Assembly (NCBI GenBank): GCA_030272155.1
Contig: CP126197.1
Location: 4,580,001 to 4,644,000, forward strand
Source: Tetradesmus obliquus
Taxonomy: Eukaryota > Chlorophyta > Chlorophyceae > Sphaeropleales > Scenedesmaceae
Length of the DNA: 64,000 bases
Direction of reading: 5' to 3'
Shown: positions 1 through 64,000 of the stretch, one piece after another
How the letters are laid out: each line of letters opens with the position of its first letter
How positions within the stretch are numbered: the first letter of the stretch is position 1
The notes under the pieces: generated by a model
Seen by the model: the letters and a program-made list of their open reading frames with translations, nothing else
Databases searched by the model: none
Told to the model about the DNA's origin: nothing
Program-made: the position numbers and the translations under genes

Positions 1-3000
1 AAAGCATCAGACCACAAAGCTGATCACACAGCTACTTGTGTGGCTGCAGCAACGGCCAGAAGTAGTTGTTACCCAAGTTGCAGGAGGCGCAGGCAGCGGC
101 AGCAGCAGCTATGCCACCACCCTATGGACGGCTTGCATGGAGGGCTTGATGTCCGTGGCTGCGTTCTTAGGAACCCATGTGGACCTGAATGGGCAGTCAA
201 ATGAGGCAGTGGCTTATGTGGAGCAGTGGGCGCTTGTCGTGGACAGCTCAGGTGCGGGAGCACGATCTGCAGCTGCTGACCTAAGACAGCAGTGATGCGA
301 GCAGCTGCAGCTAACACCCAACAGCAAGGTGGTGCAGTAAACAGCAGCTGCTGCAAACATACTTGCACTGTGCCACGTTGTTTTCAATTTCAAGAATGTA
401 TAATCAGCAGATAGTGCTAGCTGCATATGTACAAGTACATCAGCTCTACGACAATGATGTGCTCCAGCGGAGGCTGAGCCGGTTGTATCAAGGTGCTTGT
501 GATTTAGTGAAATAAATGCCCACATATGCACATGCCCCAAGTCAGATATGAACAACCAATTGCTTTGTTTTTCTAACCGTATGCTGCAGGCCTGTTCAAC
601 AGCTCGCAAGCCTGGCTGTCAGGCCCAAGCGCCCACCAGGCGGGAAAGCAACGCCAGCAGCAGCAAAAGCAGCAAGGGCGGGAGCAGCAGCAACAGCAGC
701 AGCTGAGCTGGAACTGCATGCTGGAAGTCAACAACCTGCGGTATTTTCTGCTGGGGTTGTGGTTTGGTGTGTTGCCACCAGGAGCAAGCAGGTTGGCGCC
801 TGCGCTGCTTTGTGCTGCTGCAAATGCGCGGAAGTTTGCCACGCATTGCATGGGGCAAGCAGCGGGCACAGCCAGCAGCAGCAGCAGTGGCAGTAGCTGC
901 GGTCTCTATACCGTGGCTGCTGCGAGGCTGCAGGATCTTGCACTCAGAGCGCACACCTCTGTACTAATGAGCTCAAGCACTGCCAGCATCCTGGAGATGG
1001 CAATTCTCAGAAACGAGGTCAGCGTCATTGACGACCCGTCAGTGGAAGCAGCAGCTCTGCACCACATGGCTGCTGCCTGCAGCCTGCTGCACCTGCAGCT
1101 GCAACAGGCCTCCTCACCGCAGCTCGGGCAGCAGCACGAAGCTGCTGGCAGCATCAGCATCGCACACTGCAGCAGCAGTCATGGCAGTGGCAGCGGCATT
1201 GGCAGTGGCAGTGGCAGTAACAGTCGCAAAGACAGCAGCAGCGTGGGCAGCAGCGGTAGCAGCAGCAATGCACAGGGAGGAGCAACAGCACAACGGCGCC
1301 AGCAGCAGCAGGTTGCAGCACCCAGCATCCCAGATTATCACGGCGCCTTTGCACCTGCTGCCAGGCGGGCAGGCGTATGTATAATGCCATGTGGCTCTCC
1401 ACTGCAGAAGCAGCAAATGGCGGTGCCGGGTCTAATGATCACCTGTGGCAGCTGCTGGCATGCGCTATGACAGGCGCCGACCTGCTATGTTACATGACAA
1501 GTCACAGCCTGGCTGTGCACGGCAGGCAGCTGCCAGCCGCTGGGGCATACCTGCAGCTGCTTGTGGAGCAGCAGCTGCTTGCAGCAGCCCTGGTTAAGCA
1601 GCAGCAGCAGCAGGTGCACGCAGGTGATGGGCAGCTCGAGAGCAGGGGGAGGGAAACGCTGCACAGCTGCAATTCTGTTTTGGTGCGTCAGCTGCAGGGG
1701 GCCACTTGCAGCCTGCTGCGGCTGCTGGCGGGCCCTGCTGCGGCGCTGCCCCGCGCGCTGGCTGTTCCTCTGTCTGTTGAAGGCTTCTGGAATGCTCAGC
1801 AGGCGCAGCAGCCGCACGGCCTGAACTCCCCTGGAGCGCAGCTGTTTGCACTGAAAGCAGCACTGGATGCTGCGGGAGACTGCGAGCCAGCAGGTGGGCA
1901 AGTGGTGGGCTGTGAGCCGCGGCTCTGATCAAAAAGCATGTTGGCACATGAATGGAACACCCAGCAATTACAGAGTGACGGTCTTTGAGCTGCTGCAGCT
2001 GCTGCGGGTTGATGTGATCAAACAGCAGACGAGGTTTGGCAGGCTGCTTATGTTGCCACTGGCACACTATAGGTCAGCAACTCACAGCTAGGAGCAGCAA
2101 ATCAGCAAGTGTCAAATTGCTTTCAGCACTTGCAGCAGCAGCAGCAGATAACACATGCATTTGTTTCATAAACACGATGCACTTGATATATGATCTGCTT
2201 TGGGACATCAGCGACCCACATCATGCATCATCCCATGCACTTGCAAGAGCAGCAATCGACATCGCGGCATGCGCGGCCTTGATTGACTGCTGCGTGCGCT
2301 CTGATTGCTTTGAGGCAGCAGATGTGCCGGCAGCTGCTGAGCTGCTGGCTCGTGTCTGCGGCGCAGCATTTGACTGGTGTGAATCATCCACTACACGCGC
2401 GGTGGCATCCGCGCTGACAAGTCTACTGAAGCGTGCAGCTGTATGCATCCAGGCAGCAGGTCAGGCTCAGGGCCAGTTTGGCAGCCAGAAGCCCACAGAC
2501 AGCCTTGAAGTAGCAGCACGCTGCTTCCTTGCTGCTGTACCTGCTTTGATGGAGAATTGCCTGTGCAAGGTAACCAACAGCCTGGCAGCAGCAGCAGCAG
2601 CAGGTGGTGCTGGAAGCATGTTTGACCAGGAGCAGTGCAAAGCGAGTGCAGCGCTGCTGGCTGTGCTGCTAGCGAGGTCGCTGGTGGTGCTGGCAGATGC
2701 AATGGAGGCAGCAGCAGCGGCTGCTGGCAGCACACCTGCTCAGCTGTTTGCTAGGTGAGGCTTGGTGACGGTCCCCCCTTGTCTTGGCAGAAGAAGCTGA
2801 AGAAATGCGATATGGATCGGGGTACCGCAGCTATGCACCCTGGCGCCAGAGTTAAGGCTCGTGGAAGAACAACCCACAGCAGTGTCACTGTTGCAACTGG
2901 GATTGGCACGTGGCCTCAATGCTGCTCCAGGCGCGTGTTGGTGTACCTGTCAGAGCCATGCACACCATAAATCGTTGGAATCTGAACATCCCCTTGTCAT

Positions 3001-3885
3001 GTCTGCACCGCGTACTCGCCGTTAACCTGCGTGCCGCTGCAGGTGTGTGATTGCTGAACCCAGCTTCAGAGAGCGGTGGCGTCACTTTGGCAGCACAGGC
3101 AGCGCGCCAGCAGCTCTGGCGCATTCAGGCATTACTCTCACAGTTGGGCTGCATGAATGGACCAGCATCGTGCCGTGTGTCGATGGTGACGCCAGTCTTG
3201 GAGGGGGTGGCAGGGTGTGATGCTGCAAGTGTCTGGGCAGTTGTATCTGGCAGTGAAGCAGCTGGGCCTGGTGCCTGCTGCTGCTGCAGAGCCTGGTGAG
3301 CTTGCTGCTGGCTGTGCTACTACAAGCAGCAGCAGCACACCTGCAGGCAGGCAGCCCAGGTGGGGCTACTTGCTCCAGCTGCGCAGCTGCGATAGGTGGG
3401 CAGCAGCAGTACAGGCCTTTGACCAGGCGTGGCCTGATGTGCTAGCTGCCATCGGCTGTATAGAAGAGCAGCTACATGTCGGTGTGGACAACAGCAGCAG
3501 CAGCACTGCTGGCAGTGGCGCTGCCGCATTGAGTGCCACAAGCCCCGGAGGATCCAGCAGCAGCAGCAGCAGCAGCTCAAGTGATGCAGTGGGCGGCAGC
3601 GCGCAGCAGGCGGTAGACATTGACCAGCTGTATGCAGATGCGCTGCAGCTGTGCAGGGCGCTGGTGGCTGATGCGCCGCTGCGGGTAGTGTGCAACAACC
3701 CTTGCTGTGCGAACATGTCTGGCTTGACTGAGACGGCTGCTGCCAGCAAGATGTGTGCAGGCTGCCGCTGCCGCTACTGCAGCGCTGCCTGCCAGGCGGC
3801 TGACTGGAAGCGGCACCGGCCTGCCTGCAAGCGCATGGTGGCTGCTGGGCAGGCTTGCGCAGGCCAACGGGCAGCGCGTGTGTAA
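1..3885 (+). pseudogene. MYND zinc-finger protein, copy A (5' partial, probably decayed paralogue)
   Basis: This is a diverged paralogue of the gene at 26373-31089, collinear over its whole visible length. Matching blocks lie at about 38-295, 590-1376, 1377-1928, 2239-2755 and 3046-3885. The C-terminus is a MYND finger: a CNNPCC/CAGC/YCSAAC/HRPAC Cys-His pattern at about 3690-3830, a zinc-binding protein-interaction module. The block before it is shared with copy B (WGYLLQLRSCDRW, AFDQAWPDV). Reading frame is interrupted compared with copy B: a stop near 293 where B has Cys, a frame change near 1377, and a shortened, off-frame stretch near 3185-3215. Some of these could be hidden introns, so pseudogene status is probable, not proven. 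A TGTAA motif overlaps the stop codon. The 5' end lies outside the window. Function beyond the MYND finger is unknown. Confidence 0.55.
3881..3885 (+). terminator. TGTAA poly(A) signal overlapping the stop of MYND copy A
   Basis: TGTAA is the canonical green-algal polyadenylation signal. Here it includes the TAA stop codon, so the signal would be unusually close to the coding end. This fits a decayed or very short 3' UTR. Confidence 0.4.
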
Positions 3886-4223
3886 TCCTGGGTGCAATGC
3901 TGCTGCATGACCAGCAGCAGTGGTGGATTGGCACCTGTTCAGTTCTGAAAGTCTCTCGCGAATGCATTGTAGCGGGCCGCCAGGCACTGGGTCTGAAGAT
4001 TGGCAGCGTCTGGTGCATTTCTTGATAGTTTTGGTTGCCAGCCGATTGTAGGCAGGAGCACAGCACTGCCTTTGACATCCTTGGATGATCTTAATCTGTT
4101 GTGTCCTAGGGTTCTCAAGGGAAGGGCAGGCCACGCGTGTCTGCGTTGAACGTTATGTACGATCATTCATTGTTTCAAAGGGTTTGAAGCAGTATTGCGT
4201 ATTACTCCTCTGCTTCGTATCGC
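3886..4223. other. Intergenic, MYND copy A to S9 peptidase
   Basis: No conserved reading frame seen. It should hold the 3' region of copy A and the promoter/5' UTR of the S9 peptidase gene. Confidence 0.4.
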
Positions 4224-7200
4224 TTGCTGCATGACTCCTGCAACATCGTAGTGCAAGGAACAGCGGAAATGCAGGTGATCAGACACACACCTGCTTTGAA
4301 ACCGCATATTTACGCTGTCTCGCACCGCATTGCTTGCCCTCGGTCAACACGCAGTGCTCGTAAAGGCCCCCCACAGCAACAGCAGCAGAACGTGTACATA
4401 CTGGGCGAGCAACTCCATGGAACACGACAACACACGCATTCTTGCGAAGCAAATAACCTCAAACGAAACCAGGATGTGGTTCAACTGCAGGACGTTCCTC
4501 TGATCCCCCTCAAGGTGCTGCTGGGCAACCCGCTTCACTCCAGTGCCAAGGTAAGGACGAGCAGCAGCACGTATGCTTGCAGCACCTGTCAGCTGCACAT
4601 CCAGCGCAGACGTCACGCCAACAGGCAGTATGTCACGTGCTGTTGCCCGCGTATCGTGCTTTGGAGAATGCTGAAGCTACAGGAGAACCGGTTTACAGGA
4701 GCACCGGTTTCCATGCCCATGCGGCGTTGAGCACTGGAGCTGCCGCAAGCGCTGCACAACACTGCTGTAAAGAAGCTGCTGCTTGTTGCAAGCCACTGCG
4801 GGCAAGAGCCAGCAGCCATGCACTGCATGACATACACGTTATGGCCTCACCTTTGGACACACTGAGTGTGCACAGCACCACGGCATACATACGGCTCAGC
4901 ATAAGTTGCGGCTGATGCCGCTCTGCTGTGTGCATCACGCCAGGTGTCTCCTGATGGCCGGTACATTTCTTACCTGAGGCCATCGCCAGATAAAGATGCG
5001 CTCAACGTTTGGGTGCGCAGCAGGCAGGCAGCAGGTGTGATGGCGGCAACAAGAAAACTGGCACACAGCAGGCGGTGCCAGCATGCAACCCTGCTCCCTT
5101 CGTCGGTCGATTGCTGGCATAGGGTGCTGCAGACACAATGTGGTGCAGTTTTAAACTGCTGCACCAGCAAAATGCCATGCGTGCAGCAGCGGTACACAGT
5201 ACTGTTCGTACAAGAGGGTGCCAGCCTATCTGTGCCTGGATGCTGTCAGCCCCGCACACACTAGGGACAGGGTAACCATGTGAGCATCTCTGGTAGACCG
5301 CTCAAACAGTCGCAAAAGATGAGCCACACGACCATGCCTGCTGCGCAGCTGCAGGTGGTGCTGCTGGTGCTGATGATGTGATGGTGACACACGACACCCA
5401 CAGGGGTGTGCGGCTGTATGAGTGGGCAGAGGACAGCAAGCACATCATCTTCCTGCAGGTAGCAGAAGCGCTCTTATAGTTGGGGATGATGCGGACTGAC
5501 ATCTGCATGTGAAAGCAGTAGACAAGAGGGTAGATGACAGCAAGCACATAATCTTCCTGCAGGCAAGAACAGCAGACATTGCTAGCTGCGGAACTTGGCA
5601 AGCACTGCCACAGCAATAGCGCTGCCCACACCCGTGTGTGGGAGACACCGCACTCAACTGTAAACGGAGCGCATCTTCCTATGCAAGTGCTGCTAGCTCT
5701 ATTGGGCTGACTCTGTGGAAGCAGCAATAGTTTGAGGCCTGTGTGTTGCTGTTGCAGGATGTGGGTGGTGACGAGGACTGGCACTTGTACGCGCAGGCAG
5801 TCGACAGCAGCAGCCTCTCAAGGGACCTCACGCCTTTCAAGGTGGGCCTGCAGCAGCTGCAGGTGCAGCAGCGCAGAACATCAGGCAGCAGCAGCAGCAG
5901 CAGCTGGTGCGCTGCTGTGGCATAATCTGTGAGCACTGCTGCTCATTTTGTGCATGCAACTCACTTCTGTCTCCTGGTTGCTTGCAGGGGGTGCGTGCAG
6001 AGAACATCATCACTGATCCACACCACCCAGCAGAGGCAAGTGGCAGCTGTATCAGCAGGCCATGCAGCAACTAGGCAGCAGCTGAACAGACGACATGCCA
6101 CGTGCAGCTGGCTAAAACCAACAGCAGTGTTGGTGCACACACGATGCAGATCAGCAGCCGTCTCTGTAACTTGACAGCAGCAACAACAGCAACTAAGGAA
6201 TCCACGCTCTGGCTTGCAAGCCTGCAGGAGACATGGTGCAGCTGAACCGCAGTCTGTTTTGTTGCTCGTCTGTCAGCGAGCGTCAGCAGCACCTCTCGTG
6301 ACTTTGCCATGGCCTCAAACCTCAGCCTGCTGAGCTCCATGTGCCTTCTAGACTCCTTCTATATTGAGGCGCTGGGCCACATGTAATGCTGGTATTTTTT
6401 ATGGTAACGTCTCATTGATGTGGCTGCTGTATGTGCACCCATGCTGCTGCTGCAGGTGCTTGTGGGCCTCAACAAGCGTGACCCGCGCTGCTTTGACATG
6501 CACCGCCTCAACATTAGCACGGGCGAGCTGCAGCTCGACACAGAGAACCCAGGTGGGCGCATGTATGGCTCTGAACATGTGTGTGTGCCTGGCGGCATGA
6601 CCCACACAGTCCGTGGCACAGTCGCGTGCGTGTTGGTGCAGATGCTGCTGTCTTGCAAAGAAAAGCTGACAAGTGCCATGTACAGGGACAGCTGACAAAC
6701 AAATTGGTCAAACATTGGTCAACCTTTGACTTGCTTTTTTTCCTGCAGGCGATGTGGTGGCGTGGTATGCTGATGCCGACTTCCAAGTGCGTGCAGCACT
6801 GGCCATGAACCCTCGCAATGGCAGCAAGACGCTGCGGGTGCGGCAGGGCCCTGATGCTGCCTGGTCTGACTTGATCACATGGCCTCAGCAGGAGGAAGGG
6901 CGCGTGGTGTGCTTTGCAAAGGATGGCAGGTGGGGCGCTGTTCACAGCAGCTATTGGGGTCAGAGAGTTGCAGTATCTGGTATTGTTGCAGCACTCCTCT
7001 AGCCGAAGCAGCAGAGCTAGACACCAGGGTGCAGCATACTGGTCGTGCTGCAATAGCCACACATGCAAAGCACTTCATAACATTCAGCTTGTATGTGCGC
7101 TGGCTGCAGGTCTATCTACGTGACCTCTTCCCTGGGTAGGGACACCACAGAGCTGCAGCTGCTGTCAACAGACCCTGCTGCAGCACCTGCTGCTGCTGCT

Positions 7201-10183
7201 GAGGCCCTGCAGGACATTCCAGCTAGGGGTGCTGTAGCAGCAATCCAGCGGCAGACCTCTGGAGTAGCAGCTGCTGCTGCTGCTGCTGAGGGTGCTGGCA
7301 ATGGTCCTGCAAGCAGCAGCAGCAGTGGCCCTGCAGTACTGTCCCGCCTGGCCAGCTCCGAAAAGTGTGATGTTGGGGAAGTGTTGGTTGACCGGCTGCA
7401 GCGGCTGCCTCTGGCAGTTGGCTTCAACTACCTGCGCCAGGAATGGCAGGTGAGACGGGGCCACAAGCTTTTGCTGCTATCTCTGTTGTAACTGCTGCAT
7501 CACTGGCTGGGCTATTGGTGTTTATTCCACTGGCTGGAATACATGATATGCAAGATGCCTGCAAGTGCAGGAGCCTTCTCTGCTGAGGCGCTGGTGTTTT
7601 CAAGGGCGTTAATGCTGCGTCGTCAAACTCTAAAGTTAGTCACACATCTACACTCGTCTGCTGTTCATGCCTATGGCAATGCCCGCAGGTGCTGGACCCC
7701 TCCCTGCAGGCAGACTTTAAGCTGCTGCTGTCCTTCAAGGGCGCTGACGCTGACCTGTCTGTTGAGGCGCGCTCGCTTGATGGCAGTGTGTGGCTGGTGG
7801 CCTACAGCAGGGACGATGCAGCAACAGAGTACTGCGTGTACGACAGGTGGGCCCTGCGGCTCCACATGTCTCATTTGCACTGCTTCAATGCTTTTTTTCA
7901 ACAGCTGCAGCCCAACGTAGCAGAGCTGCAGGCGCTGCATGACAGCTTGCCCCTTCACTATCTCTTCAGCCTCACCCTGATGCCGCTTTTCACACAGCAC
8001 TTGTCACTGCTAGCTCCGAAAGGTCAAAAGGTGCCTGCATAGGAACGTCAGCTGCACCTCTGCCGCTGCATGCTGCTGCACTGCCGCAGGTCTGCAGCTG
8101 GCGCAGGTGCTGCGGGCGCGCTGCGATTCCTGTTTGTGAACCGGCCAGAGCTCAGCAGCTACAAGCTGGGCAGGCGGCACCCAGGTGAGGGCCCTGTTCA
8201 TGCTTTTTGGCAAGTCAGCGTGTGCATGTGTCTGCTGCTGTAGCAGCAGAGGCTGACTTGCAAGAGGCAGCAGTGGTAGGGTGATGCCATGGCAGGGTTG
8301 CATGATGCTGCTATCACGAGTGTCATCCAGTTCTGATCAGTCAAATCCTGTGTTGTTCAAACAATGCAGCACTGCACAGCCTGACATCTGACTTTGCCTG
8401 CTGTCTTGCTGCTTTAGTTGCCTCTGCAGTGCTCCTGCAAGCCCGTGATGGCGTCACCCTACCAGGGCACTTGATGTCATCCAGGTCTCTGTGCTGCGCA
8501 TGCCTCAGCGCTTGACCCTCTGTCGCTTGACTTGCCTGCTGTCTTGCTGCTTCTTTTACTTTGCAGTGCTCCTGCAAGCCCGTGATGGTGTCACCCTACC
8601 CTCCTACCTCACCCTACCGCCCCTGCCCAGCACCCCCAAAACCCTGCTGCCTCAAAGCCCTGAACCCTCGGGCCCTGGGGCTCAGGGCTGGGGTTCAGTG
8701 TCAGGGCTGCAGCTGCCGCTGGTGCTGTTTGTGCATGGCGGGCCTTGGGCGAGAGATGGCTGGGGGCTGGACTCGACAGCCCAGTGGTTTGCCAATCGCG
8801 GCTATGCAGTGCTGCAGGTACGGCTGATTATCTGGCTGTTGCACTTCTCGACTCTGTTTGGGTGCCTGCGAGTGCGGCGTCGCTTGCAGGGTATACTGCA
8901 TGTGACTTTAATTCAGAGCTTGCTGCTCTGCACACTGCACTTGTTAGACACAAAGACACACAACACCCTTCAAAATAGCGGTCTGCCTTCAAGGCGTAGT
9001 TTGAGCAATCACACAGGTGTTACAACCAGCCTGCTGACTCACTCCTGCTGTGCAGGTCAACTACCGGGCCAGCAGTGGGTTTGGTAAGCGCTTCCTGCAC
9101 CTGGGTGACGGCCAGTGGGGAGTTGGCACCATGCAGCACGACCTCAGCGATGCAGTCGCCTGGGCGGTGGCTGCTGGCATTGCTGACAAGGAGCGCGTGG
9201 CTATCTATGGCGGCAGCTACGGCGGGTAAGTAGTACGATGCGCGCTGGCCACTAAAACAGTGCGGGCGTGCCAAGCGACAGATCAGCAGAAGCAGAGTGA
9301 TGTGACTGCGCTAAATTTCTGGATGGCTCATATGATGCATGCCATCTGAGATGCTGGCTGGACCCACATGTATGTGCTGTAGCTCTGTACTGTTGTTCTG
9401 CACCAGGCAGTGTGGTCTGTGGCGCCTTTTGTCTCTTTCCATTCGTGCCCAACAGCTCACGCGTGAATGAACGGAGGTTATGCGACGCTGCTGCCCCAAT
9501 GCTGCTGCTGCTGCTGCCGCCGCTGTTGCTGCTGCTGCCGCCTGCTGCCTTCGCCTCTGCAGCTATGCCTGCTACGCAGGGCTCGCTTTCACCCCTGACC
9601 TGTACTGCTGCGGCATTGACATTGTGGGCCACAGCCACCTTCCTCAACACTGCTGCTGCTGCTGCTGCTGCTGCCACCTGCCTCCTCACTGCACTGCACC
9701 AGGTATGCCTGCCTCGCAGGGCTTGCCTTTACTCCAGAGCTCTACTGCTGCGGTGTCGACATCGTCGGCCCAAGCCATGTGGCCACCCTGCTGGGCACCA
9801 TCCCTGCCTACTGGGCTCCCATGAAGCGCATGCTGGTGGACAGGATAGGAGATGCGGAGGGCGATGATGGGCTAAACCGCAGGTGGGTGAACACATGCAT
9901 GCAAGGCCCGATCCATGCTGCATTCCTAAGTGCGTGGTGGGTTACCTGGTGTGCCAGCTGTTCAGCTCAAGTCTTCAGCATCCCCAGTCCCAGTTTGTTG
10001 TTGACATTGTTGGCCTCAGCCATGCACCACGCTGTCACGCGAGCACCACTCATCATCGCGCAGGGCGCCAAAGACACATGCTGCTGCTGCTGCTGCTACT
10101 ACTGTGTGCGTGCAGAACTCGCTGCTGTACCACGCAGCCGCCATGCATGCGGCGCTGGTCATTACGCAGGGCGCCAACGACCC

Positions 10184-10217
<34 letters not shown>

Positions 10218-11316
10218 GTGTTTGCAGGATCTCGCCGCTGTACCACGCAGCCGCCATGCGTGCGCCGCTCATCATTGCGCAGGGCGCCAACGACCCGCGT
10301 GTGAAGCGCGCCGAGAGCGACCAGATCTACAATGCACTGAAAGGCAAAGGACTGGAGGTGCAGTACTTCCTGTATGAAGGTGAGCACGTGCACACGTGTG
10401 ACTGTAGCACGTATGGAACTAATGTCTCTGTGCATTGCTGTCTGCTGCATGCTCCAAATGTCACAATGATCACAACGATGCAGCCAGGCTTCTGCATGTG
10501 TTCAGCATGCAGTTGAAGGCCGCAGTGGCGGCAGCATGCAAAGCAGCTGCCTGCCTTCCCACAAACCACCAAGGTACAAGCCATATGGCTGAGCGGCAGG
10601 CGCAGCACACATGGTAATCACCCTCAGCATGTGGCTTACGGCTGTCGCTGAAGTTTGGTGAGCGACATGATGATGAGTTGATGATGTTGTCGGTGCTGCT
10701 GCGCCTGTGCAGATGAGGGCCATGGCTTTGCCCGGCCTCCGAACCGGCTAGACTTCTGCAGCAGGGTGGACCATTTCCTTGCTAAGCACCTCGGCGGCCG
10801 CGCAGAGCCACCCCTGAACATGCAGGTGGGCGTGTGGGATGCCGAGTTTTATCTGAAGTGCAGTGAAAAACGTGGACATAAATGAAAGGGAAACTTGTGC
10901 TTACGCTGACGCCCAAGCTTTGCCTGCAAATGCTTCCAGCTGAACCTGGAGTGCCACGTTGAAGCTCAGCTGTTTGCTGCTGTGCTGTTGCGCTGCTGCC
11001 TCGCCTGCAGGACACATCTGTTGTGGCGCTGCATGAGTTGAAATCTTTGGAGGACTACAAGCCGCCTGCAGCAGCAGCAGCAGCAGGTGGTGACAGCTCA
11101 GCAGGAGGAGGGCGTGCAGCTGCTGTGGCTGCTGCTGCTGCTGTTGCTGGTGCTGCTGTAGCTGGCGCAAAGCATGGCGGCAGCAGTAGCAGTGGCGGTG
11201 CGGGCATGGGGCTAGGGCAGAAGGTTGGTTTGGCTGTAGGCATTCCTGCTGCTGTGCTGGCTGGTGCTGCTGTGGTGGTGGTGGCTGTGCTGCGTGGCTT
11301 GAGCCCTAGGCGGTAG
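4224..11316 (+). CDS. S9 (prolyl oligopeptidase) family serine peptidase with C-terminal membrane anchor
   Basis: Predicted alpha/beta-hydrolase peptidase of the dipeptidyl/acylaminoacyl-peptidase type. Exons: 4224-4550, 4944-5034, 5355-5458, 5758-5841, 5988-6035, 6456-6552, 6749-6929, 7110-7449, 7689-7846, 8090-8184, 8567-8817, 9056-9225, 9703-9882, 10228-10379, 10713-10825, 11011-11316; total 898 codons plus stop. The N-terminal beta-propeller part shows [21 protein letters not shown] and [13 protein letters not shown]. The catalytic part shows [12 protein letters not shown], then GGSYGG (Ser about 646), GANDPRV (Asp about 731) and DEGHGF (His about 763), a complete triad. A Gly/Ala/Ser-rich linker leads to a hydrophobic segment (about 868-890) and a short basic tail, suggesting tail anchoring. 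The intron after 6035 starts with GC, not GT. The start is uncertain: ATGs at 4224 and 4269 are both in frame and no clear targeting peptide decides. Introns 3, 10, 12 and 13 carry exon echoes. Confidence 0.88.
5529..5571 (+). repeat. Echo of S9 exon 3 3' end
   Basis: Diverged copy of the exon 3 end (GACAGCAAGCACAT... TTCCTGCAG at 5430-5458) about 106 bp downstream in intron 3. The donor GT is replaced by GC in the copy. Confidence 0.75.
8399..8464 (+). repeat. Echo of S9 exon 11 5' end with its acceptor
   Basis: Copy of the intron-10 end plus the first codons of exon 11 (CTCCTGCAAGCCCGTGATGG), about 134 bp upstream of the true junction at 8567. It keeps an AG acceptor but soon diverges from the exon. 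Confidence 0.8.
9555..9641 (+). repeat. Echo of S9 exon 13 5' end
   Basis: About 80 bp copy of the start of exon 13 (9703 onward), with a CTCTGCAG acceptor. It encodes [20 protein letters not shown] against [20 protein letters not shown] in the exon; most differences are third-position or conservative. CTG runs follow and no clear donor closes the copy. Confidence 0.82.
10028..10200 (+). repeat. Two echoes of S9 exon 14 5' end
   Basis: Two copies of the segment around CACGCAGCCGCCATG / CAGGGCGCCAA precede the real exon 14 (10228). The copies end in CTG runs: ATG(CTG)n after the GCGCCAA(C)GACCC motif. Confidence 0.82.
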
Positions 11317-11363
11317 CTGCAGCCCGGGGACCCATGAGGTTGATGTTGCTGTGGCTTGTATTG

Positions 11364-11368
11364 TGTAA
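11364..11368 (+). terminator. TGTAA poly(A) signal of the S9 peptidase
   Basis: TGTAA 48 nt after the TAG stop, the expected algal polyadenylation signal and position. Confidence 0.55.
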
Positions 11369-11780
11369 AATGTTATGATGGTGTCATCAGCTTGGGGTTT
11401 GAAAGCTTGCTGTGCTGTGCAGCCTGTGGTGGCAAAGCTGGGGGCAATGGGTTTGCGTGCATGTGTTGCATGTTCAACGATTGATTTGCATGGTAACAAG
11501 CAAACATGCCCAAATGTTACTGTGTTCATGCAGTTGACAATGTCTGTGACAGACTGCCCGCAACAGCCTTTTGTGTTACGTTACGTTGCGTCACATTTGC
11601 ATGAGCAGCTGACGTGGCAAGCATCACCGACCAAAACCCGCACCAGCACCCAAAACCTGTCAACTTGTTACATGTACACGTCGTATACGCATCAGCAGGC
11701 AAAGGAGTACCCTATAACCGAGCAGCTGCGGCACCCTCCACGGCATTAACTGCCAGTGACTAGAAGGCCCCCGGCCGGGG

Positions 11781-11898
11781 CCCGCGGTCACTGCATTCAT
11801 GTAATCGCAATGCAGGCGGGCCCGCGGTCACTGCATTCATGTAATCGCAATGCAGGCGGGCCCGCGGTCACTGCATTCAAGTAACCGCAATGCAGGCT
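11781..11898. repeat. 40-bp tandem repeat, 3 copies, each with a short inverted repeat
   Basis: Unit begins CCCGCGGTCACTGCATTC and repeats at 11781, 11821 and 11861 with two or three changes in the last copy. Inside each unit CTGCATT and AATGCAG form a 7-bp inverted repeat around an 11-nt loop. There are no spacers between units. Confidence 0.9.
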
Positions 11899-12622
11899 GC
11901 ACTGCACTGCAGAGGTTCTGCAAGCAGCTGCAGACGTCAACCACCCCGGCCTCAGGCTTAGAGCCCAAGCCTGGGGCAGCAGTGGTACAGAAGGCATGCA
12001 CAGCACCACAGCACAGTCTTGCTTGGGTACACTGTGCTAATAATAGCGCCCGCCGTCACAAATATGACACAAATCCAAGCACTTAGTTCTACTAGAACAA
12101 GGCTTGCCGACACACCGCGCTGATTCTTAAGCAGCGGCACTGCCCAAATGCTATCCACACCCCGCTGCGCGTCATACATGGGCCATGTGACATGGCCTTA
12201 CTAAGGCACACTGTGACAGTGTGCATGCCTTTTGATGAATGTACGATGCATCATGAGTTCTGGCACCTGCAGCTTTCGATTTGAGCTGAGCTGCTGCCCG
12301 TGTGCAGCTGTGCGCATCAGCAATAGCAGTGGGTACAGCAAGACGTAGTGTATATGAATGAAGGCCATGGCTGACACCACGCCGGCCCTGCACACCTGTG
12401 ACGGCTGCATGGTGCTGACGGCTATACCGTAGCCATACGTAGTAAGTACCAGCTGAGGCGCTCTGGTCCATGCTGGAAGCACGAGCAGCAATCCCTTTGC
12501 GCATACCCTGTGCAGCTGTTCAAGAGCAGCTGCCTGAGCCCGCCACATGTCCTTGGACGGTATCAAAAAAAGTTTGTCAGCAGCAGCAGCAGCAGCTTGC
12601 TACACCTGACGTCTTGAAGCAC

Positions 12623-15600
12623 TCATTGCATGTCCTTGCTGCTGCTACCTTGTCCGCCACCCTGTCCAGCTGCACCTGAAGCGTTTGAGTCAAACCAAGC
12701 TGCTGCGGCAGCAGCTGGCTGCTGCTGCTGCTGCTCTGCTGAGCCTGCACTCTCAAACAGGTCCAGTACTCCTGCAAGTGAGCGCTTGTCAGCCCAGCTG
12801 TTTAACCTTACCGGCATCACTGTAAGAGTGTGCGCATCCTCGTCTTCTGCTTCCTGCTGCTGCCGCAGCTGCAACTGCTGCTGCTGCTGCCCAGTAGCCC
12901 GAGTGCGCCTTGCACTGCTGCTTGAGCTGCCGCCTCTAGGATCGGCAGCACCAGAGGTCATCGGCTGCTGCTGCTGCTGCTGTTGCCAGCCAATGCTGCT
13001 GCTGCCGCTGCCATCCACTGCAGCACCTTCTGCAGAGGTGGCCTGCCGCAGCCCAGCAGCTGATGTTGCGGCTTGGCGCACATGCTGCTGCTGCTGCTGC
13101 TGCTGCTGTTGCTGCTTGAGCTTGGCATGTAGCTGTCCCATGTCGTGCAGATCTGCAAAGCCTACACTATGAGCCAGGTAAGCATCCCAATGTTCTTCTT
13201 CCAGCTCCCCCTGGCTTTGCTGTTGCACCATGGGCACTGCTGCTGTGCTTGAGGCTGACTCTTGCCTGGAAGAAGATGCTCTCTGCTGAGTCAGCAAGCC
13301 TTGCTGCACACCACTGCTGCCAGCAGCAGCTAGCCTGCCCTGCTCACCACCTCTCTGCTGCTGCTGCTGCTGCTGCCAGCTGGCACTGCCAATGCCAGTT
13401 TCACCAGGGCAATCGGCATCAGCTGCAGCTGCTGCTGCTTGTGCAAGCCGGTCCTGCAGCAGGCCGGTCGGCACAGCATGCTGCTGCTGCTGCTGCTGCG
13501 CGTGCAGCTGATGAGCACTCAGCTGCTCCAGCACGTCAGCAACCTGGGCCTCATACGCATCCGCAGTGTGCTGCTGCTCCTGCTGCTGCTGCTGCTGCTG
13601 GCCCGGCGGCACGTGCCTGCTGCTGCCAGCCCTTCGAGCACTCGGGTGCACTGCAGCAGTGTCATGGAACTTGGCCCACTCAACTAGAGCATGCCCTGTG
13701 GGGGATCGCTTGGGTGGCACTACGCAGGGCGCGTAGCAGTGCCCCCAGCGGATGGATCCTAGCACTGAGTAGACCTTGCTGCGCATGGCCAGGTGGCTGG
13801 TGATGTACTGCGTGGCTGACGCCACCACCACAATCTCAGCGTCAGCATCCTGCATACGGGCAAAAGAACAGCACGTGGATAAAAGGGCAACGGTACGTGT
13901 TGTTGCAACCGCATGCTGTCAGGTTGCAGGGCGGCTCAAGATGTGCGGCACAGCTAAAGAAAAGGACCAGGAGGTGGGACATTATATTGGCGTACCGCAG
14001 CATGCAGCAGGCCGCCACCTTCAAGATGAGAGCGCATTTGCAGGACTGTGGCACCAACTGCGTTGCATCACATGTGTCTCGTCTCCCATGTAGTGTCAGC
14101 GCAACTGCCGCTGCTTCAGGCATCTGGCACAAACAAACAAACAACAAAGCATCACACACTGCATACACTGCAGAGGAAGCTGCACTTCCCGCACCTGCAG
14201 CATGCCGTGATCCAGTCCTTCAGTGGGCTGTCAGGCCCAATCCCGTGCCCAACCACCACCGGGTAGCGCAGCAGCAAGCTCACACCTCGTGTCTCTGGCA
14301 TGCCATGCATAATCAGCAAGACTGCCGCTACTTTTATATTCAGCCCCTTGCAGCTGTCGCTAACAGCAGCACAGCTGGGTAGTGCAGTAGGACAGGCACA
14401 CAACTTGAATCTCAACACATCAGACGCTGCAGGAGCAAGTGAGGTGCAGCACATCTCACCTGCAGCATGCCGTCTGGTGTGATCCAGTCTTTGAGCGGGC
14501 TGTCAGGCCCAATCTCGTGACCAACCACCACAGGATAGCGCAGCAGCACGCTCACGCCACTCTTGGCCCGCGTCATGGCAGCAGCAGCAGCGCTGCTGGC
14601 GGCTGTAGCCACCACACCGTCTGCACACTGCTGCTGCTGCTGCTGCTGCTGTGGTGAAGCTGCATCACTCCACAGGTGCCGAGTGAGGGGCAGCTCCTGA
14701 TGGCTGTATGTCTGCGTCTGGCAGAATGCTGCTGCTGCCGCTCCGTCTGCTGCTGCTGCTGCTGCTGCTGTGCTGGGGCCTCCAGAGGTGCTGCTGTAGC
14801 GGTAGATGAACATGGTCACACTCGCACAGCACATCTGAGAGGGGTAGGCGTCACCCACCCTGCAGCAGCAGCAGCAGCGAACCGAGTTTGTGATGGGTGC
14901 GGCTTGTAATTGGTGGCACAAGCAGCCGCAGGCAACAGCTGCCATCAAATGACTGGTAACACGATGCACACCAGATCTGCCAATAGCATGAGGAGCAACC
15001 AGCAGCAGCCGCCACAGCAACCGCGCCCCCTGGGAAGCCTCTCACCTGACAGCCACGAACCAGCGCCCGTCAGCCCCCTGCGTCACCACCAGCTCGTCAG
15101 CCAGCAGCAGCGTGTTCTCACCCAGCCGGGGCCGCGGGATGCGCCGCGCTCCCCCGAGCACAACTGCACGCGACAGCCGGTGCGGCGGCATCAACGCCAG
15201 ACCTGGCTGCGGCTCAACATCATGAAACCTGCATGCACCACAGTTTCAAAATGGCAGACGAGCCGACAGAAGTGCGCCGCATGATATCAGAATATATTGC
15301 AGAGGCAGCTGCGGATGCGGCATTAGCTACAGGCGGAGCCACTGCGTGCAACAGAGCAAGCCAACACCGACCATGGCTACTGCACGTGCATGGACACCCC
15401 ACCTAAGTGCATGCAACAGTAACACCAACCGCCGAGAAACGTCTCAAGTTGCCGAACACACAGCAGCACGACTACTGCTGTCACTCCAGCTAAAGCGCCA
15501 CTGGCCTGCCGCCGCACCTGGACAGGTTGATGCTGTGCTGCGTGTGCCCCTGCCCCGCCTGCTGGATGATGTTCACAAAGGTGCAGCCCCAGTGCACCTC

Positions 15601-18600
15601 GCTGGGCAGGTAGGACTGGCGGCTCATGAAGCTGTCGCCTAGCTCGCTGGTGCCCTCAAATGTGACCACAATCTCAGCGCCAACCGCTTCTAACGACTCG
15701 CTGGTGTGGCCTGCAGATGACATGGTGAGCAACAAAACGAGGGGAGTTGTGTCAGCGACCAGTTCAGCACGCACCCTTCTTGACATGTGCTGGTGTGGTG
15801 GCCTGCAGAGCAGCAAGGAGGAGGCACCAGACCAAGGTGGTACATTGAAAGAAGCGACAGACATGCCGGCCCATGCACCTGTCGACCAGCTCGCTGGTGC
15901 CCTCAAACATGACCACGATTTCGGCGCCCACCGCTTCCAGTGACTCGCTGGTGTGGCCTGCAGGAGACATATGTGGGTCCACAGGATGTGAATGCAGAGC
16001 ATGCACAACAAAAGCCACAGACTCGCCGGCACAGCCGGCAGCAAGACGGTGAGCAACCGAAACAGCGGAAAGGAGCCAAGCGTACATATAAGTGTGCACT
16101 GTCAGGCAGCGGCTGCTCTGATGTGCCCGACAGCACATATTGGCGACAATTGTGACAACGTTAGGCAGACTCTGTTCAAGCAGAAGCATGAGCCTCACCA
16201 TACAGCGGGCTGCGCTCGTCAATGGTGTGCTCCACCACCACCGGCAGCAGCAGCGTGGCGTCCAGGTAGTGCAGCGGCAGCGGCGTGACGCCCACAGGGA
16301 TGAGCTCACCCTCGGCCGTGGTGTGCCCTGGGCCCCAGGTGTACAGCAGCGCGTGGATCTTTGGGGCTATTGCGGTGCGCTTGCGGATGTCTGCCACGCG
16401 AAACATCCTGTAAATCAATGGAGAGGAGATAATGTGCAGGGTGGCAGAAGAATAGACGCCAGGTGTATAGCACGTCATAAATGTTTGGGGCAACCGCGGT
16501 GCGCTTGCGGATGTCTGCCACGCGAAACATCCTGTAAATCAATGGAGAGGAGATAATGTGCAGGGTGGCAGAAGAGTAGACGCCAGGTGTATAGCACGGC
16601 ATAAATGTTTGGGGCAACCGCGGTGCACTTGCGGATGTCTGCCACGGGGAACATCCTGTGTGAGTACAAAAAGAGGCGGTAATGTGCAGGGTGGCAGCAT
16701 GATGGCCCCAGGTGTACAGCACAGCATGGATCTTGGGCGCAAATGCGGTGCACTTGCGGATGTCTGCGACCCGGAACATGCTGCAGCATGTCCGACACAG
16801 AGGGCAGAGATGCACAGCATGGAGCAACAGGCGCGGCAACGTTGGACGCATTTGCACAGGAGCGGAACAGTGTTGCCTGAGCATGCTGCTGTCAGCCACT
16901 AGCACGCAGCAGTGTCGCAGCAGACCCAGCAGCTCATCAGCACCACCCTACTAGTTTGATATCAGGATACAGCAACCCAACCAACACCTCAGCCAACCGG
17001 CTGCACCCAGCAAGCCCACTTACATCTTGAGGATGCCGTCAAGCCCTTGACTTCTTATACTAGCTGACATCCACAACCGTAGCAACAACCGGTGCCATCA
17101 CTCTGCTACAAGTCACTCACAGCTTGAGGATGCCATCGCGCCGCGCGATGCACGCGCACTCGCTGATGAGGATGGTCCTGCTGCGGCCCTTGGGGTGGCT
17201 GATCTTGGCGAAGATCACACCTATGAACACCGCCTCCAACAGCACCGCAAGGATGCACTGGATGCCCACCAGCCAGGCCGGCAGCCAGCAGTCGCCAATA
17301 GCATGAGAGCCGTAGCCTGGGGTGAAAGGGGACATGTGCATCAAGAAACAGTGTGCTGAACGTACGGGGTTGGGCATGAATGTGCAAGGTCGTGTTTGAT
17401 TGCTAGGGCCATTGCAAGCGGCTGCTGGCGTAGAAACCGCTGCACCAGCTGGTATGCACCATGCAACCTGGTAACGTATTATGCACATCTGCAGAGAGCC
17501 TCTGACAAGCCTGAAGTGGGCAGCAGCGCTCACCGATGGTGTTCTGCGTCTCGATGGAGAACAGGAAGGCTGACAGGAAGGAGTGGAAGCCCAGGAAGCA
17601 GCTGCCGTCAACCCTGCAGGCATTGTGACCAGCACACGCAGTCGGGTAACATCAAGTGGAAGAACGAGAAGCAGCTTCCATTCACCCTGCAGACACGATC
17701 AACTATACACAGCACAGCATGTTTACCACACACAGCAAATTACAATGGAAGCCAAGGAAGCAGCTACCGTCCAGCCTACATGCACATGTGTGCAATCACA
17801 TCACAGCTGACAAGACGTGGAACAATTGCATATCTGCTGTGCTGCCACTCACTTCCAGATCACGTAGTAGATGCACGCCCAGAACACCGCTGCCGCTGCT
17901 GCTGCTGCTGAACTGCTGCCTGTGTGCTGCGCTGCCACTGACTTCCAGATCACGTAGTAAATGCACGCCCAGAACACTGCTGCCGCTGCTGCTGCTGCTG
18001 CTGAGCGAGGTCCAATCCTATGTGCTGCACTCACTTCCAGATCACGTAGTAGATGCACGCCCAGAACAGGAAGGAGGAGATGAACACGCCCACCATGGCC
18101 GCCACAATGTACAGGAAGCGCGCATGCACGGCGGTGGTGAAGAAGTCTGGCAGCGGCAGCAGCAGCAGCAGCAGAGCCGGACGCAGTGGTGCACAGGCAG
18201 ACGGGGATGACGCTTGCACACAGCACTTACTTTGCGAAAAACACACAAACCACAGGAACTGCACCACTCAATGTGACAGCTAAGCAGCTGCAGCGCTGGC
18301 CATGCACCTAAAGCTGTGCTGCACAGCAGCAGCTGTTTGACGGAAAAAAATTGCTGTACTGCAGCCTTCCTGTTCAAACAGCTGACAAAACAGCCATGTT
18401 CGCTGCCACACACGGCTACCGACACCAGTTGGCATCTGTTGTTGTTGCTGTCTGCGGCTGCGGTTGTTGTTGCTGCTGCATGCTCTGCTTCATCTCACCT
18501 CGCCTCCAGACATGCCGCAGGATCCTGCTCCACTCGACGCCATGGTACATGACCCTACTCTTGCCAGCATCCCTGCAAGTGAAAGCAACAGGCAGCACAC

Positions 18601-19196
18601 AAGCAAAGGCATTGGACACCAGTGTAGCGCCCACCACCGCCTGCTGCTCGGAGCATGCCCAGCCATGCTAATTAATTGCATGCATCCCTCTGCTGGCTTG
18701 CGCAAATTCCAGCTACAGCTACTGCTCCCTGCGCCCCCAGCCTGCTGGCCATCCTCTCTGTTGGCGCTGTCCAGATTCCGCATCGGCCTGCCGCCCGCTG
18801 CATCTTTGTGCAAGCTCACTATTTGTCCTGCAAGCAAGCTGCATGCCTTCCTGCAACTATCTGCAGCCTACACATACAGTACCCATTCGCTGCATGTACT
18901 CACTTGCCGCTGCCCAGCAGGCTAGCCTTCTTTTTGGTGCGCCGCTCCATGTCGTAAAACCCCGTGCCCCGGTCCAGCGTCCACATGGGGTTGTCACGCA
19001 CGCGCCGCAGCACGTAGCGATGCTCCTCATTTGCCAAGGTGGTACTAGCTTCGCTTGCAGGACAGCTGGAAGCAGGCTGCAGTGCAGGGTCCAGCAGCGA
19101 GCTGCGCAGCATGCTGCGCTGCTGCAAGGCTGACAAGTCGTTTGACTCTGATAACGCGCTGCTTTGACCAGCTGGCAGCCAGTCAAACCACCCCAT
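12623..19196 (-). CDS. Inward-rectifier (Kir) K+ channel with two tandem cytoplasmic domains
   Basis: Plasma- or endomembrane K+ channel. Exons on the minus strand: 19196-18904, 18572-18499, 18146-18035, 17613-17534, 17316-17121, 16407-16199, 15710-15518, 15228-15046, 14859-14460, 13849-12623; 988 codons plus stop, all phases consistent. The slide helix and M1 are at about residues 123-160 (DFFTTAVHARFLYIVAAMVG). The pore exon gives FSIETQNTIG, completed by YG from the next exon: the TIGYG selectivity filter. M2 follows (about 193-222). Cytoplasmic domain 1 (about 235-400) has FRVADIRKRT, VVVEHTIDERSPLYG, EIVVTFEGTSEL, SYLPSEVHWG and SRFHDVEP, all Kir hallmarks. Domain 2 (about 425-647) repeats the order: VAVRVGDAY, VVVGHEIGPDSPLKDW, AEIVVVASAT, SIRWGH, AKFHDT. 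An Ala/Gln-rich insert sits inside domain 2, and a 340-residue Gln/Ser/Ala-rich tail follows. Usual Kir channels are about 400 residues. Confidence 0.9.
14185..14285 (-). repeat. Echo of Kir exon 9 3' end
   Basis: About 95 bp copy of the end of exon 9 (RYPVVVGHEIGPDSPLKDWI) in intron 9. In 26 codons about 7 differ synonymously and 2 change the amino acid. Confidence 0.85.
15884..15966 (-). repeat. Echo of Kir exon 7 5' end
   Basis: About 80 bp copy of the exon 7 start (GHTSESLEAVGAEIVV), with its CTGCAG acceptor, in intron 6 upstream of the real exon. About 7 synonymous and 2 replacement codon differences. Confidence 0.87.
16412..16790 (-). repeat. Three echoes of Kir exon 6 5' end, period about 124 bp
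   Basis: The segment coding MFRVADIRKRTA with its CAG acceptor recurs at intervals of 124, 124 and 125 bp (acceptors near 16408, 16532, 16656, 16781). Flanking intron sequence (AATGTGCAGGGTGGCAG) is repeated too, so whole junction units were duplicated. Confidence 0.9.
17655..17790 (-). repeat. Two weak echoes of Kir exon 4 5' end
   Basis: Sequences resembling GGAAGCCCAGGAAGCAGCT followed by a CTGCAG-like acceptor recur at about 17665-17695 and 17745-17785, upstream of the pore exon. They are more diverged than other echoes. Confidence 0.6.
17845..17985 (-). repeat. Two echoes of Kir exon 3 3' end (M1 end plus donor)
   Basis: The exon 3 end coding WACIYYVIWK, with its GTGAGTG donor, recurs at about 17848-17885 and 17938-17977 (spacing 90-94 bp). 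One copy has lost the donor T (GTCAGTG). Each copy is followed by a CTG run. Confidence 0.88.
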
Positions 19197-19973
19197 GGTG
19201 GCAGTGGTGCAGGGGCTTTAATGTGCTGTTTGTTGAGCTGCTGCGTGCTGCTGTGCGCTGTGCAGCTGAGCTCCCTGGGTTCAAGACTGGCAGTTGACAC
19301 ACTTCTGCTACAACTGCCGTAACTGCAGCAGCGTGGTGGTGTTCAAGTTGTAAGCCTGAAAGTGGCGCAAACCAGGTCCTGTTGCATGCTGTTGCAGTGC
19401 ATGGTCTGCATGGTATGGGTGCTACTGATGTCCAGGCAGTTGCAACTGCTGGTTCACATGACCGGCACGTGCAGAGGGCACTGGCAGCCCAATCAACGCA
19501 GATGGTGTTAAAACTACAAAAGATCAATTGTGCACTGCGGTTGAAACACGTGATGCGAAGCGGTATGCACGAAAAAGCAAGTGAACCAGTGCAGTGCTAC
19601 ATCAAGAAACTGCAGCAACCACGAGATAAAAGCGCACCACATATGCAAGCTAGTGTTGATGTTACAGCTATCGAGCGCTCTGACACTCCGGCCCGTTTGA
19701 AAGCCCTAGCTAAAAGCCACACCATGTCACTTCTCATGTCACGCTCAGAGCGCGTGCAAAACACCCGAAAACTTATATTCGTTGTTTGTGATTCACCGAT
19801 CGTCTCAGCCTATCCACCCAGTAGCAGCACTGTGTTTCACACTGACAGCAGCAGCAGGAGTATCAGCAGCAGCAGCGGCAGCCTCAGGCACTTCTCAGTT
19901 GTGCTCTCCTTACCATACCATCCGGACTTTTTGATAGACTTCTGACTTTCAGCAGATTGCTTTTGAAGGTGGC
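19197..19973. promoter_or_regulatory. Divergent intergenic region, Kir channel / RRP43
   Basis: 777 bp between the start codons of two diverging genes, so it should hold both promoters. I recognise no specific element. The open frame through 19382-19945 shows no family resemblance. Confidence 0.45.
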
Positions 19974-21569
19974 ATGTCCTCCACACTGCAAGCTGATGCA
20001 TTCAAGCGGCTGTACTCAGAAGAGTACTTTGACAACTTCATAAAGGAAGGCTTGCGGCCAGATGGGCGGGGGTTAGGCGTATGCAGGCCTGTGACAGTAG
20101 CCGTGAACGCTATCAGCAGTGCAGATGGCTCAGCAATCGCAAAGGTGCGCTTGCTGTAGGTGGTTACCTGCAATGTGTGCGTGGCGCAGCCAGCATCCGG
20201 GGCTGTTGGGACGCCAAGCATCCGCTGACAACAGGGTTCAGAGCTTCAATCCAGAAAGCAAGAGTGCAGAAGTTTCTAGCATGTATCATGCTATCATACA
20301 CTCACATTCCACGTCCGCGTGGCTGCAGAGCACTGCCTGCAGCCACTCGAGCTGAAAGTGCATGTGCAAGTCAGGTGCTCTCACAGCATGTAAAAGCACC
20401 TGCCTCGCCACGTACTGCTCAGCACAAGGACCTCCTCCATCATACACACAGTCTGTGACGCCCTCAATCACCTGCTGAAGCTGGCTATGCCGTCGCCTCT
20501 GTCTCCTGCACTGCTCAACCGCATCTGCTCATATGTTGCTGCTGCCCTGCCAGGTGGGCACCAGCACAGTGCTTGCAGGAGTGCGGCTAGAAGTGATGAT
20601 CCCCAGCAGCGAGGCACCAGCAGACGGCCGGCTCGTCATTAACGTAGAAATGACAGCGCTCGCGACGCCGGACTTCCGGCCGGGCAAGCAGCCGCCAATC
20701 ACGCACAGCATACAGCAGCGCTTGCAGGACGTGCTGGTGGGCTGCGGCGTGCTGCAGCCAAAGGAGCTGTGCATTGCAGAGGGGCGTGCTGTATGGGTGC
20801 TGTACTTGGATCTGTACATACTCAATGCAGCAGGCGGCCTGCTAGATGCTAGCCTGCTGGCAGCAGTAGCAGCCTTGCAGGATACCCGGCTGCCGGTCGT
20901 ACACGTAACAGATGAAGGCAATGTAGAGCGGGGTGCAGCAGAAGATGAAGTTGAAAATGACAACACAGCAGCAGCAGCAGCAGCGGCAGCGGCGGCAGAC
21001 AGCAGCAGCAGCAGGCCGCTGCAGCTGCATGGGCGGCCGCTGGCGCTGACGTGTGGGCTGTACAAGGGGCAGCACATTGTGGCTGACCCAGACCATGAGG
21101 AGGAGCTGCTGATGTCAGCAACTGTCAGCGTGGTGCTGGACGAGGCTGGAGAGATGCTGGGTAAGTGGATAGTGGCTTCTTTTGTGTTCTGCTGTGGTGT
21201 ATTCTGCTTGAGTTGTGCAAAGTTATCTGACACGGCCTGGCCGGCGACGTTTGCAGCACCCCAGTGGTTTCAGCAGCAACAAACCCAGCCCGATGACTAG
21301 ACTTGATGCCTGCTTGCTTGTCTGATGATCCAGGCTTGCTGCAACGTGCTGCTGGCGTTACAGCGTGGCGCAGCCACCCCGAAGCACTTGATGTGCTCAA
21401 TCTGCTTGCTGACTTGCTTGCCTGCTTGCTGCGTTGTGCTGCAGGCGTGTACAGTGTTGGCGCTGCCACCCCCAAGCAGGTGCTCAGCTGCGCGGAGATG
21501 GCCAAGCAGCGGCACGCTGAGCTGCTGGCGCAGCTAGAGGCAGCAGCGAACAAGATGGAGGAGGCGTGA
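19974..21569 (+). CDS. Exosome complex component RRP43/EXOSC8-like (RNase PH fold)
   Basis: Ring subunit of the eukaryotic RNA exosome, acting in 3'-end processing and decay of nuclear and cytoplasmic RNA. Exons 19974-20144, 20554-21160 and 21445-21569 give 300 residues; the family is about 270-300. The N-terminus matches the RRP43 pattern: LYSEEYFDNFIKEGLRPDGR, then CRPVTVAV and SADGSAIAKVGTSTVLAGV. FRPGKQPP and later LYILNAAGGLLDASLLAAV and LPVVHVTDEG follow as in RNase PH-like proteins. An acidic/Ala-rich insert at about residues 188-206 (coded near 20935-21000) is lineage specific. The C-terminus ends in a predicted helix rich in Glu and Lys. The ring subunits of this branch are generally catalytically inert. 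EXOSC7/RRP42 is the main alternative. Intron 2 carries an echo of exon 3. Confidence 0.82.
21327..21402 (+). repeat. Echo of RRP43 exon 3 5' end
   Basis: Diverged copy of the acceptor and the first codons of exon 3 (GCGCAGCCACCCCGAAGCA against GCGCTGCCACCCCCAAGCA), about 105 bp upstream of the real junction at 21445. Confidence 0.7.
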
Positions 21570-22092
21570 TCCGCTGCAGAAGCAGCAGTTGCAGCAGTAG
21601 GCTGTTACGTAGTGGCAGCATAACAGCAGCACCACCTGTTTGAAGGCAGCAACACGCATGCATGATGATGCACAGCCAGGTCCTGCAACTGGGCCAGGCT
21701 GGGACATGCCGTACAGTACTGGTGCAGTGGCGGCTTCAAGCTGTGGCATGTTCTGTCGTTATTTTGTCAAGCATTGGTTCAATCTTTGAGGTGGTTGGCG
21801 TCTTGGGGCATTGCCCTGGCCGCAAACCTGGCACAGCTGACAGCTGTGTGTCCAGCTGGGAACAGCAAACCCTAACAAGGCAGAACATGCAGATCTTGAT
21901 GTAACTTCTGCACACTGAACTCTGAAACAGTAAGTTGAGTTTGCCAGAACGCTGTCGCGCTGTCGTACGTGAGCTGGGACGTGTCCAACAAGAGGCGGTT
22001 GAACTGAACGGTGCACTCGCGATGCACACCGGTTTGGCAGCGAATGAACTGCTGCTTGCCATTCGTTTAATGTAAAGCAGTTTATTTACAGC
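21570..22092. other. Intergenic, RRP43 to secreted protein gene
   Basis: RRP43 3' UTR with a TGTAA at 21900-21904, then the promoter of the next gene. No further gene seen. Confidence 0.45.
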
Positions 22093-25000
22093 ATGTCAGG
22101 CAGAGCGACTGCTGTCCTGGTGCTCCTTGCCATGGTGCTGGGTGCAGCAGCAGCTCTGCAGGAACAGCAGGAAGATGAGCCGCATGTCTGCATCGTGATC
22201 CGCACCTACTACGCACACGGAACGTACGGAGATGGCTCGCTCATCAATCTGCTGCAGTCGTTGAAGGCACAGAAGCATAGCAGGTGCGGCCAGTGAGCGG
22301 CAGCAGCAGCAGTACAACTACAATGCTTCATGCTGCACTTGACAGGGTTGTGAGGCAACTACCTTAACAACTTGAACAGCACTTTGTGGATGATTGCAGC
22401 TGGACAGCGCTCCTGTTGGTGATGGACAACCGGCCTTTCCCGGACCTGCGGCACATCGTCAGAGATGCGGCAGACGACAGGATAGATGTGTTTGCTGAGT
22501 GGGTGAGCAGCAATGCCGCTTTGGCAGACACAGATCAATCCGCCATGATACAACCATACATCATAGGTTTGTTCCTTCTGGGAACTCTCTCTCATCAGGT
22601 ACATGCATTTTGATGTGCTACCGTGCATGCCACAAACTTGCAGTACAGCTGTACATGTAAAGGTGACACCTTTACAACGGCACATGTACTAGTGCAGCAG
22701 TGTCGTACCTGTCCCTGACGCACGCGGCCGCGCTGCATGCAGATATCGGCTAAGTACCAACCCAAGACGCCTGACGGCCAGCAGTGGATGGTCAACTACC
22801 ACGCAAAGCTGTACAACCTGACTGATGAAGCCATCAGGGGTGCGGCACTGGCTGCTATTGCAGGACACAGCATGGCAGGGGATAGACAACTGCAGCGATG
22901 GCTTGTATTGCAGCAATGGAGATAGACAACTGCAGCGATGGCTTGTACAAGTTTTCAGTATGGAGGTAGACAACTGCAGCAATGGCTAGCTGATATGTGA
23001 GCACAAACCCCAACAGCATCAGCGTGAAAGGATGTGGAACCAAGGCATACATGCAGTACTTGGTCAGGTGTCAGCACAGCACCTTTTGACATATGCGGCA
23101 AGGCTGCTGCATGCCTGTATAGCAGAGACATCATTCTTCTTGCTGCATGTGCTGCTGCCTGCAGCCTGCCCCAGGAACACGCGCTGGGTGGTGGTGACCA
23201 ATGGCGACAATGATTATGACCCGCAGTTCTTATCGGTGCTGGCGCAGCATGGCGAGGCAGAGGTTGTTGCATTTGACTACTACAGCAGATACCAGCGGCC
23301 AACAGGTAGGCGTGTTGCGTTGCAAATGTTCTGTTGAGCCTGGTATCCAGCGTGTATGCGGTATGCACTGCTTTACTGGCTTGTGATGTAGGCAAGTGGT
23401 TTGAGGGTTGTACACTCGTATATAACACATCATGCTTGCTGCACATGAGGCTGATGTTGTCTCCTAGGACAGTAGCTTTTACATGACCAACCTCGCTCCG
23501 AGGTTGACAGATGCAGACATAACATCGTGCCAAGCCCCCGCGCGCCTGTCTACTGCCTGCCAACGGAAACACAGCACCCTCACGCAGCGTATCCGTCTCT
23601 TGCCTGGATGTTTTGCAGGCACGCCGTGTGCGCGCTTTGCTGCTGGGCCGCAGCTGCCGCCCTGCAAGCAGAACAACCTGAGCTGGTGCCAGACTGACCT
23701 GGCGGCTGTGGCTTATTCTTGGCCGCGCTTCATGGCTGATGACATGCGCTTTGGGCTGCTGGAGCAGGGGCATGGCGCAAACCACGATGGCATCATGGCG
23801 GATGTGGTGCGGTCGCGCAAATGGAAGGTGAGTTGGGCATGTGCTAGAGCTAGTGTTTTAGGTGGTGTGGCATGTTGTCAGGTGATGGCGCAAACTATGA
23901 TGGCATCATGGCGGATGTGGTGCAATCACGCAAATGGAAGGTGATTCAAATATGTTTTACAGCAAAAATGGCATTATGTGTATTGCGCTGGAGCAGGGGC
24001 ATGGCGCAAACGCATGATGGCATCATGGCAGATGTTGTGCAGTCGCGCAAGTGGAAGGTGAGCTGTGCATGTAATCTGAGCAAGGGCTGTGTAATGTGTA
24101 CCACACTACATCCTGTGGTGCAAGCCATGACGGTATCATGGCGGACGTGGCGCAGCACCGCAATTGGAACGCGGGCCCATATGTTTTCCATGGCAAGGGT
24201 TGTAGCATGTGTGTTATGCCACTTGTTGCTGCTCTGCTCCTGCTGCGCAATCTATCGCACGCAGCTGGCAGGTGCCAGGTTGAGCACGCCCCCTCCCTTC
24301 GACGCTACGTGACACTGCACTGCGTTGCTCTCTCCTCCAACAACTGCTGTCCTCTGCTGTGCTGTGCTATTGCAGATCACAAGGGTCTGGCAGGTGCTGA
24401 GTGGAGCACACACATTCTCCTCAGCGCGGGGTGTTGCACTGCGCTGCTCTGTCCTCCAACGTCTGCTGCTCTCTGCTGTGCTGTGCTGTTGCAGGTATAG
24501 CATGTAGCAGGTTGGTGCCTTTGGATGCTGCGCCGCGCTGCCATCTTCTCCAACCCCTGCTGCTTTGTGCTGTGCTGTGCTGTGCTGTGCTGTACTGTGC
24601 TGTTGCAGACATCGCATGTAGCTGGCAGGTGCCTAGTGGAGCACGCCCCCTCACCTCAGCGCTGATGTTGCACTGCGCTGCTCTCTCCTCCGATGTCTGC
24701 TGCTCTCTGCTGTGCTGTGCTGTTGCAGATATCGCATGTATCAGGCAGGTGCCTAGTAGAGCACGCCCCCTCGCCGCAGCGCTGTGCCCTTCTAGACGGT
24801 GTATGGGACGACACGCAAGCAGCCACAGACAAGGACACAGGCGGCAAGTGCATCTCACTGGCCAGGGCGAAAGCGAGGCTACAAGAGCTGGGCGCTGCTG
24901 CCGAGGCAGTGGAAGTGGAGCTGTCACATGACAGGCAGAGTGAGTGTCGGCGCTTGGCTGTTAGCATAGGATACATGCTGGCCCAGCAAGGTGTCTACAA

Positions 25001-25354
25001 GCTTGCTGCATACTTCCAGCAGGTCAGCTCCCGCTGCACTGCTTGCCGGTTTGTTCCTTGTCATCACCCCCGCATGCCCTGCCAATTTAAAGTGTTGTTG
25101 CTGCTCACCAAACCACTTGTTTGCCGTGTTTCTGCACATGTTGCTGCTGCTGTGTCCCAGGCTTTGACTTCAGCAGTGAGGTGCTGAAGCTCAAGTGCTT
25201 GCGGCAGTCTGACCCAGCTGCTTGGAAGGCCATGGTGAAGTACTACCCAGCACGCTGCAGGGCTGCCATGGATGCTGCTGCTGCTGCTGCTGCCATGCCA
25301 GGCGGGGCGCTGGAGCCGCCAGCTGCAGCAGCTGCAGTGGCCAGTAGCAGATAA
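22093..25354 (+). CDS. Secreted/membrane-anchored protein, possibly glycosyltransferase-like
   Basis: Exons 22093-22283, 22400-22502, 22743-22839, 23165-23305, 23619-23827, 24780-24990 and 25161-25354 give 381 residues with consistent phases. The N-terminus is a signal peptide or anchor (ATAVLVLLAMVLGAAAA). The next part (HVCIVIRTYYAHG... LLLVMDNRPFPDL) resembles the start of a nucleotide-sugar-binding fold. RWVVVTNGDNDYDPQFL (about 137-153) looks like a GT-A DXD region, followed by FDYYSRYQRPTGTPC and a Cys-containing stretch (PPCKQNNLSWCQTDLAAVAY). This would fit a Golgi/ER glycosyltransferase, but I do not recognise a named family and the assignment is inference. The last two exons are helical and Ala-rich. 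The donor of exon 6 (24990) was chosen for phase; a longer exon reading to 25022 is possible. Introns 5 and 6 and the 3' end are full of tandem copies. Confidence 0.6.
22872..22990 (+). repeat. Short tandem repeat, 3 copies, in intron 3
   Basis: Unit GATAGACAACTGCAGCGATG recurs near 22881, 22920 and 22965 with small changes. It contains CTGCAG but does not resemble a neighbouring exon. Confidence 0.75.
23878..24175 (+). repeat. Three echoes of exon 5 3' end with donor, period about 113-118 bp
   Basis: The exon end coding DGIMADVVRSRKWK plus the GTGA donor (true donor after 23827) recurs with donors near 23941, 24059 and 24172. The first two copies are close to the exon; the third is diverged. 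Confidence 0.9.
24262..24779 (+). repeat. Four to five tandem copies of an intron-end unit, period about 118 bp
   Basis: Unit contains CTGCTGTGCTGTGCTGTTGCAG followed by GCAGGTGCC...GAGCACGCCCCCTC. Acceptor-like TTGCAG sites lie near 24375, 24495, 24609 and 24728. The last unit abuts exon 6. Every copy keeps the pyrimidine-rich tract and the AG. Confidence 0.9.
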
Positions 25355-25384
25355 GGATCATTTCTATTAGCCCATACCTTTTCG

Positions 25385-25480
25385 CAGCAATGGATAATGG
25401 GGCTGCTGCTGGTGCCACGCCAGGCGGGGCGCTGGAGCCGCCGGCTGCAGCAGCTGCAGTGGCCAGTAGCAGATGAGCAT
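25385..25480 (+). repeat. Echo of the coding 3' end and stop codon
   Basis: Copy of 25290-25358 (CAGGCGGGGCGCTGGAGCCG... AGTAGCAGAT) about 118 bp downstream. Both copies carry an in-frame stop. This shows that the duplication process also hits gene ends, not only splice junctions. Confidence 0.88.
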
Positions 25481-26372
25481 CATCCCTTGTTTATAGGAGG
25501 TTCTGGCAACGGATGCGCAGAGCAGGCAGGTGTGAGGACAGGGATGCTTCAGCTGCAGCAATAATGTGTGAGCTGGAAGTATCTGCAGAAGTAACTGTTG
25601 AGACTGACCGTCTGGGCGTGATGCTGGCTGTCTGCTTCACCCTGTCACTTGTTTGGAGCTTCACTGTGTCATGTTGGTAAAGCCATGAACATGTGTGGAA
25701 TGACTGGTTATGCACATGCAAGGTCTTCACACAGAGCAAGATCGAGTAAGGGGCAAATCCCTCTCAATTTGGTGCCGCGGCCAGCAGTTACGGCATATAT
25801 GGCAGCAAACAGTGATCGTCTATGCAGGATCGGGTGCCGGCTCGCCATTTCAGATTGCTTTGTGGAGCATGTATGCACATCCAAGTGCTGCAGCAACATT
25901 TTGCAGTTCGGTTTGCCTTTGGGGCAGCAGTGCCAGTAGTGCCTGGTGCACATCTTTGCACACTCAAGGGCGTCCACACGTGACGCTGCAAAACAACTTG
26001 ACCTGCATCTGTCAGCCTGTTTCTGTAGCTTTGACTCGCACGTGTTTCCGTCTGCAGATGACACAGGCAGGCGACAGCCTGTGGGCTGGATGTGACAGTG
26101 TGCCAGTACCTCGACGGGTAAACATCGTAGTCGATGTATTGGCGTTGCAAGTCCCCTGATCACAGGATCGAAAATCGTCCGTTTAAAATACAATTGATCT
26201 TGCAGAATCAATAAACCAAGTAGCAGCCCTGGTGTCCGGCAGGCTGACTCGCAGGAAAGTCCAAGGAGGTCGCTCACCTGCATTCTGGGCTCTCGCGACT
26301 CTTCCGCCGCTGCACTCACTATATCTTCAGGTTGAACAACCTCGTGGTGAAGCTTCAACGAGCAGAGCACAT
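25481..26372. other. Intergenic before MYND copy B
   Basis: No supported gene. It should contain the promoter of MYND copy B. A long open frame on the minus strand (25708-26370) has no recognisable domain. Confidence 0.4.
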
Positions 26373-26720
26373 ATGGCCAGCAGCACTGGCAACAGCGCAG
26401 GGGGTCCTACAACAGACCCTGTGCAGACAGCTTCAGAAGCTGCAACGCAGCTCAGTGACTTATGGAAGGCAGTAGCGTATCGCAAGATGCTGCAGCAGTC
26501 TCCTCCTGCTGCCTGGGAAGGCAAGACAGGCGCAGCTGGCAGGCAGACTGTGTCGCTGCTTGAAGCCATACGCACAGGTCTTGCCGCTGCACAGGACAGT
26601 GCAGCAAGCAAACAACAGCTGCTGCAAGGCCTGGAAAAGCAGCAAACCACAAAGCTGATGGCACAGCTGGTTGTGTGGCTGCAGCAGCGGCCAGAAGTCT
26701 ACCTTCAGCAGGCTTCTGAC

Positions 26721-26757
<37 letters not shown>

Positions 26758-27293
26758 AGGCAATCACCCTGTGGACGGCGTGCATGGAGGGCTTGAAGGT
26801 CATGGCTGACCTTCTGGGCACGTACCTGAAGATGCAGCTCAGCGATGCAGTGCCCCATGTGGAGCACTTGGCCATCACCTTGGACAGCGCAGGTGCGAGG
26901 GTCGTGTCTGCAGCTGCTAACCTCAGACAGCAGTGCTGCGAACAGTGTCCGCTGACACACCGGCTGCTTGACAGCACCGACATACTCAGTGCTGTACTCA
27001 ACAAGCTTCTGAGGAGTAGCAGAGTGCCTTGTTCAAGCCCGGCAGATCGCACCACAGGAGTGTGCCACAGCAAAAGCGTGTGTGTTCTGCTGCAGTGCTG
27101 CACTAGGCTGGGAGCTTCAAAGCAGCATGATGCATGGAAACCAGCAAGAGGCATGCTCACTGAGCTGTGTGGCACACATGTGCCTGCTCCACACCACCGC
27201 TGCGCACACGCAGGGCTGTTTGACAGCTGGCAAACCTGCCTGTCAGGCCCGAGCGCCACCCAGGCAGGCAACCACAAGAGCAAGCACCGCCAG

Positions 27294-27340
<47 letters not shown>

Positions 27341-27529
27341 GCAGCAGCTCAGCCTGAGCTTCATGCTAGAAGTCAGCAGTTTGTCGGCCTCACTGTGCAG
27401 CTGCTGGGCTCATATTGTTGCATTGCAAGAAAGAGCAAGCCAGACAGCACCTGTCTTGGTGCGTGCAGCTGTCAAGTCTGGGAGGTTTGCCACGCATTGC
27501 ATGCAGCAAGAAGCACACACAGTCAGCGG

Positions 27530-27561
<32 letters not shown>

Positions 27562-27912
27562 GTGAATGCAGCAAACTGGCCAGGGATGCTGTATGGCTGC
27601 AGCATGTGGCGCTTGATGCGCTCTCGGACGTAATCAAGAGTATCGGCAACAGTGCCAGCAGTACTGCCAGCAGACTTGACATGGTGGCGTGCAGGAGTGC
27701 AATGAACAGCATGCACGACGAGTGGGTGAAAACAGCAGCTGTGCACCAGATGATTGCTGCATGCAGCTTGATGCACCTGCAGGTGCATCAGGCGCCCTCA
27801 CAGCAGCAGCTTGCGCAGCAGCACAGCAATGGCAATGCTGCTGAAAGCAGCAGCAGCAACAGCAGCAGCAACAACAGCGGCAGCGGCGGTGCTCTGGGAG
27901 AAGCACCAACAA

Positions 27913-27952
<40 letters not shown>

Positions 27953-28043
27953 GCCTGCAGCAACAATGTGAGCGCTGGGGAGAGTGCGGCAGGCGGCAGC
28001 AGCGACAGCGGCAGCGGCGGTGCTCTGGGAGAAGCACCAACAA

Positions 28044-28084
<41 letters not shown>

Positions 28085-29559
28085 GCAGCACCCAGCACAC
28101 CTGCCTACCATGCGGCCCTGGTGCATCTGCTGCCAGGGGGCCAGGCATACTTGGCCACCGGGTGCAAGCTGGTTGCAGAAGCAGCAGCTGCAGCAGCTGC
28201 CGAGGACAGGCCTGGCGCGCACCTGCTGCAGCTGCTTTCTTGGATTGAAGCAGCTACTCTGCTGAGCGCAATGCACTTCAGACACTGCAGCTTGTCGTCT
28301 GCACCTGACGGGGCGCACCTGCAGCTGCTTGTGGAGCGGCAGCTGCTTGCAGCAGCCCTGGTTAAGCAGCAGCAGCAGTTGCACGCTAACGCAGCACGAT
28401 CTGAGCACATCGCGTGGATCACGTTTCTGCACAACGGCAACACCATCTTGCTGGGTCACCTCCGGCACATAACAGGCTCGCAGGAGGCCCCGCACGGCCT
28501 GATGCAGCTGCTGGGGGGGCCCTACTGCGCCGCTGCCGCGCGCGCTGGCTGTTCCTGCATATCTGGAGGGCTTCTGGGATGGCGCTGAGCAGGCAGCGCA
28601 GGAGCAGCAGCAGGAATACGATGACTCGCCTGGGGAGCAGCTGTTTGCACTGAGGGCGGCGCTGGATGCGCTTGGGCGCTGCGAGGCACCAGGTGGGCTG
28701 GTGATGGGCTGTGTCCCCGTTGACTCGCATGCAACAGCAGCCTGCATGCATGCATGCAACAGCTTGCCTGAGTCGTGCAGGCATCAGGTGGGCAGGTGGT
28801 GGGCTGCATGCAACCTGCTCAGTGTGCAACCTGTCCAGCGCAAGCTGGCACGCTAGGCAGAGGTACTTATGTGGTGCTGGCGGTATGGGTGACAGAGAGC
28901 GAGCTGCTGCTGCAGCTGCTGCTGAACCCATAAGCAGTTCTGTATGCAGTGACTAGCCGTCACAATGCTTTCAACAGACATTGACAGATCAGACGCGCGT
29001 CACTTCTGCATTTCAGTGACCAGGACAGGCCTACTAAATGGTGCGTCACTGGCACAATCAGGGTGAATATCTTGCCGCTAGCCAGCAGTGCATTGAGTGT
29101 GCCCAGCTGTCTGCAACACTCACGGCTGTATGATGTGTTGATATCTTCACCATTGACATCCCATATGCAATCAATTCACACATCATCCCCACGCGCTTGC
29201 AGGAGCGGCAATCGACACAGCGGCCTGGGCGGCCCTGGTTGACTGCTGCGTGCGCTCTGACCGCTTCGAGGCAGCAGATGTGCTGGCAGCAGCTGAGCTG
29301 CTGCCACTTCTCCGCGGCACAGCAGGCAGCTGCTGGGCCGACTCATCCACCACAAGCGCTGTAGCATCTGCGCTAGTGAGCCTGATGAAGAGGACAGCTG
29401 CAGCCATACATGCAGCAGGTCGGGCGCAGGGCCAGGTCCGTGTGCTGCCTGCTGCAGACAAAGCTGAAGTATCGGCGCGCTGCTTTCCTGCTGCTGTGCC
29501 GCTCATCATGCGCCGCTGCCTGCACGGGCTAGGTGACAGCGCGGCAGTAGCAGCAGCAA

Positions 29560-29594
<35 letters not shown>

Positions 29595-29796
29595 CCACCG
29601 CCAATTGCTGATGGTGACAGCCTGCTCAGCCGGCAGCAACGCAGGGCAAGTGCAGCGCTGATGGCAGTGCTGCTGGTCAGGTCACTCGTCATGCTGGCAG
29701 ATGCGCAGGAGGCAGCAGCAGCAAATGCAGGCAGCACACCTGCTCAGCTGTTTGCCAGGTGAGGCATGGCTGGTGCAGTGCGAGGTGGGGTGTGGG

Positions 29797-29827
<31 letters not shown>

Positions 29828-30748
29828 GGGGGGTTGGTGAGGTGGGGGGTTGCACCAGCAGGCTGCCAAGGGTACACCGGGACTGTGCCTGGAGGCTGTT
29901 TGGCAATCTTGACCTCTCGCTGTAGTGTGTACTCATAGTGGCAGGCGCCAGGGCGTGGGCAATGTAGAACCCCTAAAACCGAAACTATGTTGCGTGGCTG
30001 TGGACGCTAGTACAAGGTCTACGCAACAGCAACAAACAGCAGTAACACACAGACTTCAGCTGTGCTTGAAGACTTGCCACATGGTGATTTGGACACCGTT
30101 CCCTGCAGTACTGTTAGCAGTGTCTCTGTCTGCATCGTCTTATCCACGCATTGAGCCTTTGAACCTCACCCTTTGCTTCTTGCTCCACATGCCTGCCTCG
30201 AACTTGCCACCTCCACAGGTGCATGAATGTCAAGCCCAGCTTCAGAATGAAATGGCACCAGCTTGACAGCTCAAGCACCCTGCCAGCAGCTGCATCTGCA
30301 CTTTTGGATGGCCTCACAGCTGACAAGCATGCGTGGCTAGCGGTGGCGCCAACTCAAAGCCGCGGAGAAACTGTGCACAGCCTGTGGAGAGTATGGCAGG
30401 CTGCGCTGCTGCACATGTTTGGGCAGCTGTACGCAGCTTTGGGGCGGCTGGGCCTGGCTGTTGCTGCTGCAGGGCCTGCTGCTGCAATTGCTGGGCTCAG
30501 CGGCAGCAGCAGCAGCAGCAGCAGCAGGAATGAGCCGGCAGGCAGCGGGCCCGCTGGCACTGCCACTGCAGGCAACACTGCCACCACCACCAGCAGCAGC
30601 AGCAGCAGCACGCCCACCAGCAGGCTGCCTAGGTGGGGCTACCTGCTCCAGCTGCGCAGCTGTGACAGGTGGGCAGCAGCAGCAAATACTTTTGACCAGG
30701 CGTGGCCTGATGTGCCAGGTGCCATCAGATCTGTAGTGCGGCAGCAAG

Positions 30749-30789
<41 letters not shown>

Positions 30790-31089
30790 TCTGACAGCAG
30801 CTCAAGTAGTGCAAGGGCTGCCAGCCTGCAGCAGGCAGTAGACATCGACCAGCTGTATGCAGATGCGCTGCAGCTGTGCAGGGCGCTGGTGGCTGCCGCG
30901 CCGCTGCCGCTGGTGTGCAACAACCCAGGCTGTGCCAACATGTCCGGCTTAAGTGAGACGGCTGCCGCCAGCAAGATGTGCGCTGGGTGCCGCTGCCGCT
31001 ACTGCAGCACTGAATGTGCGAGCGCTGACTGGAAGCGGCACAAGTGTGCCTGCAAGCGCATGGCGGTGGCTGGGCAGGCCTGCAGCTGA
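26373..31089 (+). CDS. MYND zinc-finger protein, copy B
   Basis: Large Ala/Gln/Ser-rich protein with a C-terminal MYND finger (C-x4-C, CAGC, YCSTEC, HKCAC at about 30915-31065). It is probably a protein-interaction or regulatory factor; function is not known. The supported coding blocks are 26373-27967 (start MASSTGNSAG; an intron around 27000-27213 is likely from comparison with copy A), about 28000-28692, 29203-29758 and 30219-31089. The last three join in phase (EAP/GAAIDTAAW and LFAR/CMNVKPSF). Two irregularities stand out. A 131-bp tandem duplication at 27875-28083 changes the frame. A run of seven G at about 28507 makes one base too many compared with copy A, so the frame slips before LAVPAYLEGFW. 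The second looks like a homopolymer sequencing error or a recent lesion. Low-complexity Gln and Ser tracts interrupt conserved helical blocks. Confidence 0.65.
27875..28083 (+). repeat. 131-bp tandem duplication inside MYND-B coding sequence
   Basis: GCTCTGGGAGAAGCACCAAC followed by a CAG run occurs at 27891 and again at 28022. The period of 131 is not a multiple of three, so reading through both copies changes frame. A GTGAGC donor at 27968 lies just after the first copy. Confidence 0.88.
29799..29833. repeat. (GT)n followed by a 23-base G run
   Basis: A short GT microsatellite runs directly into 23 consecutive G (29811-29833) inside a MYND-B intron. The C-rich complement is a likely assembly trouble spot, and the G strand could form a quadruplex. 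Confidence 0.9.
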
Positions 31090-31873
31090 AACAGCTTGTT
31101 GAGGTCGCTATTAAAGTGTTCGGGCTGGAAGGTTTTGCTGGCGGTGCTTGTTGCGTTGTTTTCGGGTCTGCAACTGGTCTGTACAAGTGCAATGCTGTGG
31201 TGATAATGTGGTGACGATGTGCGACCTTATGACGTGCTGTGCTGCAGCACATGCGCTGCAGCTTAGATGGCTCTTTCACCACATGGCTCATTAGTTTCAC
31301 TGCGAATCAGTAAACTGATGTCGATGCGTCTCACTGAGGCTGATTGTTGTATGTGTTGTGTGCCTCGCCAGTGAGCCTTCAAAGGTCAGTCTCATATGTC
31401 GCTCTTGACATGTACTGCATGTGGGAGTGTACATGCGTTGCTGGCTACGATCTTTTCCTGAAGTTCAAGGCGTCTGATCCCTAAGTACATGTATAAGACA
31501 CGCAGCAGCAGCTGACCGCAAATTCGTAGAAGCAAGCAGCTGCGCGCAAGCCTCTCACGTGCGTCTCTCACACATGCAACTGCTGTCTTCAGTAACGGAC
31601 AACCTTAAGTGGACAACACCAATGAATAATAGTAAATGTAGCTTTCTTTGTTTTCGCTGCTGGGATCAGAAGCAGTTTGAAGGCTGCAGCCCAGTTGCGC
31701 GTGACAGTAATAACGAGCATTCTGCTGGACGGCATCTTTCCCGTTGCTCAGGCCAACATATCAGCACATCATTTTCGGTAGACTTTCACGTACAAGACAC
31801 GGATTGATATTCAGTACATTCACAGGAGCACAGAGCCTTTCCCACGAAAACACCTGGACAGCGCGGGAGCGCG
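31090..31873. other. Intergenic, MYND-B to Ser/Pro-rich protein gene
   Basis: 3' region of MYND-B and promoter/5' UTR of the secreted protein gene. No further gene seen. Confidence 0.4.
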
Positions 31874-34619
31874 ATGGGCTCTCAAAGGCGCTGCGCCTGC
31901 GCAGCAGCCGCAATCGTGCTTTTAGTCTGCGTATTTGCATCGAGCAGCCATGCCAGAACACTGGACGACAGCAGCAGGTCGGTTACTCTGTTGCGTTTCT
32001 TGGGTCGTCGTGAACATGCATGCAAACGACAGCAAACAAATATGCTAAATTTATGATGAGTGATCTGTAAACAAAACCAAGTGCGCATGCGAACCCCAAG
32101 CAGTGGATCGACGATTACAGTACATGCACTACACCAAGTAGTGCCCGCAGCAAAAATTGCACTTCCTCAACTTGTGGTGTCCGTCCTGTTGTAATTTGAA
32201 TAACATTGCCTTGCAGAGAACTCTCACTAAACAGACGTGAGCTGCTGGCCACAGAGAACAGCTCACCCAGCAGCAGCAGCAGCGGCGCAGCCAAGAAGCC
32301 CACTGGAACATACAAGAAGCCAGACAGCAGTAAGACCGGCAGCTCAACTAAGCCTGCCTCTTCATCTTCTGTGGGCATCAGCAGCACAGGCAGCGGCAGT
32401 GTGGCTGTGCCATCAGCACCACCCAAGGGCAGCGTATCTGTGCCCTCTGCCCCACCCAAAGCCTCGACTGCTACCCCTGCAGCAGCAGCAGCAGCAGCGC
32501 CAGCAGCAGCAGCAGCGCCATCTGGTCCCCCTGCATGGATGCAGCTGCTGACAGGGCTGAGCAGCTTGGTGCAGAACCTGCCAAGGAGCTCCCCTGCCCC
32601 TGCTTCTGCCCCTGCCAGCACACCAGCAGCCACCAAGTGAGGTCCAGCAGGGTTTATGATAGTTCTGTTCTGTGGGTTTATGATACTTCTGTTCTGTGAT
32701 GTGCAGCAGCTGGGCTAAAGGAACACGGTTGAGAGATTCAAAACATGGGCTGGTTTGAAGCTTTGTGCCAACACAGGCAACAGTAGCAATAGCTGCTGGA
32801 TGCATCTGTACTGCTGTGTTATGCTCACATGTGGCTGTCAACAAGCACTTGTGCAGCCTGGGACAGCATATTCTCATTCCGCAAACTCACCATCTGCTGC
32901 TTGCAATGCCACTTACAACTAACCATATTACTGCGCTGACATAGAAATGCCACTTCGTGTAACTCCCTGCAGGGCAACTCCACCTCCTGCCGCCAGCCCA
33001 CCACCCAGCCCGCCCAGCCCACCACCTTCACCCCCCAGCCCGCCTCCCCCACCCCCTCCCCCTCCTGGCATGACCATCATGGAGGAGTGGATCAAGAACG
33101 GTGAGCAGCAGCAGCAGCAGCAGTAGCAGCAGCAGCTACCTTGTCTTCAGTGTGCTGCAGGGCTTCTGCATGTGTTGGGCATGTGGGTGCAAGTAACAAC
33201 AGCTATCACTGCTTCGCGACAGGCACATGTCGTGATACTGACACAGCCACTTGATGCAACAACTTGCGTTGTGGCTGAAGGCTCAAGTCAGAGTCTGCTA
33301 AAAACAGTTGCTCAACATGCTGCTGATGAGCTCTAGATACGTCTGACAGTCAGATAAAAGTACTGAAGCTGTCACCACTGCTGCTGCTGCTGCCGCAGAC
33401 ACCTGCAACTCCACGATGCTGCCCAACGGCGACTTTGAGGAGAACGAGTGGGAGGACTACAAGATCAAAAACTGGATCAAGGTCAAGGAGTTTGGCTCAC
33501 AGGTGAGCAGCGTCAGGTGGTGAAGCAGCAGCAGCAACAGCAGCAACAGCATCCGGGGAAAGATGGAGAGGCATTGAACGGCACAGGGCAGATGTACAGA
33601 CGTGTTGATTGTTGTTGTTACAGAAGGAGTACGGCTCACAGGTGAGCAGCCTTGTCAGGTGGTGACAGCAGCAGCAGCAGCAGCAGCATAGTTGAGGCCG
33701 GCATGGATGACAGAGCAGTGCAACAGTGCAGCGGCAGCAACAGTGCAGGCTGCAAGTGCCTGTGGTGCTGGCACTATGAGGTGATGCTGACTGGTGTTTT
33801 CGCGAGCTTCATGATAGTGTGCTGCAAGCTCATCAATGCGACATGCACCCTCCGCCAAGCACTTCTGATGTCTGATGTTTTAGTTCCCTGGCTGGCGTAG
33901 CAGCCCGTGACAAGCAGCGAGCATCTGCCGCTGGACCACAGCCACTTTGCAACCTTGGACACTGCACACCCCGCACCAGCGGCCGTCATGCTGTGACTGA
34001 CCCACTGTCGACTGCCATCTGCTTATGTGCCATGCAGGGTGGTGGCATCATCGGCAACGGCTCTGACCCAGGAGCCACGGGCTGGCCTGGCTACCCCTTC
34101 GACAACGAGAACAAATACTTCCGCAGCCAGGCCTTCGGCAACATCGGCTTCGCCCTGGTCAACGAATATGCCATCGAGGTCAACAACACACGCCAAATCC
34201 TGTACTTCGACTGGTACATGGACAACGGCTTCGACTACTGGCTGGTGCCCGACACCATGTCCATCAACGCCAACGCGTCCAACGTCACGTTGCATGCAGC
34301 ACGCGTGGATTTGTACGATTACGATAAGCTGGTGCCTCCTGGCAACATCACGGACCTGGCACAGCAGCTGTTTGACCACTACAACGCGACAGCTGGCCCG
34401 GCGTACCTGGGTACTGCTTTGACCGTAGATGACATCATCAACTTCCCCAACCTGCAGAGCGTTGGCAGCTACGTTCCGCTGGGGCCGTATGTTGGAAAGA
34501 AGGTCATGATCGCGTTCAGATACTCAACGACGGTGTACTACCTCAGCTGGGCCATAGATAACGTTAGTGTGGTGGAGTGTGACGCGTCACTCGGCTTCCC
34601 TATGCACAGGCGGCGGTGA
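31874..34619 (+). CDS. Secreted Ser/Pro-rich protein with C-terminal lectin/MAM-like domain
   Basis: Probable cell-wall or extracellular-matrix protein. Exons 31874-31977, 32217-32636, 32973-33100, 33399-33502, 33901-33984 and 34038-34619 give 473 residues. The N-terminus is a signal peptide (AAAAIVLLVCVFASSSHA). A Ser/Lys/Ala-rich stretch (about 40-175) leads to an SPPPSPPSPPP-type Pro rod (about 177-205), as in algal hydroxyproline-rich glycoproteins. The C-terminal part begins with MLPNGDFEENEWEDYKIKNW, typical of extracellular beta-sandwich domains, and ends with KKVMIAFRYSTT and SWAIDNVSVVEC, the usual closing strands of MAM/choice-of-anchor-like domains. Several NxS/T sequons are present (NNT, NAS, NVT, NIT, NAT, NVS). 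The exon 5 donor (after 33984) was chosen for phase and is weak. The last exon is rich in C-ending codons and free of CAG runs, unlike neighbouring genes. Confidence 0.78.
33618..33690 (+). repeat. Echo of exon 4 3' end with donor
   Basis: GAGTACGGCTCACAGGTGAG repeats the exon 4 end (GAGTTTGGCTCACAGGTGAG at 33488-33507) about 140 bp downstream, including the following GTCAGGTGGTGA and CAG run. Confidence 0.88.
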
Positions 34620-34703
34620 AGCACCAACAATGGCGAGTGACACTGGCAACTGACGCAGTGACCGTGCAGTTGTGGAGCCTTGATGCAGCGCTGATGCCAT
34701 TTC

Positions 34704-34708
34704 TGTAA
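34704..34708 (+). terminator. TGTAA poly(A) signal of the Ser/Pro-rich protein gene
   Basis: TGTAA 85 nt after the stop codon, at a position typical for a chlorophyte 3' UTR. Confidence 0.5.
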
Positions 34709-36124
34709 GGGAGGTATGCGGCAAACACCTTGTGATACCGACTGGGCGGCACACTGTTTTCTGCCTGCCAGGGAGCCATCTGCGCATGCTGCAACATGCA
34801 TGCCAGCAATTCTTTCAACTATTTCATTTCAGACAAGGTCTTAGCACTGTGCTTGGGGTGCAGGTGCATCACGTGGCTGTGGTGGCGCATGTGCTGTCAC
34901 AGCGCCTACCCAGAAGGGCAGATCGCACTGCATGCATGTGTGGTTTTAGCAGCACACTACGACGCTTAGTCGGACGTCCGACGTCGACATGTTTGCGGTG
35001 AATCCACTACTAGCTGCCGTACTCAGCAGGGCACGAGCAGCACTGTGATTTTTCAACAGCCTGCCAGCATTTTTGTGACTCCTGCCTATAGTATCCAGAA
35101 TAGTGTGCTGCACAAGCAAGTGTGTCAATGATTGCAATAAGGCCTAGGTGGACGATCAGAAGGCAGCCAGGTTGCTGTCTGGTGTAGACATAGTGATTGA
35201 TGTGAGATTTGGCTTTCTTGGCGAGATGACTATTGCTATAATGCGGCTGCAGGCGGTAACATAGATAGAACAACTCTGTTGCAACTGCTGCTGGCAACAC
35301 CTCGTACTAGATGCGCAGCTGCCTATGATGCTGCAGCATCAAACGCCATGCAGTAACTACTATACAGCTCAATATATCAACGTGACGATGATGATGATAC
35401 ATGCGCCAACAGTTCCAACAACATAGATTGCTCCACACCAAGCATCCTACATATCCGAAGGAATTGATGAAGCTCTACACCACCACTACAATACTGAGAC
35501 TGTGCAGGTCCACGCATGACCTGAGTGTTCCATTGCATCAGCTTCAGCAAGACACATGTCCCACCTGCTGCAGCTGTGTGCAGTGCACTAGACAACCACT
35601 GGCACAACAACCAATGAAACGGGTGCAACAGAATGCAGAACACCAATCAAATCTGGCTGCCACCTCCAACACACCTACAGGTGGATAGACAGCTCATTCG
35701 AGCTTCCAGATTCCTGTTCTATTGAAAGAAAGTCTGGATGAAAACAAACACACGCAAAAGCACGCTCACACAATCACGATCACATTGCTGACCAGCCAAC
35801 TAACCAACTTGGAGAGAGAGTCATTGCTGAAGTATCCACATGGATAGACACTGCGCATGTCCGACTGACAGTTGATCTTGCGTTGTAATATGCAAACTGT
35901 GCTTGCAAGTTGGGCAAAGCATGTCCCTGCTGTTCCTGTGCAACACTGACGCATGCACAAACATGCATGAAGTCTAAATGCATGCTGCAATTGCCACGCT
36001 ATTCCATCCTCTGTGATCTGACGTACACTACTTCCCTCTACATGCTGGCTGATGTCAGCAGCACTGCCTGTGGCGATAGCTGTAAGCTTGCACATGCAGC
36101 ACGCAACTCCTAGTGTTGAAAGCC
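34709..36124. other. Convergent intergenic region
   Basis: About 1.4 kb between converging genes. It is lower in CAG repeats than the rest, and no conserved frame or RNA gene is seen. Confidence 0.4.
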
Positions 36125-41176
<5,052 letters not shown>

Positions 41177-41839
41177 GTTAGGGGATGTTGCTGGCACCCT
41201 ATCACTGCTTGCTGCTGCTGTACCGTTTGGAGGCCTCGGTAGACAGACAACGTGCGGCTGCAGGTGCAGCTGCACGTAACAGACTGCATCCGGCCCCTTT
41301 TAACATCGCATGCGCTATTTAAAAGCGATGTCCTGGAAAGGATGTCGAGAACAACTCCGAGAGCATAATCGCGGCGCTGCACGTATGCTGAGAGTCACCA
41401 GAAAGCTCTTAATGATTCAAACAATTGTGATCACCATTGAATATCTGGAAGAGACGGCGCAATTGTACGTGTTACAAACTAGGGCGGGTTGCCACTGGTC
41501 AGGTGAGGGTCAAGGCAGCTTCTGATACAGCGTGTGTGAAGCTTATTGTTTTCCGTAAGCCTATACGTGTGTGCTGCAGCAGATCGAGTGGCAGCTCTCA
41601 ACCTGCGCTGCTGCTTGGACCAAAGCGGCTTGGACGTTTTCAGAGGTGTGAACGAGCTGTTAATAAGCTTTTCAGCGAGTTCAAGATACTCCTGGTGCCT
41701 GATCTGGCACTCGAAATCACCCACCTAAATGCATGCTCTTGGCGGACTCTCAGCAGCATTCGACAGGCGCATTTGTATGATTCAAGGGGCGTGCTTGCAG
41801 GTGTAGGAGCTTTCGGCTCAGCAGCAGAGCAGCAGCAGC
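41177..41839. promoter_or_regulatory. Divergent region, flavoprotein / QCR7
   Basis: About 660 bp between the proposed start codons of two diverging genes; it should contain both promoters. No defined element recognised. Confidence 0.4.
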
Positions 41840-44072
41840 ATGGTGAGTCGTGGGGCACTGTGGGGTTGTCTACTGCAGCATGTTTGGAGGGCATGTTGTT
41901 TTGCAGCGCTTTCAAACAGCGTCATTACCAAAGCAGCTTGTGTGATCAAGCAGGCTGCTGAGCAAGCAAGCCACCATCGGCCACACATTGCTTGCAGCAA
42001 CAGCTCCTAGCAAGCAGCACAACAGCTGCAGAACTGCACAACAGCTGCAGAACTGCACAACAGCTGCAGAACTGCTTTCTCAGCCAGTGTACAGGAACAC
42101 TGCAGCTTCAGCTTGTCGGTACCTGCTAGCTATCACCCTGGTTGGTGTATAGGGCGGCAACTGCAATTGCAAGGCAGCAAGGAACAGGCAGCAGGATAAC
42201 AGCAGCAACAGCAGCAGGCTGTGGGCTGCAGCATGTCGGCAGCAGAAGCTGCATTCGCCACACCGTCTCATGCAGTGCTGTGCTGCCTGGTAGCACACAT
42301 AAAGATACCGGCAGCAATAGCGCACAATGGGAGCTCGTCACCGAGACTTAGGACATGCATCAGGCGTCCTACATTTTCTAAATGTGCCATCAGCAATGTC
42401 CGGCAACTGGGGCGGCAGCAGCTGCACACGGAAGCCCATGCAGCAACAGCACAAACATTGATTGCATTGCAGCAGACTCACATCTTATAGTTGAGCAGCT
42501 TGCCGTGTGCAGCTGTAGCAAACTCTAGGGCATCCTTACACAGTTGCACCTCTCTGTAGTCAGCGCATGCACCTATCACACCCCATCCCACATCCAACGC
42601 ATCCTCAACACCTCCGGTGCCGGCTTCTAACACGCCAGCCGCTGCCCGCCTCTACCTCTTTCCCTGCAGGCCCTGTCGCGCCTCGTGGCGCCGTTCATGG
42701 ATTGGGCTGCGACGCGCTACCAGGCGCGTCTGGCGTCCAACCTCAAGAAATACGGCCTGCGCTACGATGACCTGTACGACCCCATGATGGACCTGGTGAG
42801 GCCTGTAGACAGCATTACTAACACCATTGATGTCGTGTAAAGCGCATGCCAAATGCAGCAGCAGCAGCAGCTGACGACCTGTACGACCTCGTGATGTACC
42901 TGGTGAGGCTTGGAAGTAACTGTGTAACTCATTATGTAATTAGCAACACAGTAGTGCAGCGTATGCCAGCTGCAGCAGCAGACGACTTGTGCAGACGTAT
43001 GATGGACATGGTGAGCAACTGTACAAACAAGATTTGTAGCAGCAGTGACACTATAGTAGAGTGTATGTTAGCCGCAGCAACAGCAGACAACCCGTATGAC
43101 CTCCAGGTGGACCTGGTGAGGTTCAGAGCTGCTGCCAGCATTCAAGTCGCAGTGGCGATCGCAGCGGTAGTGGGCGGAACTGCGGCAGCATGCAGCAGCA
43201 ACAGTAGGCAGCAGCAGCAGTGACGGCAGGCAGCAACAACAACAGGCAGCAACAATCACTGCGGTGGCAGCAACCGCAGCAGCAAGATCAGCTGAGGCAG
43301 CTGTAATGCCACATCTGGGAACAATGTCACCTGCCCGCCTCGAGCGTGCCTTGCCAGCAGCAGTCTGCCAATCCTAACTGTTACTTGCTCTGTCATGTAA
43401 CCGTCACAACTGTTATAACAGGACGTGGCCGAGGCCCTGCGCCGGCTGCCCGAGGACGTCATTGTTGCCCGCAATGCCCGCCTGAAGCGTGCCATGGACC
43501 TGAGCTTGAAGGGCACCTTCCTGCCCGAGGAGCTGCAGGCGCAGCAGACACCCTTCCAGCACTACATGCAGGTGCGGCTCTTTGTTTGTTTGTTGTTTGG
43601 TTGGCTATCTCGTTTTGCTTGTGTTTTGTTGTTGTTTGTGCGTGAAAAGCTGCAGGCACAGCAGATGCCCTCCAGCACTACATGCAGCTCTGTACTTTGA
43701 GTTCATTGTGTTGTGCTGTTGCATACATATCAGCTTTGTGTGTGCTGTCGTGCCATGGACCTGAGCCTGAAGGGCACCTTCCTGCCCGAGGAGCTGCAGG
43801 CGCAGCAGACGCCCTTCCAGCACTACATGCAGGTAGGAGTTTTTGCTGGTATCTTTGATTTGCAGTCTCTTTTGCTTGTGGGCTGTGGTTGTTCGTGCCT
43901 GAGGATCTGCAGGCGAGGCGCCGCAGACGCCCTTCAAGCGCTACATGCAGGTGCGGCTCTGTTGCTGTTTTCAGCAGCGCGCAGGGTGGTACGGCCAGCT
44001 TGTGGTGCCTGGGTGCTTGAGGTGGATGGCTTCGTTCAAACTGCCCACTTTCTACAGCTGCCTCAGCTCACG

Positions 44073-44135
<63 letters not shown>

Positions 44136-44221
44136 AGGACCTGCTCAACGAGATCAAGTCTGAGAGGCAGGAGCGGGCACAGCTGGGAGGCTTTGCGCCA
44201 TACCAGCGCACCATCCCATAA
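41840..44221 (+). CDS. QCR7: Cytochrome bc1 complex subunit 7 (ubiquinol-cytochrome c reductase 14 kDa subunit)
   Basis: Matrix-side subunit of mitochondrial complex III. The body is clear: exons 42670-42795, 43422-43571 and 44138-44221. KKYGLRYDDLYDPMMDL, DVAEALRRLPEDVIVARNAR, LKRAMDLS, FLPEELQAQQTPFQHYM and YQRTIP are the family signatures in order. No ATG in frame opens the first of these exons apart from an internal Met. The best start I find is ATG at 41840-41842 followed directly by a GTGAGT donor, giving a start-codon-only first exon and a 120-residue protein; the family is about 110-125. The first exon is inference. Introns 2 and 3 each carry three echoes of the preceding exon's 3' end, and the last acceptor is preceded by (CTG)20. 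Confidence 0.88.
42016..42075. repeat. 19-bp tandem repeat, 3 copies
   Basis: CAGCTGCAGAACTGCACAA repeats three times (the last copy partial) in the first QCR7 intron. Confidence 0.9.
42860..43130 (+). repeat. Three echoes of QCR7 exon 2 3' end, period 105-110 bp
   Basis: The exon end coding DDLYDPMMDL with its GTGAG donor (true donor after 42795) recurs with donors near 42902, 43012 and 43117. Copies include a preceding GCAGCAGCAG tract absent from the exon. Confidence 0.88.
43645..43960 (+). repeat. Three echoes of QCR7 exon 3 3' end
   Basis: Copies end at about 43687, 43832 and 43951. The middle one covers 28 codons from RAMDLSLKG to HYMQ and differs from the exon at two sites, both synonymous (TTG/CTG, ACA/ACG). 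Confidence 0.92.
44075..44134 (+). repeat. (CTG)20 directly before the last QCR7 acceptor
   Basis: Sixty bases of pure CTG, followed at once by CAG/GAC, the 3' splice site of the last exon. Confidence 0.93.
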
Positions 44222-45255
44222 AGCTGCTGCTGCCAGCCAGCTTATTGGGTGCAAAGCGTAGTCAGTGGTGTGGTGTTCTGAGCAGTGGAGTGCATGGCGG
44301 CATGGGATCATTACGTGCTTGCCGAGCAGTAGCTCCTAAGGCCGTATGCATGGAAGGCAGGTGTGTAGGGTGTGTCCTGCATGCAGCATGCCTTTGGCTT
44401 ATCAATTTGGTCCAGGTGGTGTGTGCTGTGCTGCTGTTGTGGTGCAGCAGCACAGTTTTTAGGTGGCAGGTTTGCGCTGTGGTTCCAGCACACCAGTATT
44501 GGGCTGCAGGTGATGCACTGGCGTATTGATGACCCGCAGTCATCAGCTCTCATTGGTGTGCTTCAGGCTTCACACGGTTCCGGATGAGGTCTGTGTGGCA
44601 TGGTAACAATAAGCACCAGTTTACTCACAGCAGCAGCTCAGGTCCGTTACGTGTGAAGCACTGGTTGTTCAGGCACGACAGGCAGCGACCTGCCCTTCAC
44701 CTTATTACATTGCTCCTCAGACTTGGGAGTTGTGAGCTCAAAAGCAACAAACCTTGCCAACGTCTATCATGCGTAGCTGCTAGGTGCTCCAGACGCCCGG
44801 ATGGCCGCCTTGTCAGCACCGACCAGTTTCACAAGAAAAGCACAGATTGCAAAGTGCATACTTTCAAATATAACTGCGCACAACGCAGCGTGACCTGACG
44901 ACCAGCCCCAGACCTAAAACCTCCAAGGTTCGAGCGATTATGACACTGTTGGTTTGGTGCCTGTTCATCGCTATAAATCGTAACATATGCACGCGCAGTG
45001 GTAATTGTGCTCTTGGTGAGCATATGCGGCGGTTACTAGGCTAGATCAGAAGGATCACCGCAGGTGTTCGTCGCACACACCGTCATTTCACTCCTATTTT
45101 GACGCTCAGTTTGATTGTAGTGCCTTAATTATACTCTCCAATCGGCTTTCGCCTTAGCTCGATCACAGATCACCCGGAGTCTGTGCGGTTTTCCAACCAG
45201 CTGCCCCAGCCATGCGTCAACCAGCAGCATGCACGCGTGACCATTAAGCAAAATA
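44222..45255. other. Intergenic, QCR7 to SNF2 gene
   Basis: QCR7 3' region and SNF2 promoter/5' UTR. No gene or RNA gene recognised. Confidence 0.4.
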
Positions 45256-48200
45256 ATGATGCTTCCTACGCAGCTTCAGTTTGGACCGTCAGCTCTGCCA
45301 GCTACTGCTGCAGCAGGCACCAACTTGCTGCAGGACATCAGCAGGCTCGTCACACTGCACCGCAGTGGACACAGCGGCTCCAGTGTTGCTAAGGGCTTCA
45401 GAAACTACGTCTCAACGGTAAGCACATCAGTGTCAAAGTGTCATGGCTGTAGGCAAGCATCAACAGCAGCAGCTTGCACTGTTGCTGTGTGCTGCACCCC
45501 CAGCACAGCATGAGTCATGCATATTCAAACCTCCCAACATCAACAACAAACCTGGCTGGACTTTCTGGTTTTGCAGGCACTACAGCTTTGCGACGGAGAT
45601 GAAGAGGCGTCAGGACATGCAAGCAGCAGCAAACGCAGGCGTGTTGATGCGCTGCTGCCTGCACCAAGCCAGCTGCTCAGGTGAGCGTGCACAGCACACC
45701 ACACCACACCACAGCACAGCACAGCACAACAGAACACAGCACACCACAGCACACCACAGCACACCACAGCACGTCAAACCACTATCAACACAGCACAGTT
45801 CACAATAGCTGTTGCCAGGTGGTGCACAATCACAGTGATGTAAGCAAATCACTCTTGCACAGCACACTGCAGCAGGGTGGTGCATGGCAGTGCAGGCAGC
45901 ACAAACAACGCACACGAAACCAGTTGCCCAAGCACTTCATTGCACACCAACGCTGCTTGTATGCCGCTGCCGGTGCCTGTTTGTCTGTTTCCTGCAGGTC
46001 CCTGCAAGCCTCACACACCAGCCAGGTGGCCCCCAAGCGCTCAACCACAGCCCGCAGGAACAAAGCACGCGCACAGCAGCAGCTGCTGCAGGCTGCTCAC
46101 CAACAGCTGCTTGCCCAGCGGCAGCAGCAGCAGCAGCAGCAGCAAGCAGGGCCATCTTCAACGCCTGCTGATGCTGAGGCTGATGCTGCAGCAGGTGACG
46201 CAGCTGTGGTGGATCTGACCAAGCCATCTTCCAGTGGAGCTGCAACCACCCAAACCCCAATCCCAGCAACAGCAGCAGCAGCAGCAGCAGATACCATTGA
46301 CCTTACCAAGCCCAAGAGCACTGCTGTTGCGCCAAGCTGTGCACCTGCTGCCAGCACTGCATCCCCAGCAGCAGCAGCTGTGTTCAAACCCTCAGCAGCA
46401 GCAGCAGCAGCAGCAGCAGCACCAGCTCCAGCTGCTGCTGCAGCAGCACCAACAGCAGTAGGAGCATACTCTCCCACCCAGCGCCGCAAGCTGTTCCGCA
46501 CGCAGGCACGCAAGGCCTTCAAGCATGTTGCAGGATTCTATGACCTTGCTGCAGCTCTGGGCAGCGACACAAAGCAAGCTGCTGCTGCTCGGCCTGTTGC
46601 TGCGCTGCCACCAACAGCAAGCAGCCCTGCAGCACCAACAGCTGCTGCAGCGCTCGCAAGAGAGGTTCAGCCGCAGCAGCAGCAGCAGCAGCAGCTGTCC
46701 ACCAGCTACATGCTGCTGTGTGGTGCTGAAGGGAGCCTGCAGGACATCCCAGCAGCAGCAGCAGCAGCAGCAGATGCTGCAGGACACAGCCAAACTGAGA
46801 CCAGCACGCAAGCCAGGGCGTCAGCAGCACCTGCACAACTGCCAGCAACAGTCCCAGTTGCTCTTGCTGCCACAGCCGCTGAAGCACTGCAAAGGAACGC
46901 TGCGCCACAGCAGCAGCAGGCGCTGGCCCCATCAGCTGCTTTCAACAGGGACAGCATTTTGCTGAAGCGCAAGCGGTGAGAAGCAGCTCTTGCATCGGAG
47001 CCTTGTGTATTCAATATCTTCAAAACATGGGTCACATGGGTGGTAGGTAGTGCATCATCAACATGGCTGTAGCTAGCTTGTGGTAGGGGCAATGTTTCCT
47101 GCAAGCTGCTTCTGCTGAGTGCCCTGTTTTCCCCCATGCTACTGTTTGCATGCACTGCCTGCAGGGAGCTGGCAGCTTTTGCAACTAGCCGCTGCAGCAG
47201 CTGCGCAACTGGCAGCGACAACAGCACCAGGGAGGGCAGCAGCAGCAGCAGCAGTTCCAGCTGCACCTGCAGCGACAGAGCCCTGGCAAAGCTGCTGTCA
47301 GTGAAGGTGATGGCTGCTGCAGACAGGCAGGCGCGGCTGAAGCTGCAGCTTGCTGCTGAGGCGACAGCAGGCGCTGCTGCGGAAGCTGCGGCAGCAGCAG
47401 CTGGGCCGCGCTGGTCAGCAGGCATTGCTGCTGAGCCAGAATTGCTGAAGGTGAGGTGCTGCCGCATCAGCATGTGTGTCCACAGCTGTCTGTATTTTTC
47501 TTCTTGCTGGGTTTACCACATGTTGTAAGGTCAAAGCATGCAGGACTGATGCTGCACATGCTACATACCCTGCAACACGTGACACTCATCTTTAGGTGCA
47601 GAACTGCTGCACATGCGGTGCAAATTGCCTTGGCAGTTTGTGATCACGCAGCCGAGCTCACTTCTGGTTTGTGTCCTGCCTGCAGGCCAAGCAGCTGCTG
47701 GCGGAGCGCTGCCTCCGCCAAGACAGGACGCAGGCACTGCTGGACTGGCACAAGGTGAGGCGCAGTTTCAAATCAAGGCGCCTGTGCAGCAGCAGCCCTG
47801 CTGCGCTTGTGACACCTGGAACGCATGCATACCACCTCATCCATGTGTTCGACCGTAGCCCTTCGCAACTGAGCATGATGGAGTACATACATACAGTACG
47901 AGACCGTGCAGCGCACTGATTCACTCATCACACATGCATCATCCACTCATGTCTAGCTGTTGTATGTGGCTGCAGGCTGAGGCTGCAGAGCACCAGCAGC
48001 AAAGCCGCACAACCCCTCTCACCAACTCCATGTCTCTGGCTGCGGTCGTAGAGCACAAGTTGCAAAGCTGGTCAACCTGTCTAATCAACTTGTTGTGTTT
48101 GCCTGCAGGCTGAGGCCGCAGAGCACCAGCGGCGCCGTGAGGAGGCCGCAGCAGCGCGCCTGGCAGCCCTCAAAACAGCAAGTCTGCCGGAGTACCTTGC

Positions 48201-51200
48201 GCTGCTGCGGCAAGCCAAGAATGGCCGGCTGCAGGAGGTGCTGGGGCAGACTGACGCATGCCTGAGGCAGCTGGCGGAGAAACTGGGCGTGGCAGAAGGT
48301 GGGGCTGGCAGTCGGCATTTGGTGCTTTCTAGGGGTGCTAGCACCCTCTTAGAGGTGGCGTGTGCTTTGTTGTGGTGTGTTTACGTGGTGTACAGTTGCA
48401 TGGGGTTGTGTCGTTGGCGGCTGACACTGGAGCAGCATAGTGATGCATGAAAGGGGGCTGCAGGAGGTGCTGGGGTAGACGCAAACCCGTTTGAGGCAGT
48501 CTGCGGAGAAGTTTGGGGTTGCAGAAGGTGGGGCTGGTGGTTGCATTTGGTGCTTGCTGCTGCGCAGCTGGGCTCTGTGTGCATATGAGATGTGAACGGT
48601 GGGAGTTGCATGGGGTTGTGCATCACAGGCACCAATTTGGAGCATTATTGTGTTTGAAGCATTACTGTGATGCAGCTAGGGGATGCACGACGGACCTCAC
48701 TGCGCATGACGAATGCACTCAGAGCATATCGCCCAATGCATGCCTGCCAACCAACTGCTTGTCATCGCTGCTGCAGAGTGCGACCCTGCCACCTGCGACG
48801 CTGCAGCCTCTGCTGCTGATGACAGCAACAACGAGGCTGGTGTGCTGGACAGCAGCGCCGCATGGATTAAGCTGGCGGCGCAGCTGCCTGCGGACATCCC
48901 GGAGCAGCCTACTATGGTGAAGGGCGGCACGCTGAGGGAGTATCAGATGCAGGTGGGTGGTGGCTGGGGCAGCAATTGCAGCACTCTGGCTACTGCTGAA
49001 GTTGGCTCGACTAGTGTAGCGGTGCAGTGGCAAGTGACGGCGTGGAAAACATTGCCACCTCTGTCTGATACTGCGTTTGCTTCTGCATATGTCCGCCTTT
49101 GTGTTCAGCATGTAAACGCCCTCTGTGTGTGTTCTTGTGTTTGTCTGCTTGTGTGTGGTGCCTCCTGCGTGCTGTGCGGCTTGGCCAGCTGCGTGGCTGC
49201 TCAAATGCCCGCTCAAAAGTTTCATAGATATGGTGTGAGAGGATAGCTACGTGCGCACCTATAAACAAACGGTCCTTTGAAATGCCTGCCTGGCTGCCTG
49301 CGTGTCTGCCTGTGCTGCAGGGTCTGCGCTGGCTGGTGGGGCTGACTCAGCGGGGGCTGAACGGCATCCTGGCCGACGACATGGGCCTGGGCAAAACCCT
49401 GCAGGTGGGCACGCTGCAGTGTACCGCGTTGGGCACGGATGCGGGGCAAGCGGCCATTTAGCAAGAGGGCCTGTATTCTGATAGACACTGCATTGTTGTG
49501 TGCCGCTGCACAATCTGCACGAGCCGTGTCGTCTCAAGCCAGCGTGTTCCAGTCCAACGGTGTACGAGCATCATGCAATGCTGTGACTTTTCTTCATGCC
49601 ACTTAACAAGCGTGCATGTGATTTTTATGTCTGTGCACTGCCCCCCTGCAGCTGCAGGTCATCTCCATGGTGGTGGTGCAGCAGTGCTCCAGCCCCTTCC
49701 TCATCGTTTCCCCAGTCTCTGTGCTGAACAACTGTACATGTCCTGTATGTTTTCTGTGTGCTTGCCGCCTCCCCTGCAGGTCATCTCCATGGTCTGTCAC
49801 TCTGTGGAGGTGCAGCAGTGCGCCAGCCCCTTCCTCAATGTTTCCCCAGCCTCTGTGCTCAGCGACTGTACATGTGTTGTGTGTATGCTGCTCCCCTGCA
49901 GGTCATTTCCATGGTTTGCCACTCCGTAGAGGTGCAGCAGTGCGCCAGCCCCTTCCTCATTGTGTCCCCAGCCTCTGTGCTGAGCAACTGGGCCCAGGAG
50001 CTGCAGCACTGGGCGCCTGACCTGTCAGTGGTGCAGTACCGCGGCAGTGCAGATGCGCGAGAGGAGATATACAGGAAGCAGGTGTGTTAGGCATGTTGCA
50101 AAGTGTGAATCTGTGGGAGGGATAGCAGCAGGCAGGTTGTGCTTGTTGGCATTGCTCTGGCTGCACATTTTTGTGGTGCATGCTTCTGCTTCTGGTGCAC
50201 CTTACATGCCCACAGCAGCAGCAGTAGTGGCAGCCGCTGACCATGCGCTGTGTCCCGCTGTGGCGTGCAGGTGCGCAAGAAGCACTTCCATGTGCTGCTG
50301 ACCACGTATGAGCTGCTGATGTCTGAGGCTGACCGGGCACGCCTGGTGAAGGTCAAGTGGCAGGGCATCGTGGTGGACGAGGGACACAGGTGGGTGGGTG
50401 GGGGACACACTAGGGGACACAGTGTGTCGGGACACAGTGTGTGTGGGGACACAGTAGGGCATTGTATGGTAGACAATGCACCAAATCATGTGCGAATTGA
50501 CGCAGGGTGTAGTTGCAGCTGCACGTTTCACATGATGGTGGCTTGAGGTTGATTAGTGATCAGGTGGCAGGGCATTGTGGTGGACGAGGGACACAGGTGA
50601 GGTGGGGCACTCAGCATGTGGGGATACAGTGCTTGGGGACGCATTGTGGGCCACAGCAGTAAGTGCATGTTGGTACGTGCATGTTGGTGCTGATACTGGC
50701 TGGATGCAGAAACCAGCACACAGCATGAAAGTCTTTCCAGCTCCTGACCAATGCACACCATGATTAGCAGCTGCCTGCTCTTTTAGTGCCTGTTGTGTTT
50801 ATTTCCTTGCAGGTTGAAGAACTCGGACTGCAAGCTGGCGCAGCAGCTGAGGGGCTACACCAGCAGGAGCAGGCTGCTGCTCACAGGTGCGCTGTGCAGC
50901 TCAGCACCTTTCTTTGTTGTTTGACAGCCCCCCGGCACATCCCGTAAACACACTGTGTGCATAGCGCACCTGACAGGGCTAGCACATGTAACAACACGTG
51001 AACACACGGTGTGTACGTTCTGTCTGGAAGTGCAGCAATGCTTCTAGCTTCATGCTGCAGCAGCTAGCCTTGCAGCCAGGCCACAGTCAACGATGCCAAA
51101 TATGCCTCTGTTTACAACACTTCGCATCACCCAACATTCGTCATATTTGATGTTATTATCTGCCTGCAGGCACGCCGCTGCAGAACAAGCTGGGTGAGCT

Positions 51201-54200
51201 GTGGGCGCTGCTCAACTTCCTCATGCCAGACGTGTTCAGCAGCGCGGACGACTTTGACGCCTGGTTCGGCGCACCCCTGCAGGCCATCAAGTGAGCATGT
51301 GTGAACATCGTGTTGTGCAAGAGATGCGGCAGCTTGTGCAGTGCCAATGCGCCAGGCGCTCAATGCGCTGTTGGCCTGTTGATTATGCACAGTTTAGTGT
51401 TGGGGTGGCGGGCAACAGCCTGAGGTGGTTTGCTGCTGTGCAACCTGTGAGCATATCTGTCCCGGGCACTAGGTGCTGCATACAATCGTATGTGCTTGTT
51501 TGTCCATTTACACTCTCTGCATTTTCTGCATGCGTCCCGTAGGGCTGCCGGCTCTGCTGCTGCGACTGCTGCTGGGTCAGCTGCTGAGGCCTCCATGCTC
51601 AACCAGGAGGAGTACCTGCTGGTCACAAACAGGTGTGTGGTTTTGTAGATGGGGAGGGGTTGCTGACAAAAGTGCCACTGCACATACACATGCAACAACG
51701 TGTAGATGCAGGCCCATACACGGCCAGGATGCTTGGTCGTTGCTATCTTTGCATTGCTTTATGCAGCAAGCAATCAGTGATGGAACGACGGAAACGATGG
51801 AGGAATGCATGCAGAATACTTTGCGTTGCTGCAAGGCCTGCACGATGACCCTGCTAAAAGGCAGCGCCTGCGCTGTGCTTGTCTGTATGCGTGTGGCTGC
51901 AGGCTGCACGCCGTGCTGCGCCCCTTCATGCTGCGCAGGCTCAAAGAGAGTGTGGCCACGGAGCTGCCACAAAAGGTGCGCCGCATGCTGTGTAGCAGCT
52001 GCGGCACACGTTGTGCTGTGCCAGTGCAGCTGCAGCGGCTTATGTGTTCAGATCATGCATGTGCCATGGCAGTTTGCTGTGTTTGCACCTGTGGCAGTGC
52101 TGCACCCACCTGAGCCATCACCACACACACTAAAGCTTTTCAAACCACCCCCAACCATCCGCTGACCAATCAAAACATGCTGTGGTGCGCCTGCCTTCCA
52201 TATGGTTATGATCTCATGATTGTTGCAGTCTGAGGTGGTCTTGCGCTGCCGGCTGGGCCCCTACCAGTCTGCGCTGTATCACCTGGTCAAGAGCAAGCTG
52301 CGGGCGGAGGACGGGGAGGGCGCCGGCGTGAAGGGCATCAACAACACAGTCATGGAGCTGCGCAACATCTGCAACCATCCGCTGCTCAGGTTTGTGCAGT
52401 GAATGTGCAGTTGTACGGCTGTCAAGATTGTGGTTGTGATGCTCATTGATGGCAAGAATGGTGCAACCCGGGTTTGAGCTGAGCGCCTGCTGCACCTCCA
52501 CCCTTTGCTTAACACCCGCTGGCTCTGTGGAACATAATGCAAACGCTGTGCTGCTGCATGCATGTATCTCCCTGCAGCAAGCTGCACCCCAACTTTGGCA
52601 ACAATGGCTGTAGTCATTGCCTTTCTGCCCTGCCAATTTACTCACACTGCTGCCCTTATTCTTGCTCTGCAGCAAGCTGCACCCTGACTTTGGCGAGGAC
52701 CTGCTGCAGCGCCAGCCGGCCAGCAGCAGCGGCCCCAGCCTGCCTGCAGTGCTGCGGCTGTCCTGCAAGGTGGACCTGCTGGACCAGGTGAATGATGATT
52801 CAGGCTCCCCTTGCAGTTATTGCGTGCTTTTATCATGCACCATTATGCGGGTGCACTCCAAGAGTACTGCGTCTGTTGCGCTGCGCCATCACCCACCATA
52901 ACCACACCCGATCCCACTCTGATGTGCTGTCTGTTGCTTGCCATCCGCAGGTTTTGACTAGGCTGGCTGCAGGCGGCCACCGTGTGCTGCTGTTCTGCAC
53001 CATGACTCGAGTGCTGGACGCACTGGAGGAGTACTGCGGCTGCTGCCATTCAATTGTCAACCACCATAATGACACCCAATCCTGTTCTTATATGCTGTGC
53101 TTTTGCAGGTTTTGACACGGCTGGCTGCAGGCGGCCATTGCGTGCTGTTGTTCTGCACCATGACACGCGTGCTGGACGCACTGGAGGAGTACTGCGGCTG
53201 CTGCTCTTCTCCATCACTCACCATTACTGCACGCTTACATGCTCTGACGTGCTGCCTTGTCGTCTTCCCACCCCTTACCACCGCAGGTTTTGACCCGGCT
53301 GGCTGCCGGCTGGCACCGCGTGCTGCTGTTTTGCACCATGACGTGCGTGCTGGACGCACTGGAGGATTACTGCGGCTGCTGACCACCACAACTGAATGCT
53401 GCTTGGATGTGCTGTGTTGCTGCCTGTCGCTGCAGGTGCTGACACGCCTGGCTGCTGGCAGGCACCGCGTGCTGTTATTTTGCACCATGACTAGAGTGCT
53501 TGATGCACTGGAGGAGTACTGCGGCTGGCGGGGCTGGGAGTGGGAGCGCCTGGACGGCAACACAGGCGGGCAGGAGCGTGCAGACGCGATCAAGCGCTTC
53601 AGCAACCCAAGTAGGTTGCAAGGCTCACTGAACCTGGCAGTTGAACTTGATAAAAGCTCTCAGGCTCTGCACATAACCCTCTGCATGTGACCTTTGCTGC
53701 TGGCTTCACACAGACCTGGCATCTTTCCCGTCCATGTTCAGCTGATGCCTCTCTCTTGGCAAGTGCCCGGCACAGCTGTTCCCTACCTGCTGCTGCTGCT
53801 GCTGCTGCTTGCTGTTGTCTGTTTGCTGCTGCGCTGCTGCAGGCTCCAGCGTGCTCCTATTTATGCTGAGCCTGCGTGCAGGCGGCGTGGGGCTCAACCT
53901 GCAGGCTGTAATTCACCCTACTGCTGCCGCTGCTTGCTGTTCATCTGCCGCAGGCTCGGGCGTGTTCCTGTTCATGCTGAGCCTGCGGGCTGGCGGCGTG
54001 GGGCTCAACCTGCAGGCAGCTGACACAGTCATCATGTACGACAGGTGCGGGTGACGCTGCTTTGGCTAAACCGGAACGTGGTATAGTATTGATATGACAC
54101 AGTCAAAATGCTCAAAAGGTGCAAGGTATCAAACTGCAGCAGGAAGAGGCAACACACCAGCAAGCTTGCACTTACCAGCAAGCCGCTGTCGCCCCACCTA

Positions 54201-55086
54201 CATGTGCTGTGCCAAGGACGCCACCACTCTGTACCTCTCTCTGCCCACTTGCTATTGCTTGAGCCAGCAGCGTACTTCACAGCAAGACCTCGTTACGTCT
54301 GCTGCCTGCACTTACTCCTGCCTACAACTGCCTGCTGACAAATCCACATGTATCCAAACCTCCTCCCTGCTGCAGTGATTGGAACCCCCAGATCGACCTG
54401 CAGGCGCAGGCGCGCGCGCACCGCATCGGGCAGAAGCAGAAGGTGCTGGTGGTGCGGCTGCTGACTGAGGGCAGCATCGAGGAGCACATCCTGGCAGTGG
54501 CAGAGCAGAAGCGCAAGTTTGCAGACAGCAGCATCACAGGTGGGGGGGGACCGGGGCTCCACATCTGTCAAGATCAGTCAACTCTGTGCTAGGGAGGTTC
54601 TGGCGTGCGCTTGATACAGTGTGGCTGTTAATGTGCTGGACCTGCTGTGCTGCAGTGAATCATGCCTACGGAAGGCGCAGGCGCATCATGCCTATGCTAT
54701 GAGTAGCACAGTACAAATTCCCTGCTTCTGGCCTGCCTGCAAGTCAAAATGTCGGTTGTTCACTCATCCTCGCAGGCGGCTTCTTTGACGGCACCACATC
54801 AGCTGAGGCACGCCGGCAGTACCTGCTGTCAATCCTTGACAGCAAGCCACCTGGCAGCAGCGGCAGCGGCGGCGGTGAAGCCTCATCATCAGCAGCTGCC
54901 GGCGCTGAAAGTGACAGTGTTAGTGACGATGTTATGACGGCTCGCAAGCTGAATGAGCTGCTGGCAAGGAGCCCTGAGGAGCTGCAGATGCTGCAGGAAA
55001 GAGAGCAGCGGCTGGCGGCTGACCAAGCCTGGCAGATGATGCAGCAGCAGCAGCAGCAGGTTGACAAGCCAGCTGGAGACTCATCT

Positions 55087-55117
<31 letters not shown>

Positions 55118-55487
55118 AGGAACCCTGGGATGAGCCGCTTTGCAGGCTAGCTACTGCTGAGGAGTGTGCGGAGCTTATAGCGGCAGCAAGGGAGGCAGCA
55201 GCACCCAAGCCGAAAGAAGACCTGTCGCTGTATGGGCGAGGCTTCAAGCGAGGGCAGAAGGCTCTGCCTGTAGCAGCTCCTCCTGCAAAGCAGCCACGGC
55301 AAGCTCCAGCACTTGCAGCTGCAGCACCAGCAGCACCAGCACCAGCGCCAGCAGCAGTGCCAGAGGGTTCCACAGGGCGTGGTGGTAGGACTACACGCAG
55401 AGCTGCTGCTGCAGCAGCACCTGCAGCAGCTGCAGCACCAGCAGCAGCCGGAGGCCGGGAGCAGAGAGCCACGCGCAGCAGATCTCC

Positions 55488-55520
<33 letters not shown>

Positions 55521-58038
55521 GGCTGTTGGGGTGCCTGCTGCTGCTAAGCCTGGTGGAAGTGGCACCCCCAGCTGCAGCAGCAAGGAGGCAGAAGTGCCTG
55601 AGGATGCTAGCAACACAGAACACAGTCCTGCTGCTGCAGACACACCAAACGGTGAGGCAGCAGCTGCTGCTGCTGCGGCTCCAGCAGGAGGTGAAATCAT
55701 TAGCTGCCATACACCAGCTCCTGCTGGCAGCAACAGCTTCAGCAAAGCACCTGCTCCCCAGCAGGTCACAGCAGTAGAGCCAGCCGCAGCAACAGAGCTG
55801 CTGCCGAGTCAGGTTGCGGCTGGCAGTGCTGCTGCTGTCACAGCTGGCAGTGCAGCAGCAGGGCCTGCAGTGCTGCTTGAGTTGGCTGGCAATGATTCTG
55901 CTGCAGCTGACCCTGGCCATGTGGATACAGCAGCAGCGGCAAGCTGTGAGCCAGCAGGGCACCAGGGGGCGGTGCAAGACAGTGAAAAGGGCACAGGCAA
56001 CAACACCAATGCAGCTGCAGCAATTGATGCTGCGGGTGGCAGGCCGCGTGCAGACAAGGACTCTTCAGCAGCAGCAGCAGCGCCACTAGCAGCAGCAGCA
56101 GCAGCAGCAGCAGCAAAAGTGGCAGCAGCAGCAGAGCCTGCCGTGGAGGAGCTGGCAAGTACTGCTGAGTCTGCACCCCTAGCAGCACCAGCAGCAGATG
56201 CGGAGCTTGTACAGCCTGCAGATGCAGATGACAGCCCAACAGAAGGAGCTGCTCATGCCCCAGCAGCAGCTGCAGCAGCGCAGCCAGAGGCGACAGCAGC
56301 AGCGGAGCCAGAGGTGGCAGCAGCAGCAGCAGCAAAGGAGCCATCAAAGGCTGCACTGAGGCAGCACCCAGGAGGCAACAGCAGCACTGGTGCCCATGCA
56401 GCAGCAGCAGCGGCAGCAGCAGCTGCAGCGGGCGTACCTGTGGCTGCTGTGCACAGGCGCGCTACCAGGGCCTCTGCAACAGCAGCAGCTGCAGGGACAG
56501 CAGCAAATCCTGCAGCAGCAGCAGCAGCAGCAGGCAGCACAGCAGCTGTTACACCACGTGCGGGACTGCACCTGCTGGCAGCAACAGCACTGGCAGCAGC
56601 AGCGGCAGATGACAGTCCACAGCAGAAACAGGCAGCCACTGACATCGCTGCTGCAGCTGGTGTGATCAGCAGCAGACGCACAACGAGGGGCCTGGCTGCA
56701 GCTGCTGCTGCTGCAAGCATCCCAGCTTCTCCAGCTGCACAAGCAGCAGCAGCAGCAGCAACACTAACTGCTTGTGCTGCAGCTGGTGCAATCAGCCCAG
56801 TACGCCGCATGCAGCGCACCTCTGGCAGGGACAGCAGGAGCAGCATCAGCAATGCCACTGGCAGGGACAGCAGGAGCAGCAGCAGCCCTGCCACTGGCGG
56901 CGCTGTTGAAGATTTGGCTGCCACCCCAACCGCTGCCAGCCCTGCAGCTGCCAGCCCCGCTGCTGCTTCAGCTGCTGCTTCTAGCCCAAGCGACGGCAGC
57001 GTCAGCTGTATCAGGGACAGCGCTGGCCGTGTGCTGGTGCGCTGCGGCACTGTTCAGGGCTGGTTCTGCCCTGACAAGGAAGAAGTGCTGCTGAAACACG
57101 ACCCTCCAAAGCAGCAGCGGCGGCAGCAGCAGCAGCATTCTGGCAGAAGCAGGGCTGCACAGCAGCTGGTGGCACGCCGAGAGCAGCAGCAGCAGCAAGA
57201 GATGTGGTTGAGCAAGAGTGCCTTTATGAAGCTGGGTGGTGAGGGGGCAAGGCATGATGCAGGCAAAGCCATCAAGCTGCTGCTGGATGATAGAGAGCAG
57301 GGGGTGACACTGGCCACGTTTGTGAAGAAGCACAAGCAGCAGCAGCAGCAGCAAGGTAGCAGCAGGGCGATGCATGGTGGTGCTGAGCCAGATGCAGCAG
57401 CTGATGCTGCTGGGGCTTCAGGTGGCAGCAGGACCAGCAGAGGCCGGCTTGCAACGGAGCAGAAGCTGGCTCAGCAGCAGCAGCTGCAGCAGGGTAGCAG
57501 CAGGGTGATGCGTCACTGTGGTAGTGCTGAGCCAGATACAGCAGCTGATGCTGGTGGGGCTTCAGGTGGCAGCAGGGGTGGCAGGGCTAGCAGAGCCAGG
57601 CATGCAGTGGCGGAGTTGCAGCAGCAGCAGCAACAGATGACAGTAGATGGAGCACGCGATGGAGGCAGCGGAGGTTATGGAACAGCAGCAGCAGCTGCTG
57701 CTGCTACTGCTTCAGAGAGGCAGCTCAGGAAGCGCGGCAGCTCTGCAGCAGGTGCAGAGATTGCTGCTGGCAGCAAGCAGCGCAAGGTAATTGTTGAGGG
57801 AACAGGAGCAGCAGCAGCAGCAGCAGCAACAGAGGGAGCTGCTGTACAGGGTGAAGGAAGTGTGAACAAGGCTGCTGATGGCACCTCGCAGGATGGAAGC
57901 TCCCACGGCTGCCTTGCAGTGCTTGATGAGGCTCAGCAGCAGCAGCAGCCTGCAGCAGAGACCAGCAAGGTGCCGGCCCCACTACGCAGCACCACCAACG
58001 GCCTGGCTGCAAGCAGTGCTGCAGCACCAACAGCAACC

Positions 58039-58073
<35 letters not shown>

Positions 58074-58245
58074 GATGTCTTTAGCTGCGGATGGCCTGTT
58101 TGAGCAAGTGTGGGCGCTTGCAGAGGAGCAGCAGCAGCAGCAGCGCAAGGTTGTGCAGGTGTGTTGTTATGGGGAGGAAGGGGTGCTGCTGCAGCTGCCT
58201 GGCTTTGATCTGTCTGCCACTTTTGACCAGCTGTGGCAGCACTGA
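45256..58245 (+). CDS. SNF2/BRM-type chromatin-remodeling ATPase with SAND-like tail domain
   Basis: DNA-dependent ATPase moving nucleosomes. Exons: 45256-45417, 45577-45680, 45998-46975, 47165-47450, 47686-47754, 48109-48298, 48777-48952, 49321-49404, 49902-50081, 50271-50389, 50813-50886, 51170-51290, 51543-51632, 51903-51975, 52229-52389, 52673-52787, 53436-53610, 53954-54044, 54376-54539, 54776-58245; 2,293 residues, all phases consistent. An NLS-like [13 protein letters not shown] is near residue 75. An HSA/post-HSA-like helical block ([20 protein letters not shown]... [11 protein letters not shown]) is at about 540-596. Motor motifs: [11 protein letters not shown] (Walker A, about 675), VVDEGHRLKN (DEGH, about 780), [71 protein letters not shown] places it in the SNF2/BRM subfamily. 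The 1,150-residue Ala/Gln-rich tail holds a SAND-like segment (about 1879-1994) and a two-copy coding repeat (57356-57620). No bromodomain is seen. Confidence 0.9.
45690..45772. repeat. CACAC/CACAG minisatellite in SNF2 intron 2
   Basis: Short units of ACCAC and CAGCAC alternate for about 80 bp (CACACCACAGCACACCACAG). Confidence 0.85.
47970..48015 (+). repeat. Echo of SNF2 exon 6 5' end
   Basis: CTGCAGGCTGAGGCTGCAGA repeats the exon 6 acceptor and start (CTGCAGGCTGAGGCCGCAGA at 48103-48122) about 130 bp upstream. Confidence 0.85.
48450..48548 (+). repeat. Echo of SNF2 exon 6 3' end with donor
   Basis: About 95 bp copy of 48228-48325 covering the exon end (GCAGAAGGTGGGGCTGG) and the first intron bases. 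The copy carries a stop where the exon has Gln. Confidence 0.87.
49650..49901 (+). repeat. Two echoes of SNF2 exon 9 5' end, period about 120-125 bp
   Basis: Copies of CTGCAG/GTCATxTCCATG... coding [19 protein letters not shown], at about 49655-49735 and 49775-49868. The first has an in-frame 12-nt deletion. Third-position changes dominate in the second. Confidence 0.9.
50562..50605 (+). repeat. Echo of SNF2 exon 10 3' end with donor
   Basis: GGCAGGGCATTGTGGTGGAC plus GAGGGACACAGGTGAG repeats the exon 10 end that codes the DEGH box (50360-50389), about 210 bp downstream. Confidence 0.9.
52573..52612 (+). repeat. Echo of SNF2 exon 16 5' end
   Basis: CTGCAGCAAGCTGCACCCCA copies the exon 16 acceptor and first codons (true start 52673), about 100 bp upstream. 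Confidence 0.87.
52949..53390 (+). repeat. Three echoes of SNF2 exon 17 5' end
   Basis: About 95-bp copies coding [19 protein letters not shown] and LDALEEYCG begin at 52952, 53110 and 53287; the real exon begins at 53436. Each has a CGCAG or TGCAG acceptor and stops matching at the same point (TACTGCGGCTG). The first copy differs from the exon at 11 synonymous codons and 1 replacement codon in 30. Confidence 0.93.
53838..53912 (+). repeat. Echo of SNF2 exon 18 5' end
   Basis: Copy coding [20 protein letters not shown] against [20 protein letters not shown] in the exon, with its own CTGCAG acceptor, about 112 bp upstream. About 6 synonymous and 2 replacement differences. Confidence 0.92.
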
Positions 58246-59657
58246 TGCTACAGCCGCCACAAGTGCACGCTACTGCTAGCAGCTGGCATGTGGGATGGCG
58301 GCACCGCTAGGTTTCGAGGCAGGATACAGGTTGTTGCGGTTGCACAGTGAGCTTGCTCATGGCTCAATAAACGGCCAAATGGTCGTTGTTCCCAGTTTGT
58401 CATTGGTGTAGTGTGTGGCACTTTCAAAACATTGGACAAGGATGGCGCTTGGAATTGGGCGGTTTCCACGTCAACTGCTCATCTGCACATGTGCCATTGC
58501 ATCCTGCAGCTAAGTATGCCGCACTGAGCACAGTTTGCCCATATGGTGCAGCAGTGTATCGACAGTGCAGCACCTGCGCACGTCTGCAAGGCAGCCGCTG
58601 TTACTTGATAACCACAGCCAGTTTTACAGCGTCTGTTTGCAGTAGCACCACAACTCACATACAGTACAGCATTCAAACACGTCCTGCTCTGCTTCACTGC
58701 TGCAGTACTACTGCAACTACTGTAATGACAACAGCACCACCTTCAACTTGCATATACTGCTGCAAAAAAAACCTGCAGTGCGTCACAGAACAACTAGGAA
58801 ACGCAAATGTGCAAGAGTTCAAGAACAGTGATGAATCAAGGCACACACGCGGTGCACTACAAGATGTGGCAATGTCAGAAGGCAAAAGAGCAGCAGGTGC
58901 TACATTCTCACTGACTGCGCATGCTGCATGCATCAACCTTAGTATGAAGCAGTATGAAGCACTGCTGCAACAGCCAGACTACCCCATGCACAGTCATACA
59001 CAGATCATGACTAGTCATGCAGGTGCCTGCTGCACCAGCTGCCAGCGCAGCAGTGACTGCTGCGGGACCGCCCAGCACACTCAACTGCAGACAAAGTCTG
59101 CTCATGCCGCCTTGCACTTCTGCTGCGCCCAGTTCTCTTTATGCTCTGGACAGAGGGTAAGTGTTCCCACACTTCCTTAAGAAGGTGCAATATTATGCTG
59201 CACTATGATAGACACTCATACACCACATGCTGTGTGCTGGCAGTGCTGCCTCCCTGGTTCCTGCTGGCAGATGCTACCCATGTCTTGCTGCCATTCTGAT
59301 ACTATTGAACATCATTTTATCATCTAGAAACTGTTGAGGGGCTGCTGCACAATGCTAGGACACTCATCAGCCTGAAGAAGGCTCAAAGGATATAACTCAG
59401 CATCAGCGCGCAACTGATGCAAGCCTAAAGAAAAGGCAGGTTCTGTCTGGCAGAGCTGCTGGCTGGTGCGCAAACTCTCTTGACACCACCGCGGCGGCCG
59501 TATAAACTGAGCTAAATTCAGCATCCGTGTCTGTTTCATCCGCAGCTTCAAGTATCAGCTAGTTGCGCTACCAAGCACCAGCAAGCAGATGCTGCACAAG
59601 CAGCGCAAGTCAGCAGGACTGTCTGTCCTTACCGCTTAGATGCTCTGTTGAACAGCA
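58246..59657. other. Convergent intergenic region
   Basis: 3' regions of SNF2 and the GPI-type protein gene. A TGTAA lies at 58721, 476 nt past the SNF2 stop, and may be its poly(A) signal. The partial terminal-exon echo at 59583 is also here. No gene is supported. Confidence 0.4.
59583..59606 (-). repeat. Echo of the terminal exon end of the GPI-type gene
   Basis: AGATGCTGCACAAGCAGCGC occurs at 59587 and again at 59678, the latter inside the last coding codons (LLVQHLL). As at 25385, a gene end rather than a splice junction was duplicated. Confidence 0.7.
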
Positions 59658-62600
59658 CTACACACCACCAATCAGAAGATGCTGCACAAGCAGCGCCAGC
59701 AGCAGCACCCACCACCTCACAGCCCAGCTACAACCCCCTGCCCCTGCTGCTGTCCCTGCCGAGTTACTTCCCCCTAGCCGCAGCCTGCTGCTGGGTGACA
59801 CCCTTCCCTGCAGTGTGCTTGGCTGCAGCGGCGCAATCTCAAACACTGCTTTTGATCCATCAAAGTTCAAGTCTGCAGCTGCTGCAGCTGTACCGTCGAG
59901 CTCATGGTAGGGGTCTGCTGGAACCTTTGTGAGGGCATATCCCCAGGTGCCGAATTTTGTCTCCACTGTGAAATTGTTGCCGCACACGTCCTGCAGCATG
60001 TGACAAAGATATGTTGTGGCATACAGTGAATGCACTCCCGGCAGAAAGGAAGCCTGGGTTGCAGGTGGGTGTGGCTGCAAGGCAGCAGCTGCTGCAGCAA
60101 GAGCTTCGGGCACTACTATAGAACTGCAGCTGCACACCTACAATGTACATGCAGGCATTGCCAAAAACCTGAAGGTGCTGTGCAACTGCAGTGCCACGGC
60201 AAACTGGAACTGCCGGATGTGTGTGGGTAATTTGAATTGCCCAAGCAATGAAGGAGGAACTGGGCACTGTATGCAACCTTCACGGGCGGGACATCAGCTC
60301 GCTGGGCTAGTGCCTCAGATAGGCCCGCCCTGTACTGTGGTAATGGTGTTGGTATTGGCAAAACTGAGTGACATGCACATCACCTTCATCATCAGAGTGA
60401 ATGCCTTTGCCTTACACCTGATGCAACAATAACTCTTATGCTTACACCCTCAACCTCACCTTCATAAGCACTGTGAGTGTGTGGTTCCGCTTGTCATGCA
60501 GCTGCACATTGAAAGGCGACCGGCACTCCAACTCCCCATAGTTCTGACTCAGCTTGCCGTCCACGAAGCAGTAAGTGCTCCCAAAGCCCTCAAACTCCCA
60601 TGAGAAAGGGACTTCGCTGTGACGTGGTATCTCCTGCAACTCTGGAGGGCCTTCCAGGATTCGGAAGCGCGACATCCTGTGCTGGATGCCCATCTGTGAG
60701 CAGCAGTAGTTGTTTGGTCACGACAGCAGACAGCAGCAGTAGTTGTTGGTCACAGCAGCAGACAGCAGCAGCGAGAACAGGCATGTCTTAAGCAAAGGCG
60801 CTGAACGCCCTCTCTCCGCGCATCCAACCGTAACACACCTTTCAAGCCGCACTTTGACGCCCGCTGACTCACCACTGTGCCCGGGGAGTACTGCCGCCTG
60901 GGCAGGTACTGTGTTCAAATCCCACGACATGCACATCTGCCACAAACACATGTACGCCAAGTTGCAATTGAAGTTGTATGCTTGCCGACGCACGACTGTG
61001 CCCGGGGGGTACTGCCGCCTGGGCAGGTACTGCGTTCAAATCCCATGAAATGCACATCTGCCACAAACACATACACGCCGCATTGCAATCAATATCATAT
61101 GCTTGCCGACTCACCACCGTGCCCGGGGGGTACTGCCGCCTGGGCAGGTACTGCGTTCAAATCCCATGAAATGCACATCTGCCACAAACACATACACGCC
61201 GCATTGCAATCAATATCATATGCTTGCCGACTCACCACTGTGCCTGGGGGGTACTGCCGCCTGGGCAGGTACTTGTAGAAGCCCTTGAGCACTTCAGGGG
61301 CCTTTGTTTCATTGTAGGTGGCCACACTGCCATGGCTCAGGGCCATCAGTGTAGGAAAGCGTGTGGTGAGGCTCACCTCCAGCTGCAGTGCAGTGCAACA
61401 CATTTGTTTTCAAGAGCAGGCAGCACATCAGACTGAGCATACCCGCCACACAAGTTGAGGGCCATCAGGGTGGGGAAGCGCGCGGTGAGGCTCACCTTCA
61501 ACTGCAGTGCAGAGAGTTGCACGTGATTATGCGGCACATCAAACATAACATAGCTGCCACACGTGTTGAAGGCCATCAAGGTGGGGAAGCGCATGGTGAG
61601 GCTCACCTCCAGCTGCAGTGTGCAGTGCAGAGTACTGCTGAAACGTTCAGTGTATGAGAGCAGCAAAGCCACGCGCAGCCTAGCAGATGTGCAGGTTACT
61701 CTCTGCCGTTTTTTCTTTAGGCGCGGCTTGCTTGCTGCAGTGTACTGCCGGTGGCACTGTTGACGAGCAGCAGTTTGGCTACTGTCCTTGCAGTGTGTTG
61801 TATGCATGTATGTGAACAAGTGCAGGCCCGGCACTGGGCACTCACGCGGAGGTGATACCATCCCTGAGACAGCTCATGAGGATGCTTGCGGCACACATGT
61901 ATGCACCAGATATCTGTGGCTGTGTTGGAAGCTGAGGGGTGATAGGGGATGTATGCGAGGGGGTATATGGCATGTCACCCGAGGCTGCCGCCGGCCAAGG
62001 TGTACACGCGTACCGCGGCAAACGGCTCTTCAACCAACTACCAAATAGGTCACAGCAAAAACACCATCGTCCCACACTCACGTGGATGTTGTACCAGCCC
62101 TCATACAGCTCATACTCCGGGGCCCAAATGTACGGCCTAGACGTATCAGCCGTTAAAATCCCGTGCTCCATGCTTGTCTTAACATCCCAAGGCGGCCGGT
62201 GCATTTCTTGACTGCTGTGCAGAAATGCTATGCAGAGTAACTGTTGAACTGCAGAGTCTGGGTGTCTGAAAGCATCCTGGATGCGTGCAGCACACATGTA
62301 CACAACACGGATGCAGGCACACTCACGTGGTTCAATTTGAAACTAGCAATCAATCCACAGCAAGCAATAAAACTACAGGCCCTGCACTGGAGCCGCAAAA
62401 GGAGGGAGCACAGCCCCATCAGTTTCTACTGTTTTACTCACGTGGATGTTGTACCAGCCCTCATACAGCTCATACTCCGCGGCCCAAATGTAAGGCCTAT
62501 ACGTATCAGCTGCCGGGATCCAGTGCTCCATGCTTGTCTTAACATCCCACCCAGTGCCATTTTTTCATGCTGTGCAGAAATGCTGTGCAGATTAGATTGA

Positions 62601-64000
62601 CTGATAAACTGCAGAGTCTGGGTGTCTGAAAGCATCCTGGATGCGTGTGACACACATGTATACACCACGGATGCAGGCGCACTCACGTGGATGTTATACC
62701 AGCCCTCATACAGCTCATACTCCGGGGCCCAGATATAAGGCCGTGAGGTGTCAGCCGCCAGGATCCAGTGCTCCATGCTTGCCTTAGCATCCCAAGGCGG
62801 CCAGGGCATTTGTTTCATGCTGTGCAGAGATGCTTTGCAGATTGACTGTTGAACTGCAGAGTCTGGGTGTCTGAAAGCATTTTGGATACGTGCGGCACAC
62901 ATGCGTCAACACAGATGCAGGCACACTCACATGAATATTGTACCAGCCCTCATACAGCTCATACTCTGGGGCCCAAATGTACGGCCTAGATGTGTCGGCC
63001 GCCAGGATCCAGTGCTCCATGCTCGTCTTGACATCCCAAGGCGGCCAGTGCCCATCATCAGTGCGGTTCAGTTCTGATGTGAAGTGCACCACAGGGAACA
63101 GCATGGGCTCTTCGCTGCCTGGGTACAGCGGCATCGGGGGCGGGCTGATGCCTCCGATGCCGACAGCAACTGCAGCAGGAGAGAGAGATGGCAGGCAGAC
63201 AGCGGGGCTCTAACATCAGCAAAATGTGATTGCAGGCAGAAAAGCGGCGGCTGATGCCTTTGTTGCCGCGGAAGCTGCAGCAAGGACAGAGGTTTGGATC
63301 AGCTCCAAGGTGAAGTGCACAACAGGGAACAGCATAGGTTCATCACTGCCTGGGAACAGCGGCATGGGGGGCGGGCTGATGCCTCCGATGCCGACAGCAA
63401 CTGCGGCAGGAGATACAGGCAGGCAGCAGCGGGGCCTCAACATCACGGGAGCGTGAGTGCAGGCAGAAAGGCGGCGGGCTGATGCCTCCGATGCCGCGGA
63501 AATTGCAGCAGAAGGACAGCAGGCGAGCAGCGATGCGGTTCAATTCTGATGTGAAGTGCACGACAGGGATCAGCATGGGCTCCTCACTGCCTGGGAACAG
63601 CGGCATCGGGGGCGGGCTGATGCCTCCGATGCCGACAGCAACTGCGGCAGCAGAGAGATGGCAGGCAGTGTATAGGCAGGCAGCGGCGGGCGTCTGACAT
63701 CAGCGAAATGTGATTGCTGGCAGAGACGGGCTGATGCCACGAATGCCGACGGCAACTGCAGCAGGAGAGTTAGCAGGCCAGCAGCAGCTGGGCCTCAACA
63801 TCAGGGAAGTGTGATTGCAGGCATAAAAGTGGCGGCTGATGCCTTTGTTGCCACGGAAGCTGCAGCAGAAGGACAGCGGTTTGAATTAGCTCTGATGTGA
63901 AGTGCACAACAGGGAACAGCATAGGTTCATCACTGCCTGGGTACAGCGGCATCAGGGGCGGGCTGATGCCTCCGATGCCGACAGCAACTGCAGCAGGAGA
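59658..64000 (-). CDS. Secreted, probably GPI-anchored surface protein (5' end outside window)
   Basis: Only the 3' part is present. Supported exons (minus): 63169-62931, 61382-61236, 60693-60460, 59990-59658; more exons may lie among the repeats. The first codes VAVGIGGISPPPMPLYPGSE, then VVHFTSELNRT and PYIWAPEYELYEGWYNIH. The third contains FEGFGSTYCFVDGK, ECRSPFNVQL and NHTLTVLMK, resembling the C-x-x-DG ... CxSP ... HTLTV pattern of Ig-like extracellular domains. The last ends with a Gly/Ser/Ala-rich spacer (GGSNSAGTAAGAGG) and a hydrophobic C-terminus (WWVLLLALLVQHLLIGGV), the layout of a GPI-attachment signal; a single transmembrane anchor is the alternative. Sequons NRT, NET, NHT and NFT fit secretion. 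I do not recognise the family. The gene is exceptionally dense in exon echoes. Confidence 0.6.
60865..61235 (-). repeat. Three echoes of the RRQYPPGTV exon 3' end, period about 121 bp
   Basis: The exon end coding YLPRRQYPPGTV with its GTGAGTCGGC donor (true donor before 61236) recurs three times towards 60868. Copies are near-identical over 121 bp including intron bases; nearly all coding differences are synonymous, with one Pro/Ser change in the farthest copy. Confidence 0.93.
61440..61630 (-). repeat. Two echoes of the LEVSLTTRFP exon 5' end
   Basis: Copies of CTGCAG/CTGGAGGTGAGCCTCACC and the next 12 codons, at about 61453-61510 and 61565-61622; the true exon starts at 61382. Both code LxVSLTxRFPTLMA. 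Confidence 0.9.
61850..62820 (-). repeat. Three to four echoes of the GWYNIH exon 3' end
   Basis: Copies of about 130 bp end at donors near 62684, 62441 and 62082, with a strongly diverged one near 61850 (ELSQGWYHLR). All keep GTGAGTG and code an intact WILAADTSRPYIWAPEYELY-like peptide with few changes. The nearest copy differs from the exon at 12 synonymous and 2 replacement codons. Each is preceded by an AG that could act as acceptor, so they might be real alternative exons. Confidence 0.9.
63170..64000 (-). repeat. Tandem array of the VGIGGISPPPMPLYPGSEE junction, period about 240 bp
   Basis: GGGCTGATGCCTCCGATGCC recurs near 63131 (exon), 63371, 63612 and 63972, with a shorter copy near 63730; spacing is 240, 241 and 360 bp. 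A second element (GCTGATGCCTTTGTTGCC) alternates with it. The array runs past the window end. Confidence 0.9.

Follow-up and report, generated by a model that had tools for sequence, protein, structure and literature searches.

In Tetradesmus obliquus, the ends of exons recur together with their splice sites inside the neighbouring introns, typically some 120 bp from the original. The explanation that we prefer, and to which we give about even chances, is that exon borders have repeatedly been copied over this distance into the adjoining intron, each family being seeded by a local duplication and then kept up by recombination.

Exon-end copies in the window and elsewhere in the genome

We conducted a filtered census of local repeats on 314 kb of T. 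obliquus DNA, consisting of the window (the whole 64-kb stretch analysed) and 250 kb from ten other places. The census returned 233 direct repeats against 1 inverted repeat and 0 in shuffled sequence. The direct repeats group into 110 loci, 79 of them outside the window, and the phenomenon, first noted in a previous reading of the sequence alone, is not confined to the window. In the window itself, self-comparison and the census gave 31 duplication loci (66 alignments), with 1 local inverted match and 0 matches in an order-1 shuffle. Identity between copies spans 67 to 100%, and the median spacing is 124.5 bp over the 110 loci: a single locus lies below 80 bp, 81 fall at 90 to 159 bp and 15 form a second cluster at 220 to 269 bp (the sequence-only reading gave a grouping around 90-130 bp, with some at 150-175 and 240). 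The layout consists of a coding copy joined to the body of the exon (E), a spacer and then a decoy with a splice site (E'); most loci carry one exon end, and about half carry further repeats of the unit.

Placement relative to exons was taken from a gene finder trained without homology and with repeats masked, whose labels are approximate and sometimes call decoys exons (automatic splice-motif typing over all 110 loci was too noisy for use). These labels put 96 of 106 loci at exon borders and only 3 wholly within introns. In the window the labels place 27 of the 31 loci at a border, and inspection adds a 28th (8389-8600), an exon start that the labels missed; the exon-junction copies reported there are real. 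The three remaining loci of the window are an exon-internal one (57335), a CAG-rich coding one with a spacing of 411, beyond the classified range (56055), and an intergenic 40-bp minisatellite (11778). Exon maps of the Kir, QCR7 and SNF2 genes, obtained by placing the deposited OEZ86 proteins by spliced alignment without gaps (matching by score all SNF2 residues and all but one each in Kir and QCR7), provided additional support. The adjoining intron holds a copy for 14 of the 58 exon ends of these genes, compared to 9 of 1624 control comparisons, and these are exactly the 14 ends that the sequence-only reading listed for the three genes, once its exon numbers for SNF2 and QCR7 are each reduced by one. 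The 12 filtered-census loci that fall within the mapped stretches (Kir exons 1-10, QCR7, SNF2 exons 1-19) all touch a mapped exon border, and none is intron-only.

On the plus strand of the S9 gene (the label of the sequence-only reading), an exon end is copied 104 bp downstream with loss of the decoy GT (5421..5563), an exon start is copied with its acceptor 139 bp upstream (8389..8600), a near full-unit duplication including an exon start has a spacing of 136 (9514..9777), and an exon-start array has 2.3 units at a spacing of 106 (10053..10296). The minus-strand Kir gene (OEZ86_008018) has protein-mapped copies of the exon 9 end (14192..14558, spacing 265) and the exon 7 start (15617..15970, spacing 247) and arrays of the exon 6 start (16331..16783, spacing 124) and the exon 3 end (17827..18068, spacing 90); its exon 4 start copy (17584..17784, spacing 162) comes from self-comparison and the exon-end test. 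An exon-start copy with a spacing of 90 lies at 21334..21478 (+), in a gene that we take to be exosome/RNase PH-like. A plus-strand gene, presumably glycosyltransferase-like, has an exon-end array (23758..24169, spacing 113) and an exon-start array (24254..24784, spacing 122), and its coding end is copied 122 bp downstream with the stop codon and with no splice junction (25262..25483).

This last copy (89% over 100 bp, stop codon in the copy) upholds the claim that gene ends are also duplicated, for which the second example (59565-59708) is a poorer match, with 80% identity over 55 bp and by self-comparison only. The copy reported inside coding sequence near 27875 is present at 27862-28082 (96.7% over 90 bp, by self-comparison), in CAG-rich sequence that falls outside the filtered census.

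The Ser/Pro-rich gene has an exon-end copy with its donor (33485..33688, +, spacing 139). A minus-strand gene, presumably FAD-oxidase-like, has exon-start copies at spacings of 183 (38363..38849) and 118 (38991..39600) and an exon-start array at a spacing of 97 (40386..40720), assigned to this gene by inspection and labelled plus by the gene finder. In QCR7 (OEZ86_008023, +), both loci are protein-mapped: the end of the first mapped exon is copied with its donor (42766..42912, spacing 107), and the end of the following exon is present in four copies (43488..43960). SNF2 (OEZ86_008024, +) has protein-mapped exon-start copies at 47958..48133 (spacing 133) and 53819..54017 (spacing 111), exon-end copies at 48227..48558 (spacing 229) and 50353..50648 (spacing 207), a real exon start with two decoys (49652..49990, spacing 122) and an exon-start array (52819..53527, spacing 167), as well as a short exon-start copy from self-comparison and the exon-end test (52572..52694, spacing 95). 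An unnamed minus-strand gene closes the window with exon-end arrays at 60863..61273 (spacing 121) and 62073..63051 (spacing 245), an exon-border array at 61339..61629 (spacing 119) and an exon-start array that runs to the window edge (63062..64000). A Pfam search of two whole minus-strand frames (15 kb) gave no match, and a QCR7 family search gave none in 14 control genomes.

Unit structure and the origin of the copies

Of the 87 loci with a spacing of 81-200, 45 consist of uninterrupted repeats, 2.0 to 5.9 units long, which suggests that exchange between copies is frequent. In the clearest array (locus B1 19320) the units are 98% alike internally and the outer flank differs, and the units of the other arrays viewed are likewise alike internally. 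Mismatches cluster beyond chance at p<0.05 in 9 of 76 loci (3.8 expected) and at p<0.01 in 5, mostly arrays and some low-complexity coding sequence, the test being weak for two-copy loci. The length of the copy and that of the spacer correlate at -0.74 over 35 two-copy pairs, a value to which the spacing limit of at most 200 bp contributes, and in light of this correlation the spacing looks like the controlled quantity.

Our preferred account would begin with a local duplication of ~120 bp, made either by template switching or when a staggered break is repaired, after which recombination between the exon-end copies would maintain the family. Such turnover would expand, shrink and homogenise E, and intron sequence, having no constrained partner, would lose its similarity; old loci would therefore come to resemble exon-only copies edged at the splice consensus. 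The near-absence of intron-only families is accounted for only indirectly. Nearly full units were found in 6 of 42 two-copy loci, none above 90% identity (B4 9462 and B4 38448 being counted as 2.0-unit arrays instead), and the ten two-copy loci of at least 90% identity included no full-unit tandem duplicate, so no young seed of this type was observed. Array ends leave the form of the seed unsettled, since in 13 of 45 arrays the unit count is within 0.1 of an integer, compared to 9 expected by chance.

A tentative alternative is that copying is limited to the exon end from the start, ~35-110 exon-end bases with the splice consensus being put ~120 bp into the intron and the intervening intron left out, perhaps under the guidance of a transcript or splice site. 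The ten junction-labelled two-copy pairs of at least 92% identity reach only 2, 4, 5, 6, 7, 7, 9, 12, 15 and 30 nt into the intron; similarity between spacer and flank is absent from all ten two-copy spaced loci of at least 92% identity (one of which, B2 36872, has no exon label); and the scarcity of intron-only loci points the same way. However, intron sequence is repeated as well in the full-unit loci B1 37297 and S26 5389 and in the arrays W 16331, W 60863 and B1 19320, and the stop-codon copy at 25262 has no splice site. We know of no molecular process with such edges, and we counted this against the alternative. Its broadest form, in which a DNA-level process, possibly transcript- or splice-site-guided, would copy exon ends and splice consensus without the intervening intron to a set distance of ~120 bp, would have produced tens of thousands of copies and would be a main cause of the long introns, seems rather doubtful to us. 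Exchange between diverged haplotypes was also considered as the cause of the missing intron similarity and was dropped, because third-position divergence in the ten loci that are 94% or more identical (10 of ~183 sites) is too small for introns that cannot be aligned.

The mechanism originally put forward, blind local tandem duplication in which selection removes the copies that break exons and the rest decay neutrally, is unlikely in that form. The neutral divergence ratios fit it and a few full-unit duplicates exist, but a neutral simulation with similar detection limits predicted 1.44 non-coding-only loci per border locus and we observed 4 to 96, ~35-fold fewer. Moreover, 40 of 44 two-copy spaced loci do not show, between their copies, the similarity expected of a decayed tandem duplicate and lie below all 60 neutral-tandem simulations, so that a whole unit, recognisable or neutrally decayed, is present in few two-copy loci; where the remainder is not detectably duplicated, the matching part is 69-100% identical. 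A cruder earlier test of spacer against flank agrees: z exceeded 4 in 0 and 3 in 6 of the 40 pairs, compared to 1 and 3 of 40 in the control. Of that proposal, wide occurrence, neutral decoys and longer introns stand, and tandem repetition that includes the intron holds for a few full-unit loci and for some arrays; position-blind duplication filtered by nothing but selection is not supported.

Retention of decoys for a function, as alternative exons or splice regulators, is very improbable in light of their divergence. Its support comes from QCR7, where one decoy (43773..43832, +) appears in the deposited 140-aa model as an in-frame cassette exon of 60 nt, a copy of part of the parent exon with a new acceptor; two QCR7 decoys (copies 2 and 4) carry frame-shifting gaps. 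Real and decoy exons differ by codon position as 245:254:453 in 8097 columns, compared to 1181 differences in 7508 intron columns, and positions 1 and 2 of decoys show 0.092 differences per site, about one neutral lineage, against 0.157 in paired introns. The third-position excess had first suggested constraint on the decoys; the counts fit neutral decoys with silent change in the real exon. They are close to what would be expected if one lineage evolved neutrally and the other added silent changes, and fit an unconstrained decoy and a coding-constrained real exon. On average, decoys drift neutrally while the joined copy keeps the protein sequence. The decoys also keep their splice dinucleotides at about the neutral rate (GT in 39 of 49, AG in 30 of 34), and the extra splice sites anticipated earlier do persist, one copy being spliced in the QCR7 model.

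Insertion of a short mobile element or introner with a long target duplication would explain the copy-spacer-copy layout and is hardly credible, as the copy edges track the splice consensus and a search of the 104.7-Mb assembly (very common words skipped) with seven queries, namely three array or locus regions and four spacers, matched each query to itself only, instead of finding similar sequence at many unlinked loci. For some families of introners, the reported target duplications measure 3-9 bp (PMC9860276). An assembly or polishing artefact is equally hard to credit, given a copy identity of 67 to 100% with a neutral, codon-structured pattern and an echo of its own in the SNF2 model of a second T. 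obliquus assembly (OEZ85).

Relation to known systems and to intron length

Intron gain by local duplication (ATP2A1; potato RdRp, PMC4974935) likewise involves an intragenic duplication that carries splice signals. In the potato case, the duplicated unit is mostly of intron-exon structure, and the authors also mention a tandem duplication of 83 bp within one of that gene's introns (PMC4974935). In those cases a new intron arises at a single locus, whereas the T. obliquus copies lie in existing introns at many loci, their extra site is normally silent and the intronic portion of the unit can often no longer be recognised. The 14 copies of the mapped genes sit within existing introns of 283-713 bp, most beginning far from those introns' own splice sites, and in these genes we found no new intron with a copy of a duplicated, AGGT-bearing exonic segment at each end, as in Rogers-type gain.

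Internal gene duplication, reportedly treated by Gao and Lynch in 2009 (as cited in PMC4974935), and tandem exon duplication are said to create alternative exons within genes, akin to the QCR7 decoy. Tandem exon duplication involves a whole spliced exon with both splice sites, whereas the spliced QCR7 copy is partial, and the T. obliquus copies are mostly partial exons ending at the border, ~120 bp apart and many per gene. The proposed expansion, contraction and homogenisation of arrays also resemble minisatellite turnover by unequal exchange; unlike minisatellites, the unit is anchored on a conserved exon end and the arrays lie mostly at exon borders. Introners, described as occurring mainly in lineages that evolve fast, green algae among them, are similarly a genome-wide source of intronic sequence (PMC9860276). 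The T. obliquus copies differ from them in deriving from the neighbouring exon, with no shared element and no dispersal of the four spacers searched.

In line with the intron growth that had been predicted, introns with copies are longer in both data sets: gene-finder introns with a locus have a median length of 497 bp compared to 247 bp without (77 and 309 introns), and the 29 mapped introns have medians of 488 bp with copies and 276.5 bp without. One two-copy locus goes with a mean increase of 96 bp and a median increase of 151 bp (32 introns), values compatible with the gain, per event, of either a whole unit (168) or the copy alone (77). Extra units make up ~10% of the sequence examined, and the density outside the window (79 loci per 250 kb) would scale to very roughly 33,000 in the genome, as 10-kb blocks range from 0 to 14. 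A published comparison gives T. obliquus a mean intron length of 462 bp and four other green algae 230-302 bp (PMC5966456).

The outcome of the proposed process would be longer introns, spare splice sites and an occasional new cassette exon. Exon-end copying would supply a source for the long introns of T. obliquus and many spare splice sites, at which cassette exons can arise (seen once, in a gene model). The decoys can mislead gene prediction, and near-identical real and decoy splice sites side by side would make the origin of splice choice testable.

Exon-end copies in the mapped genes and in the census

The assembly containing the window (G000:C7:4580001-4644000) comprises 104.66 Mb in 17 contigs. 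The deposited Kir (OEZ86_008018), QCR7 (OEZ86_008023) and SNF2 (OEZ86_008024) proteins align to the window without gaps and, judged by score, match it at every residue in SNF2 and at all residues but one each in Kir and QCR7. With the last exons of Kir and SNF2 excluded as doubtful, 29 usable introns were obtained, 13 of which carry a copy of an exon end. A copy above threshold was present in the adjoining intron for 14 of 58 exon ends, compared to 9 of 1624 non-adjoining control comparisons, and these 14 are the same exon ends that the sequence-only reading had reported as duplicated in these three genes.

The census covered 314 kb: the 64-kb window and ten samples, each on a different contig, totalling 250 kb. 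Matches were counted as local at a separation of 25-1000 bp, with a score of at least 50 bits and at least 30 matching bases outside low complexity; 233 were in direct and 1 in inverted orientation, with 0 in a local order-1 shuffle. Together these matches occupy 33,206 of the 314,000 bases. Merging them gives 110 loci, of which 31 lie in the window and 79 in the other 250 kb, unevenly distributed at 0-14 per 10-kb block and 6-17 per 40-kb block. The median spacing is 124.5 bp; a single locus of the 110 lies below 80 bp, 81 lie at 90-159 bp and a second group of 15 at 220-269 bp. Other repeats were also seen in the window: a (GCA) tract of 131.7 units without a mismatch at 37418-37812 (CAG/CTG runs are frequent throughout), a 40-bp minisatellite outside predicted genes at 11778-11897 (three units, 97% alike, dissimilar to the 120-bp class), and diverged copies of one gene at 1-3858 and 26636-31083, ~27 kb apart and 66-77% alike in pieces, the former with a C-terminal motif that we take to be MYND-like.

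Exon borders and the anatomy of the loci

Gene-finder labels place 96 of 106 loci (spacing 81-300; 4 of 110 excluded) on an exon border, 6 in exon only, 3 in intron only and 1 in intergenic sequence, although the labels at times mark decoys (the spare copies within the adjoining intron) as exons, a bias toward the border class. Random placement of the same spans gave 69.7 (sd 4.6), 12.4, 19.6 (sd 3.8) and 4.3, respectively, and that of a single unit 43.5, 20.5, 36.3 and 5.7. Because of this bias the mapped genes provide the safer evidence, and there all 12 census loci inside the Kir, QCR7 and SNF2 stretches touch an exon border. When position-blind tandem duplication of 124-bp units, followed by neutral decay, was simulated under similar cut-offs, 1.44 non-coding-only loci were expected per border locus. 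The intron-only trio consists of window position 8389, which on inspection is an exon of the gene S9 missed by the labels, S26 2342, which on inspection looks like a minisatellite, and B2 36872 (S26, B2 and the like denote stretches sampled elsewhere in the genome). At L009:6872-7037, a perfect 35-bp repeat with 131 bp spacing and without an exon label is the strongest candidate for an event confined to intron sequence.

Many two-copy loci have the form copy-spacer-copy, the spacer being unlike either flank. For 44 two-copy spaced loci with spacing up to 300, including a few that are non-border by label (e.g. window 57335, B2 29732, B2 36872), the spacer was set against its two flanks and against 60 simulations; in these, a pair of spacer copies diverged neutrally, with the amount of change taken from the matching part. 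Spacer similarity fell below all 60 simulations in 40 loci, including all ten with at least 92% identity; the exceptions were window 48227, B1 35732, B2 29732 and S22 195. Similarity reached from -2 to 144 nt past the labelled junction on the intron side in 38 two-copy pairs, the extent being biased upward in low-identity pairs, whose detection needs longer alignments; in the ten pairs of at least 92% identity the reach was 2-30 nt (at most 9 nt in seven). Copy and spacer length correlate at -0.74 (35 pairs; the 200-bp limit contributes), which suggests that it is the spacing that is controlled.

Continuous repeats of 2.0-5.9 units make up 45 of 87 loci. In the clearest array (L003), an exon end of a presumably ClpR-like gene occurs in 4.6 units at 98%, with an exon copy at both ends of the array. 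Thirteen of the 45 arrays lie within 0.1 of a whole unit number (chance expectation 9), as do none of the six with at least 88% identity.

Possible origins of the copies

Four spacers searched against the genome were each single-copy, and thus no dispersed element was seen. Plain tandem duplication is compatible with six nearly full-unit two-copy loci. As arrays are so common and identity is patchy in some, we prefer a scheme in which an old seed duplication at an exon border would come first and turnover through exchange between the exon copies would follow. Direct copying limited to the exon keeps a high weight, since a young full-unit seed was found at 0 of 10 two-copy loci with at least 90% identity. 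Among the matches listed in a literature search by titles and abstract openings, in which subscription journals are poorly covered, no description of such exon-end copying was found.

Fate of the copies and intron length

Over the 97 loci that have 24 or more exon columns (frames from the gene finder; exon-only loci, both copies coding, included), differences by codon position were 245:254:453 in 8097 exon columns; the intron part of these alignments had 1181 in 7508 columns. The per-site divergence (0.092 at positions 1+2, 0.168 at position 3, 0.157 in introns) is on average that of a neutral decoy paired with a real exon undergoing silent change. Decoys retain the donor GT in 39 of 49 cases and the acceptor AG in 30 of 34, near the 0.82 or so that the neutral rate predicts, and are therefore mostly spare. 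A deposited gene model of QCR7 provides one exception, in which the decoy at 43773-43832 is a predicted cassette exon: it forms an in-frame 20-residue repeat in the 140-aa model (P0001), and in our alignment neither the 120-aa form nor any of six other algal sequences has it.

At the intron that follows mapped exon 14, the SNF2 model of another T. obliquus assembly, OEZ85, contains an insertion whose last residues, NICSHPML, almost repeat NICNHPLL. A copy of NICNHPLL was not found by eye in that intron of the OEZ86 window (region 52390-52672), which holds a short copy of the following exon's start. At the level of protein models, this difference suggests gain or loss of an echo within the species. 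The two SNF2 models also differ at the C terminus, where an Ala/Gln-rich open frame of 1180 codons occupies 54703-58242.

Taken together, the extra units account for about 10.4% of the 314 kb. Median length is 497 bp for gene-finder introns that contain a locus (n=77) compared to 247 bp for those that do not (n=309; p 3e-15), and for mapped introns it is 488 bp with a copy compared to 276.5 bp without (p 0.0002). Longer introns also give more room for copies, and we infer that the copies lengthen introns.
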